Assembly (NCBI GenBank): GCA_013335535.1
Contig: JAAXVL010000003.1
Span: forward strand, 124,001-188,000
DNA: 64,000 nucleotides
Direction: 5' to 3'
From: Azonexaceae bacterium
GTDB lineage: Bacteria; Pseudomonadota; Gammaproteobacteria; Burkholderiales; Rhodocyclaceae
The notes below the pieces were generated by a model. The model saw only the letters and a program-made list of their open reading frames with translations. It made no database searches and was not told the DNA's origin. Below, in pieces: positions 1-64,000 of the stretch (position 1 is its first letter; every line of letters begins with the position of its first letter). The translations under genes were made by a program, and so were the position numbers.

Positions 1-509
1 TGGAGAACAGGATCCGTCAAATCGATTGCGATCTCGCCCATCACTGGTTCAGTTGGATCAGATGATCGCCTTGCTGTGGCAACCAGACGAAGCCGAATCT
101 TCTGGCCATCGGCCAACGTCAGGATGGCGTCGGTGGAATCCATGAATTCGGCAGCCGTGACCTGGACGAGTTCTTCAGCGACCTTTGCCTTGCCGGTGAA
201 TTTTCTGCCGGATGGCGTTTCGACCTCTTGAGTGACCTCGAAAGAGGGAAGCTTCAATTCAGTGATCGACTTGACGATTTCTTTGGCAGCCGTCAGAACC
301 GCGCTCGTTGCGCAGTCATCTAGCTCCGGCGCTTGGTAGTGGCGGAAGTGCGGACGCTTCTTCCAGTACGGGTTTTGAGCATTGACCGCCTCAAGCCGGG
401 CACCGCAGCCAGGGCAAACGCAATTGCAGTCGAGGCCTGTCTGCACTTCCAAGATATAGCGTGCGACACCATTGAGGTCGTTGGCCCAGACGATCGTTGC
501 GTTGCTCAT
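1..509 (-). CDS. CoiA-like zinc-finger protein (partial, runs off left edge)
   Basis: An open frame starts at ATG 509 and runs off the left edge with no stop, so only the first ~169 residues are visible. Near the N-terminus it has a CxC-x2-CxxC cluster (residues ~28-35) followed by a W-x4-RPHFRHY stretch. This Cys-cluster plus HFRH pattern resembles the N-terminal region of competence protein CoiA-like proteins, many of which carry a nuclease domain further on; that part would lie outside the window. The ATG overlaps the TGA of the upstream gene (ATGA), so it is translationally coupled as the last of three genes. The assignment is by motif only. A nuclease role is inference. Confidence 0.6.
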   Translation of the reverse strand, partial: MSNATIVWANDLNGVARYILEVQTGLDCNCVCPGCGARLEAVNAQNPYWKKRPHFRHYQAPELDDCATSAVLTAAKEIVKSITELKLPSFEVTQEVETPSGRKFTGKAKVAEELVQVTAAEFMDSTDAILTLADGQKIRLRLVATARRSSDPTEPVMGEIAIDLTDPVL

Positions 510-1573
510 GAATTTATTTTGGCGTTGCGGAAATCGAGGATGGAAGAAGTGAGATTTTTGATTGTTTCCTGAATGTCACTCTCGTACGCGATCACTTTAG
601 ATACTTTGATCTCCGGAGGTAGGGGCGGGCATTGGTCTGAAAGTTGAACGACAACAAGAGGCACCTTTGACGCGAAATCGCAAAGTGCCTGAGCATGCTC
701 ATCAAGGCCTCTTGTTTCTGTGCCAAGCAACAGTACACCTTGGGTGCTGAACAAACTTGATTGCTGCTGACTGGACTTGGTAATTGCTACGGTCGAAGAC
801 TTGATCTGGTAGTGCCAAAGGGCATTACCAACTCTCTCTGTCAGCTTCGCGATGTGGTTATCACCAAGCTCGTAGGAAATAATTGCGATGTTCTGACCAG
901 ACCATTCCTTGTATCCAATGGCTGATGGAGTCAGTCGTACGCTGGATGTACAAGCACGGATGAAATCTTCGCCGGTAGTCGAAAGCTTGCCGTTATGGAT
1001 AAAACCTCTGTTGGTTAGATTTTGTATGGCAATACTTTGAAAGCTGCCTGGCTCGCCTTGTTTCAAGAAGTCTGACTCTTGAACGGTGGATCCGCTATTT
1101 GCCCCATGGGGAACCAGCTTGAAATGTTTTGCCACGAACGCGGTTCGAAGACTGACCAGTTCTTGAAGCGAAATATCTTTCAGCGAGAGGATAAAGTGAC
1201 GCTTCCAGTTGTTAGGAACAGCTCCAACAGCAATCGATTTTGCTAGTGATGAATACGCTTCACCCTTTTCTGCCTCGATGTCGGCAACGCAAGCTCGAAG
1301 AATGGAATGGAAGTCTCGATCGTCAATCAGTGCATCTGCCTGGGCAGGATCAATTGCAGCGTTCCCATCAAGAAGATCTGCAAAAAAAGCATCGAGGGTT
1401 TCCTCGTCTTTTTTCCGAACGGCTTCGCGCATTGTTTCTTTGCGCAACTTGAGCAAATCGTAAAGAATTGACCCTCCATTCACAAAGCTCAGGGCACCCT
1501 TAAAGCCTGTGTCTCCAAGCTTTTCAAGCTCAGTGGGAGGGGTTTTTCTCGAACGGTTGGGCTTGTCGTTCAT
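506..1573 (-). CDS. Unknown 355-aa protein with winged-helix-like and alpha/beta C-terminal region
   Basis: I do not recognise this family. The N-terminal ~150 residues are charged and probably helical. Residues ~175-215 look like a winged helix (IQNLTNRGFI, then LSTTGEDFIRA). The C-terminal ~130 residues alternate hydrophobic strands and helices (NIAIISYEL, GVLLLGTET, VPLVVVQL), which suggests a Rossmann-like or TIR-like alpha/beta fold. There is no signal peptide or membrane segment. It overlaps both neighbours by ATGA junctions, so it is the middle gene of a tight operon. A sensor or effector in a defence-type operon is possible, but this is inference. Confidence 0.65.
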   Translation of the reverse strand: MNDKPNRSRKTPPTELEKLGDTGFKGALSFVNGGSILYDLLKLRKETMREAVRKKDEETLDAFFADLLDGNAAIDPAQADALIDDRDFHSILRACVADIEAEKGEAYSSLAKSIAVGAVPNNWKRHFILSLKDISLQELVSLRTAFVAKHFKLVPHGANSGSTVQESDFLKQGEPGSFQSIAIQNLTNRGFIHNGKLSTTGEDFIRACTSSVRLTPSAIGYKEWSGQNIAIISYELGDNHIAKLTERVGNALWHYQIKSSTVAITKSSQQQSSLFSTQGVLLLGTETRGLDEHAQALCDFASKVPLVVVQLSDQCPPLPPEIKVSKVIAYESDIQETIKNLTSSILDFRNAKINS

Positions 1574-2034
1574 GAATTGCTGATGTTGCTGCGTTCGTCC
1601 AGCAAATCACCAACTTCCAAGCTCGGGCTGTAGCCACAGGGGATTGTCCAGTTGCCAGTATCGAACAGCTTTTCGATCTGGAGTTCGCCGGGCGCACGGA
1701 AGGCTTGGTTGAGAATCTGCTTTTGCACATAATGGTCGCCGTAGTGACCTCCGCACTCGCATATCGTCATGTAATAGTCGCTCTCGGCGGTCAGGCTGTG
1801 GCGAATCTCGAAGTTGGGGTGGCGTTTCGTGACTGCATCCAGCACATCGGCAGGCAAGTCTGCGACGTAGCTTAGCAAGTAACCATCGCCGTCTTCCTGA
1901 GGCTCATCAGGGTCAATCAGGCCCTTCGTGGCCAAGGCAGCAATGGTGTTTTCTTTACCGCAAAGGTTGCAGGCCTGCGTTGCGCTGATCAGATACAGGG
2001 GGCCGGAGATGGCGAGTCCGTCGAGGGTTTCCAT
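1570..2034 (-). CDS. Small zinc-binding protein, first gene of the three-gene operon
   Basis: A 154-residue protein with two Cys/His groups: QACNLCGKE near residue 23 and TICECGGHYGDHY near residue 95. Together these look like a split zinc ribbon. The body is rich in acidic residues and has no export signal. Its TGA overlaps the ATG of the following gene. An in-frame ATG at 2079 would add 15 residues, but neither start has a clear Shine-Dalgarno. A TATAGT sequence lies just inside the longer version and could be a -10 element, so the shorter start is preferred. Function unknown; it may recognise nucleic acid or a partner for the two downstream proteins. Confidence 0.6.
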   Translation of the reverse strand: METLDGLAISGPLYLISATQACNLCGKENTIAALATKGLIDPDEPQEDGDGYLLSYVADLPADVLDAVTKRHPNFEIRHSLTAESDYYMTICECGGHYGDHYVQKQILNQAFRAPGELQIEKLFDTGNWTIPCGYSPSLEVGDLLDERSNISNS

Positions 2035-2187
2035 GATGCTGTAGGAAGTGCGAAAACGAGCACTATAGCCCATCGGCATCAGAGTCAGCCAGACGGTTTA
2101 CGGACAAACCCTGTCCTCCTTGCAATGCCCGGTGCGGTATGAGAATCCGTATCGCCAACACCGGCACAACCTACAAGGAGCAACACC

Positions 2188-2358
2188 ATGAGCAAGCAAG
2201 GTACCCCGTTTAACGCAGCCGCCGTCAGCCGTATCACCAGTGCCACCGCCAAGGGTAACGGCGGTCAGATCCCGGCTGGCAGCTTTGCAGCCAAGGCTCA
2301 AAGCATTGCAGCGAAGAGCGGCGGAGCAGGCAAGGGATCTACGGGCGGCAAGAAGTAA
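2188..2358 (+). CDS. Small SMP (seed maturation protein-like) domain protein, 56 aa
   Basis: ATG at 2188 follows a perfect AAGGAG (2175-2180) at good spacing and gives 56 residues rich in Ala, Gly, Ser and Lys. The pattern AAVSRITSATAKGNGG, then a GSFAAKAQSIAAK segment, is the repeat style of small bacterial proteins assigned to the SMP family, named after plant seed maturation (LEA) proteins. Such proteins are probably disordered and are often seen on plasmids and integrated elements; their role is not established. The stop codon abuts the stop of the convergent gene with no spacer. Existence as a gene is well supported. Function is not. Confidence 0.75.
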   Translation: MSKQGTPFNAAAVSRITSATAKGNGGQIPAGSFAAKAQSIAAKSGGAGKGSTGGKK

Positions 2359-3474
2359 TCAGTCGGCAGGCTTGAGGAGGGGGAGCCAATACCTGTACCA
2401 GTGCAGGTAGCGGCTTACTCTCCAGTCATGGACTGTCTCAAAGCCAAATGGGAACAGTGGCTCACGATACCGACTCAGTGGGCCGATGATCCCCATCATG
2501 AAGTTGATGCGCCGAGTCGCTGTAGCTTTAAACCAGCTCAATCCCCAATCCTTGCGTCGAGGATTTCCCTTCTCTATGGCCTTGTCGCCGTACAGCTTGC
2601 GAAACATCGCATCGAGCACATCGAGTGATGGGAAGGTTTCACCGCTTTTCCAGCGCCGAAGCTGTCGCCTGGCCGAGCCGATATCGAAGTCCATCGCGGG
2701 TTTGTTTATCTGAGGGATGAAGCTGGCCAGTTCGGTACCAGCGCCCGAGTAATCGGCTAGCCAGTCAAAGAACAGGGCGTTTGGCTGACCCAGTTGTTCT
2801 GCCGACAGATCAGGGAACAGACCATCAAATTCTGGCTTTGCAGAGAGACCATCTACGGTCGCCTGAGCGTCAATTGCTGCGATTAGATTCAGCATCAGCT
2901 CAATCATTACCATGCATCGCAGGCCGGTCAGCTGTTCGATAGTTGATGCGTTGCGCAGTCGGTCGACCGCCCCCGGCCACAAATACAGTTCCATGATCGG
3001 GGCGGCTTCTAGCAGGTCAGCACACCGGTTAAGGTCATCTGCGACCCAAGCCTTGGTTGGCTCCTTTAGTGCTTCCTCAACGTCGACGAAGTGCTGCGAA
3101 ATGGCATTGAGCTTGGGGGGCCACTGGTCACCTTTATTCGAGCATCCGTAAATGTAGCTTCGCCATGAACCCAGGTTGCCGACTTCTGATTCTTTGCCAT
3201 CAAGCGCCTTCGAGAATTCGTCAGCCCAAGGAAAACCGAGGTTTTCCATGGCTGTTGGCAAAACTGCCTTGGCCCGTTCAAGGCTGATCTTCTTCTTGCG
3301 CCGCGTGTCCTGATACAGAGCAAGCATGGCCGGGTTGTCCTCTCCCAACAGCTCAGAAAGGGAAAAGCCAGTTAGCTCAAGCTCGATTGCTGTGTCCCAA
3401 AGAAATAGGTCTGAGAAATCAATCTTGCGAGGGCGTCCGGCACGACCGAATGAGGGAGGGGGCTTGGTGCTCAA
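2359..3474 (-). CDS. Unknown 371-aa cytoplasmic protein
   Basis: Not recognised. The N-terminus has a basic AGRPRK patch resembling an AT-hook or DNA-tethering tail. The remainder alternates predicted helices and is rich in Trp and Leu, with no signal peptide, no membrane segment and no cysteine cluster. It is convergent with the small SMP gene, the two stops being directly adjacent, and is transcribed alone. The promoter should lie in the ~95 bp before 3571, shared divergently with the cysteine-rich gene. Base composition is typical of the element. Confidence 0.6.
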   Translation of the reverse strand: MSTKPPPSFGRAGRPRKIDFSDLFLWDTAIELELTGFSLSELLGEDNPAMLALYQDTRRKKKISLERAKAVLPTAMENLGFPWADEFSKALDGKESEVGNLGSWRSYIYGCSNKGDQWPPKLNAISQHFVDVEEALKEPTKAWVADDLNRCADLLEAAPIMELYLWPGAVDRLRNASTIEQLTGLRCMVMIELMLNLIAAIDAQATVDGLSAKPEFDGLFPDLSAEQLGQPNALFFDWLADYSGAGTELASFIPQINKPAMDFDIGSARRQLRRWKSGETFPSLDVLDAMFRKLYGDKAIEKGNPRRKDWGLSWFKATATRRINFMMGIIGPLSRYREPLFPFGFETVHDWRVSRYLHWYRYWLPLLKPAD

Positions 3475-3570
3475 GGTCTGGTGATGATGATTAATTGCCG
3501 GAATGCTACATCACAGCAGCATTAGGTGCGGTCGTTCGACCAAGAAAGAAAACACTTCTTGGAGAACATC

Positions 3571-3807
3571 ATGCAAATCATCACCGTCACCTCGATCAAG
3601 GCTCCTCGCAAGCAGACCAACTGCTACTGCAATGCCTATAGCTTCCCGCATCGCGCCGGTAGCTGCACGAACAAGGCCGGTACCGTCGAGCGCAACTGCT
3701 CCGAGTGTTATCACGGGGTCAGGGTCTCTGACTACAACGGGACGGGGGATCGCTGGAACGCTGCCTACGAGTGCAGCGCGAAAGGCATCCGCCCCTGCGA
3801 AGACTGA
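3571..3807 (+). CDS. Cysteine-rich 78-residue protein
   Basis: The start is placed at ATG 3571 because a GGAGA Shine-Dalgarno (3561-3565) precedes it; an upstream in-frame start is not supported. The product has seven cysteines (TNCYCNAY, GSCTNKAG, ERNCSECYHG, YECSAKG, RPCED), all in the latter two thirds. That suggests structural zinc or disulfide binding. No signal peptide is visible, so a cytoplasmic zinc protein is the more likely reading. It is divergent from the 371-aa gene. No family is recognised. Confidence 0.6.
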   Translation: MQIITVTSIKAPRKQTNCYCNAYSFPHRAGSCTNKAGTVERNCSECYHGVRVSDYNGTGDRWNAAYECSAKGIRPCED

Positions 3808-4099
3808 TTTTGGCTTTGTAAAACGAGGGGTAACTTGGTCGATATGTCCAACACCGCTTTATGCGAGGTCGTCCAACCAATTAAATCAGTACAGGTGGTT
3901 AAGCGTATTGCACATGCGCTCAGCGAATTCGCTGGCTCCTTAACCGACAGGGGATCGGGAATGTGCAGACCCCTGGCCGGCCGGAACAGACGGTCAGGCG
4001 GTTCAGTCCACTTCTCAAAGGCTCTGGCCTTCGAAAAGCGATCTGCGGCAGTCAATTCAGACGGTATGCGCAACCCAATCCATATCCAAGGAGAACATT
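3808..4099. other. Intergenic region upstream of the exported-protein pair
   Basis: About 290 bp without a convincing gene. Frames that cross it have element-unlike composition, lack ribosome sites and overlap the exported protein that starts at 4100. The stretch probably holds the promoter for the 4100/5140 pair, whose ribosome site (AAGGAG, 4089-4094) sits at its right end. No strong promoter hexamer pair or hairpin was identified. Confidence 0.4.
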
Positions 4100-5122
4100 A
4101 TGAAGAAAACCATTATTGCAGCAATTCTTGCCGCAACAGCCGCTGGCAGTGCTTTTGCAGGATTTCCAGTCTCTGAGAAGAGCTGTTCGAGCGTGGCTGA
4201 GGCAATTTTCGATTCCGCGCCTGGTGTGTTTGAGAAAGACGGGATTGAAGGCCTTTCTGCCATCCAAGGAGCGTACTGCCGTGATTACGGCAAGGTGGAA
4301 GTGACGCTGGTGAATGCCAAAACGATGCAGTTACAAATTCGCAATGTCGACATCGGCAAAATTCTTTTCATCTCTTCTGGTTTGGCCAGCGAGATCGCGC
4401 AGATTAAGCCAGGCGAGAAGAAATTGGTGACTGAGATGGCTGAGTACGATGAGGCAAAAACCGAGATGAAGCATGTTGCTCGCATTGCCCGCTTTGATGA
4501 TGTCGTATTCGTCGTTACTGGCGACACACTCAAGCGCAAGCAGGGCGAAATAACCTGGGCGAACTTGAGCGAAAAGAAGTCAAAAGCCCAGAACGCACTA
4601 GCAAAACACAACAAGGCATTTAGTGCGAGCGAGAGCGAAGCGTTGAAAACGGAGGCTGGTTTTAAGGCGAGCCAGGCGCATGGACAAGCAGGCCTGCGAA
4701 GCACAGAGCATAGCTTGCAGATGATGCAGCAGGCCATTCAAACGGCCTCCCAAGGCTCAAACATTGGCGAAATTGCGCGAAACGCGATCGCTGATGCAGT
4801 TCAGTTGTCAGCAAGCAATGGCGCTGGAATTGACGCCGGGCGGGCAGGGGCGCACGCCGAAGTGGCGTTGCTGCATTCAAAACTTTCAGCCAGCGAAAAA
4901 AGGCAGGCAGGGAATGTTGCTTTCAAAGCCGCCCTGTCCTTGTCGTCACAAGGGTTTGAGGGAGAAGTGGTTCGTAGTGATGACTTCCAGTTAGCTCAAT
5001 CTGAATACATCAAGGCCATGGGTGATGCCATTGGGGGCTACTACGGTAGCGGATTCATTGAGTCCGCGAAGGCTGTTCAGCATGCGGGTTTTGAAGTCGG
5101 AAAACTCAATCAAATTAACTAA
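4100..5122 (+). CDS. Exported 340-aa protein of unknown function
   Basis: ATG 4100 follows AAGGAG. The first ~21 residues form a classical Sec signal (MKKTI, hydrophobic core, GSAFA cleavage site). The mature part has two cysteines near its start (SEKSC and GAYCRD), a strand-rich middle to about residue 130, and a long helical, Lys/Ala/Gln-rich second half with coiled-coil character (TWANLSEKKSKAQNALAKH onwards). No enzyme motif is visible. A lipoprotein gene follows after 17 bp and is probably co-transcribed. The two may form an envelope pair, for example in surface exclusion or envelope modification by the element, but this is inference. Confidence 0.7.
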   Translation: MKKTIIAAILAATAAGSAFAGFPVSEKSCSSVAEAIFDSAPGVFEKDGIEGLSAIQGAYCRDYGKVEVTLVNAKTMQLQIRNVDIGKILFISSGLASEIAQIKPGEKKLVTEMAEYDEAKTEMKHVARIARFDDVVFVVTGDTLKRKQGEITWANLSEKKSKAQNALAKHNKAFSASESEALKTEAGFKASQAHGQAGLRSTEHSLQMMQQAIQTASQGSNIGEIARNAIADAVQLSASNGAGIDAGRAGAHAEVALLHSKLSASEKRQAGNVAFKAALSLSSQGFEGEVVRSDDFQLAQSEYIKAMGDAIGGYYGSGFIESAKAVQHAGFEVGKLNQIN

Positions 5123-5139
5123 CTTCTGGAGATTCCAAA

Positions 5140-5535
5140 ATGCTCAAAATCCTTCGCGTTTCTGCGTTCGCTGCTGCTCTGTGCTCGGCAACTTTGCTTA
5201 CCGGCTGCGTCTCTGGCGGAGCACTTGGCTCTCTCAATATGAGCGGCGTTTCTCTCAAGGAGAGTCAGCCTGCCTTCAATGCAGTTGCCTCCCTGGAAAG
5301 CGACAAATTGGCATTGATCGACAACCTCGTACTGACCGATTCGATTCTGTTTCGTCGAGTTGCAGGCTTGGCCAGCGCACTTCGTAAGCAGGGGGCGATT
5401 CAGGATGATTCAACGATCACACGGGCTGCCGCCGTCCAGGTGCTGATGGAAGACGCCAACAAGGGCAAAGCTGAAGCGATCACACGGTTGTCTCTGATCA
5501 TCCCTAACTACAAGGCCCCTCGAAAACCATCCTGA
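5140..5535 (+). CDS. Small lipoprotein, 131 aa
   Basis: The N-terminal signal ends in a lipobox LLTGC (Cys at ~23), so this is a predicted lipoprotein. A GGAGATT ribosome site precedes ATG 5140. After the lipidated Cys come a Gly/Ser-rich linker and an Ala/Leu-rich helical domain with no known motif. It follows the exported 340-aa gene at a 17 bp gap and is probably co-transcribed. Entry-exclusion proteins of plasmids are often small lipoproteins of this kind, but nothing specific in the sequence shows that role. Confidence 0.7.
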   Translation: MLKILRVSAFAAALCSATLLTGCVSGGALGSLNMSGVSLKESQPAFNAVASLESDKLALIDNLVLTDSILFRRVAGLASALRKQGAIQDDSTITRAAAVQVLMEDANKGKAEAITRLSLIIPNYKAPRKPS

Positions 5536-5620
5536 TTTCGGGTAGTTTGCTTCCCCAATGGCCGAAAACGGCCATTCAGAAAGCGAATTGCGGCAGTTCT
5601 CCGAACGGCATCTAGCGTCA

Positions 5621-5647
5621 GCGCCTTCCCCTACGTGGGGTTGGCGC
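5621..5647. promoter_or_regulatory. GC-rich hairpin in the leader of the 5691 gene
   Basis: Inverted arms GCGCC and GGCGC enclose a second pair CCCC and GGGG, giving a stable stem in an otherwise gene-free 155 bp gap. No T-run follows, so it is not a typical intrinsic terminator. It lies about 45 bp before the ATG at 5691 and may shape the 5' leader or weakly end the upstream transcript. A second small inverted repeat (TGGCCG and CGGCCA) sits at about 5559-5574. Confidence 0.4.
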
Positions 5648-5690
5648 GGCATCGCGCTACATCCATTTCAATTTTTACGGAGAACACGAA

Positions 5691-6089
5691 ATGCATCGAG
5701 CTATTTCGCAAGTCGAAGATGGGGTGATTCCCTTCTCTCTTGCCGCAATCAACCTTGCTGAAGCCGTCCAGCCAGAAAACGGAACTATCGCCATTGTTGG
5801 TGATGCCGACCTGAGCGCCCTGGTTTCACAGACCCTTATCGATACGTACGAGAAGTTCGGACAGAAGCCGCAACTGGCCACGTTCGAGCACGCTGACGAC
5901 ACAACGCGACAGGCAATTACACAAGCCTCTGCAATTGTTGCTCTCAAACATGACTTCCAGACGGCAACGGCCCTTGTCGATGTCTGCGAGCACGGTTCCA
6001 TTTACGAAATTATGGGCCTGATGGGTAACGAAGGCGTCGTTTGGGTCAAAGGAAGCAAGCATCTGACCCGCGTGGACATGAACTGGTAA
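5691..6089 (+). CDS. Unknown 132-aa protein with Rossmann-like pattern
   Basis: ATG 5691 follows ACGGAG at reasonable spacing. The chain alternates strands and helices (GTIAIVGDAD, ASAIVALKHD, GVVWVKGSKH), suggesting a small alpha/beta fold, possibly one that senses or binds a nucleotide. No catalytic motif was found. The next gene (6104) starts 14 bp downstream, and its C-terminal half has a similar alternating pattern (HVVLITGRPN), so the two may act together. Family unknown. Confidence 0.6.
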   Translation: MHRAISQVEDGVIPFSLAAINLAEAVQPENGTIAIVGDADLSALVSQTLIDTYEKFGQKPQLATFEHADDTTRQAITQASAIVALKHDFQTATALVDVCEHGSIYEIMGLMGNEGVVWVKGSKHLTRVDMNW

Positions 6090-6103
6090 GCAGGGAAATC
6101 GCT

Positions 6104-6976
6104 ATGAAAAAATTTACTGCACAATCTCAAAGCACCTTTGATCACATCGTCAAAGCATTGCTCGAAGCGGGGGAAATGACCGCTGCCGATCTTGTGAAGC
6201 TTCTCGGTATGCGGAACTCAACTTTGCAGAAGTTCCTCGTGATCGGTGTGACGATGGGACAACTCAATCGAGTCCAACTGCCAGGTGGCAAAACGAGGCC
6301 GTTCGTGTACTTCCTGACCGATGCAGGCATTAAGTACGCTGAGTCGCTGATCAAGCCGAAAACCAAGACAGCAAAGGCAGAAAAGGTTGTTGTGCCGGAA
6401 CCTGTTGAGCCTGCAATTCCGGAGCAAAACAGTGCGGTTGAGATGGAAGGTAGCGAGGACTTCCGCAAAGCAATTCGTCTTATTGCCAAGCCATTTGCTC
6501 TTGCTGTCGCAAAGGAAGTCGCAAATACGGTTTCAGACCTGGGCGTAGAAATCTTCGTCGAGGAGCTGCTGCGCGAGATACCAGCTCAACTTGTTGTTAA
6601 ATCGGTCGAGCGCTTGCGCACCCTTGATATCGAGTCGATCACCACAACGACGACCGAGATGGTTGCAGCTCTGGTCAGGCCGAAAAAGCTGCGCGTCAGC
6701 GTAACCGGCATGACAGCCGAAGACGAAGCCAAGCTGCGCAAGGAGTTCGAGAAGGAATTTACCTTCGAGTTTGTCCCATCCAACGACTTGGCCTGGATCC
6801 TTCGAGCAGGGGAGCACGCTGATCACGTCGTTCTGATCACCGGTCGCCCGAATGTCGAATCAGCAAATGCTCGATTTAAGGAATTGGGCAAGACTCCGAT
6901 GCTAGTCAGCGGTGGCTACAAAGAGGTCTCTGATCGACTGACTGATCTCTATCTCGAAAGCGTTGAGGCCATCTGA
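6104..6976 (+). CDS. Winged-helix N-terminal protein with unknown C-terminal domain, 290 aa
   Basis: The start is set at ATG 6104, shortly after the previous stop and with AGGGA before it; a longer frame from 6041 would overlap the upstream gene. Residues ~5-80 read as a winged helix (FDHIVKALLEAGEMTAADLV, then a wing ending in FLTDAGIKYAESL). A Pro/Lys/Glu linker follows (~85-110), then a helical region, then a strand-rich C-terminal domain from ~205 (LRVSVTGMTAEDE, DHVVLITGRPN). The layout suggests a DNA-binding protein with a ligand or partner domain. An intrinsic terminator closes the unit at 7021. Confidence 0.65.
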   Translation: MKKFTAQSQSTFDHIVKALLEAGEMTAADLVKLLGMRNSTLQKFLVIGVTMGQLNRVQLPGGKTRPFVYFLTDAGIKYAESLIKPKTKTAKAEKVVVPEPVEPAIPEQNSAVEMEGSEDFRKAIRLIAKPFALAVAKEVANTVSDLGVEIFVEELLREIPAQLVVKSVERLRTLDIESITTTTTEMVAALVRPKKLRVSVTGMTAEDEAKLRKEFEKEFTFEFVPSNDLAWILRAGEHADHVVLITGRPNVESANARFKELGKTPMLVSGGYKEVSDRLTDLYLESVEAI

Positions 6977-7020
6977 ACGCCTGAAATGGCTTGGCAGAGA
7001 AGACTGTGGGGCAACCAAGG

Positions 7021-7045
7021 AGGAGGGGATTTCCCCTCCTTTTTT
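7021..7045 (+). terminator. Intrinsic terminator
   Basis: A perfect 9-bp stem AGGAGGGGA / TCCCCTCCT with a 2-base loop is followed by five Ts. It ends the 5691-6976 unit. Confidence 0.85.
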
Positions 7046-7091
7046 ATTTGTGGATTGCGCAATTCAGTTGGTTACGAATATGTTCCGCTGC

Positions 7092-7115
7092 TACAAATAC
7101 GACACACAATTTGTA
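7092..7115. promoter_or_regulatory. Candidate operator (TACAAAT inverted repeat)
   Basis: The inverted repeat TACAAAT-N10-ATTTGTA lies in an AT-rich 135 bp gap before the gene at 7182. AT-rich hexamers resembling -35 and -10 elements (TTGTAT, TAAAAT) overlap or follow it. It could be a repressor site controlling the 7182-8416 gene group. Identified by eye only. Confidence 0.35.
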
Positions 7116-7181
7116 TTGTTAAAATACACTACGAGTAATAAAATGTATTCAATTCCTTAAATTACACAAAAGAGGTTTGCC

Positions 7182-7760
7182 ATGATCAATCTGCCGCTTG
7201 AGACCGAAAAACAAGGTCTCTCTGTCGATAGCCTCGTCGTGAAGCTGATCGAGGAGACCGGCGACACTGAGCAGAACGTCATGTCGAGGCTCGTCGCTTG
7301 GGAGAGGAAAGGCCTCATCGTCATCCACCAGGAGCGGGATGCTGATGGAGAACTCCGCTTCTATGCCTGGAAGCGTGACCCTGAAGTGGTCAAGGCCGAA
7401 AAGCGCAGCGTCTGGCTTAGCAACATCATTGCTCTGGGTGGCTTCGAGAAAACGATCTTCGGCGACGTGCCGCAAGAAAAGGTCTACGAGGCAGTTGTCG
7501 GCAAGGGCTACAAAGCCGTCATGCGCGAAATCAAGAAGGGTGTCGGCATTGTTCGCGATGTGGTTGCTGAAGTGGTCGAGGTCGTCACCGAGGTTGCCGA
7601 GGCCATTGCCCCAGTTGTTGCCAAGGTCGTGTCGAAGCCGTTGTCGGCTCTCAAGAACTGGCTTGGCTTTGCAGCGATGCCTGTACCTGCCCTTGCTGTG
7701 GTTCGCATCGACCACTATCAGGCTGGCAACAACAGCCCAATCCGACGCGGCATTCCTTAG
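7182..7760 (+). CDS. Unknown 192-aa protein, winged-helix-like N-terminus
   Basis: An AAGAGG site precedes ATG 7182. Residues ~10-65 look like a small winged helix (DSLVVKLIEETGDTEQNVMS, then WERKGLIVIHQE). Residues ~70-150 are helical, including a hydrophobic Val/Ala-rich repeat (VVAEVVEVVTEVAEAIAPVV) that could be an amphipathic or coiled-coil segment. It heads a run of closely spaced small genes (7182-8416). Function unknown; a regulator or a structural DNA-binding protein is possible. Confidence 0.6.
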   Translation: MINLPLETEKQGLSVDSLVVKLIEETGDTEQNVMSRLVAWERKGLIVIHQERDADGELRFYAWKRDPEVVKAEKRSVWLSNIIALGGFEKTIFGDVPQEKVYEAVVGKGYKAVMREIKKGVGIVRDVVAEVVEVVTEVAEAIAPVVAKVVSKPLSALKNWLGFAAMPVPALAVVRIDHYQAGNNSPIRRGIP

Positions 7761-7762
7761 CC

Positions 7763-8005
7763 ATGAGCCATTTCCCGGATTACGCGATCCTGTCCGATCA
7801 GTGCCTGTCGTTGGTAGCTGTCTGCCCTGCATGCGGTGATGAACATGGCAATGGCGACGAGTTGCTTTGCGAGGAGTGCATGGCAACAGCGGAAGACGAG
7901 ACCGCTTTCTGTGACGTCGTTCCCCCAAGTATAGGGAAGGTATCCACTCCGGATCCTTGCAACCCTCTAGGAGATGTAAATGAGCAACAAGTCTGTTTCT
8001 GCTAA
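7763..8005 (+). CDS. Small zinc-ribbon-like protein, 80 aa
   Basis: ATG 7763 follows the previous TAG by two bases, so expression is probably coupled. Two CxxC pairs (CPACGDEHG and CEECM) about 17 residues apart could bind one zinc. The last ~10 residues overlap the start of the next gene in another frame. Short length and the lack of an independent ribosome site lower confidence. Confidence 0.45.
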   Translation: MSHFPDYAILSDQCLSLVAVCPACGDEHGNGDELLCEECMATAEDETAFCDVVPPSIGKVSTPDPCNPLGDVNEQQVCFC

Positions 8006-8261
8006 GCCCAGCAAGACTCTTTCCGTTCTGGCTGGATTGATGATTTCGTCGGTGGCAACTCTGATTGTCGGAAAGATTAAAGGTGTTGTGGTTTGCGGTT
8101 CCAGTGCCATCGGCGTTGGTTTCGAATGCAAATACAACCTGGCCGGTAACTACTGGATGTTGGCCTTTGAAGCCTCAGCTTTTGTAGCGTCAGTGGCTCT
8201 AATCCACTGGTTGAGCGCAAAAGACAACAAGCACCAGGCTCCCGACCTGATCGTCGACTAA
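7980..8261 (+). CDS. Small inner-membrane protein, 93 aa
   Basis: AGGAG (7969-7973) precedes ATG 7980 at good spacing. Two hydrophobic segments (about residues 12-30 and 53-72) indicate two transmembrane helices. Two cysteines (VVVCGSS and FECKY) lie between them and may form a disulfide. The tail is hydrophilic. The TAA overlaps the ATG of the next small gene. No family is recognised. Confidence 0.65.
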   Translation: MSNKSVSAKPSKTLSVLAGLMISSVATLIVGKIKGVVVCGSSAIGVGFECKYNLAGNYWMLAFEASAFVASVALIHWLSAKDNKHQAPDLIVD

Positions 8262-8416
8262 TGCCAGTCCAGTTTTTCACTAATCGCAACCAAAAAGGAG
8301 AGCTTGAGCTGATCACCGAATTCAGCTCAGGCCGCTCCTACGCGACGATCATCGGCAAGGAAACGCTGACCCTCAAATTCGAGAAGGGTCACCTTGTTGG
8401 GGTTCGTCGCGGCTAA
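8261..8416 (+). CDS. 51-residue protein, translationally coupled
   Basis: ATG 8261 shares its A with the preceding TAA (TAATG), a typical coupling signal. The product is 51 residues, basic, and strand-rich (LELITEFSSG, YATIIGKETLTLKF), like a small beta-barrel. Twelve bases after its stop is an intrinsic terminator. Gene status rests on the coupling and on the terminator placement. Confidence 0.5.
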   Translation: MPVQFFTNRNQKGELELITEFSSGRSYATIIGKETLTLKFEKGHLVGVRRG

Positions 8417-8427
8417 ACCAATCAAGT

Positions 8428-8448
8428 GGCACCCGTTGGGTGCCTTTT
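8428..8448 (+). terminator. Intrinsic terminator
   Basis: Stem GGCACCC / GGGTGCC with a GTT loop is followed by TTTT, placed just after the 51-residue gene and just before the ribosome site of the next gene. Confidence 0.75.
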
Positions 8449-8458
8449 GGAGAGCATC

Positions 8459-8920
8459 ATGAAGAAAATTATCGAAATAAACGTCGGGGGCATCCAGTTG
8501 CCTTCGTTCTACATCAGGAATCAGACGTCAGGCCTGTTCGAAAAGAATGGTGTTCCTGCCGCAAGCCTTCCTGACGGTATCACCCAAGAGCAGCTTGCAG
8601 AGGAATACGCAGAGAACCTTCACTGGCTCTCATTTCATGGTGCTGGATGTGACCTTGCTTACAGCAGCAATGGTAAATGGACAGTCATTGAGGCATTGCC
8701 CGGTGAAGGTCTTCAGATCCATGGTTCGATCGAAAAAGGAAAGTCGATCATTCCTGATATAGTAAAAAGGGCTGGTTTGATTGAAATCGCCAAGAGCGTA
8801 TATGCCAACCCGAACGATCCGCAGGTTGCTCAGTTGCTTTTATCGGATGTATGGCTCAACGCTTCGCCGGATGAAAAGATAGAGCTAGCGTCAGAAATGC
8901 TGATGGGAAATCCCAAGTAG
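8459..8920 (+). CDS. Unknown 153-aa protein
   Basis: The start is chosen at ATG 8459 because GGAGAG lies 4-9 bases before it, while the longer frame would read through the terminator hairpin at 8428. The sequence is hydrophilic and mixed alpha/beta. The end (DPQVAQLLLSDVWLNASPDE onwards) is helical. No motif, export signal or membrane segment is seen. It is a single-gene unit bounded by terminators at 8428 and 8954. Confidence 0.6.
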   Translation: MKKIIEINVGGIQLPSFYIRNQTSGLFEKNGVPAASLPDGITQEQLAEEYAENLHWLSFHGAGCDLAYSSNGKWTVIEALPGEGLQIHGSIEKGKSIIPDIVKRAGLIEIAKSVYANPNDPQVAQLLLSDVWLNASPDEKIELASEMLMGNPK

Positions 8921-8953
8921 GCAAACCAGTCATTAAGCTATGCCAGTAAAATA

Positions 8954-8979
8954 GCCCGGACCAACCATCCGGGCTTTTT
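8954..8979 (+). terminator. Intrinsic terminator
   Basis: Stem GCCCGGA / TCCGGGC with a 7-base loop is followed by TTTTT. It directly abuts the next reading frame. Confidence 0.85.
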
Positions 8980-8981
8980 CT

Positions 8982-9812
8982 TTGAGCACTGACCGCACCC
9001 CAACATCAGACGAAGTGCTGCGCCGCGTAGGCCGCAATCTGGTGATCTTTCAGCAGATCGAGCACTTCCTGAAGTTTCTACTGTCCAGCCACCAACACAG
9101 CGGTACAGCAGAAACACTTCAGGCAAACGCGAAGGCGCAAGCAGAATGCATCAGCACCAAGACGCTTGGTGTGCTGGTCGAAAAATACAAGACGGAAATC
9201 CTTCACGACGCGGGCGAGGAGATTCCAGAGGTCGAGCGGCCCGCAGGGTGGTTCTCCTTCTCGTACCGATTGTCTGTCGAAAAGGAGTTTCTGGACTCCC
9301 TGCATAACGACCTCAAAGTGATGACCGACGAGCGAAACGCGCTTGTGCATCACTTCCTGCCACGCTGGCAGCCGGGTTCAGATGAAGCGATGGCCCAAGC
9401 GCTTGCCTACCTGGATACCCAGCGCGAGAAGGTGCTCCCGATGTTCGAGCACCTGAAGCGAAACATCGAGGGAGTCGAGGAGAGCAGACGGTATCTCCAA
9501 GAGTTTATTAAAAGCCCCGAATACGAGAAGCAGTTCGAGTTGATGTGGATCCAGTCCAGCCCTCTTATCGAACTTCTAAACGAGGTAGCCCAAAAATTTT
9601 CCCGCAAAGATGGCTGGACCTATCTGGCCCATGCCGGGGATCTGGCTGCCAAGGAATTGCCGGACGAGGTAAAGGCGCTCAAGGAGCGCTACGGCTACAA
9701 GACACTGAAAAAGCTGCTGATTGGCTCCGAGATGTTTGACGTCTTGGATGAGCCGCTATCGGATGGGCGGTTCAGGACTTTGTATCGTGTTAAGCCAGGA
9801 GCTAGTGACTAA
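8982..9812 (+). CDS. LOTUS/OST-HTH domain protein, 276 aa
   Basis: The last ~50 residues (LPDEVKALKERYGYKTLKKL, then GSEMFDVLDE and FRTLYRVKPG) match the LOTUS/OST-HTH fold. That winged-helix family binds RNA (G-rich RNA has been reported) and is often tied to RNA-modifying or NYN-type nucleases. The N-terminal ~210 residues are helical (IFQQIEHFLKFLL, then ERNALVHHFLP) and resemble a HEPN-like bundle with an RNxxxxH motif (RNALVH). The start is uncertain: TTG 8982 gives the longest frame but lacks a ribosome site and follows the terminator directly. An RNA-targeting role is inference from the domains. Confidence 0.65.
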   Translation: MSTDRTPTSDEVLRRVGRNLVIFQQIEHFLKFLLSSHQHSGTAETLQANAKAQAECISTKTLGVLVEKYKTEILHDAGEEIPEVERPAGWFSFSYRLSVEKEFLDSLHNDLKVMTDERNALVHHFLPRWQPGSDEAMAQALAYLDTQREKVLPMFEHLKRNIEGVEESRRYLQEFIKSPEYEKQFELMWIQSSPLIELLNEVAQKFSRKDGWTYLAHAGDLAAKELPDEVKALKERYGYKTLKKLLIGSEMFDVLDEPLSDGRFRTLYRVKPGASD

Positions 9813-9864
9813 ATCGACAGGATGTCGCTATACATCCCATCACCAACACGATTTAGGAATTTCC

Positions 9865-10488
9865 ATGCTTCTCTTCCACGGCACCCGCAAGTCTTTCAGC
9901 AAGTTTGACCCTTCATTCTTTGGCACAGGAGAGGGCGGGGTTTGCGTTGGCTTTTACTTTACCGAAAGCCTCAAAGGAGCCTACAACCACGCTTCTTCAT
10001 ATGCGCCTGGCACTGAGAGTCCTTTGGTCTATGTCTGCCGAATGAACGGGCCATTTTTAATGTTGGACAAAGAGAAGCCGATTTCAGAACAGTCTCCAGA
10101 GGTCCAGCAGCACTGGGAAACACTTCCCCTAGCCAATTATTTGGCAAAGTCTCACAGAGACTGGTTTGGCAACCTATTCAAGACGTTGCCCTTTGGAAAT
10201 ATGCAACTTCCGCCTATGGAGTTGGAGACCTATACCTACAACTTCCTAAGACGAACAGGCTTTGATGTCATCTACGACGGTGACGGTCCATTCACTGACG
10301 CTTATCAGTTTGGTCCATCGGTCATCGTGTTGAACGAGTCCAAAATTGAAATTGTTGAGGTTCTGCCTGTTGAGCACCTTCACGATGAAACCGTTGGTGC
10401 GCCCAAGGAGTACGAGCTTGCTGATTTTCCGGCCAGCCTTGGTACAACTGGTTTGCAAAGCCATCTCAGAAGAGTGCAAACACGATGA
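9865..10488 (+). CDS. ADP-ribosyltransferase-fold protein (ART-PolyVal-like), 207 aa
   Basis: The start is ATG 9865 with TAGGAA before it. The N-terminus reads LLFHGTRKSFSKFDPSFFG, then GFYFTESLKGAYNHAS. This HGT-x-FxxF followed by G-x-YFT pattern is typical of ADP-ribosyltransferase-like domains found in polyvalent proteins of mobile elements. There the His of HGT and the aromatic residues of the second block line the NAD pocket. A later block (GFDVIYDGDGP, PSVIVLNESKIEIVEVL) ends the fold. The TGA overlaps the ATG of the DUF4238 gene. It could be a toxin or a host-modifying enzyme; NAD use has not been shown. Confidence 0.7.
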   Translation: MLLFHGTRKSFSKFDPSFFGTGEGGVCVGFYFTESLKGAYNHASSYAPGTESPLVYVCRMNGPFLMLDKEKPISEQSPEVQQHWETLPLANYLAKSHRDWFGNLFKTLPFGNMQLPPMELETYTYNFLRRTGFDVIYDGDGPFTDAYQFGPSVIVLNESKIEIVEVLPVEHLHDETVGAPKEYELADFPASLGTTGLQSHLRRVQTR

Positions 10489-11480
10489 TTAGCGCAGAAA
10501 TTAATATTCACCCAGAAGACGAGCCTAGACCACCATTGCTTACAGGGCCGAAGCGTCAGCACTATCTGCCTCGCTTCTATCTTGATGGCTTTGCAAAAGA
10601 TGGGCTGGTATCGATTTTTGACCGTGAGAAGGACGAGATTCGGCATCAACAGCCCAAGGACACCACGGTAATTGGGCATTTCTATACGATGGAAGATGAC
10701 CTTGGCCGCAAGCGCTATGAGGTCGAGGCGATGTTGTCGGATTACGAAGGAAAGGCAGGATCGGTGATCAAGAAATTGGCTGCCAAGCAGGATATTGACG
10801 CTGAGGAACGAACTGATTTCGCCATATTCATAGCGCTGGGTGCAATGAGGACACCAGACATGGTGGACTCGATCAAGCACATGAACTCAGACTTGATCAC
10901 CAACATTGCAAAACGGATGTACGCGGATGTTGCTGTAGTTGAAGCTCAACTCGCTGAGGATAAAGAACACGCAGGCTTGTCGGCGGAAGAATTGCGAGCA
11001 CAAGCCCAGTTGATGGTCGAGTTGGCTCAAAATAACGGATTGACTGTCGAAACCAACGAGAAGTGGGCTGTTGCGACAGCCATCAAGATGTCTCTCAACG
11101 TAGCCCCTGTTCTAGCCGGTCGAGACTGGCTGGTTGTTCATAGCGTTTCGGACAAAAAATCATTCATCACCACGGATGCGCCGGTTCTGCTGACCACCGT
11201 TGCTCCCCGAGAAAACAATTTTTGGGGAATAGGCTTTGGTAACAGTGATGCCATGGTGCTTTTCCCCCTAACCAGCTCCTGCATCCTCATCATGCATGGC
11301 GACTCAGGAGGCTTTAGACATCTTGAATGCGATAGCGACTATGTTCGGAGGGTAAATATCGGGCTTGCGGAACATTGCCAGAGATTTGTTATTGGCAGAG
11401 ATCAGAGGCTGGTGGCATCCCTTACAAACCATCTTAGTTTAGCCACCAAAAAGTGGCTTCCGAAATTTCGATCCAGCTAA
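10485..11480 (+). CDS. DUF4238 domain protein, 331 aa
   Basis: The N-terminal PKRQHYLPRFYLDGFAKDG is the hallmark of the DUF4238 family, and the FYLxxF and HYL elements sit at the usual place (residues ~23-38). The rest is helical, then strand-rich, including FITTDAPVLL, which resembles the conserved middle segment of that family. It is coupled to the preceding ADP-ribosyltransferase-like gene by ATGA, and its stop lies two bases from the stop of convergent parB. DUF4238 proteins have no settled function, though they occur often in accessory and defence-rich regions. A joint role with the ART protein is inference. Confidence 0.75.
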   Translation: MISAEINIHPEDEPRPPLLTGPKRQHYLPRFYLDGFAKDGLVSIFDREKDEIRHQQPKDTTVIGHFYTMEDDLGRKRYEVEAMLSDYEGKAGSVIKKLAAKQDIDAEERTDFAIFIALGAMRTPDMVDSIKHMNSDLITNIAKRMYADVAVVEAQLAEDKEHAGLSAEELRAQAQLMVELAQNNGLTVETNEKWAVATAIKMSLNVAPVLAGRDWLVVHSVSDKKSFITTDAPVLLTTVAPRENNFWGIGFGNSDAMVLFPLTSSCILIMHGDSGGFRHLECDSDYVRRVNIGLAEHCQRFVIGRDQRLVASLTNHLSLATKKWLPKFRSS

Positions 11481-11482
11481 GG

Positions 11483-12397
11483 TCAAGCGTTTTTCATCGC
11501 GATGAATTCGTCGATTAGGCGAACGAGGATGTCCTCTTCGTCTTCGTCGCTCAGGCCCAGTAGTTCAGCTACCAGTTTTACCTTGTTTGGATTGACCTTG
11601 CTTCGTGAGGAGGAGGGCGCAGCAGGCACGGCAGGAGCCTCTTCCCAAGGTGGTGTCGTGACAGTGGCCGCAGCAGTTTCAACAGGAACGGGAATTGGGG
11701 CTGCGATAACAGCAGGCTCAGCAGCAGAAGGCTCTTCCTTCTTTTTGCCTCGCCCCGTTTCTTCAGAGAGCGCGTTGTCGACGACCTTCTTCGACACCTT
11801 TTCTCCCTCCGGCAATTGCTCGATCTGTTCGATAAGCGTTTCAGCCTTGGCCTCATTCTTCTTGGCCAGCTTCTCGATCTGAATAGCTGCGCTGGTGCTT
11901 GAGATCTTCCCAGAGTCCAGCAACGCGGTGACCTTCTCGGACAGATTTGCAGCAGCGGTTGCCTGGCTCAACCAGGTAGGAGCACGTCCAAAATGTTGAG
12001 CAGCTTCTTCAGGCGTTGTGAAACGATCGGCGATGGCCTGGATAGCATTGGCCATGTCACGTGGCTCTAGGGCTGAGCGAACGCCAAGGCCGATGTTCTC
12101 AAATACCTGTATCTCAAGTGTGTCGTCCGGTGAACAGGCGCGGATCACAACAGGAACTGTCTTCTCGCCAGCCTGGATGGCAGCTTGGCGACGGCGCTCA
12201 CCTACAACAACAGTGTAGCGACCAGGCTGATCGGCAGGACGAACGACGAGGGGATGGATGATGCCGACCTTCTGGATTGAATTCACCAGCCCCTTAATCG
12301 TGTCTTCATTGATGTTCTGGCGAGCATGCTTTGGATCACGATCAAGCAGCATCACATCGATGGTCTGAAATTGTGCTGAGCTGTCTTTGAAGGTCAT
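11483..12397 (-). CDS. parB: ParB/KorB-type partition and CTPase-fold protein
   Basis: Residues ~14-120 carry the ParB N-terminal domain: box with GIIHPLVVRP, then the nucleotide-binding GERRRQAAIQAG, then ENIGLGVRSALEPRDMANA. A helix-turn-helix follows (EEAAQHFGRAPTWLSQATAA), then a helical dimerisation segment, a Pro/Ala-rich linker (~230-265) and a small C-terminal helical domain. ParB proteins bind parS-like DNA sites, slide as CTP-dependent clamps, and work with ParA to segregate plasmids. No parA is visible in this window, so it may lie to the left, or this may be a KorB-like regulator. Candidate palindromic sites exist at 21362, 21841 and 22201. Confidence 0.85.
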   Translation of the reverse strand: MTFKDSSAQFQTIDVMLLDRDPKHARQNINEDTIKGLVNSIQKVGIIHPLVVRPADQPGRYTVVVGERRRQAAIQAGEKTVPVVIRACSPDDTLEIQVFENIGLGVRSALEPRDMANAIQAIADRFTTPEEAAQHFGRAPTWLSQATAAANLSEKVTALLDSGKISSTSAAIQIEKLAKKNEAKAETLIEQIEQLPEGEKVSKKVVDNALSEETGRGKKKEEPSAAEPAVIAAPIPVPVETAAATVTTPPWEEAPAVPAAPSSSRSKVNPNKVKLVAELLGLSDEDEEDILVRLIDEFIAMKNA

Positions 12398-12455
12398 GAT
12401 CTATCCGCTGGCAAATGCAAAAGGGGCAGCATGGTGCCCCGTTTTCAAAGCTTTA

Positions 12456-12647
12456 TCAATCCAGGTCGTGATGCTTGCAAAGACACTGTGTGTGTTTGCA
12501 ATTCGTGCATTCGAACGGATTGTCCGATCCGACCTCGGTAACTAGATCTTGCATGTCGTCACCGATTCCCGAGATGTCGTGCTCGATATCAAACACGACG
12601 ACTTGGCAGCCCTCGACAGGGCATTTGCGATAGTTGGAAAAGTTCAT
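12456..12647 (-). CDS. Small zinc-ribbon protein, 63 aa
   Basis: AAAGGAG sits ideally before ATG 12647, which is why the longer upstream frame is rejected. The product has Cys pairs RKCPVEGCQ near residue 8 and FECTNCKHTQCLCKHH near the C-terminus, consistent with one or two bound zinc ions. The middle is acidic. It lies upstream of and co-directional with parB (58 bp gap), so the two may share the promoter near 12700. No family name is justified. Confidence 0.65.
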   Translation of the reverse strand: MNFSNYRKCPVEGCQVVVFDIEHDISGIGDDMQDLVTEVGSDNPFECTNCKHTQCLCKHHDLD

Positions 12648-13068
12648 GGTTTGCTCCTTTGAGCAGAGTTGATTGAGCCACCAGCATCGCGTCACGACCG
12701 GTTCAAGTGTCAAAAACTGAGTTTTGTTGCGCCTTGGCAACACCATTTCGCCTGAACTGAAAATATTTTTCAGTCCGTCTAACCTCTGTTTTTGGCCTCA
12801 AATCTTCGTCCTGCTCGGACAAACCCCCAATCCTTTTTCCGTCATGGAATAAATGGCAATTTCTGCCTAAATTTTGTGCAAATCACGGCCAATTTGTAGC
12901 GATTTTGATTTCCATGTTGGAACAAGATCGTGATGGCAGGATTTGGCCTATCTTTGTCCATGAAAGACAAAGAACACAACAAAATCAACGACTTGCAATA
13001 TTTTCAGATGGTTGATAACTTAAAAAACGTCATCTCAAGACCACTCAATCAATCATCTGGAGAATTCA
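12648..13068. promoter_or_regulatory. Divergent regulatory gap with palindrome at 12756-12774
   Basis: About 420 bp without a gene separates the leftward zinc-ribbon/parB unit from the rightward 13069 gene. It holds a palindrome with 8-bp arms, ACTGAAAA-TAT-TTTTCAGT (12756-12774), and a related inverted repeat CAAAA-N6-TTTTG near 12713. Both are placed as operators for the leftward promoter would be. Nearer 13069 the DNA is AT-rich, and an AATTTTG-rich stretch may carry the rightward promoter. No iteron array is seen here. Confidence 0.45.
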
Positions 13069-13863
13069 ATGTACGACCACCTGAAAGTCGGTAACGAAGT
13101 CGGAATCACAATCGCGAAATGCATCAACCACGCGTTTGATGGCGACATAGAGGACGCCGCTGAAGAACTTGCCAATGCGGTTACCGAGCTTGCGAAAATC
13201 AAGAGCGAAGCGTCCCGGCAAAGAGCCACCCAGTACGCAATAGAGGTGGCCAGAGCCTGGCTCGATCTTGATGATGGTCTCTATCCAGTTATCGAAGGCA
13301 CTCGCGCCTGCGAGCCGTTCTGGAGGCCTCGCGTTCCGAAAGTCGTGACGCTAGACGAGCAGGTGTCCCTATACTCGGCTGGTGTTGTCCTGGCCAAGGC
13401 GCTTTCGTACGCATGCAATGGCAAACCGCTGGAGGCTAAGGCCACATTCCCGCTGGCCGTTGCGCAGTTAAACCAGCTTCCGACTACTGGCGATCGCTTC
13501 GATGCGTGTGACTACGCTCTCCAGATTGCCGATCGAGGTTGGGAGGCTGTTGCTGTGCAAGCTTGGCAAGACCTGATCGATGCAACTGAGCACGCAAACG
13601 AGACCTACGCCGACCTAGCTTTCAGCCACATGATTGTTGCTGTCGAAGATCTGGCGGCTATTGCTGATCCACAAGATCGTGCGATGGCCGTCGAGTTTGC
13701 TCGGCAACGAGTGAGTGCCGTGATGGGGGAGAAGTATCAGGAAGCATCACTGTTCTTCGTCCAGATTGTCGGCCAGCAAGAAGGGTGGAGTGCCACCCAA
13801 AAAGGCGTCTTCAGTGCTCTCGTTCAGCCAAGAGAAGTGACCCCGGCGCGTTTGCCTGGGTAA
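13069..13863 (+). CDS. Unknown helical protein, 264 aa
   Basis: TGGAGAA precedes ATG 13069. The sequence is almost entirely Ala/Glu-rich helix, arranged in two similar halves (residues ~10-70 and ~100-170), each with a pattern like ITIAKCINHAFDGDIEDAAE or VVLAKALSYACNGKPLEAKA. This suggests an internal duplication of a four-helix or TPR-like unit. There is no export signal. It is followed after 18 bp by an exported protein gene. Function unknown; a scaffold or adaptor is plausible. Confidence 0.6.
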   Translation: MYDHLKVGNEVGITIAKCINHAFDGDIEDAAEELANAVTELAKIKSEASRQRATQYAIEVARAWLDLDDGLYPVIEGTRACEPFWRPRVPKVVTLDEQVSLYSAGVVLAKALSYACNGKPLEAKATFPLAVAQLNQLPTTGDRFDACDYALQIADRGWEAVAVQAWQDLIDATEHANETYADLAFSHMIVAVEDLAAIADPQDRAMAVEFARQRVSAVMGEKYQEASLFFVQIVGQQEGWSATQKGVFSALVQPREVTPARLPG

Positions 13864-13881
13864 CCTTCCTTGGAGAAATAC

Positions 13882-14298
13882 ATGAGCAAATCAAAATTCG
13901 CCGCAGCCCTGTTTGCCGCGTGCCTTTCCACCGCAGCATTCGCAGATCCTGGATATCAGCTTAGCTGGACCGACTCGAAGGCAGTCTCTGGCGCTTCAAT
14001 CAGCAAACTCAAGATCCAGAACTTGACCAATCAGAAGGCCTGCGCCTTCGCCAGAGTGCTTCCGGCAGACGTTAGCAGTAGCGAGATGATCATGGAGCAC
14101 GGCTGGAAAATCGTTGTAGAGAGCCTTGATGCTCCTGTCGAGGCGCAAGGTGAGGTTGTGTTTGACCTTGCCAAAATGAACCTCGTGATCGGCGACTCCT
14201 ACGTTGTCGGTTATGGCGCTCAGCCATGCCCAGTTGAGCATTCAGGCAACCTGAAGGATGGGGCAGTCGTGGCAATCAAGCACTTCCGCGTCAATTGA
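13882..14298 (+). CDS. Exported 138-aa protein of unknown function
   Basis: The start is ATG 13882 with TTGGAGAA before it; a TTG four codons upstream is rejected. A Sec signal (residues 1-21, ending TAAFA) leads a beta-rich mature domain with two cysteines (KACAFARVL and AQPCPVEH), a likely disulfide. The size and strand pattern fit a small immunoglobulin-like periplasmic domain. A GNRA-loop hairpin follows at 14317. No family is identified. Confidence 0.65.
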   Translation: MSKSKFAAALFAACLSTAAFADPGYQLSWTDSKAVSGASISKLKIQNLTNQKACAFARVLPADVSSSEMIMEHGWKIVVESLDAPVEAQGEVVFDLAKMNLVIGDSYVVGYGAQPCPVEHSGNLKDGAVVAIKHFRVN

Positions 14299-14316
14299 TG
14301 CTGCACACCAAAAACA

Positions 14317-14340
14317 ACCGAGGCGGGCAACCGCTTCGGT
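14317..14340 (+). terminator. Hairpin with GNRA loop, probable weak terminator
   Basis: Stem ACCGA / TCGGT continues into GCGG / CCGC, closed by a GCAA tetraloop. Only CTTATG follows rather than a T-run, so termination may be partial, or the hairpin may protect mRNA ends upstream of the helicase gene. Confidence 0.5.
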
Positions 14341-14404
14341 CTTATGTGCACTCGTTCCGCCAAGAAGAGCATTGGGGCGTGTATCGCCCAGCTTTTCATT
14401 GGGT

Positions 14405-15802
14405 ATGAACATGGACGAACTGAATGCTTTCCAAGCGTTAATAGCAACAGAGCAGTCTCTTCTTGGCGGAGCAATGCTGGATGCCGACTTGTACGACAAA
14501 CTCGCCAGCAAGCTCTTTCCGCGTGATTTTTTTATTGAAGCGCACCGCAAAATCTTTGTTGGCATCAAGGATGAGCTTGAGGATCGCGGATCAATCGCAC
14601 CGCTGCTGCTTGCGCGTCGTCTCGAACAAAACGGCGTCAAGGAAGCTATTTCACTTGTCTCATCGATTGAAGAGAAGGCTTGTGATCAAAGCAACTTCAC
14701 CTGCTACCTTGAAATCGTCCTGGATGCGGCAAAAGAGCGAAACATCCATGGGCTTGGTCAGAAGGTAAAAGACGACACAGACAACGCAACGATCTGGGCC
14801 GAAAAGATCAAAGCAGAAAAAGAGCGCTCCGTTGATGACAGCGATGAATTTGATGCAAGAGCTGTATTGACCCGATGGGTTGAGCGTCAGCAAGTTTTGA
14901 TCAACAACAAGGGCGAGCTGATCGGGTTAGCCACTCCGATCAAAGAACTCAATAAGCTGACGCTCGGCCTGCAAAAGACGGACATGATTGTTGTGGCCGC
15001 TCGCCCGAGTATGGGCAAGACCGGGTTTGCCATAAATCTGGCCGTGCATTGCGCTGTTGAGTCGAATCTGCCTGCAATCGTTTTTTCACTTGAAATGAGC
15101 GAGATGCCGGTCATGGACCGCGTGATGGCGATGCTTTCACACGTGCCAGTCAACACTCTCAAAACGCCACAATTGATGAATGACGACGAGTGGAACAAGC
15201 AGTCTGCTGCAATGGGCAAACTTGCAAACGCCCCGTTCTACCTTCTCGATAGCCCGCGATTCGCTAATGCTGATCTCATGCGTAAGCGTGCAAAAGATAT
15301 CAAGCGCAAGCACGGAGGACAACTTGGACTGATCGTCATTGACTACTTGCAACTGATGAACGACGGGCAACATCACCAGAGTCGCGAGCGTGAAGTCGCC
15401 GAACTGAGCAAGGCGGTCAAGCGCATGGCAAAGGATCTGGATGTGCCTGTCGTCGTCCTCTCCCAACTCTCCCGGAATGTCGAGGGCCGTACGGATAAGC
15501 GGCCCCTGATGTCTGATCTACGCGAGTCCGGAGGCATCGAGCAAGACGCTGACGTGATCCTGATGCTTTATCGCGATGACTACTACGACAAGGAAAGCGC
15601 ATCGAAGGGTGTAACCGAAATCATTATCGGCAAGCAACGAAACGGGCCAACCGACACGGTGATGGCAGCTTTTATGCCTGACTTCCAGTTGTTCGGGAAT
15701 CTTGGGTTCGACGATCGGGATAGGGAAACACCCCATTCGCGTTCTGCTTTCGTACCAAAAGCAGTGTCACTTTCCGGCAAAAAAGTTTGGAGCGCAAAAT
15801 GA
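14405..15802 (+). CDS. DnaB-family replicative helicase
   Basis: A 465-residue protein with the DnaB N-terminal domain (EQSLLGGAMLDADLYDKLAS, residues ~15-110) and the RecA-like helicase domain (from ~175). It has Walker A ARPSMGKTGFAI, the SLEMSE block, Walker B LGLIVIDYLQLM, QLSRNVEGR, and the arginine-finger region DLRESGGIEQDADVILMLYR. It unwinds DNA ahead of the replisome. The start is ATG 14405 or 14411; longer frames would run into the upstream gene. The TGA overlaps the initiator gene's ATG, and the iterons lie just downstream, so this is the element's own replication module. Motifs are intact and activity is expected. Confidence 0.92.
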   Translation: MNMDELNAFQALIATEQSLLGGAMLDADLYDKLASKLFPRDFFIEAHRKIFVGIKDELEDRGSIAPLLLARRLEQNGVKEAISLVSSIEEKACDQSNFTCYLEIVLDAAKERNIHGLGQKVKDDTDNATIWAEKIKAEKERSVDDSDEFDARAVLTRWVERQQVLINNKGELIGLATPIKELNKLTLGLQKTDMIVVAARPSMGKTGFAINLAVHCAVESNLPAIVFSLEMSEMPVMDRVMAMLSHVPVNTLKTPQLMNDDEWNKQSAAMGKLANAPFYLLDSPRFANADLMRKRAKDIKRKHGGQLGLIVIDYLQLMNDGQHHQSREREVAELSKAVKRMAKDLDVPVVVLSQLSRNVEGRTDKRPLMSDLRESGGIEQDADVILMLYRDDYYDKESASKGVTEIIIGKQRNGPTDTVMAAFMPDFQLFGNLGFDDRDRETPHSRSAFVPKAVSLSGKKVWSAK

Positions 15803-16725
15803 TCAACGATCTGATTCATCAAGAAGATGTTCTTGCTGTTAATAGATTTCCTGTATCCACAGCCGCAACATTCAGATCGCCAGTCTTTCTTCCTTGGATC
15901 AAGGCAACCGACATCATGATTCGAGATTACGAAACCCAGTATCGCCCGTGGCGCAAGGTTGATGTAATCGATAGGAAGGGAAATCAGATTGAGTCGATCG
16001 AGATCGACAAACCTCTGTGGCGTCGGCACAAGAACTTCTTGAACGCTCTCTTCTCAAACATCGTCCCGATTCCGCTTGAAAATGGTGGGTGCCTGTTTGT
16101 CTATTCAGCAAACTGGATGGCTACAAAGCTTGGTTATGAGCAACCAAACAAGCGACTCCAGGACGTTGATCAGATCGCATCGCAGATCAAGAGAACAACA
16201 ATCAATTACAGACTGAAAAATCGGCCAGGCGTAAGCGAAGTCAATATTTTCGACAAGACAACCCGCATCACAGGTGATGATGTCGAAAAATATGGTCTGC
16301 CTGCGGAAGCATCGGGAATGCGAAGCGTGATTGTCTCTCCTGATTGGATTGAGCTAATTAAAAGCGATCAGCAGGTTGTCATGATGCCGGAGACAGCTCA
16401 AACCATCGCTCAGATTCCGGATGGCGCTTGGCAGTCAATCGTTGAAATCGCCCTTAGCCATAAGGATTTTTTCAATCAAAGGCTCGAAACATCGAAAGAT
16501 GGGGAAACCATCGGAGCGATAGAGTTGATCGGCTTCAAAAAAGCGTTGATGTCCAAGAGCGCTTACTCGAAACAACGGAAAAACCTTATCACTCAGTCGG
16601 AATCGTCAGACATGGCGGCAAGATTGACTGGTGTTGTGATCGAAGAAGGCGCTGATGGATTTGTGGTTCGCCGGATCGATCAACACAACAAGGTTGGCCA
16701 CATCTACATTTCTGATTGGACATGA
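15799..16725 (+). CDS. Putative replication initiator (Rep)
   Basis: A 308-residue basic protein coupled to the helicase by ATGA and followed within 80 bp by an iteron array. That position is the main evidence for an initiator role. Residues ~100-215 have two winged-helix-like blocks (YSANWMATKLGYEQPNKRLQ and FINQRLETSKDG-type spacing), and basic patches (IKRTTINYRLKNRP) could touch DNA. No clear match to a named Rep family was recognised; TrfA- or RepA-like arrangements are the nearest parallels. An intrinsic terminator closes the helicase-rep operon at 16757. A DnaA-box-like TGTATCCACA lies inside the gene near 15852. Confidence 0.6.
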   Translation: MINDLIHQEDVLAVNRFPVSTAATFRSPVFLPWIKATDIMIRDYETQYRPWRKVDVIDRKGNQIESIEIDKPLWRRHKNFLNALFSNIVPIPLENGGCLFVYSANWMATKLGYEQPNKRLQDVDQIASQIKRTTINYRLKNRPGVSEVNIFDKTTRITGDDVEKYGLPAEASGMRSVIVSPDWIELIKSDQQVVMMPETAQTIAQIPDGAWQSIVEIALSHKDFFNQRLETSKDGETIGAIELIGFKKALMSKSAYSKQRKNLITQSESSDMAARLTGVVIEEGADGFVVRRIDQHNKVGHIYISDWT

Positions 16726-16756
16726 TGGAGAACGATTTAGTCCTCGTCTGATCAAT

Positions 16757-16779
16757 CGGCCCTTCGGGGCCGTTTTTTT
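16757..16779 (+). terminator. Intrinsic terminator with UUCG loop
   Basis: Stem CGGCCC / GGGCCG with a TTCG tetraloop is followed by seven Ts. It ends the helicase-initiator operon just before the iterons. Confidence 0.92.
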
Positions 16780-16804
16780 CTGGTCGGCTGCACATCAAGA
16801 AGAG

Positions 16805-16945
16805 AAAAGTTTCCCGGTAGAGGGAGGGGTTAAGACAAAAAGTTTCCCAGTAGAGGGAGCCGAGTTTCCCAAAGGAGGGAGGGAAAACTTCAAAATTTTC
16901 CCAGTAGAGGGAGTGAAAACACCAAAAGTTTCCCAGTAGAGGGAG
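16805..16945. repeat. Iteron array, probable plasmid-type replication origin
   Basis: Five direct repeats of about 22 bp, with the core GTTTCCCAGTAGAGGGAG, start at 16805, 16838, 16860, 16892 and 16924. Copies 1, 2, 4 and 5 are nearly identical; copy 3 is degenerate (core 16864-16881). Start-to-start spacing is 33, 22, 32 and 32 bp, i.e. whole helical turns, as expected for a protein bound on one face. Each repeat contains a small dyad (TTTCCC / GGGA). An AT-richer stretch follows. With the adjacent initiator and helicase this reads as an iteron-controlled origin. Confidence 0.8.
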
Positions 16946-17498
16946 GCGATCAAGAGATTTAAAGAGTTCTTTTCAAGAGAACTCAAGAGAAGCTTCGCTG
17001 TTTCGCCTGAGGGGCGAACAGCTCGCAACCACAAAACCATCCCGGCAAATTACGCCTGGTATCCGATACAACTTGGAGAGGCTTTGCTTTAGGGGAGGGC
17101 AAAGGATCGGGAGTCACGTCAAACGACTATGGGTAATTGATTCACCTTGTAGTGCTTAGCAAAATGCCAAGTCCAAAGGCGCAAGTGCGACAAATGCAAA
17201 GCTGCAACGCACTTTTTCCTGCTAAGCCTTCAACCCGCAGACCACGTACAACACGCCAAACTTCATCAGTACCCGCTTCGGTGGTTTTTTGGAAAAATTC
17301 GAACAGAAGGAACCCGGTTTAATCAGGTGAAGCCCTCAAAGTACCCGGTTTAATCATGCCTTCAGAGATATCAGTGACCGCACCGAGGCCACATGAAGCC
17401 AGCCGCAAGATCAAGCACCGTCAACATCTCAGCGTCTGTTTTGCTTAGCAAAAAAGCACTATGGCATCATTGGGCGAATATCCACTACAAGGGCAATC
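16946..17498. other. Gene-free origin-flanking region
   Basis: About 550 bp with no supported gene. It contains the inverted repeat GAGTTCT-N7-AGAACTC (16964-16984), several TGCTTAGCA-type motifs (17153, 17442, and the reverse TGCTAAGCC at 17220), and two copies of ACCCGGTTTAATCA (17312 and 17343). It probably completes the origin (DNA-unwinding, host-factor or copy-control sites) and carries the promoter of the gene at 17499. Confidence 0.5.
17312..17356. repeat. Two 14-bp direct repeats, 31 bp apart
   Basis: ACCCGGTTTAATCA occurs at 17312-17325 and again at 17343-17356. The 31 bp period is three helical turns. It could be a second class of initiator site or an operator for the gene at 17499. 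Confidence 0.6.
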
Positions 17499-18401
17499 AT
17501 GTTTCTTGGTATCGATAACGATGGCGGCCAAATTTACGAAGGCGGCGGCGCTCCCCAGTTTCCTGTTTTTCCCCGGCCTGCCATTAGCTTAGTGAAAGTC
17601 ATTGAAACACCTGACGACTGGAACAATCTTCCGAGGGACATTTCGCACGCGCCATTTCCTTGGTGTTTCCGGGAAGATTCGTTTGACCCGGTAACTCGCG
17701 TCCGGAGAGGCAGGTTGTACGAGTCGTATCAAAATGCCCAGCCTCAAAGCTGGCCAGTAGCGGCGCATCCGTTCGATAACGAAGGTGCACGAGAGGTTGC
17801 AGCTAGCCGCCAGCTCGTTAAGCGCTTATTTACGTATTTTCCTTGTCAGACGATGACTGCTCGTCCCGATCGTGGGCATGGTTTGTTGCTCGCCATTGGA
17901 TCGGGGCGGGCAGCTTCAGCTTGGCGTGTGATCCAGGTTGAGACGTTGATCGATCAGGATATCTTGGTGACTCTGAAAGCGATCTCGGCATTTGGAATCA
18001 TCCCTGAAATCAATAGCATCAAAATTGCGCCTGCAAATCAACAATCAGTACACCAGGCAATCGATCGCGTCCTCGATTCGGCTTTCCGCGAGACCGCAAT
18101 TTCAGTGATTGACCACTGCCGGAATGCAGCACAGGTTGTGATTTCTCGTTGGATGTTACAAGAGGGTGCGGATACCAAGGTTCTTGCGAAGGATCTTGAT
18201 CAGGTTTGCAAGGCGGTTGAGGCGAAGCCATATAGCAAATTCGCAACTAGGGACGCAGCCAACATCATTCGGATACTGCATACCCGAGGGAAAGCCAACA
18301 AGCTGGAATCTGAGGGGCTGAGATTATCAGTCGAAGAGGATGCCGAGCTATCGATCCAAGCTCTGGGTTTCATCCTGCGGGAAGTCGGGTGGGCAAACTG
18401 A
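17499..18401 (+). CDS. Unknown 300-aa protein next to the origin
   Basis: ATG 17499 follows AGGGCAATC. The first ~120 residues are rich in Pro, Phe and Trp, with loops (GGGAPQFPVFPRPAISLVKV). The remaining part is helical (ETLIDQDILVTLKAISAF, then VICKAVEAK-like repeats). No catalytic motif, signal peptide or membrane helix is seen. Its position beside the iterons and conserved origin motifs suggests a replication or copy-control role, but nothing in the protein itself proves it. Confidence 0.55.
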   Translation: MFLGIDNDGGQIYEGGGAPQFPVFPRPAISLVKVIETPDDWNNLPRDISHAPFPWCFREDSFDPVTRVRRGRLYESYQNAQPQSWPVAAHPFDNEGAREVAASRQLVKRLFTYFPCQTMTARPDRGHGLLLAIGSGRAASAWRVIQVETLIDQDILVTLKAISAFGIIPEINSIKIAPANQQSVHQAIDRVLDSAFRETAISVIDHCRNAAQVVISRWMLQEGADTKVLAKDLDQVCKAVEAKPYSKFATRDAANIIRILHTRGKANKLESEGLRLSVEEDAELSIQALGFILREVGWAN

Positions 18402-18549
18402 CCGACCGGAGACGTTTGCAGAGTTGCCTTACCTGCTAAGCCTTGCGAACGCGAATCTGCCGCATAGGGTAGGGTGGGGCACCAAAGTCAAATTCTTGCC
18501 TCGAATCATAAGCTTTACGCTTATAAAACGAACCGTACAAAAGAAAAGA

Positions 18550-18577
18550 GGGGGCTTGCCAGTGGCAGCCCCCTTTT
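18550..18577 (-). terminator. Bidirectional intrinsic terminator
   Basis: Stem GGGGGC / GCCCCC continues into TGCC / GGCA with a 3-base loop. There is a T-run to the right and an A-run to the left, so it can work both for the rightward 17499 gene and for the leftward small-protein operon. Confidence 0.85.
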
Positions 18578-18590
18578 CCATGTCATCGCA

Positions 18591-18677
18591 TTACTCCAGA
18601 ACGATGACTTCAACTTCAAGCTCCTCAACGATGATGCCGTCGGAAGCCGCAACGTACAGGTCGAGATCGGTAGCCAT
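18591..18677 (-). CDS. 28-residue acidic microprotein (fourth gene of small-protein operon)
   Basis: AAAGGAG at ideal spacing precedes ATG 18677, giving a 28-residue product that begins MATDLDLYVAASDG and ends in a Glu/Val-rich tail (EELEVEVIVLE). It lacks Cys and basic residues and is strongly acidic. The terminator at 18550 follows directly. The perfect ribosome site, terminator placement and shared orientation with three upstream small genes support a real gene despite its size. Function unknown. Confidence 0.6.
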   Translation of the reverse strand: MATDLDLYVAASDGIIVEELEVEVIVLE

Positions 18678-18744
18678 TTTGAAAACTCCTTTGGATAGTG
18701 GGAAGCGCCCCCCGAAACCGGCTCGCTAGAACAGGCTTTGGTGG

Positions 18745-18818
18745 GACGCTTCTCACTGAGGAGCGTCAAAGAGTCTTGAAAATGGCTACAACGATGAATC
18801 GTTATAGCCATTCAAGAC
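18745..18818 (-). promoter_or_regulatory. Two tandem hairpins between third and fourth small genes
   Basis: The first (18773-18818) has ~20-bp imperfect arms, GTCTTGAA plus TGGCTA and ACGAT pairing with their complements. The second (18745-18767) pairs GACGCT with AGCGTC. Both lie in the 153 bp gap of the operon, before the ribosome site of the 28-residue gene. They may be processing sites, mRNA-stability elements or an attenuator; neither has a T-run. Confidence 0.6.
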
Positions 18819-18830
18819 AAAAGCATCGAC

Positions 18831-19169
18831 CTACAGAGCAACAACTGGCTTAACAGCAAAATTCGAAAGAACAGGTTTCTTGCCATTCATCCAGTGATGT
18901 TCTTGAAACGCTTTCAAAACAAGCTTTTGCGTTTCAGTAGTAGCAGCGCTAAACAATTCTTGCTGGCGATCACGTAGAAAATTCCTACGATTACGCTCGA
19001 ACTTGTACTTTTCTTGAAAATCCCAATCGAAAGTTGCAAGTTGCTTGAAATACTTAGCTGTCGCTTCATCGACCTTAGGTGTTACAACTGAATCGTCTTC
19101 GAAGTCAAAAAACTTAAACATAACGACGACCAAGACCAAAACAGACAGTGAAAATGCATAAAAAGCCAT
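18831..19169 (-). CDS. Small single-pass membrane protein, 112 aa (third gene of operon)
   Basis: The start is ATG 19169 with TAAGGAG before it; an upstream in-frame Met is rejected because it reads through the hairpin. Residues 2-24 are a strongly hydrophobic helix (FYAFSLSVLVLVVVMFKFF) with no cleavage site. Then come an acidic linker and a basic, aromatic helical domain (FDWDFQEKYKFERNRRNFLR). The topology is probably N-out or a simple anchor with a cytoplasmic domain. The family is not recognised. Confidence 0.65.
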   Translation of the reverse strand: MAFYAFSLSVLVLVVVMFKFFDFEDDSVVTPKVDEATAKYFKQLATFDWDFQEKYKFERNRRNFLRDRQQELFSAATTETQKLVLKAFQEHHWMNGKKPVLSNFAVKPVVAL

Positions 19170-19201
19170 GGTGAATCTCCTTAAGAAAAAACAAAAAAAG
19201 A

Positions 19202-19233
19202 GATGCACCTGACCCAAAGGGACAAGAAGCATC
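19202..19233 (-). repeat. Spacer hairpin, copy A
   Basis: On the minus strand it reads GATGC, an internal TTGTCCC-TTT-GGGTCA, then GCATC. It is the same design as the hairpin at 19407 and lies in the spacer before the 112-aa gene. The two copies share the TTGTCCCTTT(T)GGGTCA core, so they are homologous elements. Confidence 0.65.
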
Positions 19234-19257
19234 CCGGAGGGGTTTGAAAAACTACAA

Positions 19258-19383
19258 TCAGACGAGCGCAGCAGTGATACGAACGAGCGGGGCGAGGATC
19301 TTAGAAGCAACAACGATCAAAGCACCGACAGCGAAAGCAGCATCAAGCGGCGTGGTCGGAACAAAAGCGAGAACGAATTTCAT
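19258..19383 (-). CDS. 41-residue hydrophobic protein (second gene of operon)
   Basis: GGAGA precedes ATG 19383. The 41 residues (MKFVLAFVPTTPLDAAFAVG, then ALIVVASKILAPLVRI) contain one hydrophobic helix of ~20 residues flanked by single Lys/Arg residues, i.e. a minimal membrane protein. The size recalls type I toxins or phage coat proteins, but no prepeptide or known motif is present. It sits between two copies of the same spacer hairpin. Gene status rests on the ribosome site and operon context. Confidence 0.55.
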   Translation of the reverse strand: MKFVLAFVPTTPLDAAFAVGALIVVASKILAPLVRITAALV

Positions 19384-19406
19384 GATGAGTCTCCAAATAA
19401 TTTAGA

Positions 19407-19439
19407 GACGCATCTGACCCAAAAGGGACAAGATGCGTC
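19407..19439 (-). repeat. Spacer hairpin, copy B
   Basis: Arms GACGCATC / GATGCGTC enclose TTGTCCC-TTTT-GGGTCA on the minus strand. It is closely related to the hairpin at 19202 and lies between the first and second small genes. Confidence 0.7.
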
Positions 19440-19465
19440 CCGAGTGGGTAGTAGTGAATTCATGT

Positions 19466-19690
19466 TTAAGCGAAAGAAAGCTCAAACTGATGTGACGTTG
19501 ATACAGGCTGAGGCTTAAGCGAATTCCGTGGGGAGAGAGAAAAAATACAATCCAGCGGAATACCGTACTTAAGCGAACGTTGCTCAGGAGTGAGATTCGG
19601 TTCGAGAGCAAGCGCAACACGGCGGTTTGCTTCACGAGTCAGAATTTCAATACGAGCTTTTTGCTCAACGGAAAGGCGTTCAGTGATCAT
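19466..19690 (-). CDS. 74-residue protein (first gene of small-protein operon)
   Basis: TAGGAG precedes ATG 19690. The first ~45 residues are helical and charged (TERLSVEQKARIEILTREAN), followed by a Pro/Ser-rich tail. No cysteine or hydrophobic helix. It is the first gene after the strong leftward promoter at 19858-19885 and its structured ~160-base leader. A DNA- or RNA-binding adaptor is possible, but no family is recognised. Confidence 0.6.
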   Translation of the reverse strand: MITERLSVEQKARIEILTREANRRVALALEPNLTPEQRSLKYGIPLDCIFSLSPRNSLKPQPVSTSHQFELSFA

Positions 19691-19777
19691 GATTAACTCC
19701 TAAAAAAATAAACAAAAGGAGAGAACCATGATCCTTGCGGGAACGTGGTTCCCGAAGGTGGTGAATCTAGCGCAGAG

Positions 19778-19840
19778 CGCGGTAATGCAGAGCGTACGAA
19801 ACGCGGTAATGCAGAGCGAAAAAATCGCGGCGATGCGGTA
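19778..19840. repeat. Three repeats with an exact 24-bp period in the operon leader
   Basis: CGCGGTAATGCAGAGCG occurs at 19778-19794 and 19802-19818. A degenerate third copy (CGCGGCGATGCGGTA) begins at 19826, so starts are 24 bp apart. They lie downstream of the predicted start of the leftward transcript, hence in its leader, and between the operon and the divergent regulator gene at 19965. They could be operator sites or repeated RNA elements. Confidence 0.75.
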
Positions 19841-19857
19841 CAGCTAAAGTGGTTCCT

Positions 19858-19885
19858 ATAATAAATAAAATTCGTATCGTGTCAA
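19858..19885 (-). promoter_or_regulatory. Strong sigma-70 promoter for the small-protein operon
   Basis: On the minus strand, TTGACA (19885-19880) and TATTAT (19863-19858) are separated by 16 bp in AT-rich DNA. Transcription would start near 19851. The regulator gene at 19965 diverges from it. Confidence 0.75.
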
Positions 19886-19964
19886 CTGTTCGGATACTAA
19901 TTAAATTTTGGCCTCGATTGTTTGGGTTTAGCCTGACGTTACCTAACTCAACTCGAAGGCAAGC

Positions 19965-20426
19965 ATGTCAAAGTCAAAGCAAGTCCCTGGCGCACTTCTG
20001 ATCGCAGCAATCAATGGAGAGATGCGCAAACGCAAGCAAACCCAAGTCGATACCGCAGTCTTGCTGGGGCTTAGCAAGCCTTACCTGGCAGCTCTTCTAA
20101 GTGGCGACAGGCCGTTATCTGGGCTTGGCAAAGACAAGATTGAATCCATTGCTCGATACCTTGAGATCCCTGCAATGCAAGTCAGGACGATGGCCGAGCA
20201 GATTCATGTCAATGAGTTCTTTTGCGAGACAAAGGTTGAGCAGGAGATCGATCAAGCCTACCAGCGGATGCTTGAAGACAGTCTTTGGTGCACTTTTGCT
20301 ATACCCCTCGAACAATGGACTTCGATGACGCTGGAAGCCAAGCGGCTGATCGTTCTTCTATATGAACGGGTAAAGCACGAGGACTTTCTGACCAAGGCAA
20401 TTCCGTTTCGGGTGGTTGATGCTTGA
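19965..20426 (+). CDS. XRE/Cro-like helix-turn-helix regulator, 153 aa
   Basis: Residues ~8-65 form a helix-turn-helix (LIAAINGEMRKRKQTQVDTA, then LLGLSKPYLAALLSGDRPLS), close to the XRE pattern of a Q-x-A-x3-LG-S recognition unit. The remainder is helical and acidic, probably for dimerisation. It diverges from the small-protein operon, whose promoter is only ~80 bp away, so it is the obvious candidate repressor of that operon and perhaps of itself. A terminator follows at 20447. Confidence 0.7.
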   Translation: MSKSKQVPGALLIAAINGEMRKRKQTQVDTAVLLGLSKPYLAALLSGDRPLSGLGKDKIESIARYLEIPAMQVRTMAEQIHVNEFFCETKVEQEIDQAYQRMLEDSLWCTFAIPLEQWTSMTLEAKRLIVLLYERVKHEDFLTKAIPFRVVDA

Positions 20427-20446
20427 TCGGGCCATTCTCGGCAACC

Positions 20447-20471
20447 AATCCGCCTGCGTGGCGGATTTTTT
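20447..20471 (+). terminator. Intrinsic terminator
   Basis: Stem AATCCGCC / GGCGGATT with a 5-base loop, then a T-run. It ends the regulator transcript. Confidence 0.88.
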
Positions 20472-20487
20472 ATGCGAGAAAAATTCA

Positions 20488-20516
20488 TTGACGTAATACA
20501 CTTAACGTCTAATAAT
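20488..20516 (+). promoter_or_regulatory. Predicted sigma-70 promoter
   Basis: TTGACG (20488-20493) and TAATAA/AATAAT (20510-20516) at 16-17 bp spacing stand ahead of the gene at 20548. Confidence 0.6.
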
Positions 20517-20547
20517 CGGCTGATTGACAAATATATCGTACTCAAAC

Positions 20548-21357
20548 ATGTCCGAAGCCAATCAAGACAAAGAATTTAATCGTCAGACCCTCTCACGGCT
20601 CGCGTCGAGCTGGAGCAAAGTGTCGAAGTTCACTCTCCAGTATTACGCCGATGCAGTTCCAGTGACGCGATCAAATCTTTATGCCCAGGTGTCCGATCCT
20701 GAGAATGGCAAGCGCCTTGGCATCGAGGCATTGATTAGCGCTGCATTCGTCACAGGCGTACAGGTTGCTGAAGACGGTCAATGGTATCTAGTCAATGGCC
20801 ATGCCCAGCAGTGGCCATGGAAGAAGGACGACGCTGAAGACGTCTCTGCGATCCAGGCTTACCTCAAGCAGGTTCACGAACGGCTCGGTGCGAAAGCACC
20901 ATTCAAGATTACCGAAGTCTCGGTGATAAAAAATCGCTACTACCGGGCCAACCGCGAGTATGCGCTGATCGAGATCACTGACCGAGCTGGCAACGAAATG
21001 TCGTCAATGATCTACTCGGACAGCAAAGAGCAGATCAACATCGCCATCCAGGTCTTTCTTGATTCAGGCGTCTGTGAGAAAACCAGCGATGAAATTGTCC
21101 TCTCACCTGAGATGGCATTGCAGCTCATCCATGGCCCGATTCCGAAGCCGCAGCCGGTTCCAAAGGTAGAGGACGTTAACTGGAATGAGTGGATGCCCAT
21201 GGTCTATCGCTGGCACCTGATGGGCTACACCCCCCAATCTATCGATTCAATGATGGCTTTGGCGAGAGGTGTTACGCCGCCCGCTGAAAGCAAAAAAGTC
21301 GTTGGATCAGGCTTTGCGCCTGGTAGCGAGACCGAGCAAAAACCTTGGGGCTTTTGA
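20548..21357 (+). CDS. Unknown 269-aa protein with HTH-like N-terminus
   Basis: ATG 20548 is preferred to a TTG at 20524. Residues ~15-75 are helical and look like a DNA-binding unit (SRLASSWSKVSKFTLQYYAD, then TRSNLYAQVSD). The middle (~105-185) is a strand-rich domain (FKITEVSVIKNRYYRANREY), and the tail is Pro-rich with a helical WMPMVYRWHLMGYTPQSID block. A promoter precedes it. The next gene begins after a shared palindrome, so this is the first gene of the 20548-22997 cluster. Family unknown. Confidence 0.55.
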   Translation: MSEANQDKEFNRQTLSRLASSWSKVSKFTLQYYADAVPVTRSNLYAQVSDPENGKRLGIEALISAAFVTGVQVAEDGQWYLVNGHAQQWPWKKDDAEDVSAIQAYLKQVHERLGAKAPFKITEVSVIKNRYYRANREYALIEITDRAGNEMSSMIYSDSKEQINIAIQVFLDSGVCEKTSDEIVLSPEMALQLIHGPIPKPQPVPKVEDVNWNEWMPMVYRWHLMGYTPQSIDSMMALARGVTPPAESKKVVGSGFAPGSETEQKPWGF

Positions 21358-21361
21358 TCAA

Positions 21362-21378
21362 ATTTTCACGGTGAAAAT
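21362..21378. promoter_or_regulatory. 17-bp palindrome, copy 1 (parS-like)
   Basis: ATTTTCAC-G-GTGAAAAT is a perfect palindrome around a single G, only 6 bp before ATG 21385. Its half-site is close to that of the bacterial parS consensus (GTTTCAC), but the spacing is one base longer. Confidence 0.65.
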
Positions 21379-21384
21379 CTGGCG

Positions 21385-22200
21385 ATGAGTGACCTTTCCG
21401 CAGGTGAAAAGCGCCGACTCGAAAAGCTGTTCGGCATGGGGAGCGGCTACGTTCTCAATTTCAGCGACCGGACGTTTGGCGAGTTCTTTGAGGACATTGC
21501 CAGGCTAGATATCGATCAGGAGAAATACCACGAGCAAGGCAGCTCAAAGGCGAAGCGTCTTCGGACATTCTGGCGCATCGATTCCAATCATCTGGTGGGC
21601 AAAGTCACTGAGGCCATGATCCAGTATGGCTGGGAAGAAAAATGCTTGTGCGGGTCAGATGACCCCAACCTGAAAGACGACTGCTGGAAAATTGCTCAGC
21701 GTCTGAAGTCTGATACTCCCGTTGCGGAGTTGGATGCACTGTCTGCTATCAACGACGAGAAGGATTTCGAAGTCGTTGCGCAGCACGTGAAAGATGCAAT
21801 CGAGAAGAACCAGCCCGAAGCTGCCCTCGACCGCCTGCACATTTTCACGGTGAAATTCGTACGTACTTTGTGTGAGCAACACGGGATTGAAGTGACCCGT
21901 GAGAAGGCCCTGCACAGTGTCTTCGGGGAGTATGTGAAGAAGCTCAAGGAAGAGGGGCACCTGGAGGCGCAGATGACTGAGCGCATCCTCAAGTCTTCCA
22001 TCTCAGTGTTCGAGGCTTTCAACCACGTGCGAAACGACAAGAGCTTGGCGCACGACAACCCAATCCTCAATTACGAAGAGGCGCTGCTGATCTTCAATCA
22101 TGTCGCAGCGACTATCCGCTTCATCAAAAACCTCGAAGTGCAGATTGCGCCGCCTCCGCCAGCCAAGAAATCAGTGAGCTGGGACGACATCGAGTTCTGA
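21385..22200 (+). CDS. Abi_C-like (abortive infection family) protein, 271 aa
   Basis: The C-terminal ~70 residues (MTERILKSSISVFEAFNHVR, then NDKSLAHDNPILNYEEALL) match the abortive infection C-terminal region, in which an RN-x-x-S/G-x-AH motif ends a helical, HEPN-related bundle. The N-terminal ~130 residues are charged and include a Cys pair (KCLCGSDD). Such proteins act in phage resistance in several bacteria, usually as RNA-targeting or growth-arresting effectors. It has its own 17-bp palindrome upstream and contains a second copy at 21841. No Shine-Dalgarno is clear. Phage defence is inference. Confidence 0.65.
   Translation: MSDLSAGEKRRLEKLFGMGSGYVLNFSDRTFGEFFEDIARLDIDQEKYHEQGSSKAKRLRTFWRIDSNHLVGKVTEAMIQYGWEEKCLCGSDDPNLKDDCWKIAQRLKSDTPVAELDALSAINDEKDFEVVAQHVKDAIEKNQPEAALDRLHIFTVKFVRTLCEQHGIEVTREKALHSVFGEYVKKLKEEGHLEAQMTERILKSSISVFEAFNHVRNDKSLAHDNPILNYEEALLIFNHVAATIRFIKNLEVQIAPPPPAKKSVSWDDIEF
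21841..21857. promoter_or_regulatory. 17-bp palindrome, copy 2, inside the Abi_C-like gene
   Basis: ATTTTCACGGTGAAATT matches the copies at 21362 and 22201, with one arm base changed. It lies inside the coding region (residues ~153-158), which fits a bound-protein site better than a translation signal. Confidence 0.55.
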
Positions 22201-22217
22201 TTTTTCACGGTGAAAAA
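22201..22217. promoter_or_regulatory. 17-bp palindrome, copy 3
   Basis: TTTTTCAC-G-GTGAAAAA is a perfect palindrome placed directly after the TGA of the preceding gene and 12 bp before ATG 22230. Confidence 0.65.
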
Positions 22218-22229
22218 ACATTAGCCAGC

Positions 22230-22997
22230 ATGTCTACCTACCGCTATCGGCAATATCGAAATGCACTCAAAAGTACCCCATTTGTTGGGCGCTATATGCC
22301 TTACGAGAAGGATGGGCTACCTGATTCTATTCCGTTCGAGTGGATGGCTTGGGTAGAGATGCACCAAGAGTTTTCAAGGGAAATTTCTAATTCGATCAAT
22401 GAGTTGACTAGATTTACACACCATCTTGCTGCCTGGCGAAATGTTGCAGCTCCACTCAATGACCAACAAAAATTTCAACTTGCCCATGAGTTCATTTCTC
22501 CTCTTGCAACATTGGCGCTAAATCTTCCGTACGTGATCCGTTCGCGATTGATTTTTGCAACTGCGCATCTTTGCCATCAAGCAAACAAGGCAAGAGAAGG
22601 ATTGAAATGGACGGACGATCTGCCGCTCGATAGTGAAATCGTCTTTGCTCAGGCTGACCAGTATGGCAAGCCATGGAAGCCCTACTCAAAGCTTAAAGTT
22701 GCCCTTGAGCGCATTGGTGACAAGGCCTTTCAGGTCGCAACTGGTGATTTTCGAAATGCCTACAACCACCGTTTCTCACCGAGAATCCTTGTCGGTCAAA
22801 CTCAGATCGTCACTCGGAAGGTTGAAAAAGGGACGGGAAAGGTAAGTTACGGTTACGGTGGAATTGATCCACTTTCTTTAGATCTGATCGTAAAACAGCT
22901 TGAAGTGGTGTGTGAGCACTGCTACAAGGCCTTCGATGGCTTCCGAAAGATGGTGAAAGAACACGAGAAGGCCATAATTGGCACCTTGTCACCTTAG
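22230..22997 (+). CDS. HEPN-like helical protein, 255 aa
   Basis: An all-helical, aromatic-rich protein with a RNAYNHR motif (R-x4-H) near residue 176, in the sequence FRNAYNHRFSPRILVG. R-x4-6-H is the catalytic signature of HEPN RNases. The size and the motif's place in the second half fit a HEPN fold such as those in Cthe_2314-like families. It follows the Abi_C-like gene and carries the same upstream palindrome, so the two are probably co-controlled. Toxin or RNase activity is inference. Confidence 0.55.
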   Translation: MSTYRYRQYRNALKSTPFVGRYMPYEKDGLPDSIPFEWMAWVEMHQEFSREISNSINELTRFTHHLAAWRNVAAPLNDQQKFQLAHEFISPLATLALNLPYVIRSRLIFATAHLCHQANKAREGLKWTDDLPLDSEIVFAQADQYGKPWKPYSKLKVALERIGDKAFQVATGDFRNAYNHRFSPRILVGQTQIVTRKVEKGTGKVSYGYGGIDPLSLDLIVKQLEVVCEHCYKAFDGFRKMVKEHEKAIIGTLSP

Positions 22998-23008
22998 CCG
23001 ATAAAAGC

Positions 23009-23689
23009 TTAAGCAGTCTGGGTCGCGTTACTACTAACACTCCTCGTATCCAAGTAAGCTGCCAAAGCGTCAAACTGCCGATCTGTCTGGTCGCTCGGAT
23101 CAACAAACATCAACTTAAACAGGTTGCGGATGTTGTCGGCTGTCACCTCTGTTGAGGTTGGGTCGAAAGTCTTGCCGTTGGGGAGAGTTACCTGCTGGCC
23201 ACCCATTCCAATCCGGGACATACCTACGAGCATCAGTCCATGTGCTGCCTCGTGATTCCCCTTTGCCACCATCTCGTCGTACAGAGCTTTTTCGCCAGTC
23301 GATAGGTAGGACATCGTGTTCACGAAGCCACCAGCTTTCTGCATGTAGTCCACTTCGTCTGCGGTGAGTGAGTCGAAGCCATCCAGGCCGCTGGCCTTCA
23401 TTTTTTCCTGCAACTCAATAAAGCGCTTGTCGTTCTTCACCAGGTATTCGGTGTCGGCTTCAGTGCGCTCAACGCCTGGCTTTGCTTTGATCTCGGCCAA
23501 TCGCTGTTTAATTGCAGCGTCTTGGGTGTTCGACGCCTGTGATTTGCTTAGCAGGGCAAAAGCTTCGTTCGAGATTGATACCTGATCGGCATTATTTGCC
23601 GTGTTGCCGGTCGACGTTTGCCTAGTTGCAGCCGTTCTTGTTGCCGCGCCATAAGCTGCCATCACGTTGTTCAAGCCTTGGATGATCAT
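23009..23689 (-). CDS. Unknown 226-aa protein
   Basis: The start is ATG 23689 with GGAGG before it. The N-terminal ~60 residues are low-complexity Ala/Thr/Asn, with a VSISNEAFALL segment resembling those seen in flagellar or secreted regulatory proteins. The remainder is helical and charged. There is no signal peptide, and no repeats or cysteines. It is convergent with the HEPN-like gene and divergent from 23822, sharing a 132 bp gap with an operator-like dyad. Function unknown. Confidence 0.55.
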   Translation of the reverse strand: MIIQGLNNVMAAYGAATRTAATRQTSTGNTANNADQVSISNEAFALLSKSQASNTQDAAIKQRLAEIKAKPGVERTEADTEYLVKNDKRFIELQEKMKASGLDGFDSLTADEVDYMQKAGGFVNTMSYLSTGEKALYDEMVAKGNHEAAHGLMLVGMSRIGMGGQQVTLPNGKTFDPTSTEVTADNIRNLFKLMFVDPSDQTDRQFDALAAYLDTRSVSSNATQTA

Positions 23690-23733
23690 TTTTCTACCCT
23701 CCAGATTTTTCTGTTGGCTAGTTGCAATTGGCA

Positions 23734-23759
23734 TGCCAGACAAAACTACCTGTCCGGCA
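23734..23759. promoter_or_regulatory. Operator-like dyad between divergent genes
   Basis: TGCCAGACA and TGTCCGGCA are inverted repeats (8 of 9 positions pair) with an 8-bp spacer, located midway between the starts of the 23689 (minus) and 23822 (plus) genes. Confidence 0.5.
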
Positions 23760-23792
23760 AATCACCGTCTTCTGTTCCTCCGTCCCGCCAAG

Positions 23793-23816
23793 AACCTCAT
23801 CTTCACAAATGAGGTT
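23793..23816 (+). promoter_or_regulatory. Hairpin covering the ribosome site of the 23822 gene
   Basis: AACCTCAT / ATGAGGTT form a perfect 8-bp stem around an 8-base loop. The GAGG (23811-23814), the only ribosome site before ATG 23822, lies in the stem, so folding would block translation. Confidence 0.6.
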
Positions 23817-23821
23817 CAGTC

Positions 23822-24676
23822 ATGACCAAGGCTTACATCCAGACGCTGTTGCAGCGTCCAATCGCGTTTCATCGTGTTTTTGTTCCACTGGGCGGCGTCA
23901 CCGGAGCACTCTTTCTCAGCCAACTCCTTTATTGGTCCGATCGTGGCAGCGAAGGCAACGGCTGGATCTACAAAACGCAGGCCGAATGGACTGACGAAAC
24001 TGGCATGACGCGCCGGGAGCAGGAAACAGCTCGTCGCCAACTCCGCGAGGCTGGTGTGATCGAGGAAAGCTACAAAGGGCTGCCAGCCAAGTTGTTTTAC
24101 CGGATCAACTTCGATGCGCTGTCCGAGTTCATCGAGGGCCAGGTCAAAGTTGCGGAAACTCGTACATCCAAGGATGGCGGAAACGTACATCCTGTATGCA
24201 CAAAAGCGCCATCCAAGCGTGGCGGAAAGCGCCAGTCTACTAATAAGACAGAGATTACTTCAGAGACTACAGCAGTAGCAGAGCAAGCCTTGTCGGAATG
24301 CGGAAAGCAAGCTGCTGCTGCTTCGTCTGTCGATGAGAAATTGGAGGTGGCTCGGAAACGTGGTGCGGTGATCGAGAGTGAGGAAGACCAGCTTGTTCTT
24401 GCTGAGCTAATTGCTGAGTTTGAGTTGCCGAAGGTGCTTGAGGCGATCGATGCGGTTCGGCACGAAGATCATCGACGTGCTTACGCGAGCACGCTCAGGA
24501 AGAAGTTGAAAAGCAGCGTGGCTTTGCAGAAAAACAAACAGGCGGTCGAGAACTCGATGAAGTTTGAGATCGACACTGAGGACAAGATTAAGGCCAAAGC
24601 AGAAGGATCTGACTGGCTCGCAAATCTGGCTCGTAAGAAAGCTGCGAAGCAACAAATTGCTGTTGAGGGAGTGTGA
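23822..24676 (+). CDS. Winged-helix replication-type protein, 284 aa
   Basis: Residues ~8-105 form a winged helix (GALFLSQLLYWSDRGSEGNG, then WIYKTQAEWTDETGMTRREQ, then RRQLREAGVIEE). This pattern is known from phage and plasmid replication accessory proteins of the DnaD/replication-O type. A disordered Thr/Ser/Lys linker follows (~130-175), then a helical C-terminal part (EEDQLVLAELIAEFELPKVL and basic tail). It may recruit helicase or bind the origin. Its TGA overlaps the next gene's ATG. Translation may be controlled by the hairpin at 23793. Confidence 0.65.
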   Translation: MTKAYIQTLLQRPIAFHRVFVPLGGVTGALFLSQLLYWSDRGSEGNGWIYKTQAEWTDETGMTRREQETARRQLREAGVIEESYKGLPAKLFYRINFDALSEFIEGQVKVAETRTSKDGGNVHPVCTKAPSKRGGKRQSTNKTEITSETTAVAEQALSECGKQAAAASSVDEKLEVARKRGAVIESEEDQLVLAELIAEFELPKVLEAIDAVRHEDHRRAYASTLRKKLKSSVALQKNKQAVENSMKFEIDTEDKIKAKAEGSDWLANLARKKAAKQQIAVEGV

Positions 24677-24975
24677 TGATGAAGATGCGTGCAAACGATG
24701 TTGTCGCTGTGCAACCTGAGTTCGTGAAGATCGCCGGAGCGTTGGGAGGGGTGATGCTCTCCCAGCTCTGGCAGTGGTCGGATTTCGAGTTGAATGCCTG
24801 GGTATGCAGAACAGAGTCTGATTGGGTGGCCGCAACGGGGTTGGACTCGACCATGTTGATGAAAGCTCGCAAGCGGTTGGAGTCTCATGGGCTGATCGAG
24901 GTGAGCAACGACCGCCTGGGTGTCAGGATCAATGGTGCCGCGTTGGAGGAAGCGATCAGGCGGGTAGGGCAGTGA
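24676..24975 (+). CDS. Small winged-helix protein, paralogue of the upstream gene, 99 aa
   Basis: ATG 24676 overlaps the upstream TGA, with GAGGGAG before it. The 99 residues repeat the upstream N-terminal domain in shorter form: GALGGVMLSQLWQWSDFELN, then WVCRTESDWVAATGLDSTML, then RKRLESHGLIEV. It is thus a stand-alone copy of the same winged helix and probably binds the same or a similar DNA site, perhaps as a regulator of the larger protein. It is the last gene before the att region. Confidence 0.65.
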   Translation: MMKMRANDVVAVQPEFVKIAGALGGVMLSQLWQWSDFELNAWVCRTESDWVAATGLDSTMLMKARKRLESHGLIEVSNDRLGVRINGAALEEAIRRVGQ

Positions 24976-25039
24976 CCGGGTGTTAATAGTCTATTAACGA
25001 CACCAGAAGGGGGCCGACTGCGATCGTTTCTGTTCGCTT

Positions 25040-25063
25040 CCCTCTGTATACGTATACAGAGGG
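25040..25063. repeat. Perfect 24-bp palindrome
   Basis: The left half CCCTCTGTATAC pairs fully with the right half GTATACAGAGGG, with no spacer. It is long enough to be a high-affinity dimer site or to extrude as a cruciform. It lies ~320 bp from the tRNA-Pro fragment. Confidence 0.75.
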
Positions 25064-25274
25064 TGTGGCTCTGCGAAGAACGTGTGACCTAAGCCCGGTG
25101 GAGAGGTTACAATGCGGCCCGCCTGATCTTCTTACTGGTGGAAGCGATCTGGCGATGTCGGTCTTATAGTTTTTTGGTTGAGATGGTGGAAAGCCGCATG
25201 GATACAGGGATACGCGCAGATGCGCGAAGCCTGGAAGCCATGCAAGTGCACTCGCGACTTTTGCGCGACTCTCC

Positions 25275-25344
25275 TGAAGTCTTATGAAGCCTTATGAAGT
25301 CTCAGTGCAGTGAGCGGTACATCATAAGATGTTGATTCATAAGA
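25275..25344. repeat. Short direct and inverted repeats, candidate integrase arm sites
   Basis: Three tandem 10-mers TGAAGTCTTA, TGAAGCCTTA and TGAAGTCTCA occupy 25275-25304. CATAAGA follows at 25323 and 25338 and is the complement of the TCTTATG formed at the repeat junction. So the same core motif occurs in both orientations within 70 bp of the att core. Confidence 0.6.
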
Positions 25345-25361
25345 GGTCAGGGTGCTACCCC

Positions 25362-25411
25362 CATGCATGGGGTGCAAGGGGTCGCGAGTTCGAATCCCGC
25401 CGCCCCGACCA
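25362..25411 (+). tRNA. 3' half of tRNA-Pro(GGG), attachment-site remnant
   Basis: The sequence from the anticodon arm to CCA is present: loop ATGGGGT with anticodon GGG (25369-25371), stem GCAAG, variable GGGTC, T-arm with TTCGAAT, acceptor CGCCCCG and ACCA (ends 25411). The 5' half (CGGGGCG, D-arm) is missing. The left strand of the anticodon stem reads CATGC where CTTGC would be needed. One A-C mismatch sits in the T-stem. This is a displaced tRNA 3' end at an integration site, not a functional tRNA. Confidence 0.85.
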
Positions 25412-25427
25412 AGAGAATCAACGAGTT

Positions 25428-25453
25428 AGGCCAATCTTCGGATTGGCCTTTTT
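25428..25453 (+). terminator. Intrinsic terminator of the displaced tRNA-Pro
   Basis: Stem AGGCCAATC / GATTGGCCT with a TTCG tetraloop and T-run starts 17 bp after the CCA end. It is the original terminator of the chromosomal tRNA gene, so the chromosome begins here. Confidence 0.92.
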
Positions 25454-25560
25454 CGTATCTGGGGTTTCTGTGAACCAGAATGACAGGATTTTTCATGCAG
25501 TCTGCAATATTCGTATTCGACTGAGATGTTACGGAAGTACCCGAAAAAGGCTTGGAAGAT

Positions 25561-25594
25561 CGCTTTGCTCAGTCTGTCGCTTTGCTCAGTCTGG
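25561..25594. repeat. 17-bp tandem duplication
   Basis: CGCTTTGCTCAGTCTG(T/G) occurs twice back to back (25561-25577 and 25578-25594) in the 250 bp gene-free stretch between the att site and the secretin gene. Confidence 0.8.
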
Positions 25595-25705
25595 CTTCAG
25601 TCGCATGAAGTGATGAACGGTATACGGCTGGTATATTTACTTGTCTTTAACGTGCCTGTAATGCTGGCTTCCTAGGATAATAAGATTTTGTCATGGTTTA
25701 ACTTG

Positions 25706-27970
25706 ATGCAGACCCGATTCGCTAGTGCTTTGAAGCAAGGCTCAATTTTTCTGTTTCTGGTCGTTTTGGTCAGTGGGTGTTCCCATCCGGCCTACCGGGA
25801 TGGCCTTGATTTCATGGCTGCCGGCAAGAAGGAAGAGGGCGTCGCCTCGTTGGAAAAAGCCGCGCGCGATCGGCCGCGCGATGCCGAGATTAAGGCAGCC
25901 ATGATTCGCCATAAGGGCGAGTCGGTCGATTCTTATCTCGATGATGCCGATCGCCAGCGCTCGGCCGGAAACGCCGATGCAGCCGAAGCCGCCTACCGAC
26001 GCGCACTCGGGCTCGATGGACGGAATACGCGGGCTATTCAGGGGCTCGAACAACTTGCGGTCGACCGAAAAAATGCGGCCAGTCTGGCTCAGGCTGAACA
26101 GTTGTTGAAGAAGGGCGATCTGCTTGGCGCCGAGCGCGTGGTGCGGACCGTGCGCGCCCAGGACACGCTCAATCCGGTGGCGCGCGGTTTGCAGCAACGG
26201 ATCGATGTGTTGCGCGAGAAGGAAATGAATCCGTCGTCCAACCCCGCCGTCAAGGCTGCGCTGGCCAAACCCGTCGTTCTGGAGTTTCGCGATGCTTCGC
26301 TGAAGTCGGTCTTCGAAGTTCTTTCGCGCTCGTCCGGCCTCAATTTCGTATTCGACAAGGACGTCAAGGGGGACACCAAGGTGACGTTCTTTGTCCGCAA
26401 CAGTCCGCTGGAAGACATCCTGAATCTGATCATGAAGACCAATCAGCTGGAAAAACGCCAGCTCAATGACAACAGCTTCCTGATTTACCCGAACACGCCG
26501 GCCAAGGCCAAGGATTATCAGGAGCTGGTGGTGCGCAGCTTTTATCTGGCGAATGCCGACGTCAAGCAGGCGCAGAACCTCGTCAAGACGGTGGCCAAGA
26601 GCAAGGATGTCTTTGCCGACGAGAAGCTCAATCTGCTGATCGTCAAGGACACGCCTGACGCCATGCGCCTGGTCGAGCGTCTGATCGAGTCGCTCGATCT
26701 GGCCGAGCCGGAGGTGATGCTGGAGGTAGAGGTGCTGGAGGTGACGCGCAGCCGCCTCAATGAGATTGGCGTGGATTGGCCGGATTCGGTGGGCTATGGC
26801 GCGTTGCAGCAGACAATTACCACGACGACGAGCACGGCCGCCGGGATTTTGCAGAATGTCGTACCCGGCGGGACGCTGACTCCGGGCAATATCAGTCTGA
26901 AGGGAGGGGGCGGTCTGACCAGCTTTGTCGCCAACCCTGGTCTGACGCTCAACCTCAAAGGACAGAACAGCGATACCAACGTCCTGGCCAATCCGCGCAT
27001 TCGCGTCAAGAACCGCGAGAAGGCGAAAATTCACATCGGTGACAAGCTGCCGATCTTCACTACCACGTCGACTGCCAATGTCGGCGTTTCAGCATCGGTG
27101 ACCTATCTCGACGTCGGCCTCAAGCTCGACGTCGAATCGAATGTCACGCTCGATGACGAAGTCTCGATGAAGGTCGGGCTGGAGGTCAGCAGTATTACCA
27201 AGGAAGTGACCGGGCCGTCCAATTCGCTGGCTTATCAGATCGGCACGCGCAGCGCGAGTACCACGCTGCGCCTGAAAAATGGCGAAACCCAGGTACTTGC
27301 CGGCCTGATCAACGACGAGGATCGCAAGTCCACCAGCCATATTCCGGGGCTTGGCGAGATTCCGGTCATTGGCCGGGCCTTCGGCAGCCAGCGCGATTCC
27401 TCGGTCAAGACGGAAATCATCCTGCTCATCACGCCACGCGTGTTGCGCAATATTCATCGCCCCGATTTCGGCCAGCCGGCCTTGCCGTCCGGGACCGAAT
27501 CGGCGGTCGGCGCGCCGCCGATGACCATCAAGCTGCAGGGGGCGAAATCGCTGACCATTTCGCCGCGGGGTGGCGTGGCGCCTGTCGCCGGTGGTGCGCC
27601 GCGTTTCGGCGAGCTGCCCGCTGATCCGGGGATGCCGTTGCCGCCCCCCGTTTTCGAGGGTCTCCAGCTTGGCGGGCCCGGTGAGGTGGTTGCCGGGGGC
27701 GAGGTTGAAATTGGCGTCATGGCGCCGGGGCAAAGCAGTGCCCTGATGGCTGACGTGGCCTACGACCCGACGCTGCTTGAGGTGATTCAGCCGGCGGCGA
27801 TTGCCCCGGGACGCATTTCGCTGCGTATCGAGCAGGGGCATGGCAGCCTTCGTCTGCGCGCGCTGCCGGGCGCCAGGGGTGAAACGAGGATCGACGTGAC
27901 CGGGGCGACGCTGGAAAGCGGTGAGCCTTACTCTGGCGTCACCGTTTCGCACGCGCTCAAGCTGAACTAG
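25706..27970 (+). CDS. Secretin lipoprotein with TPR N-terminus and cohesin-like C-terminus
   Basis: The signal ends in lipobox VSGC (Cys25), so this is an outer-membrane lipoprotein. Residues ~35-165 are TPR-like helices (AGNADAAEAAYRRALGLDGR). N0/NolW-type domains follow (~185-325, FEVLSRSSGLNFVFDKDVKG), then the secretin gate-barrel (~355-600, with VLANPRIRVKNREKAKIHIG and IPVIGRAFGSQR). From ~655 a cohesin-like beta domain follows (GGEVEIGVMAPGQSSALMAD). It forms the exit pore of the type II-like system. ATG 25706 is chosen because it gives a standard lipoprotein signal; TTG 25688 is the alternative. A GspD role is well supported. Confidence 0.88.
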   Translation: MQTRFASALKQGSIFLFLVVLVSGCSHPAYRDGLDFMAAGKKEEGVASLEKAARDRPRDAEIKAAMIRHKGESVDSYLDDADRQRSAGNADAAEAAYRRALGLDGRNTRAIQGLEQLAVDRKNAASLAQAEQLLKKGDLLGAERVVRTVRAQDTLNPVARGLQQRIDVLREKEMNPSSNPAVKAALAKPVVLEFRDASLKSVFEVLSRSSGLNFVFDKDVKGDTKVTFFVRNSPLEDILNLIMKTNQLEKRQLNDNSFLIYPNTPAKAKDYQELVVRSFYLANADVKQAQNLVKTVAKSKDVFADEKLNLLIVKDTPDAMRLVERLIESLDLAEPEVMLEVEVLEVTRSRLNEIGVDWPDSVGYGALQQTITTTTSTAAGILQNVVPGGTLTPGNISLKGGGGLTSFVANPGLTLNLKGQNSDTNVLANPRIRVKNREKAKIHIGDKLPIFTTTSTANVGVSASVTYLDVGLKLDVESNVTLDDEVSMKVGLEVSSITKEVTGPSNSLAYQIGTRSASTTLRLKNGETQVLAGLINDEDRKSTSHIPGLGEIPVIGRAFGSQRDSSVKTEIILLITPRVLRNIHRPDFGQPALPSGTESAVGAPPMTIKLQGAKSLTISPRGGVAPVAGGAPRFGELPADPGMPLPPPVFEGLQLGGPGEVVAGGEVEIGVMAPGQSSALMADVAYDPTLLEVIQPAAIAPGRISLRIEQGHGSLRLRALPGARGETRIDVTGATLESGEPYSGVTVSHALKLN

Positions 27971-27972
27971 TC

Positions 27973-28452
27973 ATGACTGGCAAGGCTGGCCGGGGTTTTA
28001 CCCTGATCGAACTGGTTATCACCGTCGCCATTGTCGGTATTTTGGCGATGACGGCGATGCCGATGATCGAGATGACGGCTAGGCGGCAGAAGGAAGTGGA
28101 GCTGCGCGCCGCATTGCGGGAAATTCGCGGTGGGCTAGATGCCTATCGGCGGGCCGTCGATGAGGGCAAGCTCGAGAAGAAGATCGAGGAGAGCGGCTAT
28201 CCGCGCCGACTCGAAGACCTCGCCAGCGGTGTCGAAAACCAGCAGGATCCGAACAAGGCCAAGCTCTATTTTCTGCGCCGCGTGCCGCGCGATCCGTTTG
28301 CCGATGATCCGGCCAAATCGGCGGAACAGACCTGGGGCAAGCGCAGCTATGCCAGCCCGCCCGATGCGCCGCTCGAGGGGGCCGATGTTTTTGATGTCTA
28401 TTCGCTGGCCAGGGGCGTTGGTCTTAATGGCACGCCGTACCGGGAATGGTGA
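27973..28452 (+). CDS. Pseudopilin (GspG/H-like), 159 aa
   Basis: The prepilin peptidase site lies in RGFTLIELVIT near residue 9, with Glu5 of the mature chain present. A hydrophobic N-terminal helix (~9-30) follows, then a globular domain starting with a helix (ALREIRGGLDAYRRAVDEGK) and a short strand region ending in FDVYSLARG. It lies 2 bp after the secretin and is part of the same operon. It polymerises into the pseudopilus that pushes substrates through the secretin. It lacks the full GspG calcium loop, so it is a minor pseudopilin or GspG paralogue. Confidence 0.8.
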   Translation: MTGKAGRGFTLIELVITVAIVGILAMTAMPMIEMTARRQKEVELRAALREIRGGLDAYRRAVDEGKLEKKIEESGYPRRLEDLASGVENQQDPNKAKLYFLRRVPRDPFADDPAKSAEQTWGKRSYASPPDAPLEGADVFDVYSLARGVGLNGTPYREW

Positions 28453-28455
28453 GCC

Positions 28456-28836
28456 ATGAATTCCCGTAAAAAAGGCTTCACGCTGATCGAGCTGCTCGTT
28501 GTCATGTCGGTGATCGCAACGCTGCTCACCATTGCCGTGCCGCGCTATTTTCAGCACCTCGACCGGGCCCGCGAAGCGTCGCTGCGCGAATCGCTGGCCG
28601 TCATGCGTGACGCTGTCGACAAATATCGTGGCGACACCGGGCGCTACCCGGAAACGCTCGAAGAACTGGTCACCAAGCGCTATTTGCGCAAGGTGCCGCC
28701 CGATCCGATTACCGAAAGTACTGAAACCTGGGTCATCGTGCCGCCACCCGACGAACCGGGACAGAAGAAGGTCTGGGATATCCGCAGCGGGGCCGAAGGG
28801 CAGGGACTCAGCGGCAGCGATTATTCGACATGGTGA
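28456..28836 (+). CDS. Pseudopilin (GspG-like), 126 aa
   Basis: KGFTLIELLVVMSVIA gives the cleavage site and Glu5, followed by a hydrophobic helix. The short globular domain (VDKYRGDTGRYPETLEELVT, then KVPPDPITESTETWV) resembles GspG with a compact C-terminal DPIT loop and an SDYSTW end. It starts 3 bp after the previous gene and overlaps the next by 7 bp, so all three pseudopilins are co-translated. Its short size fits a small minor pseudopilin. Confidence 0.8.
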   Translation: MNSRKKGFTLIELLVVMSVIATLLTIAVPRYFQHLDRAREASLRESLAVMRDAVDKYRGDTGRYPETLEELVTKRYLRKVPPDPITESTETWVIVPPPDEPGQKKVWDIRSGAEGQGLSGSDYSTW

Positions 28837-29390
28837 TTTGCCACGGTCAACCGGAAATTTCGGTCAAAAATGAAATCGGCCGCCAGGCCGGTTTTACCTT
28901 CATCGGCCTGCTCTTTGCCATCGCCATCGCTGGCATTGCGCTGGCTGGTACCGGCATACTGTGGCACATGGAAAGCCGCCGCGAGAAGGAAAAGGAACTG
29001 CTCTTCATCGGCGAGGAATACCGCCATGCCCTCAGCAGCTATTACGACAAATCGCCGGGTGTCGCAAAACAGTTTCCCGAAAAACTTGAAGACCTGCTCC
29101 AGGACAAGCGCTTCCCCATTCCGGTCCGCCACTTGCGCCGCATCTATCGCGACCCGATGACGCTAGACGGCCAGTGGGAACTGATTCGCCAGGAAGGCCG
29201 GATCATTGGCGTCGCCAGTCGGTCACCGGACAAGCCGATCAAGGTGGCGGGATTTTCGGCTGATCAGGGTGATTTTGAGGGGGCCGAGCGTTATTCCGAA
29301 TGGCGATTCATCAGCAACGGGGCTGCGCAGCAGGCTAATCCCGATGACAATTCCGGGCTGCAAGCCGGTGGCGCCAAGCTCTGGCAGTAG
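28830..29390 (+). CDS. GspK-like pseudopilin lacking Glu5, 186 aa
   Basis: The prepilin site is QAGFTFIGLLFAIAIAGIAL, with Gly where Glu5 is normally found. Missing Glu5 is a property of GspK-type tip pseudopilins, though this protein is much shorter than typical GspK. A helix and a mixed globular domain follow (KELLFIGEEYRHALSSYYDK, then RFPIPVRHLRRIYRD). It overlaps the upstream gene by 7 bp. Near-matching 35-bp segments in inverse orientation flank it (28841 and 29471). A hairpin follows the stop at 29396. Confidence 0.7.
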   Translation: MVICHGQPEISVKNEIGRQAGFTFIGLLFAIAIAGIALAGTGILWHMESRREKEKELLFIGEEYRHALSSYYDKSPGVAKQFPEKLEDLLQDKRFPIPVRHLRRIYRDPMTLDGQWELIRQEGRIIGVASRSPDKPIKVAGFSADQGDFEGAERYSEWRFISNGAAQQANPDDNSGLQAGGAKLWQ

Positions 29391-29505
29391 CACAGCCGGC
29401 TTGCCAGCCGGGGGAATTTCGATAAAACGGGTGGGACTCTGATCGTAAATTCCGGCGATCGCGCCAGGGTTTTCAATTTTGGCCGGAAATTCCGGTTGAC
29501 CGTGG
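28841..29505. repeat. Inverted 35-bp repeat pair flanking the GspK-like gene
   Basis: The arm at 28841-28875 (starting CCACGGTCAACCGGAA) recurs in inverse orientation at 29471-29505, with about six differences over 35 bp. The right arm, read on the minus strand, could encode HGQPEFPAKIEN, echoing HGQPEISVKNE at the start of the GspK-like protein. It looks like the trace of an inverted duplication. Confidence 0.6.
29396..29411 (+). terminator. Hairpin after the pseudopilin gene
   Basis: Stem CCGGCT / AGCCGG with a TGCC loop starts 5 bases after the TAG. There is no T-run, so it is either a weak terminator or an mRNA 3'-end stabiliser. Confidence 0.5.
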
Positions 29506-29532
29506 AATTCGCCGGGAAAGACGCTCAGACGC

Positions 29533-30147
29533 TCAGCTACCCTGCATCCGGCGGTAATGCGCGACGACCAGCGGCACGTAGCGCCGGGTCTCGGCGTAGG
29601 GGGGCAGGCGGCGGCCATGGCGGATGACGGCATTTTCGCCAGCGTTGTAGGCGGCCAGCGCCAGTTCCAGGTTGTTGTCGAACAGCACCAGCAGATCGCG
29701 CAGGTAGCGGGCACCGGCGCGGATATTTTCGCCGGGGTCGAGCAGGTTTTCAGTGCCGTAGCGGCGGGCCGTGGTCGGTAGCAACTGCATCAGGCCGGTC
29801 GCTCCCTTTGGTGAAACGGCACTCTGGTTGTAGCCCGATTCGACGGTGATCACGGCATGCAATAACTTGGCGTCGACGCCGGACTCACTGCTGGCGCGCA
29901 TGACCGAATCGTGAAATGGCCGCTGGCCGTAGGGCAGGGCGAATACCCCGCGGGGGGCGCGCAAGGCGGCACGGGCCGGCTCGAAACGGTCGGCCAGAAC
30001 CAGCCGGTAGCGCCTGTCGTCCGGGATGTTGCTCAGGTGCTCGACACCGTCGTCGTCGACAAAGCCGAAAATGCCGCTGACCGCCTGTGCCTCGAATGGG
30101 GCAAGTGCCGTGACAGCAAGGCAGAAAAGGGCTGAGTTGAGGCGCAT
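29533..30147 (-). CDS. Periplasmic lytic transglycosylase (SLT family), 204 aa
   Basis: A signal peptide (1-22) is followed by a short beta region (VSGIFGFVDDDGVEHLSNIP), then the SLT/goose-lysozyme domain from ~85: HAVITVESGYNQSAVSPKGA with catalytic Glu in VES, then GLMQLLPTTARRYG and ELALAAYNAGENAV. The N-terminal DUF4124-like module plus SLT is common in cell-wall hydrolases that accompany secretion systems. It cleaves peptidoglycan to let the assembly cross the wall. It is divergent from gspG at 30317. Confidence 0.88.
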   Translation of the reverse strand: MRLNSALFCLAVTALAPFEAQAVSGIFGFVDDDGVEHLSNIPDDRRYRLVLADRFEPARAALRAPRGVFALPYGQRPFHDSVMRASSESGVDAKLLHAVITVESGYNQSAVSPKGATGLMQLLPTTARRYGTENLLDPGENIRAGARYLRDLLVLFDNNLELALAAYNAGENAVIRHGRRLPPYAETRRYVPLVVAHYRRMQGS

Positions 30148-30316
30148 GGTCGAATCATAATCCAGTTAAGCGCCCAGCTTGAACCGCAACTGTTACGGGG
30201 AGTTGACGCGCTGCTGATCGGGTTCGGCAAGCAGCGAGTTACGGCGGCGTCATGGTCATGTAACGCAGCTTGCATAGTATTATGGCCCCCGATTCCTAAT
30301 CTCGTTTGGCGAACCC

Positions 30317-30784
30317 GTGCTGCAAAACTCAATTTCCCGAATTCTTGACCGCCTTTTCGCGCCCGGTATCCTTTCCCGCCTGCGCCAGGGCGGATTTACG
30401 CTGCTTGAGCTGCTCGTCGTCATGGTCATCATCGGCCTGCTCGCCGGCTATGTCGGGCCGAAGTATTTTTCGCAGATCGGCAAATCGGAAATCAAGGCGA
30501 CGCGAGCCCAGATCGATGGCCTGGAAAAGGCGCTCGACCAGTATCGCCTTGATGTCGGTCATTACCCCAACACCGAGCAGGGGCTGGCCGCGCTCAACAA
30601 GCGTCCGGCCGGCGAGAGCCGCTGGCAGGGGCCCTACCTCAAGAAGGAGGTCCCGCTCGACCCGTGGGGCGCAGCCTACCAGTACGCCCAGCCCGGAGAA
30701 CACGGCGATTTCGATCTGTTCTCCTTCGGCAAGGATGGCAAGGCCGGCGGCGAGGACGAAAACGCCGATATCACCAACTGGTAA
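30317..30784 (+). CDS. gspG: Major pseudopilin GspG
   Basis: GTG 30317 is the likely start. The prepilin site RQGGFTLLELLVVMVIIG lies unusually deep (residue ~27), leaving a long leader. Then come the canonical helix and the full GspG globular domain: LDVGHYPNTEQGLAALNKRP, GPYLKKEVPLDPWGAAYQY and the calcium loop FSFGKDGKAGGEDENAD, ending in ITNW. It is the main pseudopilus subunit. gspF follows after 13 bp. Confidence 0.9.
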   Translation: MLQNSISRILDRLFAPGILSRLRQGGFTLLELLVVMVIIGLLAGYVGPKYFSQIGKSEIKATRAQIDGLEKALDQYRLDVGHYPNTEQGLAALNKRPAGESRWQGPYLKKEVPLDPWGAAYQYAQPGEHGDFDLFSFGKDGKAGGEDENADITNW

Positions 30785-30797
30785 GCTTCCAATAACA

Positions 30798-31982
30798 ATG
30801 GATTACGACGTGATGGCGATCTTTCCCGGTCGGGGTGTTTGCCGACTGACGGTGGCGGCCGAATCACCTGAACAGCTTGCCGCAGCGCCGGCCTTGCAGG
30901 GCGGCGTCATCGTCTCGTCGCGGCCCATGGGCCAGCGCAGCGGGCGGGCCGGCGGCGGCAAGTTCCCGCTGGCGCTGTTCACCCGGCAGATGCTCTCCTT
31001 GCTCAAGGCCGGGCTGACCGTCGTTGAAGGTCTCGAGACGCTGTCCGAGCAGGACCAGGGCTCGGCGACCGCCGAGGTGCTGAGCCGCCTGCTCGGCCAC
31101 CTGCGTGAAGGACAGTCGCTGTCGACGGCCATGCAGTACCACCCCGAGGCGTTTCCCGATCTTTACGTGGCGACGGTCAGGGCCAGCGAACGCACCGGCG
31201 ATATGCCCGAAGCGCTGCAGCGCTACATCGTTTTCCATGAAAAACTCGCCGATCTCAAGAAGAAGATCGTCAGTGCCGCCATCTACCCGGTGTTGCTGAT
31301 GACCATCGGCACGCTTGTCACGCTCTTTTTGCTCGGTTATGTCGTGCCGCGCTTTGCGCTGGTCTTTGCCGATAGCGGCCGGGATCCCGAAGGACTGTCC
31401 CGCCTGCTTTTCGCCTGGGGCGGCTTCATCAATGACCACGCTGCAGGACTGGCGATTGGCGTCGTGCTGGCCATCGTCGGTCTGGTCGGTCTCTTTTCGC
31501 TGGCGCCGGTGCGCGCCGCCGTCGCCCGCGCCGCGTGGAGCGTGCCGGCTCTCGGCGAACGTATCCGGCTGGTTTTCCTCGCCCGGTTTTACCGAACTAC
31601 CGGCATGCTGCTGCGCGCCGGCATTCCCCTCAAGACCACGCTCGGCATGGTCGCCGACATTCTGCCTGTCGCCTTGCGCGGCGGGTTGCTGCAGGCTGTG
31701 GCTGACATCGAGCAGGGTCGGGCGTTTTCGCAGGCGGCTGAACGGGGCGGCCTGACCACGCCGGTGGCGTTGCGCATGATCGCCGTCGGCGAACGCAGCG
31801 GCCAGCTCGGCGACATGATGGAAGCCGTCGCCACCTTTTACGACGAGGAAATCAACCGCCTCGTCGACATGTTCACCCGTTTGTTCGAACCCCTGCTCAT
31901 GGCGGTGATCGGCGGCGTCATTGGTGGCATCGTGCTGCTGCTGTATATGCCGATCTTCGAACTGGCCGGTAATTTCCAGTGA
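30798..31982 (+). CDS. gspF: Inner-membrane platform protein GspF
   Basis: Start ATG 30798 gives 394 residues; a longer frame starting at 30306 is rejected because it overlaps gspG. Two repeats of the GspF cytoplasmic helical domain (FTRQMLSLLKAGLTVVEGLE at ~60 and FYRTTGMLLRAGIPLKTTLG at ~265) alternate with three transmembrane helices (~165-195, ~220-245, ~370-390). It contacts the ATPase GspE and the pseudopilus base. Its TGA overlaps a GTG start for gspE. Confidence 0.9.
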   Translation: MDYDVMAIFPGRGVCRLTVAAESPEQLAAAPALQGGVIVSSRPMGQRSGRAGGGKFPLALFTRQMLSLLKAGLTVVEGLETLSEQDQGSATAEVLSRLLGHLREGQSLSTAMQYHPEAFPDLYVATVRASERTGDMPEALQRYIVFHEKLADLKKKIVSAAIYPVLLMTIGTLVTLFLLGYVVPRFALVFADSGRDPEGLSRLLFAWGGFINDHAAGLAIGVVLAIVGLVGLFSLAPVRAAVARAAWSVPALGERIRLVFLARFYRTTGMLLRAGIPLKTTLGMVADILPVALRGGLLQAVADIEQGRAFSQAAERGGLTTPVALRMIAVGERSGQLGDMMEAVATFYDEEINRLVDMFTRLFEPLLMAVIGGVIGGIVLLLYMPIFELAGNFQ

Positions 31983-33688
31983 ATACACCAAGGGAGGCGC
32001 ACTTGCCGATGGAACGTCAGGAACACGATGTCCTGCTCGGCGAGGCATGCCAGCTGGCGGCGGCCGGTCGTGGCCTGCCGGCGGTGATGGCTGCGCTGCA
32101 GGCCGATTTTGGCCAGAGCGAAGAGGCGGCCGGTGAATTGACGGCCCTGGCCTTCGGCCTCAATGCCATCAGTCTGGCCGAGCTTTCCGAACACGCACTG
32201 GCCCTCTCGCTGGCGCCGTTTGCCGAATTCATCCGGCGTCAGGCGCTGGTTCTCGAAGCCGGCGAGGCCTATCTGATCGCCACGCCCAATCCCTTCGACG
32301 TTGCCGTGCGTGACTGGCTGGAAGGTCTGGTACCGCTTGGCAAGCCGCTGCTCTGGCGCCTGGCGTCGCCATCGGTATTGACCGCCTTCCTGGCTCGCGA
32401 GGAAACCCGGGTCCGGGCGCTCGACGGCAGCCTGAGCGGCGAGGGCGGCCAGATTGCCATCGGCTCGGTGGCCGAAGACCTCTCGTTGCAACGTATTTCG
32501 GAAGATGGCAGCACCGTCGTCCGACTGCTCCGGTCGACGCTGCACGACGGTCTGAAAGCCGGGGCCAGCGACATTCACATCGAGGCCAACAATCGCGGCC
32601 TGGCCATCAAGTACCGCATCGACGGCGTGCTCAACTACGCCGGGTCGATTGACGGCAGCGATACCGCCGAGCAGATGATTTCCCGCGTCAAGGTGCTCTC
32701 CGAGCTCGATATCTCCGAGCGCCGCGTGCCGCAGGACGGCCGTTTCAAGGTCAGCTGGCAGGGCCGCGAGATCGACATCCGCGTCTCCATCATGCCCAGC
32801 ATCTGGGGCGAGGACGCCGTGCTGCGGGTGCTCGACAAGCAGGCGCTGACCGATCACCTGCAGGGCCTGCGCCTCGACGCCATGGGCTTCGACGCCGACA
32901 TCATGGGGCGCATCCGCCGACTGGCCAGCGAACCCTACGGCATGGTGCTGGTCACCGGCCCAACCGGTAGCGGCAAGACGACGACGCTCTATGCAGCGCT
33001 GAGCGAAATCAATCGTGGCGAAGACAAGATCATCACCATCGAAGATCCAGTTGAATACCAGCTTTCCGGCGTCCTACAGATTCCGGTCAACGAGAAGAAA
33101 GGCCTGACTTTCGCCCGCGGCCTGCGCTCCATTCTGCGTCACGACCCGGACAAGATCATGGTCGGCGAAATCCGCGACGCGGAAACCGCGCAGATTGCCG
33201 TGCAGGCTGCGCTGACCGGCCACTTGGTGTTCACCACGGTGCACGCCAACAATGTTTTCGATGTCATCGGCCGCTTTTTGCACATGGAAGTCGACCCGTA
33301 CAACCTTGTCTCGGCGCTCAACGGCGTTGTCGCCCAGCGCCTGATCCGCACGCTGTGCCCGGCCTGCCAGCAGCCCGCCACGCCGAGTGCAGAGGATCTG
33401 AGCCATGCCGATATCGATCCTTCCGTCGGCGTCGACTGGAAATTCCGCCGTTCGGTCGGCTGCGGCACCTGCCGCGGTACCGGCTATCGCGGCCGCAAGG
33501 CCATCGCCGAACTGCTTGTCCTCAACGATGAAATCCGCGAGCTGATCATCAGCCGCGCCCCGATCCGCCAACTCAAGGAAGCTGCCCGCCGTAACGGCAC
33601 CCGCTCGCTGCGCGAAAGCGCCCTCGATCTCGTCCGCGACGGCATAACCAGCCTGGAAGAAGCCAACCGTGTCACTTTCGTGGCTTGA
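31979..33688 (+). CDS. gspE: Secretion ATPase GspE
   Basis: The N-terminal domain (~10-150) is GspE_N-like, followed by the RecA-like core: Walker A GPTGSGKTTTLYAAL (~330), Asp box EDPVEYQLSGVLQIPVNE, Walker B GEIRDAETAQIAVQAALTGH and HANNVFDVIGRFLHM. A CPACQ / CGTCRGTGYRGRKAIAEL zinc tetracysteine motif lies near 460-505. It powers pseudopilus assembly. The start is uncertain: GTG 31979 overlaps gspF, while GGAGG (31992-31996) fits TTG 32003 or ATG 32009. All catalytic motifs are intact. Confidence 0.92.
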   Translation: MNTPREAHLPMERQEHDVLLGEACQLAAAGRGLPAVMAALQADFGQSEEAAGELTALAFGLNAISLAELSEHALALSLAPFAEFIRRQALVLEAGEAYLIATPNPFDVAVRDWLEGLVPLGKPLLWRLASPSVLTAFLAREETRVRALDGSLSGEGGQIAIGSVAEDLSLQRISEDGSTVVRLLRSTLHDGLKAGASDIHIEANNRGLAIKYRIDGVLNYAGSIDGSDTAEQMISRVKVLSELDISERRVPQDGRFKVSWQGREIDIRVSIMPSIWGEDAVLRVLDKQALTDHLQGLRLDAMGFDADIMGRIRRLASEPYGMVLVTGPTGSGKTTTLYAALSEINRGEDKIITIEDPVEYQLSGVLQIPVNEKKGLTFARGLRSILRHDPDKIMVGEIRDAETAQIAVQAALTGHLVFTTVHANNVFDVIGRFLHMEVDPYNLVSALNGVVAQRLIRTLCPACQQPATPSAEDLSHADIDPSVGVDWKFRRSVGCGTCRGTGYRGRKAIAELLVLNDEIRELIISRAPIRQLKEAARRNGTRSLRESALDLVRDGITSLEEANRVTFVA

Positions 33689-34436
33689 ACGCCTGACCCT
33701 CTTCATTCACCCGCAGCGCGTCGTTCTCGAACGGCAGCCGTGGCGCGGTGCGCCGTCCAGCCAAACGGCCGAGGTCGTGCCGCCAGCGCCGGGTGAAGCC
33801 GACTGGCAGCCGGTGCTGGCTGCTGCCGAAGCCTTGCTCAAAGCCGCTGGCAAAGGCGCTGCCCTGCGCATCGTCATCGCCGACCATCTGGTCCGCTACA
33901 CCTTGCTGCCGTGGAGCGACCTGCTGACCGGCAAGAAGGCCCGGCAGGAGATGGCCCGCGCCCTGTTGCGCAACGCATTGGGTGAGCGGGCCGCGGCGCT
34001 GGATATCGCGCTCGACCGTCCGGCCTTCGGCAAGAACGGCATTGCTGCCGGTATCGACCGCCGGCTGCTGGCCGGCCTGCGCGCTGCCGCCAAGGCCCGG
34101 TACCTGCGCCTGAGCAGCGTGCAACCGCGGCTGATCGCCGAGCTGGCGGCCCAGCAGGCGCAACTCAACGATGGCTGGCTGGCCTGTCTCGATCTGGGCT
34201 GGCTGACGCTGGCCGGCATTCGTGACGGCGAGATTGCCAGTCTGCGCAATCACCGCGCCAGCACGACGGAGCCGGCGATTCTTGCTGGCGAGCTGGCCGG
34301 GCTGCTCGCTGCAGAGTCTTCCACGGTCAACGGGAAAAAAGTGCTGATTTCGACATCTGCCGCCGCCGCCCCGAAGCTGGCTGGCGGCTGGGAAACGACG
34401 CTGGTCGCACCTGTCGTTGGAGGTGCTCATGCGTGA
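33669..34436 (+). CDS. GspL/PilM-like cytoplasmic assembly protein, 255 aa
   Basis: GTG 33669 lies inside the end of gspE. The protein lacks an export signal. It has the actin-like alternating pattern of PilM/GspL cytoplasmic domains (LRIVIADHLVRYTLLPWSDL, then DGWLACLDLGWLTLAGIRDG). It would link the ATPase to the inner-membrane PilN/O-like proteins. Its place (ATPase, PilM, PilN, PilO, PilP) follows the usual order. Similarity was judged from pattern and position, not a clear motif. Confidence 0.65.
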   Translation: MSLSWLERLTLFIHPQRVVLERQPWRGAPSSQTAEVVPPAPGEADWQPVLAAAEALLKAAGKGAALRIVIADHLVRYTLLPWSDLLTGKKARQEMARALLRNALGERAAALDIALDRPAFGKNGIAAGIDRRLLAGLRAAAKARYLRLSSVQPRLIAELAAQQAQLNDGWLACLDLGWLTLAGIRDGEIASLRNHRASTTEPAILAGELAGLLAAESSTVNGKKVLISTSAAAAPKLAGGWETTLVAPVVGGAHA

Positions 34437-34956
34437 TCTCGGCCTGGATTTTCAGCCGCGCCGTCCCGGCCTGCTTACGGTCGTCCTGCTTCTCGCCGGC
34501 ATGGTGCTCTGCGCCGATGCCTGGCTTGAAAACCGCACCCTGCTCAGCCAGCAGGAGGAAGTCGAAGCCCGCTTGGCCCAGGCCAAGCGCCGGGCTGAAC
34601 GGCTCGATGCCGGCCGCCGCGATAGCCGCCCGGAAAACGTGTTTTCGGTCGAAGAAGGCAAAACCCTGCGCCAGACCATCGGCCTCATCCGCATCGACTG
34701 GGAAAAGCTTTATCGCAGCATCGACGCGGCAACCGGCGAGGACATCGCCCTGCTCGCCATCCGCCCCAGCGCGGTTGGCAAGACGGTGCAGATTTCCGGC
34801 GAGGCGCGCAACATAGCGGCGGCGCTGGCTTTTGTCGAAGCGCTGCGCCGCGAACCGCTCGACAAAGTCGTCCTGCTCTCGCACCAGATCAAGCAAAGCG
34901 ACCCGCAACAACCCATCCTCTTCGAGATTGCCGCGACATGGCTGACCGGTTCCTGA
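34429..34956 (+). CDS. PilN-like inner-membrane protein, 175 aa
   Basis: TGGAGGTG precedes ATG 34429. One transmembrane helix (~14-32, PGLLTVVLLLAGMVLCADAW) is followed by a coiled-coil region (LLSQQEEVEARLAQAKRRAE) and a ferredoxin-like fold (TVQISGEARNIAAALAFVEA, then VVLLSHQIKQSD). This is the standard PilN/GspL C-terminal layout. It overlaps both neighbours slightly, supporting a single operon. Confidence 0.75.
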   Translation: MRDLGLDFQPRRPGLLTVVLLLAGMVLCADAWLENRTLLSQQEEVEARLAQAKRRAERLDAGRRDSRPENVFSVEEGKTLRQTIGLIRIDWEKLYRSIDAATGEDIALLAIRPSAVGKTVQISGEARNIAAALAFVEALRREPLDKVVLLSHQIKQSDPQQPILFEIAATWLTGS

Positions 34957-35507
34957 ATCTGCTGTCTGCCCGCCTGCGCTTTGCCGCGGCCAATTTGTCG
35001 GTGCTGCCGCTGATCGCCTTTGGGCTGGTGGTTGCCGCCGCGCTGACCCACATTGTTGTGTTGCCCGGCCGCGAAGCGGCCATTGAGGAAGGTGAGCGTC
35101 GCCTGGCCAGCCTCGAACGTAGCACCCGCCGCGCCGCGCTGGAACGCAGGTCCGAGCGCGTATCGCCGGAAGACACGCGGCAGCGCCTGCTTGAGCGTTT
35201 TCCAACCGAGGACCAGCTCAACGCCGAACTCGGCCGTCTGCTTGAACTGGCGACCAAGGAAGGCCTGCACGTCCCGACCGGCGACTATCGCCTGGTGCCG
35301 GGCAAGGATGGTCTTTTCGACCGTTACGTGCTGAACCTGCCGGTCAAGGGCAGTTACCAGACCATCCGCCGCTACGTGGCGACGGTGCGCCAGGAATTCC
35401 CCGATCTGGCTGTCGAGGACATCAGCCTGCGCCGTGAAAACATCACCAGCGCCGAGGTCGAGGCGCAATTGCGCTTCATTCTCTTCGGCCGGAGGAAGGC
35501 GGCATGA
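34938..35507 (+). CDS. PilO/GspM-like inner-membrane protein, 189 aa
   Basis: It has one N-terminal transmembrane helix (~22-42), a coiled coil (AAIEEGERRLASLERSTRRA) and a C-terminal ferredoxin-like domain (VLNLPVKGSYQTIRRYVATV, then VEDISLRRENITSAEVEAQL) as in PilO. It pairs with the PilN-like protein to form the platform that connects to the secretin complex. It overlaps both neighbours. Confidence 0.78.
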   Translation: MADRFLNLLSARLRFAAANLSVLPLIAFGLVVAAALTHIVVLPGREAAIEEGERRLASLERSTRRAALERRSERVSPEDTRQRLLERFPTEDQLNAELGRLLELATKEGLHVPTGDYRLVPGKDGLFDRYVLNLPVKGSYQTIRRYVATVRQEFPDLAVEDISLRRENITSAEVEAQLRFILFGRRKAA

Positions 35508-36040
35508 CGCCGAAACAACGCTGGATGATCCTTGGCAGCCTGCTGGCGGCCACGCTTGTCGCCGTCTATCTGGTTGATGACGAACCAGCGCCAGAAAAAA
35601 GCAGGCGCAAAGGTAGCGTGGCCAGTAAGGCAGCGGCTTCGTCGCTGGACAGTCGGCGGGCCGCGACGAGGGAGCGGACGTCCGAAGTGGCCGCCGCTCC
35701 ACTCAATTTTCCCGAGCCGGCGCCGCTTGATGGGAACAAGACGGAGGAGGGAAAGAAGGTCATCGACCCTTTCCGTAACAAGAACTGGTACCTCGCGCCA
35801 CCGCCAGTCAAGCCGCCCAAGCCGACGGCACCGCCACTGCCCTTCCAGTATCTCGGTAAGCTCAAGGAGGAGGATGGAACCCGCGTCTTCCTCAACCAGC
35901 AGGGAAAACACATTATCGCCAGGGTGGGCGATGTGATCGATGGCATTTACAGCGTCGAGGATATTTCCAGCGGGCAGATGACGCTGCTATATCTGCCGCT
36001 CAAGGAAAAGCAGATCTTGGCGATTGGTGCCGACAAATAA
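35504..36040 (+). CDS. PilP/GspC-like periplasmic linker protein, 178 aa
   Basis: An N-terminal membrane anchor (~7-24) is followed by a long disordered Ala/Ser/Pro-rich linker (~28-95) and a compact beta domain (~105-170: FQYLGKLKEEDGTRVFLNQQ, then HIIARVGDVIDGIYSVEDIS). This is the PilP/GspC homology-region fold that docks to the secretin N-domain. It is the last gene before the terminator at 36070, so the secretion operon ends here. Confidence 0.78.
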   Translation: MTPKQRWMILGSLLAATLVAVYLVDDEPAPEKSRRKGSVASKAAASSLDSRRAATRERTSEVAAAPLNFPEPAPLDGNKTEEGKKVIDPFRNKNWYLAPPPVKPPKPTAPPLPFQYLGKLKEEDGTRVFLNQQGKHIIARVGDVIDGIYSVEDISSGQMTLLYLPLKEKQILAIGADK

Positions 36041-36069
36041 CAGTGCCCGTTGTTCGGTAAGCCGAAACG

Positions 36070-36099
36070 AAAAATCCCGCACCGAGATGCGGGATTTTT
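36070..36099 (+). terminator. Bidirectional intrinsic terminator
   Basis: Stem AAAAATCCCGCA / TGCGGGATTTTT with a 6-base loop. A-run and T-run ends allow termination from both sides. The following ~270 bp to 36373 hold no recognisable gene or repeat. Confidence 0.92.
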
Positions 36100-36373
36100 G
36101 TTGTCTGCCCGGTATTAGGTTGCAGCTGACTTAACGAAATTAAATCAGCGGGTTACAAATAAAATGACTTCGAGGCCATGCGACGTCCCGTCCGAATTGA
36201 GTAGCACGTGACTTTGGAGTCCAATCCCACCATCAAGGATTTTGGACGAAGATTAATCTCCCTCACAAAGAGATTCTCCAGTGCTAGATAGTCCCTGCCT
36301 AGATGCCAATACGCTGGCCAATAGATTCAGAACGTCGATCTGGTGTGAGGGTGATGCGGAAAGATAGGAACAG

Positions 36374-38581
36374 TCACGAGTATCGCTCGATTAGCCAGTC
36401 TTCAAAACTACCTCTCGGTAGCGGTCGGGAGAAAAGGAAGCCTTGAAGCACATCGCAACCGATATTGGCCAGGAATTTCTGTTGCGCTTCTGTTTCGACT
36501 CCCTCGGCGACGACCGATAATCCGAACCGGCGAGCCAGTGTAACGACGGCTTCTGCCACTGCTGCATCTGTTTCAGACTCAGGCAGGTGCTGGACGAAAC
36601 TGCGGTCCAGTTTGAGGACATTGAGCGGCAGGGTGCGCAGCATGGCGAGTGACGAATGACCAGTGCCGAAATCATCCATGGCGACCTGAATGCCCCTGTC
36701 GCGCAGGCGTTGCAGGACTTCTATGGCGCCTTCCGGGTGGGCCATCGCGGCAGACTCGGTAATCTCCAGCTCGATCCACTCATTGGCGGCACCGGCCGCG
36801 GTCAGAATACGCTCCAGGCGGTCGGCCAGGTCGGTGGCGTGAAATTGGCGAGGCGAAAGGTTGACCGCCATGCGTGGAACCTCGATGCCTTGCTGGCGCC
36901 AAATGACGATCTGGCGCGCCGCTTCGGCCAGCGCCCATTCACCGAGTTCGGTGATGATGCCGGCTTCTTCGGCCAGCGGGATGAATTCGACCGGCGAGAC
37001 CAGTCCTCGTTCCGGATGGTGCCAGCGAAGCAGTGCTTCGACACCGGCCAGACGCCCGTCGGCGGAACGAATCTGCGGCTGGTAGAAGAGTTCGAGCTGA
37101 TGGCGAGCCACGGCGCGGCGCAAATCGGTTTCCAGCGCCAGGCGGTGGCTGGCCCGCCGGTTCATCGCCTCGTCGTAGAAACGGAAGGTATTGCGCCCGG
37201 CTGCTTTGGCAGCATACATCGCCGCATCGGCATTACGCAGCAGGCTTTCGATATCGCTGCCATCGTCGGGATAGAGCGCCAGTCCGAGACTGGCTGCAAC
37301 GTCGATATCGCGGCCACCGGCATGTACTGGCAGCGCCAGTGCCGCGAGGATTCGGCCGGCGATCCCGCCCGCCGCCTCGGCGTTACCCGTGCCTTCGAGT
37401 AGCATGACGAACTCGTCGCCGGCCAGCCGGGCCAGGGTATCGGCGCCGCGGCAGACCGCCCCCAGGCGCTTGGCGACTTCGATCAGCACGGCATCACCGG
37501 CCGCATGACCGAGGCTGTCATTGACCAGCTTGAAACGGTCAAGATCGATGAAGCAGACGGCAAAGCCGTTGCCGCGGTCAGCCCGGGCCAGGGCCTGGTG
37601 CAGCCGGTCGTCGAACAGGCTGCGGTTGGGCAGGTTGGTCAGCGAATCATGATTGGCCAGGAAAGCAAGCTGGCCCTCGGCCTCTTTTCTGGCAGTGACA
37701 TCGTTGAGCACGCCGACGTAATGCGAAACGCTGTCCGCATCGCCGCGCACCGGCGACAGAAATAGTTCGATCCACTGCTGCGAGCCGTCGCTGCGCTGGC
37801 GCGACAGCGTCGTGTAGCCGTCACGACCTTCGGCAATGGCGCTACGGATGACCGCGAAGCCGTCGTCGTCCCCGGTACACAGGCAGGGCTGGCCGAGCAC
37901 CTTGTCGCGCGGCGTGCCAAGAATCTGAGAAAAGGCCGCGTTGATATAGATCAGCCGGCAGTCATCGGGAGCGGCGGCGGCAATGAAAATGCCATTGACG
38001 CTGGATTCGATAGCCCGGTCGCGCAGGGCGATGGCGCGTTTGTCGGCGTGGATGTAGGTGTCGAGGGTCAGTCCGAGGTCGAGCATGACGACCTTGAGCA
38101 AGGCGTCGAAAGTCGGAACAAAAGTGGCGAACTCCTCGCCGCTGGCCGTCCAAGTCGCCTTCAGCATGTCGGAAAGGTACTTGCGGAAGGCGCCGACATA
38201 CCATTTCGGAGTCAGGCCGATGCGGGCATGGGTCATGCCGACCCGCAAGCGGCCGTTGACGTAGGTGTCGCCGTAATCGCCATCGGTCAGGCTGGCGAAA
38301 TAGCGGCCGTGGGCGGCCTTCAGGCGGGCGACCGTGGCCTCGTCAGGCAGCAGGGCGGCCAGTTCTGGCAGCTGGCGCAAGTATTCGTAGAAGCCGTCGG
38401 CAAAACCGTTCTGGGCCGCCGCCAGCTTGCCGCGGATGCTGCGCAAGCGTTCGGCATCGGCGTCGGTCAGTTCAAGAAAAGCCTTGCGCGCCTCGATCTC
38501 GGCGGCGTCTATGCCCATTTCGGCGGCAATATCGTCCACCGCACTTGCCTTCAGCGCTTGCGTTTCCTGTCGGCAATTCAT
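36374..38581 (-). CDS. Globin-coupled PAS-GGDEF-EAL cyclic-di-GMP enzyme
   Basis: A 735-residue protein. Residues ~30-185 are a globin-sensor (protoglobin) domain with the expected haem ligand region [16 protein letters not shown] (His118). PAS is at ~200-320 ([20 protein letters not shown]). GGDEF at ~320-485 has the active motif written RLAGDEF. EAL at ~490-735 has [30 protein letters not shown] and EGVETEA. All EAL metal-site motifs appear intact. It probably senses O2, NO or CO through haem and makes or degrades c-di-GMP. The ATG overlaps the TGA of the upstream chemoreceptor (ATGA); the longer upstream extension is rejected. Confidence 0.9.
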
Positions 38582-39690
38582 AGCGCGATCGTCCGCCCCG
38601 GGCCTTGGGCCAGGATGCGCTCCATGCCAGTCATGACCGTCAGATTGGCTTCTTCCATCCTGGTAAGGGCGGCGAGGGCGCCGGCGAAATCGCCGCTGCG
38701 GTAGCGCTCGACGGCTTGCCGGGCCTGATCGTGCACCGCCTTGTGCGGCGCTTCCATTTCGCGGTAGCCGGGCAGGCGTGAAAACTCGGCCCGACCTTCG
38801 CCTTCGTAATACCAGCGGCCGAGGCGGCATTGCGTTTCGTCCGGCAGATCGCCGGGCTTGAGATCGGAAAGACCGAGCAGGACCTTATAGACTTCGAGCT
38901 TGAGCGTTAGCTCCTCGATGTTGGCGAGTTCGGCGTTGGCCAGCCGCGACGAGGAGGCAATACTGTCCTGCATGTGCTGGGAAAGACCGAGCAGGCGCTG
39001 CATGCTGCGCATCGCTGATTCGCTCTCGGTGCTTTGGCTGGCGGCGCTGCCCGCCCCAATGTCCATGATTGCCTTGGCCTGCCCGGTTTCCTGCTGGATG
39101 CCAGCAACCAGCCCGCCGATTTCCGTCGTTGCCTTGGCAGTTCGCTCAGCAAGTTTGCGCACTTCGTCAGCGACCACGGCAAATCCGCGCCCCGCTTCGC
39201 CCGCCCGCGCAGCCTCGATGGCGGCGTTGAGCGCCAGCAGGTTGGTCTGTTCTGCGATTTCCTTGATCAGCTGGACGATGCCGCCGATTTCCCCGGCCCG
39301 CCGCGAGAGGTCTTCGACGCTCTCGCCCGCGGCGCTGATACGTTCGAACATGGCATGCAGGTTGGTGGCGATTTTCTCGAAGGCCGAGCGGTTGGCGTCA
39401 GATTCGGTGGCAGCCGTAAGCGCCTTGACTGAATCCTCGTTCAACTGGTTGGACAGTCCGGAAAAGGAAAGGCGGATGCCGGCCAGCGATTCACCGAAGC
39501 GTGGAATATTGCCAAGCACCCCATCGAGCAGCGCCTGGCGTTTCTGGAGTTCCAACTGCTCTCCCATCGACAGGGCAAGGCGGGCTTGGGTGTTCGACAG
39601 TTCCGCCTGCAGCGCCGCCGAGCGCGCCTGCAGTGCGGCATTCTCGGCCAGGGCTGTGGCCAGCTCGCGTTTGGCTTTGCTTCCGAACAT
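38578..39690 (-). CDS. Soluble chemoreceptor with CZB zinc-binding domain, 370 aa
   Basis: No transmembrane helices. The N-terminal ~55 residues are coiled coil, followed by the methyl-accepting domain with the hairpin tip [20 protein letters not shown] and [20 protein letters not shown] (~140-185). The C-terminal CZB domain (~285-345) has [12 protein letters not shown], then [17 protein letters not shown], matching the Cys-His-His part of the zinc site. CZB proteins sense zinc or oxidants such as hypochlorous acid in the cytoplasm. Its stop overlaps the start of the globin-GGDEF-EAL gene, so the two signalling proteins are made together. Confidence 0.88.
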
Positions 39691-39797
39691 GGGAGGCCTC
39701 TTTTCCTGGATGAATAATTGTTGAGTAATTTACTTGGGTATCGATGCTGTACCCATGACGGGAATCAAATAACCAGTCATTGCCTTGCATCTGCTGG

Positions 39798-39824
39798 AAA
39801 AAGAAAGCCGACACGAGGCCGGCT
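39798..39824 (-). terminator. Intrinsic terminator of the nos operon
   Basis: On the minus strand AGCCG / CGGCT form a stem, with further pairing inside, followed by a T-rich run. It lies 23 bp after the cytochrome c stop. Confidence 0.65.
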
Positions 39825-39846
39825 CTCCTGCCTCGCTAGGAAAGGC

Positions 39847-40158
39847 TCACTTGAGTGACAGCACCCAGGCGGCCAGACGCTTGGCTTCATCATCGGTGAC
39901 ATTGTTCGGCGGCATGGGTATTTCGCCCCAGGCGCCCTTGCCACCAGCCTTGATCTTGGCAGCCAGTTTGGCCGGGGCAGCCTTGTCATCCTTGTACTTG
40001 GCGGCGACTTCCTTGTAGCCGGGGCCGACCAGCTTCTTGTCGACGGTATGGCAGGACAGGCAGTTCTTGGACTTGGCCAGCGGCAGTTCGTCGGCGGCGT
40101 GGGCTTGGCCGAGCGTGGCCAAGGCAGCGGCAATCAGTGCAGCGTTGAGGATCTTCAT
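39847..40158 (-). CDS. Cytochrome c551/c552-type electron carrier, 103 aa
   Basis: A signal peptide (1-21, ending HAADE) precedes a class I cytochrome with haem motif CLSCH (~33-37) and the Met-ligand loop [19 protein letters not shown]. The end, LAAWVLSLK, is typical. In denitrifiers such small cytochromes carry electrons from the bc1 complex to nitrite or N2O reductase. Here it lies 83 bp after nosL and before a terminator, so it is likely co-transcribed and a direct electron donor to NosZ. Confidence 0.88.
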
Positions 40159-40241
40159 GGTTCACTCCGTTTCGTTACGTTGAGGGGAAAACAGGTCGAG
40201 CCTGGCTCGGGGGTGTGGGGCCTGTCTTTGACAACAGCGAC

Positions 40242-40772
40242 CTACATTTTTTCGTCATGGCCGGTGCCGCCGCTCAGGTCGACCATGTCGATGGTGACCG
40301 CGGCAAAAGGCAACACCTTGCCGCCATACTGTTCGGCAAACTTGCGGGCATCGGCCTCGCGGGCAAAGGATGGAACGGTTGGGCCCATCGAACCGCGGCG
40401 CGGGCTGCCAACGACATAGAAGGCAGTTTTGGCATCGATCCATTGGCCTTCGGGCCGGGTCCAGTCAGCCTTGCCCATGTCCTGGGTAAAGATGCCGACA
40501 ATCCGTTTCTTCTGTTCCGGGCGCAGCAGGATGGAAAACATTTCCCGGGTATCGCAGAAGAAATCCGGTTCGCCCTGGTCGTAATGAATCTGCGCCTTGG
40601 GGCCCGGAAAATCGAGCAGGATCATGCCGTCCAGCGAGCAGGACGTGTCGGCGGCGATCTCGCGGGGTTGTGCCGGCTTGGCCGGCTCGCCGCAGGCAGT
40701 GAGCAGCAGGGCGCCGAGCAGAAGGGGCAGGAGCCGGATGGCAGTCGGCCGGCGGGAATTGAGTTGCGTCAT
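40242..40772 (-). CDS. nosL: NosL, copper-binding lipoprotein
   Basis: The signal ends at lipobox LLTACG (Cys ~26). The mature domain has TSCSLDGMIL, whose Cys and Met are the expected Cu(I) ligands, then FFCDTREMF, VGIFTQDMGKADW and AFYVVGSPRRGSMGPTVPSF, all NosL hallmarks. A Met-rich C-terminus ends in HDEKM. NosL delivers copper for assembly of the NosZ CuZ site. The ATG overlaps the end of nosY (ATGA). Confidence 0.9.
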   Translation of the reverse strand: MTQLNSRRPTAIRLLPLLLGALLLTACGEPAKPAQPREIAADTSCSLDGMILLDFPGPKAQIHYDQGEPDFFCDTREMFSILLRPEQKKRIVGIFTQDMGKADWTRPEGQWIDAKTAFYVVGSPRRGSMGPTVPSFAREADARKFAEQYGGKVLPFAAVTIDMVDLSGGTGHDEKM

Positions 40773-41590
40773 TTAAACCTCCAGGCCGCTATACCGAGCG
40801 GCGCAATGATCCAGAACACCATGGCGCTGCCGAGCAGCCAGGGGTTCGCCAGGGTTTCGGGGAAGACGGTGGCCAGGCCGTAGAGGCGCTGGACGTCCTC
40901 GAAACCAAAAATATTGAGAATACGGAAAATGTCGGCCGGGTTCAGCATGAGCAGGACCGGGAAGAAAATCAGGTTCAGCTTGCCCTCGCTGATCACCAGC
41001 AGGCCGAGCAGCAGCAGGTCGTAGACCAGCACGTAGAAAAACCACAGGGCTATGGCGATGCCGCTCGCCCGCATGCGGTCCTCAGCCAGAACGGAGACCA
41101 TGACCGCCAGGCTGAGGAAGCACAGGCTCAACAGGAAGGCGCTGAGGACGAAGCCTCCGTAGTGGAACAGCGCGGCGCTGCCCAGTTGGTAGAACAGCAG
41201 GACGCCGGCCAGTCCGAAGCCGGCGACGGTGGCGACACCGAGGGCACCGGCCAGCCCGGTGAACTTGCCGAGCAACACTTCAAAGCGGGTAATCGGCATC
41301 GACAGCAGCAGATCAAGCGAGCCGCGCTCGCGCTCGGCGACGATAGCGTCGTAGCCGAGGATCAAGGCGATCAGCGGCACCAGGTAGATGACCAGGCTGA
41401 CCAGACTGGCGATGGTGACGTCGATGCTGCGCCAGCCGACTGCGCCCTGCTGGGCGGCGCCGAAATAGGCAATGACCAGCGCGAAGATGGTGAACACGCC
41501 GGCGACGGCAAGCACCCAGCGGTTGCGCAGGCGGTCGCGGAATTCCTTGCCGGCGATGACGCCGATCTGGCCGAATTCGATGCCGCTCAT
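40769..41590 (-). CDS. nosY: NosY, ABC transporter permease
   Basis: It has six hydrophobic segments of an ABC-2 type permease (about residues 20-42, 55-78, 105-130, 140-165, 175-200 and 245-270). The conserved start GVIAGKEFRDRLRNRWVLAV and the ERERGSLDLLLSMPITR loop are typical of NosY. It forms the transport channel with NosF and couples to NosD for maturation of NosZ. It overlaps nosF by 4 bp and nosL by 4 bp. Confidence 0.92.
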   Translation of the reverse strand: MSGIEFGQIGVIAGKEFRDRLRNRWVLAVAGVFTIFALVIAYFGAAQQGAVGWRSIDVTIASLVSLVIYLVPLIALILGYDAIVAERERGSLDLLLSMPITRFEVLLGKFTGLAGALGVATVAGFGLAGVLLFYQLGSAALFHYGGFVLSAFLLSLCFLSLAVMVSVLAEDRMRASGIAIALWFFYVLVYDLLLLGLLVISEGKLNLIFFPVLLMLNPADIFRILNIFGFEDVQRLYGLATVFPETLANPWLLGSAMVFWIIAPLGIAAWRFK

Positions 41591-42507
41591 GGTGTTGCCT
41601 CTGCGTAGCCGAGGAAGACATCTTCCAGGGAAGGTTCATGGATGTCGATGTCGCGAATGGTCGTGCCGGCAGCAGTCAGGGCCGCCAGCAAGGCCATCTT
41701 TTTCTGCCGGGGACAGGCGAAGCGGGCGATACCGTCGATCGCTTCGATCGGGCCAATGTTCAAGGGTGCGAGTGTCGTCATCAAGAGTTTGTCGTCGCCC
41801 GGCCGGAAGCTGACGCGCAGGGTCAGCGGCAGATCCTGGCTCTGGCGCAGCGCTTGTACGGTGCCCAGCGCCTGGATGCGGCCATTGCGCATCAGGGCCA
41901 GGCGATCGACGCGTTGCTGAATCTCGGCCAGGATGTGCGAGGTCAGCACGACGGTGACGCCGCCCTGGCGCAATTCAGCGAGGATACGATAGAACTCGAG
42001 GATGCCTTGCGGGTCGAGGCCGTTGGTCGGCTCGTCAAGGAAAAGAAGGCGCGGCGAACCGAGCAGCGCCTGGGCGAAACCAAGGCGCTGGCGCATTCCC
42101 TTCGAGTAATTGCGAACGCGCTGATCGGCAGCGCTGGCAAGGCCTACGCGGTCGAGCAAGGCCGGGCAAGTACTCCGGTCGACACCCTTCAAACGGGCAA
42201 AAAAGTGCAGGGTTTCCAGGCCGCTCAGGTTGTCGTACAGGGCCAGGCTTTCCGGAAGGTAACCGATGCTTCGTCGCACTTCTCGAAAGGCCGTACCGCG
42301 CACCGCCTGGCCGCCGATACGGATTTCGCCGGCGCTGGCCGGCAACAGGCCGAGCATCATCTTGAACAACGTCGTCTTGCCGGCGCCGTTGTGGCCGATC
42401 AGGCCGAACAGTTCACCGGCGCCGATCGTCAGGTCGACGCCATTGACGGCATCGACCGCGCCGTAACGCTTCTTCACGCCGCGAATATCAATGAGCTTGT
42501 CGGTCAA
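41587..42507 (-). CDS. nosF: NosF, ABC transporter ATPase
   Basis: Walker A GHNGAGKTTLFKMM (~40), signature YSKGMRQRLGFAQAL and Walker B LLFLDEPTNGLDP, followed by LTSHILAEIQ and a C-terminal extension. The start is TTG 42507: no ATG or GTG precedes the conserved DIRGVKKRYG, and the frame overlaps the end of nosD by 20 bp. It supplies ATP energy to NosFY-D, which inserts sulfide or copper-related cargo for the CuZ centre. Confidence 0.93.
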   Translation of the reverse strand: MTDKLIDIRGVKKRYGAVDAVNGVDLTIGAGELFGLIGHNGAGKTTLFKMMLGLLPASAGEIRIGGQAVRGTAFREVRRSIGYLPESLALYDNLSGLETLHFFARLKGVDRSTCPALLDRVGLASAADQRVRNYSKGMRQRLGFAQALLGSPRLLFLDEPTNGLDPQGILEFYRILAELRQGGVTVVLTSHILAEIQQRVDRLALMRNGRIQALGTVQALRQSQDLPLTLRVSFRPGDDKLLMTTLAPLNIGPIEAIDGIARFACPRQKKMALLAALTAAGTTIRDIDIHEPSLEDVFLGYAEATP

Positions 42508-43741
42508 TCCACTGGCTCCAGTCAGGGTTCAAGGGTTGCATGCGCGGCTTTTTGTCGACGATGCTCGGACTGCGCATCAGCGGGAACTGGCGAGCGATCA
42601 GTCGCAGGCTGTGCACTGCCGGACTGTTCAGCAACAGCTTGACCAGCGGATATTTCCAGGTCAGTCGGTCGACCAGGTCGTTGGCCTCGTAGGGCACATC
42701 GCCGATGCCGTCACCGTTGGCGTCCCAGCCGGCGTAGTTGCTCCAGTAATTTCCTTTGTGCTTGCCCCAGAGTTCATCGTGGGTCGCGACATAGCGCACC
42801 TGCTCACGGTTCTGGATGAAGTCGTTGCCATCGACGTCGTTGTGGATCGAGCCGGCCCAGACGTGGGCACCGACCTGGTTGCCGATCACCCGGTTGCCCT
42901 TGAGCACGTTGTATTCGGCGTCATAGATGAAGAAACCGCGGCCGTTGCCGGTGACGATGTTATCTTCGATCACCGAGTCCTGGATGGTGCGCAGCATGAT
43001 GCCATGATCGGCATTGCCCCAGGCCCGGTTGTTTCTCACCGTCTGGCGGCGCACTTCCATCAGCGCCAGGCCGCCACGGTTGAGGTAGCTCTCGTTGTCT
43101 TCCCACAGGTTGTCGTTGGAATTCATGTAGTGGCAGCCGTAGCGCAGGTGGTGCATGGCGTTGCCGCGAAAGACCGCGTGGTGCGAAACGTCGACATAGA
43201 TGCCGTCGCGGGCGAAGCTGATGTGGTTGCCGATGATCCGGGCGCCGCTCGTGTTGTAGAGCTGAATGCCGTTGCCGCGCCGGGCAGAGGACAGGTCGCG
43301 CTTGCTGGTGATCAGGTTGTTGCTGACTTCGGGGTCTTTCAGCTTTTCGAGCCAGACCCCGAACAGGTTGTAGACCAGCGCGTTGTTGCGCACGGCAATA
43401 CGGTGCGAGCCCGGTTCGACGTAGATGCCGGCATTCTGGGCGGTCAGGTCGGCACCGCTGTCGCGAACGATGAAGCCTTCGATCAGTACGTCTGTTGATT
43501 TGACTCGGATTACGTCGCCGCGTTCGCCACCGCTCAGCGTCGGGCGGTCGACGCCAATCAGGCGCAAAGGCTTGTCGATGACCAGATGCTCTTCGTAATA
43601 GCCGCGCTTCACGCGCACCGTGTCCCCAATAGAGGCCTTCTGCACAGCGGCGGCAATCGATTCGCCGGGCTGCACCAGTAACTCGGCAGCCGACAGTGGC
43701 ATGCCGATGAGCAGAAGGACGGTAGCGGCGAGCTTCTTCAT
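42488..43741 (-). CDS. nosD: NosD, periplasmic parallel beta-helix maturation protein
   Basis: A Sec signal (1-19) precedes a carbohydrate-binding-like beta helix with repeated N-x-x-x G-N/I-x ladder turns (AGIYVEPGSHRIAVRNNALV, NAMHHLRYGCHYMNSNDNLW, NRVIGNQVGAHVWAGSI). The family sequence YNLFGVWLEKLKDPEVSNN is present. It acts with NosF and NosY to load NosZ. Length (417 aa) is normal. The tail differs in composition and its last codons overlap nosF. Confidence 0.93.
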   Translation of the reverse strand: MKKLAATVLLLIGMPLSAAELLVQPGESIAAAVQKASIGDTVRVKRGYYEEHLVIDKPLRLIGVDRPTLSGGERGDVIRVKSTDVLIEGFIVRDSGADLTAQNAGIYVEPGSHRIAVRNNALVYNLFGVWLEKLKDPEVSNNLITSKRDLSSARRGNGIQLYNTSGARIIGNHISFARDGIYVDVSHHAVFRGNAMHHLRYGCHYMNSNDNLWEDNESYLNRGGLALMEVRRQTVRNNRAWGNADHGIMLRTIQDSVIEDNIVTGNGRGFFIYDAEYNVLKGNRVIGNQVGAHVWAGSIHNDVDGNDFIQNREQVRYVATHDELWGKHKGNYWSNYAGWDANGDGIGDVPYEANDLVDRLTWKYPLVKLLLNSPAVHSLRLIARQFPLMRSPSIVDKKPRMQPLNPDWSQWIDRQAH

Positions 43742-43749
43742 CGAAGCAC

Positions 43750-45903
43750 TCAGCGGACGACCTTGATCGGGATGTAGTAGCCGTCGTCACCGATCGGCGT
43801 CAATTCGATCCCCGCCTTGGTTCGCCGACGGCGCTCCTGGGACAGGGGGGGGCAGGTGTGGTCATCGTAGTAGAGAATCTGGCACTCGAGGCAGAGCAGG
43901 CATTCTCGCTGGTCGATCCGGCCATCATCGGCGATGGCCAACGAACCGCAACCCTTCTGGCAGGCGTGGCAGGTCGTGCATTCATCCTTGCGCTTCAGTT
44001 TGATGAAACGGAAGGTGGTCGGGATGGCCAGTCCGGCGCCGAGCGGGCAGAGGTACTTGCAGAACGGTCGCTCGACAAACAGGCCGCCGACAAAGAGTGC
44101 GGCCCAGTAAGTTACGAAAGGCCAGGCCCGGTGCCAGACCCCACCGACCAGGAAGGTCGACTTGAAGGGCTCGATTTCGGCCATCTTTTCGGCGGTGCCG
44201 ATGTCGTAGAAGGACACCGCGATGAGTAGCGCGAAAATACCGTACTTGAGCCAGCGCAGGCGGTTGTGCCAGACCATTGGCAAGTGGAACTGGAAGCGCT
44301 TGAGACCAAGTGCACCGGCGATCTTGAACGATAGTTCGGACAGCGAGCCGTAAGGACAAAGCCAGCCGCAGAACAGGCCGCGTCCCCAGATGAACAGGAC
44401 GGCAGCGATAAACCACCAGAAGATGAAGATCAACGGGTCGGACAGGAACAGTTCCCAGCGCCACTGGTAAACTAGCGAGTGCAGCCAGGTCATGACGTGG
44501 GTGATGCTCGGCTGGGCCAAGCCATAGAAGCCGACGAAGACGATGCTCACGGTCCACGTCAGGTACTTGGGAATGCTGACCCAGCGTTTGTCCTTGCGCG
44601 TCGCCCGGCGAACCAGTTTGTCACGTATGGCGTAGATGCCGGCCGTGGCGGCGAGGAGTAGTGCAAAGAGGGCGATTTCCAGCTTCTTGCCCCGCCATAC
44701 CTGAACCCAGGTCGGGTCTGGACGCATCACGGTCGGCCGGCCGCCTTCCAGATAGCGTTCTGGCAGCCAGTATTCGCGCTCAAAATTGGCGAAGGTCTTG
44801 CTGCCGCTTTGCCGATCCACCTTATTGGCCAGGAAAACCAGGCTCCACGGATAGGCGGAGCTGAAGCCGCCACCGCGCAGGATGAAAATGCCCGATTCCT
44901 TGTAAGCCGGTGCGCCTGGCGCGGCAATGCTGTAGAGATTCTGGTAATCGGTATCGCGGAATGTGTGGCTGTCCAGCTCCTGAGCAATCTGGATGCGGTC
45001 GTAGATGCCGCCGCGCACGAAGCCTGAACCCTTGAATGATGCGGTGCCGTTGGCAACGATGAAGATGGCGTGCTCATCCGGCTTGAGGTCGGCCATCAGG
45101 CGTTTCCAGGCGACTTCGCCGAGAATGCTGCGGCCCACGACCGGGGCATTGAGGTAGCCAAAATAGAGGTCAATATACGGTTGACCGTGGGAGTCGATAC
45201 CGAGCTCGTTGGGCTGCACTGTCAGATGCTGGACGCTGCCTTCGTCGATAAGGGTTTTCCAGTCAACGAGACCGTTCTGAGGCGTAAACCTGGCCGGTGG
45301 CCTGGCCACCGCCTTGACGATACCGACCTGTTTGGCGATGGCGTAGGCGCTGCGCATCACGACCTGATTTTCGGCGATCACCGTGACGGTGGCGCCGCTG
45401 ATGGCATTGAGGCCGATGCGATCGTCGCCGGAGGACGACTTGCCGATTTCCACCTTGGCACCGGCGAACTTGCCGATGTACTGGGCGATGAATTTGGTCA
45501 GTTCACCTTCCGGAATGCCGACGAGCAGGATTGGTTCGCTGTGTTTGAGAATGCGTATGCCGCTGATGACGCCCTGCGGATACATGCCGATCAGCGTCAC
45601 CACTGGCTTGCCGGAATAGGCAGGAATATCGACGATGTCGGTGGACAGGAAGACGTAGCCGACGAGTTGCCGACCAGCGCCATCGCCACGATAGGCCTCG
45701 ACATAGCTTGGCCGGCCTTTGCGCAACGAGAATGTTTCGGCGCCGGGCATGACTTCACCACAGGGTGCGTAGCTGCAAAGATCGGGGTCGTTAAACAGCT
45801 GCGAAGGCAGCGGCGCATCGTAGGAACTGGCGTGGCTGGACACCGACCAGCACAGGAACAAAAGCAGGGGCAGTAGCACTGCCAGGATACGAGGCAACTT
45901 CAT
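43750..45903 (-). CDS. nosR: NosR, membrane flavoprotein and polyferredoxin
   Basis: After a signal (1-26), the periplasmic domain holds the FMN-attachment site ISGATVT (~175), where FMN is bound covalently through Thr. Several transmembrane helices (from ~415) follow, with two CxxxCP motifs (GLFCGWLCPYGS and FCKYLCPLGAG) and a C-terminal 2[4Fe-4S] ferredoxin domain (CTTCHACQKGC and CLLCLECQILY). NosR passes electrons and regulates NosZ activation. It lies 75 bp after nosZ in the same orientation. No nosX (ApbE) follows, so another flavinyltransferase must act. Confidence 0.95.
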   Translation of the reverse strand: MKLPRILAVLLPLLLFLCWSVSSHASSYDAPLPSQLFNDPDLCSYAPCGEVMPGAETFSLRKGRPSYVEAYRGDGAGRQLVGYVFLSTDIVDIPAYSGKPVVTLIGMYPQGVISGIRILKHSEPILLVGIPEGELTKFIAQYIGKFAGAKVEIGKSSSGDDRIGLNAISGATVTVIAENQVVMRSAYAIAKQVGIVKAVARPPARFTPQNGLVDWKTLIDEGSVQHLTVQPNELGIDSHGQPYIDLYFGYLNAPVVGRSILGEVAWKRLMADLKPDEHAIFIVANGTASFKGSGFVRGGIYDRIQIAQELDSHTFRDTDYQNLYSIAAPGAPAYKESGIFILRGGGFSSAYPWSLVFLANKVDRQSGSKTFANFEREYWLPERYLEGGRPTVMRPDPTWVQVWRGKKLEIALFALLLAATAGIYAIRDKLVRRATRKDKRWVSIPKYLTWTVSIVFVGFYGLAQPSITHVMTWLHSLVYQWRWELFLSDPLIFIFWWFIAAVLFIWGRGLFCGWLCPYGSLSELSFKIAGALGLKRFQFHLPMVWHNRLRWLKYGIFALLIAVSFYDIGTAEKMAEIEPFKSTFLVGGVWHRAWPFVTYWAALFVGGLFVERPFCKYLCPLGAGLAIPTTFRFIKLKRKDECTTCHACQKGCGSLAIADDGRIDQRECLLCLECQILYYDDHTCPPLSQERRRRTKAGIELTPIGDDGYYIPIKVVR

Positions 45904-45978
45904 GGTTCAGCCGTAGATGAGGGGAGCAACAGGTGGGAGGGAGTCCCGCCACCCCCCTCGGGGAGAAACTTTGGACGA

Positions 45979-47901
45979 TCAGGCCTCGACAATCATGCGA
46001 CCGCGCATTTCCAGGTGGAGGGCATGGCAGAAGTGGGTGCAGTAGTACCAGAACACCCCCGGCCGTTCGACCTTGAAGGTCACCGACTTGGTTTCCTGCG
46101 GGCCAACGATCATGCAGATATCGTGGCCTTCGATGGCAAAGCCGTGGTGCAGGTCTTCCACCTTGTCGTGGTTGGTCAGGACAACAGTGACTTCGTCCCC
46201 TTTCCTGACGACGAATTCGCTGGGCGTGAAGGTCGGCGCCACAGACATGATGCGCACCGTTACCTTGTTGCCATTGCGCTTGATGCCGGTATCGTCAAAG
46301 CCCTTGACGTGAATCGGTGAGTCTTCCAAGGTGTAAATCTGCTTGGTCTTGATGATGTCCCGGCGGACGATGATCGCATCGTGTGGTTCCGGATGGGCGG
46401 TGTGATCCGCCAACAGCACCATCTTGTCGCCGCTGATGTCGATCAGTTGTTCGGTCTCGACGTGCACCGGACCGACCGGCAGGAAGCGGTCTTTCGAGAA
46501 CTTGTTGCCGGACATGAAATAGACGCCATCGGCTTCCTTGGTCTCGCCCATCGAGGCATAGCTGTGACCAGGCTGGTAATGAACGTCGATCCGGTCAAGC
46601 ACGACTTTGACCTGTTTGTCGCCCTTGTACTGGGCGATGGCCGCGGCGACATTCCATTTCACGACCTGGCTGTCGAGGAATAACGAGGTATAGGCATTAC
46701 CCTTGTTGTCGAAGCCGGTATGCAAGGGGCCAAGGCCGATTTCCGGTTCGCCGACGACGCAGTCCTGAGTATCCTTTATTTCGCCGTCGAACCACTTCAG
46801 GACCAGCGCATGCTCGATCACGGTGGCAGTCGGCGACAGCTTGCCGGCACAGACGTAGTACTTGCCGTCCGGCGAAATATTGACGCCGTGTGGGTTCTTG
46901 GGAACAGGAACGTAACAGGTCAGGGCCGTCTTCGGATCCTTGTTGGCATCGCGGGTGCCATCGATGACCGGCACCTTGGATGTCCCGATTGTAAAACTCT
47001 TGCCGGCCTTGACGGCAGCTTCGATGCGCTCTACGTTGAAAAAGATACAGGCGTCCTTCTCGGCCGACATCATGTCGGCAAAGACCAGACCATTTTCGGT
47101 GTTGTAGCAGTTCAGGGCCGCCAGCTTGCCGTCGTAGGAGGTGGCGCAGAGGTCCATGTTGCCGTCAATCTTGACCTGCCAGCGAATTTCCATGCTTTCG
47201 GAGTCGACGCAGGTTAGCAGACAGCCATACCCGGCCGGGTTCTGCCAGTCCTTGGGGGTGTTGGGTAGCGGTACGTGAAATTCGGCGCCACAAAATACTC
47301 GCGTGGTGTGGTTGATACTGGCATCGACCGGATCGCGTTTGTCCGGGAAAATGCCGTGAAAACCCTGAACATTGGGGATTTCGGTGATCTTGTCGGTTTC
47401 CAGGTAGTCGCCGCGGATACGAGCCAGGCGATTATTGATCTTGTCGTTGATCCAGAAATACTTGCCGTCGTAGGTACCGTCAGCGTATGAGCCATGAACG
47501 TGGTGGGTGTCGCCGGTGTGGTACTTGAGGCTGCCATCTGCCTTGGTGCCAAGAATCTTCTTCGATTCGTTGGTAATGCCCCAGCCCGACATCGGGTCCA
47601 TATTGAACACCGGGATACGCTTCAGCGTGCGGCCGGACGGCACGCCCATGATACGGGCTTCGCCCGAGTGGCCGCCGCTGGAAACTAGATAATAATCATC
47701 GAGTTGCCCCGGCTTCACCTCGACCTTACTGTGGACGTCGGCGCTGACCGGCTTGGCTGCGGATGCAGGCTGGCCTTGCTCGGCCTTGTTGCAGCCGGCC
47801 AAGCCCAGGCCGACTCCGGCCATGCCCGCGATACCGGCGGTGTTGAGGAACTTGCGGCGGGTGTTGTCTAGCGGCGTTTTGCTCTTGCTGTCTTCTGACA
47901 T
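45979..47901 (-). CDS. nosZ: Nitrous-oxide reductase NosZ (clade I, Tat-type)
   Basis: A 640-residue protein starting at ATG 47901 with a CGGAG site; a longer upstream frame has no ribosome site. The Tat signal is NTRRKFLNTAGIAGM, and it ends in a lipobox-like LAGC. The seven-bladed propeller has DTHHVHGSYADG and HGVNISPDGKYYVCAGK, and the cupredoxin domain has the CuA site YYCTHFCHALHLEM with the distal His in HGFAIEGHD. It reduces N2O to N2 in the periplasm using CuZ and CuA. It is the first gene of nosZRDFYL. The promoter gap (47902-48037) has only imperfect FNR-like half-sites. Confidence 0.95.
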   Translation of the reverse strand: MSEDSKSKTPLDNTRRKFLNTAGIAGMAGVGLGLAGCNKAEQGQPASAAKPVSADVHSKVEVKPGQLDDYYLVSSGGHSGEARIMGVPSGRTLKRIPVFNMDPMSGWGITNESKKILGTKADGSLKYHTGDTHHVHGSYADGTYDGKYFWINDKINNRLARIRGDYLETDKITEIPNVQGFHGIFPDKRDPVDASINHTTRVFCGAEFHVPLPNTPKDWQNPAGYGCLLTCVDSESMEIRWQVKIDGNMDLCATSYDGKLAALNCYNTENGLVFADMMSAEKDACIFFNVERIEAAVKAGKSFTIGTSKVPVIDGTRDANKDPKTALTCYVPVPKNPHGVNISPDGKYYVCAGKLSPTATVIEHALVLKWFDGEIKDTQDCVVGEPEIGLGPLHTGFDNKGNAYTSLFLDSQVVKWNVAAAIAQYKGDKQVKVVLDRIDVHYQPGHSYASMGETKEADGVYFMSGNKFSKDRFLPVGPVHVETEQLIDISGDKMVLLADHTAHPEPHDAIIVRRDIIKTKQIYTLEDSPIHVKGFDDTGIKRNGNKVTVRIMSVAPTFTPSEFVVRKGDEVTVVLTNHDKVEDLHHGFAIEGHDICMIVGPQETKSVTFKVERPGVFWYYCTHFCHALHLEMRGRMIVEA

Positions 47902-48037
47902 TCGGTGCTCCGTGGTGGATTCATCAGTGTTTGGATGATCAACGCCGGGCCGATTGTTGTATGTCGGATAAGTCCCACAAGGCACTGCTGATTTCTTGAT
48001 TCAGCGCGTTTCTTGAAGTTAGATCAAAAAGTTCGAC

Positions 48038-48679
48038 TCAGAGCGTGGTCAAACCGTGCAGGAGCGCGAATCTGACCAAACCTGGTAAATCGCCTATGCC
48101 GAGTTTCTGCATCATGCGGCTGCGATAGGTGTCCACCGTTTTCGGCGAGATATTGAGCTGGTGGGCAATGTCGATACCCGAACGGCCTTCGACCAGCAAT
48201 TGCAGGATTTCCCGCTCGCGCTGGCTCAGTGATTCCAGTGGGCTTTCCACCGCGCGTTTCCGTACATAGTCGTCAACCACCGATTCAGTAATCATCTGAC
48301 TCAAGTAGCGCCGCCCGCTATGCACCATGCGTACGGCATCGACCACTTCATTGCCAGCCGACTCCTTGCGTAAATAGCCCTGGGCACCAGCCTGGAGCGC
48401 CCGAAAAACGTGTTCGACGGTAGAGTGCATCGACAACATGACAATCTTTGCTGTTTCCTGCCGCTCCATGATTTGGGCTGTGGCGTCGGTGCCATTCAGA
48501 ATTGGCATGGCAAGGTCCATCAGCACGATGTCTGGTTTCAAGCGAATAGCGGCCTCGACTGCCTCCCTGCCATCAGCCACTTCACCGATAACACGAATGT
48601 CCGACTGGTTTTCAAGCAGCAGGCGTAAACCATCGCGAACCACTGCGTGGTCGTCTGCGATCAGAACAGTTATGGTCAT
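48038..48679 (-). CDS. NarL/FixJ-family response regulator, 213 aa
   Basis: The receiver domain (1-120) has acidic pocket IADDHAVVRDG, phosphorylation site VLMDLAMPILNG (Asp ~55) and LRKESA. The LuxR-type HTH (~145-210) reads LSQREREILQLLVEGRSGID, then ISPKTVDTYRSRMMQKLGI. Start ATG 48679 overlaps the stop of the kinase gene. It sits directly upstream of nosZ, same strand, 136 bp away, so it is a likely regulator of N2O reduction. The signal is unknown. Confidence 0.88.
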   Translation of the reverse strand: MTITVLIADDHAVVRDGLRLLLENQSDIRVIGEVADGREAVEAAIRLKPDIVLMDLAMPILNGTDATAQIMERQETAKIVMLSMHSTVEHVFRALQAGAQGYLRKESAGNEVVDAVRMVHSGRRYLSQMITESVVDDYVRKRAVESPLESLSQREREILQLLVEGRSGIDIAHQLNISPKTVDTYRSRMMQKLGIGDLPGLVRFALLHGLTTL

Positions 48680-49821
48680 ACGATCTCCATGTGGCTGGTT
48701 GGAATCGTTACGACAACGGTCGTGCCACGGTCGTCGCCTCGTGTGATGTGCATAACACCACCAATCGTGCGGGCCCGTTCGGCCATAATGGCCAGCCCCC
48801 AACCGCTGCCTGCCGCTGGCTGGTGCAGCTGCTCCGGTGCGATGCCGATACCGTTGTCGCAGAGCTTCAACTCGATGCCTGTCGACGCCCGGATCAGCGA
48901 AACGGAGACTTCGGTGGCGTGAGCATGTTTGGCGACATTGATTAACGCTTCCTGAGCGATGCGGAATAGGGTGGTCTCGACTTTGCCCGGAAAGCGGGAA
49001 AGATTTTCGCTGGCGGCATATCGAAAAGAAATGCCGGTACGTATAGAAAACTCTTCGCCATGCCAGCGCAGCGCGGTATTCAGTCCATACTGCTCCAACA
49101 GTGCTGGATTTAATTCCTCCATGACGCCGCGCACGGTCTCTGTTGTTTTCTCCACTAAGGCCAGGGCATCTTTGATGCGGCCCTGAGCAGCGGGCAGCGC
49201 AGCCGATGGCAATTGATCAGAAAGCAGGGAAAGGTGGAGATTCAGGCTCATGTTCAATGCCGACAGATTCTGCCCGATACGGTCATGCAATTCGGTGGCC
49301 AAGGCTTTACGCTCGGCATCCTGTACTGTCACCAGTTGGGTGCTTAGCGCTTCGAGACGCGTGGTGTAGTTTAGGATGGTTGATTCAGCTTCCTTGCGTT
49401 CGGCTATTTCGACTTCCAGTTTCTGATTAGCGCTGCGCAAATCTGTGGTGCGTTCCTGAACTTGGTGTTCCAGCTTCCGGCTATTTTCATCTCGATCAGC
49501 TTCGAGTTTCCGGCGGAAATATTCCAGACCAACCACGGCCCAGATCAGCATTGAGAAAATTAAACGATTGGACTGACCGAACCAAAACACACCGTCGATC
49601 GGATGCATTTGAAGTTTGATGCCTGCTAGGAGTGGCCCAACTATAGCAATGATCAGTAACACATGACTTGGCGCGTTAACGCCGATTGCCAACAGAGCCA
49701 GTAGCAGATATAGCAAAGGGACTGCCAGTCCCAACGGCGTGTGTAGATCTATAGCAAATATAACGATCATCGCTAAGGCGATCATCGGATTGATTAAAAA
49801 CCGAAGCTTGTTATAAGGCAT
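48676..49821 (-). CDS. NarX/DesK-type sensor histidine kinase, 381 aa
   Basis: Several N-terminal transmembrane segments (~5-110: LINPMIALAMIVIFAIDLHT, LAVPLLYLLLALLAIGVNA) are followed by a coiled coil (~115-165). The HisKA_3 dimerisation domain is ERKALATELHDRIGQNLSAL, with the phospho-His in ELHDRIGQ (~175). The ATPase domain has N-box EALINVAKHAHA and GxG loops DNGIGI and GSGWGLAIMAERA. The sensory part is only the membrane domain and its short loops, so it may sense redox state or a membrane-soluble signal. It is coupled to the response regulator. Confidence 0.88.
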   Translation of the reverse strand: MPYNKLRFLINPMIALAMIVIFAIDLHTPLGLAVPLLYLLLALLAIGVNAPSHVLLIIAIVGPLLAGIKLQMHPIDGVFWFGQSNRLIFSMLIWAVVGLEYFRRKLEADRDENSRKLEHQVQERTTDLRSANQKLEVEIAERKEAESTILNYTTRLEALSTQLVTVQDAERKALATELHDRIGQNLSALNMSLNLHLSLLSDQLPSAALPAAQGRIKDALALVEKTTETVRGVMEELNPALLEQYGLNTALRWHGEEFSIRTGISFRYAASENLSRFPGKVETTLFRIAQEALINVAKHAHATEVSVSLIRASTGIELKLCDNGIGIAPEQLHQPAAGSGWGLAIMAERARTIGGVMHITRGDDRGTTVVVTIPTSHMEIV

Positions 49822-49940
49822 GGAGGTCCGTTGGTTAAAACACCACTGGTTAAGGCATTCTCCAGCGTCTGATATTCGGTGGGCTAACATTGTTCCACCA
49901 AATGAAATAGTCAGTGTTTCGACAACTTATAAATAATCCG

Positions 49941-50121
49941 TTACCACTTGGCGATAGACCGTAGCTTGCTGTCGATGACCAGGTTGAACATGGCAAGGTC
50001 GCGGACCGCATGGGCAATCTGGAGGTAGATGCGGATGGCCCAGATGTCCGTGGGCTTGAGCGGTGTTTTGGCCGACGAGCTTTCCCTTGTTCCAGGCTTC
50101 GCGTTTGTTGATGGTTTCCAT
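49941..50121 (-). pseudogene. Frameshifted tyrosine-recombinase N-terminal remnant
   Basis: From ATG 50121 the reading METINKREAWNKGKLVGQ is followed by a shift; the next frame continues KTPLKPTDIWAIRIYLQIAH and AVRDLAMFNLVIDSKLR. This is the N-terminus of a common tyrosine recombinase family. A base missing from the A-run after GGCC (minus strand, near 50066) explains the frameshift. The catalytic C-terminal domain is absent. It is a dead relic, unrelated to the left-hand element's own integrase. Confidence 0.75.
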
Positions 50122-50349
50122 CTTTGACTCCTTGGTTGTTGATCTGAGTCATATGTTCGGTCTGTGGGGGAATGGCTGCCGTGGGGCAGGATGGCCTACG
50201 CGGGCTGTCGGCCAGAAGCGGCTATGAGCGGCCAAAACACCTTCTCTTCAAAACAGTCACTCGAGAGGCCGCTGCACTCGAACACCTGCCATCAAAGCAA
50301 CCCTCTCCCAAATAACGATTGCTTCAGGGGATAACGCCTAACCGTTTGG
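50122..50349. other. Intergenic region
   Basis: About 230 bp between the recombinase relic and the M13 peptidase gene with no reading frame, repeat or clear promoter. It may be further debris of the decayed element. Confidence 0.35.
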
Positions 50350-53304
50350 TCACCAAATCAGGACACGCCGTTTGGTATCGCGCCACATCGTGTCACCCGG
50401 CCGCGTACCGAAGGCCCGATGGAAGGCGTCGAGGTGCAGCAGCGGCGCCACGGCGCGCACCGAGGCAATGGCGTGGTAGTCGATCGACACGAGCAAGCGC
50501 AACCTTTCCGGACGGGCCTTATAGGCCCACATCTGCGACCAGGCGACGAAGCAGCGCTGGTCGCTGGTCAGGCCGTCGATATTCGGTAGTGGGTTCTGCG
50601 CCAGATGGCGCTGCAGGGCGGCGTGGGCAAGCGTGATGCCGCCGAGGTCGGCGGTGTTCTCGGTCAGCGTTTGCCGGCCGTTGTGCATCAGGCCTGGCTG
50701 GATCTCGAACTTGCCGTACTGGTCCACCAGCACGTCGGTGCGCTGCTTGAATTTTGCGGTGGCCTGCGGCGTCCACCAGTCGCGCAGGTTGCCGGCCGGC
50801 CCGAACTGGCGCCCCATGCTGTCGAAGCCGTGCGTCAGCTCGTGGCCGATGACGGCGCCGATGGTGCAGTAGTTCACCGCCGCGTCGGCACCGGGCTGGT
50901 AGAACGGCGGCTGGACGATGGCCGCGGTGATGTCGACGTTGTTCTGCTGCGGACTGTAGGCGGCATTGACGGAAATCGGCGTGGTTTTGGTTGGTACGGC
51001 AAAACGTTCGACCACTACCGGTTTGCCAATCTGGGCGAGGTTTCGCCTTTGCAGGAAACTACCGATGCGCCGGACATTGCCGAAATGGTCGTCGGGCCTG
51101 ATCTCGACGCTGCTGAAGTCGATCCATTGGTCGGGGTAGCCGACGGCCACTTCGAGTTTGCCCAGCTTTTCCAGCGCGGCCTGCCGGGTGGGTTCGTCGA
51201 GCCAGGGATTTGTGCGCAAACGCTGCTCGAATTCATCCTTGATGTGGCCGACCATTTGCGTGATGTCGCGGCGGGTCGACTCGGGGAAATAGGCCTTGAC
51301 GTAGAGCCGGGACAGCGGGTGGAACAGCATCGCACCGATGGCCTTGGTTACCTCCTGCTCACGCGGCTCGGAGACCTGCAAGCCCTGGCGTGCCCGGCTG
51401 AATTCCTGGTCCAGGCCGTACCAGGGTTGCCCGAGCGCCGAGGTGCGGGCCGACAGTACATGCCAGCGCAGCAGCGTGCGCAGTTCCGTCAGCGGCCGCG
51501 AGGTCATGACTTTCTGGGTGGCGCGCAGGCCCGCGAGGTCAGGCACCTGCACGGTCTCCGGCGGCGTCACGCCCAGTTCTCCCAGGAATGCCTTGATGTC
51601 GATGGCGGGCACCAGCGCCTGCGCTTCCGCCAGCGAGAGCTTGTTGTAGGTGGTCGCCGGGTCGTAGCGCTGCAGCGGCGTGAGCTCCGCCGCGGACAGT
51701 TCGGATTCGATGGCGATCACCGTGTGGGCGTTGGCCCGTGCCTGCTCGGGTGTGTCACCCAGCGTTCGGAACATTTTGGCGATGAAATCCGCGTACAGCT
51801 CGCGGATGCGCTGGCCATCGGGTTTCGCATATTCGTCCTGGTTGAGGGCGCGCATGCCGGTGGCCAGGTAGAGCACGTTCATCGTGCTCTGCTTCTGGTC
51901 CGCGCCGGTGGCGGCGTTGATCAGCGGTGATACGCTGTAGCCCAGCTGGAGTTGCGCAGCGAGTTTGCCGAACGCCTCCGGACTGTCCGCCTGGTCGATC
52001 GCCTTGAGGTCGTCCGCCAGCGGCTGCAGGCCGAGCGCATCCAGCCGCTGCGTGTCCATCGCCGCCCGGTAGAAGTCGCCGACCTGCTGTTGCAACGGAT
52101 CGCGCCGGTCCGCCGGCATGTCCGCCGCCTCGCGGATAAGCTTGAGCAACTGGTCGTTGAGGTTGTGCGCCAGTTGCGAGAAGCCGCCGATGTCGGGATC
52201 GCTGGCGGGAATTTCGGTCTGCCTGAGCCAGTTGCCCGCCGCATAGCGATAGAAATCGCGGCGCGGATCGACCTTCCTGTCCATGTTCCGGGGCGAGTAG
52301 CCCAGCACGGGCGCATCGGCGCGAACACTGCCGGTGCGGGCCGATGGCCGCCATTCGTAGATGCCGCCGTCGGCCATCAGCGACAGGAAGAGTTCGCCGT
52401 CCTTCAACAGATAGGAGCGCACATACGGCAGATCGCGCATGACTTTCCGATCGGCAGATCCCGGCGCGCACTTCGCCCGGGTGATCGCCAGCGGACTGAA
52501 CTCCAGCGAGCCGGAGGAGGCTGCCGCCGATGGCGTGGCTTTCCACGCGGCCGAACCGCGCTTGCAGTCGATCCGGAAACTTGCGCGGCCATCGTCAGCG
52601 AAATCCAGGGTGTATCGTTCGGGGCGGTCGATCCGGCGGGTGCTCTGGGCGTCGTCCATCGACTGGATGGCGACCAGTTCCCATGTCGTCCCGGCCAGTC
52701 CTTCCTTCTTGTCTTGCCCGGTGTGGCAGCGCATTTCCGGCGCTCCGTAGCCCCAGACAACGGTGGCCTCGCCCTGATGTTCCCAGAGCGATTCGTTGCG
52801 CCCCCGGTAGCGGGTGCCGCTGGCTGCCGGCTGCTGCAGCATCAGGGACGCGCTGTCGCCGCGCTCGGCGATCAGGCTGGGCGGATCGGTCCGGAAATAA
52901 TTGACGACCACCTCGTTACGCGGATCGCCATCGCACAGGAAGGTCGCGCTGCCGGCGACCGGCACCAGCCGGTAGCGCGTTTGCAACTCGATCCGCCGTA
53001 GCCGGTAGAGTTCGACTACGCACTGGCGACGGTCGTTGCTCTTCCAGCAATCGTTGCGGCCCTTGATCCAGCCGCGCTGATCGGCCTTGAGCGCGGGCGG
53101 CCGCTCGTTGGCAGCCTTGCGCAGGGCGGCGGCGTACACGCTGGCCATGGTGCGATCGAGCGTTGCCAGCTCGGCATCGTCGCAGATCATTCTCTCGATG
53201 CTGCCGTCCGCCTTCGCGCAATCGAAGGCCGGACCCCGGGCCATGGCCTGGCCACAACAAGCGACGAGCAGAAGCAGAGCGCAGATTGGCGATGTTCGCA
53301 ACAT
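50350..53304 (-). CDS. LprI/MliC/META/M13-peptidase fusion protein, 984 aa
   Basis: GGGAGGG precedes ATG 53304. A Sec signal (1-22) is followed by an LprI/DUF1311-like domain (~25-105, ERMICDDAELATLDRTMASV), an MliC-like c-type lysozyme-inhibitor domain (~115-200, SLMLQQPAASGTRYRG and VVWGYGAPEMRC) and a META/HslJ-like domain (~205-325, GTTWELVAIQSMDDAQS). A complete M13 (neprilysin/PepO) metallopeptidase follows from ~340, with NAAY, HELTH in GAVIGHELTHGFD (~820) and ENTADLGG. It is periplasmic or surface-bound. The zinc site is intact. The four-part fusion is unusual. Confidence 0.85.
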   Translation of the reverse strand: MLRTSPICALLLLVACCGQAMARGPAFDCAKADGSIERMICDDAELATLDRTMASVYAAALRKAANERPPALKADQRGWIKGRNDCWKSNDRRQCVVELYRLRRIELQTRYRLVPVAGSATFLCDGDPRNEVVVNYFRTDPPSLIAERGDSASLMLQQPAASGTRYRGRNESLWEHQGEATVVWGYGAPEMRCHTGQDKKEGLAGTTWELVAIQSMDDAQSTRRIDRPERYTLDFADDGRASFRIDCKRGSAAWKATPSAAASSGSLEFSPLAITRAKCAPGSADRKVMRDLPYVRSYLLKDGELFLSLMADGGIYEWRPSARTGSVRADAPVLGYSPRNMDRKVDPRRDFYRYAAGNWLRQTEIPASDPDIGGFSQLAHNLNDQLLKLIREAADMPADRRDPLQQQVGDFYRAAMDTQRLDALGLQPLADDLKAIDQADSPEAFGKLAAQLQLGYSVSPLINAATGADQKQSTMNVLYLATGMRALNQDEYAKPDGQRIRELYADFIAKMFRTLGDTPEQARANAHTVIAIESELSAAELTPLQRYDPATTYNKLSLAEAQALVPAIDIKAFLGELGVTPPETVQVPDLAGLRATQKVMTSRPLTELRTLLRWHVLSARTSALGQPWYGLDQEFSRARQGLQVSEPREQEVTKAIGAMLFHPLSRLYVKAYFPESTRRDITQMVGHIKDEFEQRLRTNPWLDEPTRQAALEKLGKLEVAVGYPDQWIDFSSVEIRPDDHFGNVRRIGSFLQRRNLAQIGKPVVVERFAVPTKTTPISVNAAYSPQQNNVDITAAIVQPPFYQPGADAAVNYCTIGAVIGHELTHGFDSMGRQFGPAGNLRDWWTPQATAKFKQRTDVLVDQYGKFEIQPGLMHNGRQTLTENTADLGGITLAHAALQRHLAQNPLPNIDGLTSDQRCFVAWSQMWAYKARPERLRLLVSIDYHAIASVRAVAPLLHLDAFHRAFGTRPGDTMWRDTKRRVLIW

Positions 53305-53389
53305 AATTCCCTCCCCCTGACGTTCGGTATCCAACTGCGATTTTGCAAGAAGATTACGCTAAACTCGACACAAATTCCGGGGGAAAAAC

Positions 53390-55027
53390 GTGCCGACCAT
53401 AGCCATGCGACCGAACCGGGCATGGGGATTCCTTGCCCTGCTCCTGTCACTGCTTGCCGCCCTGTCTGTCGCGCACGCCGCGGAGAACGAGGGCGTGCCG
53501 CTGATTATCGGCAATCGCACGATCCACGTCTTTCGCGCCCCGCTGGGCATGTTCTCGCCGGCCGAGCGCGCGACCAGCGCCCGGCAGCGCATCGAGCGCA
53601 CCTTCGAGCAGTCAGGCGAAGGCTGGACGTCGATCAAGCCCGGGGCGCAGGGCATCGAGGTTCTGATCGACGGGAAGCCCCTGTTCCTCGTCTTGCCAGG
53701 CGATGCGCAGGAACTGGCGGGCGAGACAGCGGAAGAGCTGGCCAACACGGCGTCGCGCATGCTGCAGAAGGCGTGGGGCGAGGCACGCGAGCGCCAAGAC
53801 CCGCGCGCCAGCCTGACCGCGCTGCTGAAGGTGACGCTGGCCACGGTGCTGCTGGCGGTGGTGCTGGTCCTGATCGTAAAGGGCTCGTTCAGCTTGCGCA
53901 CCGGACTGATCCGCAGGTTGGCAAAACGGCTGCAGGATTTGCCGGCCAACAGCGCACTTCACAGGCTGGCCGGATTTCTGCCATCGGTGCTGACGCGCGG
54001 CCTGTTCCTGCTGAGCTGGTTGCTGAGCCTGTTCCTGGTGTTCGTCTTCCTGACCTACAGCCTTGCCCAGTTCGTTCTGACACGCCCGGCCAGCGAAACC
54101 CTCTCCCAGTCGCTGGCGACGATTACCGCCCAGGCATTCTCCGCCATCGCCGAAGCGCTACCGGGCATGTTCATCGCCGTCATCATTTTCCTGGCCGCCT
54201 GGGTGGCGACGCGCATCTCGACGGAGTTCTTTGCCGGCGTGACGACCCGTCCGGACGACAGCAGCCTGCTCAACGCCCATACTGCGCCGGCAACGCGTCG
54301 GATCGTCAATTCCTCGCTCTGGCTGTTCGCAGTTGCCATGGCCTATCCCTACCTGCCGGGTTCCCACACCGATGCGTTCAAGGGATTGTCGGTGCTGGTG
54401 GGCCTGATGGTGTCGATCGGCGCGTCCGGCGTCGTCGGCCAGATCGCCAGCGGCATGATGATCGTCTACACCTACGCGCTCAAGAAGGGCGAGTACGTGC
54501 GCATCCAGGACTATGAGGGCACGGTGACCGAACTCGACCTGTTCGTCACGCGCCTGCGCACGGGCATGGGCGAGGAGATCGCGCTGCCCAACGCCTTCGT
54601 ACTCGCCAACGTGACGCGCAACTTCTCGCGGGCGAGTTCCGGTAGGGCCTATGTCCTCGACGCGACCGTGACCATCGGCTACGACACGCCTTGGCGGCAG
54701 GTGCATGCCATGCTACTCGAGGCCGCCGCGACGATTCCGGAAATTCTCGCGACCCCGCCCGCCTACGTGGTGCAGACGGCGCTGGCCGACTTCTACGTTG
54801 CCTACCGGCTGATCGTGCAGGTGGATGCCGAGGCGCCCTCGACCCGCGCCCGCGTCGCCAGCGACCTGCATGCCGCCATCCAGGATGCGTTCAACCGCTA
54901 CGGTGTGCAGATCATGTCGCCGCACTACCTGGGCGATCCGCAAACGCCGAAAATCGTTGCCGCTTCTGCTTGGGCACCCCCACCGGCTGAATCTGAAATC
55001 AATGTCAAGCCGTCTTCCTATGAGTAG
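53390..55027 (+). CDS. MscS-family mechanosensitive channel, 545 aa
   Basis: GTG 53390 has GGGGGAAAA before it; ATG 53405 is an alternative. A signal peptide (~10-30) and a periplasmic domain are followed by several transmembrane helices (about 145-165, 195-240, 250-275, 305-325). Then come the MscS pore and beta domain: GVVGQIASGMMIVYTYALKK, VRIQDYEGTVTELDLFVTRL, ALPNAFVLANVTRNFSRAS and an alpha/beta cage ending. It releases solutes on hypo-osmotic shock. It is divergent from the M13 fusion gene with 85 bp between them. Confidence 0.88.
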   Translation: MPTIAMRPNRAWGFLALLLSLLAALSVAHAAENEGVPLIIGNRTIHVFRAPLGMFSPAERATSARQRIERTFEQSGEGWTSIKPGAQGIEVLIDGKPLFLVLPGDAQELAGETAEELANTASRMLQKAWGEARERQDPRASLTALLKVTLATVLLAVVLVLIVKGSFSLRTGLIRRLAKRLQDLPANSALHRLAGFLPSVLTRGLFLLSWLLSLFLVFVFLTYSLAQFVLTRPASETLSQSLATITAQAFSAIAEALPGMFIAVIIFLAAWVATRISTEFFAGVTTRPDDSSLLNAHTAPATRRIVNSSLWLFAVAMAYPYLPGSHTDAFKGLSVLVGLMVSIGASGVVGQIASGMMIVYTYALKKGEYVRIQDYEGTVTELDLFVTRLRTGMGEEIALPNAFVLANVTRNFSRASSGRAYVLDATVTIGYDTPWRQVHAMLLEAAATIPEILATPPAYVVQTALADFYVAYRLIVQVDAEAPSTRARVASDLHAAIQDAFNRYGVQIMSPHYLGDPQTPKIVAASAWAPPPAESEINVKPSSYE

Positions 55028-55212
55028 TCCATGGGGAAAACTGTTTCGCATTGTTCATCTGCCGCTGGAAAGGCAGAAATACGAAGGACCGTATTGTGTC
55101 GGGGGCACGTATTCGCCGAAAGTGACGCTGCCATCCAAGCCCAATCCTTGTTGAGTGGCAGATAACCGGTGCATGGCTGCCCGATGCCGAACAGACGGTG
55201 AGAGTCGGCTTT

Positions 55213-55301
55213 GGTTTAGGTTTATTCAACGTCTGCCCGCAGGCGTTTGCGCATCCTGAACCCGGCGCCCGTGGGGGGCAGACGTTAAACAAACCTAAAC
55301 C
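55213..55301. repeat. Imperfect 26-bp inverted repeat with 37-bp loop
   Basis: The left arm (55213-55238, starting GGTTTAGGTTTATTCAACG) pairs with the right arm (55276-55301, ending AACCTAAACC) at 24 of 26 positions, and partial pairing (CGGC/GCCG) continues outside. It lies in the gap between the MscS gene and the O-methyltransferase. It may be a MITE-like element or a large transcript-end hairpin. Confidence 0.75.
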
Positions 55302-55389
55302 ATTGCCGTCGTATGTATACTTGGAGTCTGATGGCTGCTCATGGTTGGTAAAGCGATTTGGGATTTTTCCTCAACGAACTTGGGCAGCA

Positions 55390-55995
55390 CTAACATGACA
55401 AGGGGCAATTCGTCCCTAGGGTTGCGAGAAACTCCCCGTTGCCGACCGGTACCGTGCAACAGGTGAAGTGACCATCGGCGGAAACCAGCTCAACGAACGG
55501 TGCCATTTCGCCAGCATGGGAGTTGGCATTATCGACAACAAGCAGACCTCCCTCGCGCAAAATCCGCTTCAGATTGGACAGCCAGGCAGGATATTCGGAA
55601 CGCTCTGAATCTAGGAAAATCAAGTCATAGCTTGAGTCCGATGCGGCTTGAAGATATTTCCCAGCCTCTCCATGAACCTGCGTAATCGCCTGCGAGAGAC
55701 CTGACTGCTCGAAATTTTTCGCAGCCATTTGCAGCTTTAATTCTGATAACTCAACAGTAGTAACGTGCCCTCCCACCGCAAGGGCTGCTTGGGTGAGCCA
55801 CAAGGTGGAATAACCGTTGGATGTTCCGATTTCAAGCACCCGTCGGGCGTTTGTTGCCCGGACAAGCACCGAAAGAAACTCACCGGTGTCCCGTGTGATA
55901 TTTAGCATGCGACGGGGGCGCTCTGTAATGGCGGCATCGTTGTTGGCACCGAATTCTTCCAATTCGCGCAGCAGTACTTGAAGCATTTCAGTCAT
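55390..55995 (-). CDS. SAM-dependent O-methyltransferase (caffeoyl-CoA/catechol type), 201 aa
   Basis: GGAG precedes ATG 55995. Motif I is RRVLEIGTSNGYSTLWLTQ (~52-70), followed by VTTVELSELKLQMA, then YDLIFLDSERSEYPAWL with the metal-binding Asp, and GGLLVVDNANSHAGEM. This is the class of cation-dependent O-methyltransferases. Substrate unknown. It diverges from a LysR gene whose promoter region is shared (~97 bp), so LysR control is likely. Confidence 0.88.
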   Translation of the reverse strand: MTEMLQVLLRELEEFGANNDAAITERPRRMLNITRDTGEFLSVLVRATNARRVLEIGTSNGYSTLWLTQAALAVGGHVTTVELSELKLQMAAKNFEQSGLSQAITQVHGEAGKYLQAASDSSYDLIFLDSERSEYPAWLSNLKRILREGGLLVVDNANSHAGEMAPFVELVSADGHFTCCTVPVGNGEFLATLGTNCPLSC

Positions 55996-56091
55996 GGCGG
56001 ACTCCACAGGGCCGTTTAGAGGATTTCATTTTGCGGACTGGCGAGGTATAAAACAAATGCTAAATTTACCCATTATCCATCTCGTTTTGGC

Positions 56092-57009
56092 ATGCCAAGT
56101 TTCCGACAAATCCACTACTTCCTGACCGTGGCGGACCTGGGGGGTTTCACTCAAGCCGCCGCCACACTGTTCATTGCGCAGTCCGCGTTGAGCCGGCAAA
56201 TCTCACAGCTGGAAGATGAGTTGGGATTCGAGTTGTTCGACAGGGAACCAAGAGGTGTACGGCTAACGCCCGCTGGAGCGATCTATCGGGACCGGGTGAT
56301 GACTATTCCGAGGACACTGGCCGCTGCGGCTGAGGAGGGGCTCCAACTGTCGCGCGGGGAAGCCGGGGTGCTGCGCCTGCTTCACTCCAGCACGATTCCA
56401 GCTGCAAGCCTGATGTCGGTACTCAACCGATTCATGGTCGCCTGCCCAAAGGCTCGAATCGACCTAGACCGTGCTTCATCCGAGCAACAGGTGTCTCTGG
56501 TTGCCAATGGCAACGCTGATATTGGCATTATTCGGCTTCCGGTGTTGCGCCGGGACTCTAGTGTTCGCTTTGTTGAACTTGGGGCAGAGCGCTTGTGGGT
56601 GGCGGTGCCCGATGCGCACCCGCTAGCAAAGCAGGACAGCATATCCATCGCCAGCCTGGAGCATGAGCAGTTCGTATCGGCGGTCTATCGGGAGCGAGGT
56701 GGATTGGCACGGGTCGTGACCGACCTTTGCTTGAAGAGAGGCTTTGTGCCTGGCGCCGCCCAGATAGTCTCTCCCAAGACATCAATGCTGAGTCTCGTAG
56801 CTGCTAACAAAGGGGTGGCAATTGTCCCTGAACGGATGACGACCCTCGGAAGCCAAGGAATCGTCTACGTGCCCTTGAGTGATAAAGATGCGCAATCGAC
56901 CTGTGCCCTTGTGGTTCCTCTAAAGCCTAGGTTGCTAGTGAAGACATTTGCCGACATCCTGATTCAGGATACTCAACACTCCTTCGCCGAATCTTCTGAT
57001 AATCGTTAA
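56092..57009 (+). CDS. LysR-family transcriptional regulator, 305 aa
   Basis: The N-terminal HTH (~1-65) reads HYFLTVADLGGFTQAAATLF, then IAQSALSRQISQLEDELGFE and LFDREPRGVRLTPAG, a canonical LysR domain. The effector-binding domain (~90-295) follows the usual alpha/beta pattern (ADIGIIRLPVLRRDSSVRFV). It diverges from the O-methyltransferase gene and is its likely regulator. Confidence 0.9.
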   Translation: MPSFRQIHYFLTVADLGGFTQAAATLFIAQSALSRQISQLEDELGFELFDREPRGVRLTPAGAIYRDRVMTIPRTLAAAAEEGLQLSRGEAGVLRLLHSSTIPAASLMSVLNRFMVACPKARIDLDRASSEQQVSLVANGNADIGIIRLPVLRRDSSVRFVELGAERLWVAVPDAHPLAKQDSISIASLEHEQFVSAVYRERGGLARVVTDLCLKRGFVPGAAQIVSPKTSMLSLVAANKGVAIVPERMTTLGSQGIVYVPLSDKDAQSTCALVVPLKPRLLVKTFADILIQDTQHSFAESSDNR

Positions 57010-57314
57010 AAACGGACCGTTAAAGCAAATATCGCGTACGGCCACTCCTGGCCGGTAGTACGCTGTGGCTTACGCACTGCAAAGCTGCCATATAAAATTT
57101 TAGGTTTCGGCGAACGTCCGCTTACAGGCACAGATGCCTACTCACCCAATCGGCCATCAAGAGACTTCCAGATCCACAAATAATTCATGACACACCCCTC
57201 CGCTTCCTGTCGGTAACCGGATGATCGGGTAGACTCGATTGCAGTACTGGTTGTTGGTTGTCCCGAATGAATTCCCTGAACATCCTGCTTGGCGGCCCGA
57301 AGAGCGACTGACGA
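57010..57314. other. Intergenic region before the hybrid kinase
   Basis: About 305 bp with no supported gene. The immediate upstream sequence of ATG 57315 has only a weak ribosome site. No repeats or operators were recognised. Confidence 0.35.
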
Positions 57315-59924
57315 ATGCTGATCAATCTGATCGATAACATTGCCTTCCTGATTGCGCTGGCCGCCACGGGCCAGCTTATCGTTTCACGATTTCACAAGGC
57401 CTCGCTGAAATATCAACTGGTGCTCGGGGTTCTGTTTGGCAGCGTGACCTTGCTGGGCATGTCGAATCCGGTGAACTTCGCACCCGGCGTGTTTTTTGAC
57501 GGGCGGTCGATTGTGCTGGCCGTGGCCGGTGTGGTCGGCGGGGGGCTGACCGCGGCCATCGCCGCATGCATGGCGGCCTTCTATCGCTACCAACTGGGCG
57601 GTATTGGTGCCCCGGTGGGCGTCACGGTCATTGTGCTTGCGGCTTTTCTTGGGGCGCTGGCGCAGCAGTGGTGGCAGCGGCGCAGCAGCCCGCCGCATCA
57701 TGTGCACTACCTTGCGCTTGGGGTGGTGGTGCAGTTGATGCAGTTGGCGGCCTTCACACAGGTTCCCGACCGGGCCGGATATGCCTTCATCAAGCAGTCC
57801 TGGTGGATTCTCCTGTTGTTCTACCCCCTCGCGACAATGCTGCTATGCCAGATTTTTCGCAATTATGAGCAGCGGGTCGAGGAGCGAGAGGCATTGCAGG
57901 CGGCACAGAAGGCTGTCATTGCAGAAGAGCGTGCCAGCATGGAGCGTTTCCATGCCTACTTCGATCACTCTATCGTCGGTCTTGCCATCACCAGTCTGGA
58001 AAAGGGCTGGATCGAAGTCAATGACGCTCTTTGTCAGACGTTGGGATACACACGGGATGAACTGACGCGCATGACATGGACGGAGCTGACCTACCCCGAT
58101 GATCTGGCACCCGACCTCGCCCAATTCAACCGCATGCTGGCTGGCGAAATCAACAGCTATGCGATGGACAAGCGCTTCATCCACAAGAACGGTCACCTGG
58201 TCTATACGCGCCTGGCCGTCAGCCATGTGCGCAAGCCGGAGGGCAGCCTGGACTATGTCGTTGCCATGGTGGAGGACATTTCGGACCGCAAGCGTTCGGA
58301 GCTTGCCCTGGAGAGCAGCGAAAAACAACTGCGCTTCGTGCTGGAAGGGTCGGAGCTCGGTTTTTGGGACTGGGACATTGCCGCCGGCAAGGTGGACCGG
58401 AACGAACGGTGGGCCGTGATGCTGGGATACACGCACAGCGAAATCCAGCATACGGTGATGCAGTGGACCGACTTCATTCACCCGGAAGATCGGGAACGCG
58501 CGTGGGATTCGATCAAAGCGGTGATTGAAGGGCGCTCGAACATGCATCGACTTGAGTACCGGATGCTTCACAAGGACGGCAGCATTCGATGGATTCTCGA
58601 CCAGGCCAGCGTGATGCAGCGTGACGCGGATGGCAGGCCGGTGCGCATGTGCGGGACCCATACCGACATTACCGCGCGCAAGCAGGATGAACTCGAATTG
58701 CTGCAGCATCGCCATCACCTTCAGCAACTCGTCGAAGTCCAAACCCGGGAGTTGCGCATCGCCAAGGAAGCCGCCGAAACCGCCAACGTGGCCAAGAGCG
58801 CTTTCCTTGCCAATATGAGCCACGAGATACGCACTCCGCTCAATGCCATCACCGGCATGACCCACATCTTGCGCCGTGGCAGCCTGACGCCGGAGCAGGC
58901 CGACAGAATCGACAAAATCGAGAACGCTGGCAGTCACCTGCTACGGATCATCAACGATGTGCTCGACCTGTCCAAGATTGAAGCCGGCAAGTTTGCGCTG
59001 GAAGACGCTCCGGTTCATCTCGAAGCCATGCTCGACAATGTCGCCTTCCTGCTTGGCCAGAAGGCGCGGGACAAAGGTTTGCGCTTCAACATCGAAACTG
59101 CCTCGATAACCCATCATCTCCATGGCGACGCCACCCGACTGCAACAGGCTTTGCTTAACTATGTAGCCAATGCCATCAAGTTTACCGAGCGCGGCCACAT
59201 CACCCTGCGGGTCAAGGAAGAGGCACAGGCCGATAAAACCACGACCCTGCGTTTCGAGGTCGAGGATACTGGCATCGGCATCGCCCCCGAAGCCCTGCCT
59301 AAGCTCTTCAGTGCCTTTGAGCAGGCCGACAACTCGACCACGCGCAAGTACGGCGGTACAGGTCTGGGCCTGGCTATCACCCGGAAGATCGCCGAAGTGA
59401 TGGGCGGTACCGCAGGCGTCACCAGCACCCCAAACCAAGGTAGTACCTTCTGGTTCACCGTTGTCCTCAAGAAGGGACCGCATTCAGCCGAGGAAGCCGC
59501 CAAGGCCAGACTCGAAGCCGCCGAGCAGGCGATACAGCGCGACCATGTCGGCAAGCGCATCCTGCTGGCTGAAGATGAACCGATCAACCGGGAAATTGCC
59601 CAGGCGCTGCTGGAGGACGTGGGGCTCCAGATCGATCTGGCCGAAAACGGCCGGGAGGCCGTGGAAAAGGCCCGTACGGGCAATTATGATGTGATCCTGA
59701 TGGACATGCGGATGCCGGTACTAGACGGCCTATATGCAGCCCGAGAGATACGGCAATTGCTTGGCCATCAAACGCCCCCCATCCTCGCGATGACGGCAAA
59801 TGCTTTTGCCGAGGACAAGGATCAGTGTTTCGAAGCGGGGATGGACGACTTTATTTCCAAGCCAGTCATGCCGGAGGTGCTTTACGAGACCTTGCTGAAC
59901 TGGTTTGAAAAGGGGAGGGGCTGA
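57315..59924 (+). CDS. Hybrid histidine kinase with 5TM-5TMR_LYT-type sensor, 869 aa
   Basis: The N-terminal membrane domain (~5-185) fits the 5TMR_LYT type (GMSNPVNFAPGVFFDGRSIV and LAVAGVVGGGLTAAIAACMA). Two PAS/PAC domains follow (~210-330 and ~335-460). HisKA reads FLANMSHEIRTPLNAITGMT (His ~512), and the ATPase domain has EDTGIGIAPEALPKLFSAFE and GGTGLGLAITRKIAE. The receiver has LAEDEPINREIAQALLED and DVILMDMRMPVLDGLYAARE (Asp ~797). A phosphotransfer partner must be elsewhere. Confidence 0.92.
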   Translation: MLINLIDNIAFLIALAATGQLIVSRFHKASLKYQLVLGVLFGSVTLLGMSNPVNFAPGVFFDGRSIVLAVAGVVGGGLTAAIAACMAAFYRYQLGGIGAPVGVTVIVLAAFLGALAQQWWQRRSSPPHHVHYLALGVVVQLMQLAAFTQVPDRAGYAFIKQSWWILLLFYPLATMLLCQIFRNYEQRVEEREALQAAQKAVIAEERASMERFHAYFDHSIVGLAITSLEKGWIEVNDALCQTLGYTRDELTRMTWTELTYPDDLAPDLAQFNRMLAGEINSYAMDKRFIHKNGHLVYTRLAVSHVRKPEGSLDYVVAMVEDISDRKRSELALESSEKQLRFVLEGSELGFWDWDIAAGKVDRNERWAVMLGYTHSEIQHTVMQWTDFIHPEDRERAWDSIKAVIEGRSNMHRLEYRMLHKDGSIRWILDQASVMQRDADGRPVRMCGTHTDITARKQDELELLQHRHHLQQLVEVQTRELRIAKEAAETANVAKSAFLANMSHEIRTPLNAITGMTHILRRGSLTPEQADRIDKIENAGSHLLRIINDVLDLSKIEAGKFALEDAPVHLEAMLDNVAFLLGQKARDKGLRFNIETASITHHLHGDATRLQQALLNYVANAIKFTERGHITLRVKEEAQADKTTTLRFEVEDTGIGIAPEALPKLFSAFEQADNSTTRKYGGTGLGLAITRKIAEVMGGTAGVTSTPNQGSTFWFTVVLKKGPHSAEEAAKARLEAAEQAIQRDHVGKRILLAEDEPINREIAQALLEDVGLQIDLAENGREAVEKARTGNYDVILMDMRMPVLDGLYAAREIRQLLGHQTPPILAMTANAFAEDKDQCFEAGMDDFISKPVMPEVLYETLLNWFEKGRG

Positions 59925-61056
59925 GCGACGGCTTGACCGCAAAAAACCGCCATTGACACGTCGGTGACTTGTACGTCGGCAGCGGGTCGGGAGTTCGCAT
60001 TCGCTGGATGAGAAAGCTGCCGTTTATGGCCTCCCAAGGCTGAACGGCAGTTAAGCGACAGGTTGTAGCCCGATTCCGCGCATTAGGCTAACGGCCGGAT
60101 TGGCCGATTTTCTGCCTGTTGTCGTTGGCATGAGTCAGTTGCTCGGCCAATCCGGCCATTGGCCAATTTCGATGAAACGGTCCGCAATGTGCCGGTTACC
60201 GGCCGGTCGCTGTAAATCCACCCCGAACGTTAGCTTCACAACTTGGCGAACCCACCCTCTGTTCCCTGATCGGTCAGTGGCCGAAATCGGAAGCCATCAT
60301 TCGCCGAGCGAATGCGAATAGCAAACGCTACCGTTCGCGTTCCTGATCCCATTTTCTTGCTTTAGCGGCTGAAACCAGGTTAGTAAAGGCCATCGGTTAC
60401 ACTAACCACTATTACGGCACCCGGTCACAACCTGCCATTCGGTGTGGCAACCGGATTTGCTGCCTGAAAAAATGGAGTAGTCAGGCTAACGACATTCTTT
60501 GCCAGTTATGATCCGAAGCTGAGGTCTTCCGACTCAATTTATTTGCCTTCAGCAATGCAAACCAGAACAAATATCATCTGATGGATGAACGAGATTCAGC
60601 CGCAAGTTCGACGAGTTTCTGCGGATCATCACCAGTTACCGTAAAGTGCCCCTTTTTCCGCCCACGTCGCGCCTCACAACTGCCATAGTTATACAGCCTC
60701 AGTTTAGGCACCAGAAGCAGTTGACTCTAGTCTGGCTTGCCGGATATCGCGGAGGAAGAATCCAGCCAGAGGTCGCCCAGCAGGTTGACCATGATTGCCG
60801 CTGAATGAACGGCGACGCTAGCATGAAACGTGGCGAGACTTGCTCATTGCTTCTGCTCCTTTGCATGTGACTAAGCATATTTTTCTCGAACCCGGACACA
60901 CTTAATTCGCGGGGCTGTTGCTCTCTGCCAAATTACGATTTCAATGCGGCCGATTAATATCGGCTTTGTATGTGTGCTGGCCAACAGACTCAGGGGCCGT
61001 CGGGAGTAGCCTTGTTGCCAACTGCCGAAAGGGCAGGTGGAGCATAGGGAAAAAAT
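59925..61056. other. 1.1-kb gene-poor region
   Basis: No convincing gene. Short frames (around 60100-60321 and 60699-60899) lack ribosome sites and known motifs. The region contains the inverted repeat at 60093-60157 and several copies of GGCCAAT/CCGGATTGG-type words, so it may be degraded intergenic repeats. The right end carries the leader of the phospholipase gene at 61057. Confidence 0.5.
60093..60157. repeat. Perfect 15-bp inverted repeat with 35-bp loop
   Basis: GGCCGGATTGGCCGA (60093-60107) pairs exactly with TCGGCCAATCCGGCC (60143-60157). A further CCGG-rich dyad lies near 60192-60206. The class of element is unknown. Confidence 0.7.
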
Positions 61057-62088
61057 ATGAACAAGAATATGGCCATCCTTGTGCTGGCCCTGCTGGCGGA
61101 TTCTGCCACAGCCGTAGAGCCTCTGGCTGGATGCGCTGGCGAGGCGGATGACCGTTTGCGACTGGCCTGCTACGACAACGCCTACAAGCGATTAAAAGCC
61201 GGGAGCGAAACGGTCAGCGATGCGCAGATCGATGCCCAGGTGGCTACCAGTGAAAGCCAGCGCCAATCGTCAGCCATGTCGAAACTCTGGGAACTTGGCC
61301 CTACCGACAAGCGCAATACCTTCGTCGTCCGCACCTACCTGCCCAACTTTCTGCTACCCATGCATTACACGTCAAATTTGAACCGTACTCCGCGCAGTCC
61401 GACGCAATCGCCCAGCGCGGATAACAGGAACTACAGTAGCGTCGAGGCCAAGCTGCAAATTTCCCTGCGTGCCAAGATTGTGGAGGACCTGCTTTTGCCA
61501 GGTGCAGATCTGTGGGCTGCCTACACCCAGCGCTCGCTCTGGCAAGTATGGGACTCAGTTGATTCGTCGCCATTTCGCAGCACCGACTATCAGCCGGAAA
61601 TGATCTATGTCGTGCCAGTTCCTGAGCGTTTCGGGAAACTGCCGCTGGGCTGGAACCTGCGCATGCTGCAATTGGGCTTTGCTCACCAGTCGAATGGGCA
61701 AAGCGACCCGCTTTCCCGCAGCTGGAACCGTATCACCATGGGCATCGGGTTCGAGCACGGCGACTTCAGCCTTCAGGTGCGCGACAATCAACGTATCCGT
61801 GTGCAGGGCAAGGATGACAATCCGGATCTCACTGATTACATCGGGCGCACTGAATTCAACATGGCCTGGTCGCCGGGCGCTTCCACGCTTGGTCTGACTT
61901 GGCGGACCAATTTCGATTCGCTCAGTCACGGCTCGCTCCAGCTTGACTGGACTTACCCGGTATTTGCCGATCAGCCGACCGGGCTGCGCTGGTATGCACA
62001 ATTGTTCCATGGCTATGGCGAGACGCTGCTTGATTACAACCACCGCCAGACCAGCCTCGGGCTGGGGCTGACGCTGTTCCAGTTCTGA
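61057..62088 (+). CDS. pldA: Outer-membrane phospholipase A (OMPLA/PldA)
   Basis: A signal peptide (1-20) and a Cys-containing N-terminal extension (AGCAGEADDRLRLACYDN) precede the 12-strand barrel. The catalytic block GFAHQSNGQSDPLSRSWNRI (~208-227) has the His and Ser nucleophile and conserved Asn. The first strand motif YTQRSLWQVWDSVDSSPFRS, then DYQPEMIY, matches OMPLA. It hydrolyses phospholipids in the outer membrane after calcium-dependent dimerisation. Length (343) is near the family size with the extra N-terminus. Confidence 0.92.
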   Translation: MNKNMAILVLALLADSATAVEPLAGCAGEADDRLRLACYDNAYKRLKAGSETVSDAQIDAQVATSESQRQSSAMSKLWELGPTDKRNTFVVRTYLPNFLLPMHYTSNLNRTPRSPTQSPSADNRNYSSVEAKLQISLRAKIVEDLLLPGADLWAAYTQRSLWQVWDSVDSSPFRSTDYQPEMIYVVPVPERFGKLPLGWNLRMLQLGFAHQSNGQSDPLSRSWNRITMGIGFEHGDFSLQVRDNQRIRVQGKDDNPDLTDYIGRTEFNMAWSPGASTLGLTWRTNFDSLSHGSLQLDWTYPVFADQPTGLRWYAQLFHGYGETLLDYNHRQTSLGLGLTLFQF

Positions 62089-62098
62089 GGCATCGGAA

Positions 62099-62806
62099 GT
62101 GCGCGCCAGGTCGCCAAGCAGGCACCCTGAAATGCACCGGACCACGCGCATCGGCTGGCTGCGGGCGGCGGTACTGGGTGCCAATGACGGCATAGTCTCC
62201 ACGGCCAGTCTTATCCTGGGTGTCGCCGCAGCCGGGACGGATGCCAAGGCTGTTCTGATTGCTGGCGTTGCCGGGCTGGTCGCCGGTGCTTCTTCGATGG
62301 CTGCTGGCGAATATGTCTCGGTCAGCTCCCAATCCGATACCGAGCGTGCCGATCTGGCGCGCGAAAGGGAGGAGTTGGCGAATGATCCGAAACACGAACA
62401 TGCGGAAATGGCTGCTATTTACATCAAGCGTGGCCTCAACCCAGCCGTTGCAGACGTCGTTGCTACGCAATTGACGGCGCACGATGCGCTGGGCGCCCAT
62501 GCCCGCGATGAACTCGGCATTACCGATACGTCGACCGCCCGGCCGCTCCAGGCTGCGCTTACCTCTGCGGCCACGTTTTCGGTTGGGGCGGCATTGCCGT
62601 TGCTGGTGGTGCTGATGGTGCCGACCACCTGGCTGGCCTGGGCTGTGGCCACAAGTGCGCTGCTCTTTCTCGCCCTGCTCGGCGCCATCGCTGCCGCGAC
62701 CGGTGGCGCCCCGGTTTTCTCCGCAACCCTCCGGGTGACGCTGTGGGGGGCGTTGGCGATGGCCATTACAGCGGGTATCGGCACCTTGTTTGGTGTAAGC
62801 GCCTGA
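62099..62806 (+). CDS. VIT1/CCC1-family iron/manganese transporter, 235 aa
   Basis: Start GTG 62099 (or ATG 62132) leads to WLRAAVLGANDGIVSTASLI, the conserved VIT1 helix with Asp and the AGASSMAAGEYVSVSSQSDT motif. Five hydrophobic segments (~22-45, 50-75, 150-175, 180-200, 210-232) fit a VIT membrane protein, with a charged helical loop (~80-135, LAREREELANDPKHEHAEMA) probably binding metal. It likely moves Fe(II) or Mn(II) out of the cytoplasm. Confidence 0.9.
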   Translation: MRARSPSRHPEMHRTTRIGWLRAAVLGANDGIVSTASLILGVAAAGTDAKAVLIAGVAGLVAGASSMAAGEYVSVSSQSDTERADLAREREELANDPKHEHAEMAAIYIKRGLNPAVADVVATQLTAHDALGAHARDELGITDTSTARPLQAALTSAATFSVGAALPLLVVLMVPTTWLAWAVATSALLFLALLGAIAAATGGAPVFSATLRVTLWGALAMAITAGIGTLFGVSA

Positions 62807-63010
62807 GCCTTCGCTCCTTGGTGAGCAGATTTTCCATATGTGCGCCAAGGGACAGATGGGCCACCACTGAGCCCATAAGCTGAGTCCATCCGAGCCCATC
62901 GCAGTCAATTCTGCGGAGAGTCGCCGCCGCAGTCACGCTGCGCGATTCTGGTGAAGACAGCGGCATCACCTGCCGCGGTGAAAGAATCAATTCCATTGAG
63001 GAACAACAAC

Positions 63011-63622
63011 ATGAACAAGTTCAACATCAACATCGCCGCAATCGCAGTCGCTCTGGCTTTTAGCACCGGTGCCTTGGCAGAAGGTATGTCTAAAGCCGAT
63101 TACAAGGCCGCAAAAGAGAAAATCTCTGTCGAGTACAAGACTGCAAAAACTGCCTGTGCTTCGCTCTCAGGCAATGCCAAGGATGTTTGCAAGGCAGAAG
63201 CCAAGGGCAAGGAGAATGTCGCTGAAGCCGAACTCAAGGCTTCCTACGAGCCGACTCAGAAACACAGCTATGAGGCGCGCGTCGCCAAGGCTGAGGCTGA
63301 TCGCGATGTCGCGGTCGAAAAGTGCGATGACCTGGCCGGCAATGCCAAGGATGTCTGCGTCAAGGAGGCCAAGGCAGCAGAAACCACAGCCAAGGCCGAT
63401 GCCAAGGCTCAAATGAAGACCTCCGAAGCCAACACAAAAGCGGTTGAAAAGACGGCGGATGCGCGCAGCGATGCCAGCAAGAAGGGCGTCGATGCTCGCA
63501 AGGACGCGGCTGAAGACAAGAGCGATGCCAACTATGCCGTGGCCAAGGAAAAGTGTGACACCTTTTCGGGTACCGCCAAGGATTCTTGCCTGAGCCAGGC
63601 CAAGGCACGTTTCAACAAGTAA
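63011..63622 (+). CDS. Exported helical protein with Cys-x-GxAKD-x-C repeats, 203 aa
   Basis: GAGGAAC precedes ATG 63011, and a Sec signal (1-22) is visible. The mature protein is highly charged Lys/Ala/Glu helix. Three similar repeats (CASLSGNAKDVCK, CDDLAGNAKDVCV and CDTFSGTAKDSCL) each place two Cys nine residues apart, probably as disulfides. The pattern suggests a periplasmic, possibly stress-related, structural protein. It precedes a small lipoprotein gene. No named family is certain. Confidence 0.75.
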   Translation: MNKFNINIAAIAVALAFSTGALAEGMSKADYKAAKEKISVEYKTAKTACASLSGNAKDVCKAEAKGKENVAEAELKASYEPTQKHSYEARVAKAEADRDVAVEKCDDLAGNAKDVCVKEAKAAETTAKADAKAQMKTSEANTKAVEKTADARSDASKKGVDARKDAAEDKSDANYAVAKEKCDTFSGTAKDSCLSQAKARFNK

Positions 63623-63674
63623 TCACTGGCGCCAATTCAGGCGTCAAGCACGCTGTTGTTAAGGAGTTAGTTCC

Positions 63675-63890
63675 ATGAAAACCACGCAGAGAGTCTCGCT
63701 CAATGCAGTTGTCGTGGCCGCCTTGCTTGGTTTGGGCGCCTGTTCCGGCATGTCGTCGCAAGGGCAGAATACCGCCATCGGCGCCGGTGTCGGGGCCGTC
63801 GGTGGCGCTGTGCTAACCGGTGGTAGTGCAGCCGGAACAGTAGGCGGTGCTGTCGTTGGTGGCGTCATCGGCCACGAAGTTGCCAAATAA
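63675..63890 (+). CDS. Small glycine-zipper lipoprotein, 71 aa
   Basis: AAGGAG precedes ATG 63675. The signal ends LGLGACSG (lipobox GAC). The remainder is a glycine-zipper membrane-associating repeat (NTAIGAGVGAVGGAVLTGGS, then GTVGGAVVGGVIGHE), similar to OsmB/SlyB-type envelope lipoproteins. It is likely an envelope stress protein. It may be co-transcribed with the preceding gene. Confidence 0.85.
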   Translation: MKTTQRVSLNAVVVAALLGLGACSGMSSQGQNTAIGAGVGAVGGAVLTGGSAAGTVGGAVVGGVIGHEVAK

Positions 63891-63966
63891 GGGGCACTGA
63901 TCAAACGCGATACACCCGGCCTGTGTGGTCGGGTCATCGGTTGATGACTGGCTTAAGGAGAAGTAA

Positions 63967-64000
63967 ATGATCAAACCAGGAAAAACACTAGGCGTCGCCG
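63967..64000 (+). CDS. Start of a further gene, cut by the window edge
   Basis: AAGGAG at ideal spacing precedes ATG 63967, and 11 residues (MIKPGKTLGVA) are visible before the sequence ends. A basic N-terminus leading to a hydrophobic stretch would suit a signal peptide, but nothing more can be said. Confidence 0.6.
   Translation, partial: MIKPGKTLGVA

Follow-up and report, generated by a model that had tools for sequence, protein, structure and literature searches.

The window analysed here, a DNA stretch of 64,000 nucleotides, includes one end of an 86.7-kb integrated element. We consider it probable (about 0.7) that this is an integrative, plasmid-like element replicated by an initiator of no recognised family together with a dedicated DnaB-type helicase. 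The evidence comes from the integration site, from an operon in which a helicase gene overlaps an orphan gene, and from the repeats and unstable stretch that follow it.

Integration site and extent of the element

The boundaries of the element are defined by the following features.

G000:C28:62648-62695: left copy of the attachment repeat, 48 bp, identical to the right copy
1..25414, no strand: part of the integrated element inside the window, recognised by the 48-bp repeats, GC contrast and an empty site in the relative G1080
25367..25414, plus strand: right attachment site, a 48-bp sequence matching the left copy exactly; it comprises the 3' part of tRNA-Pro(GGG) plus the next 3 bases

Between these two copies of the tRNA-Pro 3' end, the element spans 86.7 kb, from G000:C28:62648 to window position 25414. 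Since the far copy lies 86.7 kb upstream, the element starts about 61 kb (61.4 kb) before window base 1. A sequence-only reading of this DNA had placed an integrated element at 11483-25411, with its right end in a tRNA-Pro 3' fragment. The right end holds, with the intact tRNA-Pro gene found on a separate contig (C50), but position 11483 is no element end, and the span proposed covers approximately the right sixth of the element. Integration into a tRNA gene, also part of that reading, is borne out by the attachment repeats, by an integrase gene beside the left copy (C28:62762-63961) and by an uninterrupted integration site in G1080; these are the attributes expected of an integrative element.

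The GC content of the element is 51.6%, compared to 60.3% in the right flank and 62.0% in the left flank (which includes a further element), differences of 8.7 and 10.4 points. A second element is apparently stacked at the same tRNA-Pro site. No Rfam family was found in window positions 1-26000.

A helicase–orphan operon followed by a candidate origin

The central module comprises two genes and the intergenic region downstream.

14405..15802, plus strand: DnaB-type replicative helicase, 465 aa (Pfam DnaB_C and DnaB; TIGR00665 above cut-off)
15799..16725, plus strand: putative replication initiator, 308 aa, an orphan whose gene overlaps the helicase gene by ATGA
16757..16779, plus strand: intrinsic terminator downstream of the putative initiator gene (stem 16757-16772, then seven T)
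16805..16945, plus strand: five iteron-type direct repeats, with 17-bp cores starting at 16810, 16843, 16865, 16897 and 16929
16950..16991, plus strand: candidate DNA-unwinding element, with three copies of TCAAGAGA at 16950, 16973 and 16983

The helicase matches Pfam DnaB_C (3.8e-90) and the DnaB N-domain (1.4e-12), and scores 397.2 bits against TIGR00665 (cut-off 385.25). Its TGA (15800-15802) overlaps the ATG of the orphan gene (15799-15801), which is preceded by GGAG, just as the sequence-only reading had described for a DnaB-type helicase coupled to a putative initiator. Against 390 genomes of the family, the best-scoring helicases among the matches listed are 44% identical. The best plasmid matches (39.8%) are from Xanthomonas; these were considered as carriers of the same module, but no annotated gene overlaps the helicase end in those plasmids, and hence they do not demonstrate it. 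The helicase–orphan pair was not found in any relative among plasmids, phages and the order, family and class genome samples, so conservation gives the module no support.

The orphan protein has no match in Pfam, NCBIfam, PHROGs or the PDB, and no recognised Rep family in the first three of these, consistent with the earlier failure to place it by eye. With the Pfam threshold relaxed to E 10, nothing appeared except a score of 0.13, taken as chance. By tblastn there was no match in 72,556 plasmid records, and thus no free-plasmid relative among them, nor in 50,697 phage records. Overlapping samples of other genomes from the order (299), the family (394) and the class (368) gave no credible match either, and peptide patterns retrieved no relative from genome_contigs or viral_contigs. 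One hit (G346, E 0.007) falls in a frame that reads by eye as sugar-kinase-like; the 2,025 bases listed around it show no helicase-like frame, and the hit was also taken as chance. Because the protein matches no family, a role as initiator is neither confirmed nor replaced by a non-replication function.

Structure prediction gave models too poor to read, with pLDDT of 36.8 for the full length and 38.7 for residues 197-308. A Foldseek search with the full-length model returned no match at E 0.001, which is uninformative at such model quality. A double winged-helix fold, guessed from the protein sequence, found no support and was dropped. The label 'initiator' therefore rests on position and origin anatomy, on which basis we infer that the 15799-16725 protein is the putative initiator of the element.

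A terminator behind this gene had been noted before. Our scan yielded seven terminator-like sites versus 6.0 expected in shuffles and is thus weak on its own, but the stem at 16757-16772, with its seven T, is the sole site with six G-C pairs. The five iterons reported at 16805-16945 were likewise recovered. The 17-bp core TTTCCCNGTAGAGGGAG occurs without mismatch at 16810, 16843, 16897 and 16929 and with three mismatches at 16865; these five matches in the window compare to a shuffle mean of 0.42, and none of 100 shuffles reached five. As to helical-turn spacing, the repeat starts are 33, 22, 32 and 32 bp apart, giving a phase coherence of 0.75 at 10.5 bp, which random spacings equalled in 6.5% of trials; coherence rises to 0.97 at 10.75 bp, a period picked afterwards.

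The candidate unwinding stretch, absent from the sequence-only reading, adjoins the repeats. Its three TCAAGAGA copies overlap the least stable 40 bp of the intergenic region (from 16952), and a triple of this kind was seen at two sites of the element but in none of 20 simulated elements. Equal instability is found in 1.5% of the 60-bp stretches of the element and in 18% of its 745-bp stretches, so instability by itself says little. The locus has two features expected of an iteron replicon: a direct-repeat array of ∼17–22 bp near a putative rep gene and, next to the iterons, an AT-rich stretch that contains short repeats. On these grounds, an iteron-type origin beside the orphan gene is a well-supported prediction.

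Some other sequence signals count against this reading. No DnaA box TTWTNCACA is present in 15701-17700, where DnaA-like sites carry one or two mismatches to TTATCCACA; DnaA is optional in iteron plasmids, depending on the host, according to excerpts of a review (PMC4980987). Cumulative GC skew shows no turn at the repeats and is uninformative as an origin test. Scanning 12300-17600 for promoters gave one site, on the minus strand, versus 4.2 expected, so no promoter was identified for the module. The repeat region has a modest tendency to form hairpins (z −1.81, equalled by 10 of 200 shuffles). The exact iteron was found once in a single archaeal draft-genome contig, taken as chance, and neither it nor a spaced pair occurs in viral_contigs.

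Partition genes, O-like genes and the state of the element

Two partition-type genes lie elsewhere in the element.

11483..12397, minus strand: ParB-type partition protein (ParB_N 4.2e-21; TIGR00180 1.9e-32)
C28:92932-94014: actin-like protein, a ParM relative; its best plasmid match (32%) carries the annotation PRTRC system protein D

The ParB match agrees with the sequence-only reading, which had a ParB gene nearby. No ParA was found among the scanned neighbours of this gene, and no ParR was identified. Given two such genes without their usual partners, the repeats could serve as a centromere for partition, or as an operator, with ParB, an unseen partner of the actin-like protein, or a regulator binding them; the orphan would then be a regulator or helicase loader. 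Each repeat does contain an imperfect dyad, TCCC-GGGA, and in SXT/R391, as described in part of PMC4489591, the srpMRC system includes a centromere-like srpC bound by SrpR. However, the repeats adjoin an unstable stretch with short repeats of its own, and they lie right behind the helicase operon; ParB is 4.4 kb away and the actin-like gene 47 kb. Within four mismatches, the sole further core match in the element is at C28:63406 (plus strand); three minus-strand matches fall outside it (188 kb scanned). We regard a centromere or operator as quite improbable.

Two more replication-type genes are found near the right end.

23822..24676, plus strand: phage O-like replication protein (phrog_9773 2.5e-44)
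24673..24975, plus strand: second, shorter O-like protein, with a GTGA overlap with the first (phrog_9773 8.1e-7)

In phage lambda, O-like proteins bind the origin and bring in DnaB. The element might accordingly replicate through this pair, for which its own DnaB could serve as partner, leaving the DnaB–orphan–repeat module as a relic or helper. The phrog_9773 scores speak for such a role, as does a best plasmid match annotated replication protein O (51.1% identity over 46% of the protein); the two proteins are 39% identical over the stretch matched in an own-genome search. Yet 22990-25420 contains no repeat array, just two pairs of 19-bp repeats, and the iteron-type repeats and unstable stretch sit 7 kb away, adjoining the orphan gene. 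Replication by the O-like pair thus seems unlikely to us.

The element could also be a stranded genomic island that has lost excision or replication, its origin perhaps real, which would be compatible with the module being as we describe it. No relaxase or mating-pore genes, as an integrative and conjugative element would be expected to carry, were found in 39 element proteins and 49 of the 61 remaining frames, the latter being frames of at least 110 aa that are not masked by a longer shadow frame. One of the two coupling-type ATPases is short (373 aa), and the apparent stacking of a second element in the site points the same way. On the other hand, the integrase, helicase, orphan, ParB and actin-like reading frames are all intact, and we find stranding rather doubtful.

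Searches with the large coupling ATPase retrieved nothing further from 75 other genomes of the genus (E 1e-40) or from 358 other genomes of the order (E 1e-50), and two further element proteins lack a plasmid match. Pfam scans of the element proteins revealed no capsid, terminase or portal genes. PHROGs searches with 49 of the proteins gave one tape-measure and two endolysin labels among the matches listed (25 of 39 families), labels that the element's M23 peptidase may account for.

For an integrative element replicated by its own initiator and helicase, we envisage the following course. A tyrosine integrase would insert the element into the 3' end of tRNA-Pro(GGG), and the same enzyme would excise it in circular form. 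In this state, the 15799-16725 protein would bind the five iterons downstream of its own gene, open the adjoining unstable stretch and place the co-translated DnaB-type helicase onto the opened strands; host primase and polymerase III would complete replication. ParB and the ParM relative would retain the circle in dividing cells. The sequence-only reading, an integrated plasmid or self-replicating integrative element, is thus upheld as to tRNA-Pro integration and an iteron-type origin, while its initiator stays putative.

Relation to known replicons

Islands of the SPI-7 and pKLC102 type are tRNA-integrated and carry a DnaB-type gene and partition genes, as does the present element; its helicase scores 321.4 bits against the SPI-7-type DnaB family NF040583, below the cut-off of 655. 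SGI1 integrates at trmE, whereas the present element uses tRNA-Pro. The excerpted text on SGI1 (PMC7433901) places two of its relatives at trmE too, and describes an origin where rep is followed by a terminator, by four iterons that are GC-rich and 17 bp long, and by an AT-rich region in which an 8-bp repeat recurs; deleting rep or oriV abolishes replication. The same layout within an integrative element is found here. A helper plasmid mobilises SGI1 (PMC7433901, in part), and the proteins scanned here likewise yielded no relaxase. There are also differences from the SGI1 described in those excerpts: its Rep family has a RepA_C domain, whereas 15799-16725 has no Pfam match to RepA_C or to a replicase plus PriCT-1 domain; its iterons (RKGGGGGHRATTATGCG) differ from the present repeats; it has a DnaA box; and the word 'helicase' appears 0 times in the text of that paper, whereas the present module has its own DnaB.

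RK2, F, P1, R6K and pSC101 also have iterons beside a DNA-unwinding element. In the excerpts of PMC4980987, iteron plasmids have two to seven iterons (17–22 bp in the examples), and their initiator opens the unwinding stretch and helps bring in DnaB. The present putative initiator differs in being outside the Pfam Rep families, and the helicase in being element-encoded. IncQ plasmids, as partly described in PMC7557826, resemble the element in clustering their own helicase and initiator genes (repBAC) with an iteron origin. Here, however, the helicase is of full DnaB length and the iteron consensus is different; no Pfam match to IncQ RepC or RepB (primase) was seen in 15799-16725 or the other scanned proteins, among which no primase was seen. 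SXT/R391 elements, too, are integrative, partition by an actin-type system and replicate as a circle, but their replication starts at oriT via the relaxase TraI (PMC4489591, in part), whereas the present scans turned up no relaxase.

Islands that replicate after excision are already documented in the SGI1 and SXT/R391 groups, so this life style is itself known; what is new is a putative starter protein outside all families searched. We suggest, tentatively, that the 15799-16725 protein may have founded a new family of plasmid-type initiators, made together with and loading a dedicated DnaB, at an origin that works without a host helicase loader and possibly without DnaA. If true, this compact helicase–initiator–origin module would be a new replicon type, useful for island typing and for building vectors that suit hosts such as the present one, and would allow a test of an initiator working with its own helicase, without the host loader.

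Extent and integration site of the element

The sequence-only reading placed an integrated element at 11483-25411; an element is indeed there, but its true size is 86.7 kb. We compared its right-end sequence with the draft genome (72 contigs, 4.25 Mb) and found a 48-bp identical copy, the left attachment copy, at C28:62648-62695 (C28 being the window's own contig, of which the window covers 124001-188000) and a 58-bp identical stretch on another contig, C50, on which ARAGORN predicts an intact tRNA-Pro(GGG). An integrase gene lies on each side of the left copy:

C28:61011-62456, integrase of a different kind (Arm-DNA-bind_3), directly outside
C28:62762-63961, the element's tyrosine integrase, directly inside

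Given the outer integrase, at least two elements appear to be stacked at the tRNA-Pro site. The further one seems to be represented by C28:61011-62648 and by C50 below about 38850, the two contigs being unjoined in the present draft.

In a relative's genome, G1080, the C50 side is present (87.0% over 3,204 bp), reaching the tRNA and its terminator, and the window's right flank starts 300 bp later on the same contig (81.2% over 2,723 bp). Judged from these alignments, this arrangement is an empty site. GC content is 51.6% in the element, compared to 60.3% in the right flank and 62.0% in the left; beyond the right end lies a secretin-like gene at 25688 (named by eye). The 48-bp copies, the integrase beside the left one and the empty site uphold the tRNA-Pro integration claimed earlier, and, as far as a draft assembly allows, it is near certain that the integrated element is real.

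Cargo and mobility genes

Pfam was run first on 39 element proteins plus the outer integrase (four batches of ten). Another 61 frames reach at least 110 aa, and 49 of them were scanned next; 11 were set aside as probable shadow frames, and one could not be placed in a single locus. The scan did not extend to shorter frames or to genes masked by longer shadow frames. Features with scores were as follows (plain coordinates refer to the window):

C28:70746-73163, usher-type outer membrane protein (1.5e-15)
C28:79635-83854, type III restriction-modification pair (PADLOC MTase_III 8.1e-186, REase_III 1.7e-199)
C28:114292-117007, two adjacent frames matching PDC-M68, a candidate system in PADLOC (A 2.9e-11, B 1.2e-13), the second with DUF2326
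9721-11480, ADP-ribosyltransferase-like frame (ART-PolyVal 2.1e-6, below the Pfam cut-off), then a DUF4238 frame (2e-42; PADLOC DUF4238-Pers) overlapping it by 4 bases
21385-22200, Abi_C-domain protein (9e-15)

The neighbours of the Abi_C protein (20524-21357, 22230-22997) gave nothing in Pfam. An SCPU domain turned up elsewhere in the scanned set, and the usher region is possibly a cargo operon for a chaperone-usher pilus-like structure. The element also encodes an actin-like protein (ALP_N and MreB-like domains), GGDEF-EAL, GmrSD-type, UmuD/UmuC-type, SRAP, HU-like and YqaJ-type proteins, and two phage O-like proteins near its right end. There are two coupling ATPases, one of TrwB/TraD type (746 aa) and a shorter one (373 aa), and no relaxase, primase or mating-pore family was found among the proteins scanned with Pfam. 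The element may be mobilisable or stranded.

A helicase gene coupled to an orphan putative initiator

All items of the sequence-only finding are present in the sequence:

14405-15802, DnaB-type helicase gene, ending in the ATGA that starts the next gene
15799-16725, putative initiator gene (308 aa), with GGAG upstream of its start
16757-16772, predicted terminator
16805-16945, five iteron-type repeats
16950, 16973 and 16983, three copies of TCAAGAGA, directly after the last repeat (16929-16945)

The best-scoring helicase matches listed in 390 family genomes show 44% identity, as does a second copy in the element's own genome. A perfect 14-bp inverted repeat (14356-14369/14457-14470) flanks the helicase start codon, and possibly controls the helicase-initiator operon.

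A profile search of the 15799-16725 protein returned neither a Rep nor a non-replication family: Pfam gave only TmoB (0.13, searching up to E 10), NCBIfam and PHROGs no family (best PHROGs value 0.28), and the only PDB sequences to appear were designed barrels, with E values of 2.5 or higher. Relatives on free plasmids did not emerge either: none of 72,556 plasmid records contained a match, nor did any of 50,697 phage records. In overlapping samples, the gene was found in 1 of 300 order and 1 of 369 class genomes (its own), and in 2 of 395 family genomes at E 0.01, its own included; the second family match was judged to be chance. The iteron pattern is likewise confined to its own genome among 76 of the genus. 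The protein is a putative initiator, an identity that rests on its position and on the origin anatomy.

Candidate origin and proposed replication

The array has four exact copies of a 17-bp core and a fifth copy with three mismatches; none of 100 shuffles has as many as five matches. Helical-turn spacing, as proposed earlier, holds in part: at spacings of 33, 22, 32 and 32 the repeats lie roughly on one helix face, with a phase coherence of 0.75 at 10.5 bp that random spacings attain in 6.5% of trials; at 10.75 bp, a post hoc choice of period, the value is 0.97. Within the 745-bp intergenic region, the 40 bp of lowest stability begin at 16952 and are overlapped by the TCAAGAGA copies; they rank among the 0.6% least stable positions in the element. 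Equal instability occurs in 1.5% of its 60-bp stretches but 18% of its 745-bp stretches, and one 8-mer thrice within 45 bp occurs at two places in the element versus none of 20 simulated sequences of equal length; these figures are descriptive, the feature having been sought after reading the sequence. No consensus DnaA box was found in 15701-17700, and a promoter scan identified none for the module. Downstream lie AAGGAACCCGGTTTAATCA, with an 89% similar copy 31 bp on (17307-17356), and TGTAGTGCTTAGCAAAA, with an 88% similar copy (17148-17453). That the repeats mark an origin is likely.

In literature searches for integrative elements with their own helicase and iterons, the nearest found were SGI1 and SXT/R391. 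The closest proven layout is that of SGI1, where rep and its terminator precede four GC-rich 17-bp iterons and an AT-rich region in which an 8-bp repeat occurs three times; without rep or oriV, excision is kept and replication abolished (PMC7433901). IncQ plasmids, like the element, pair their own helicase with their own initiator (PMC7557826), and the need for DnaA and DnaC in plasmid replication is described as optional and host-dependent (PMC4980987).

By analogy with SGI1, the 15799-16725 protein would bind the repeats after its own gene, open the adjacent unstable stretch and then load a helicase, for which the ATGA overlap points to the element's own DnaB as natural partner. The module would work like an SGI1-kind iteron replicon, yet outside every family tested, since its initiator matches none of them. 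We infer that the element excises and replicates in this host.
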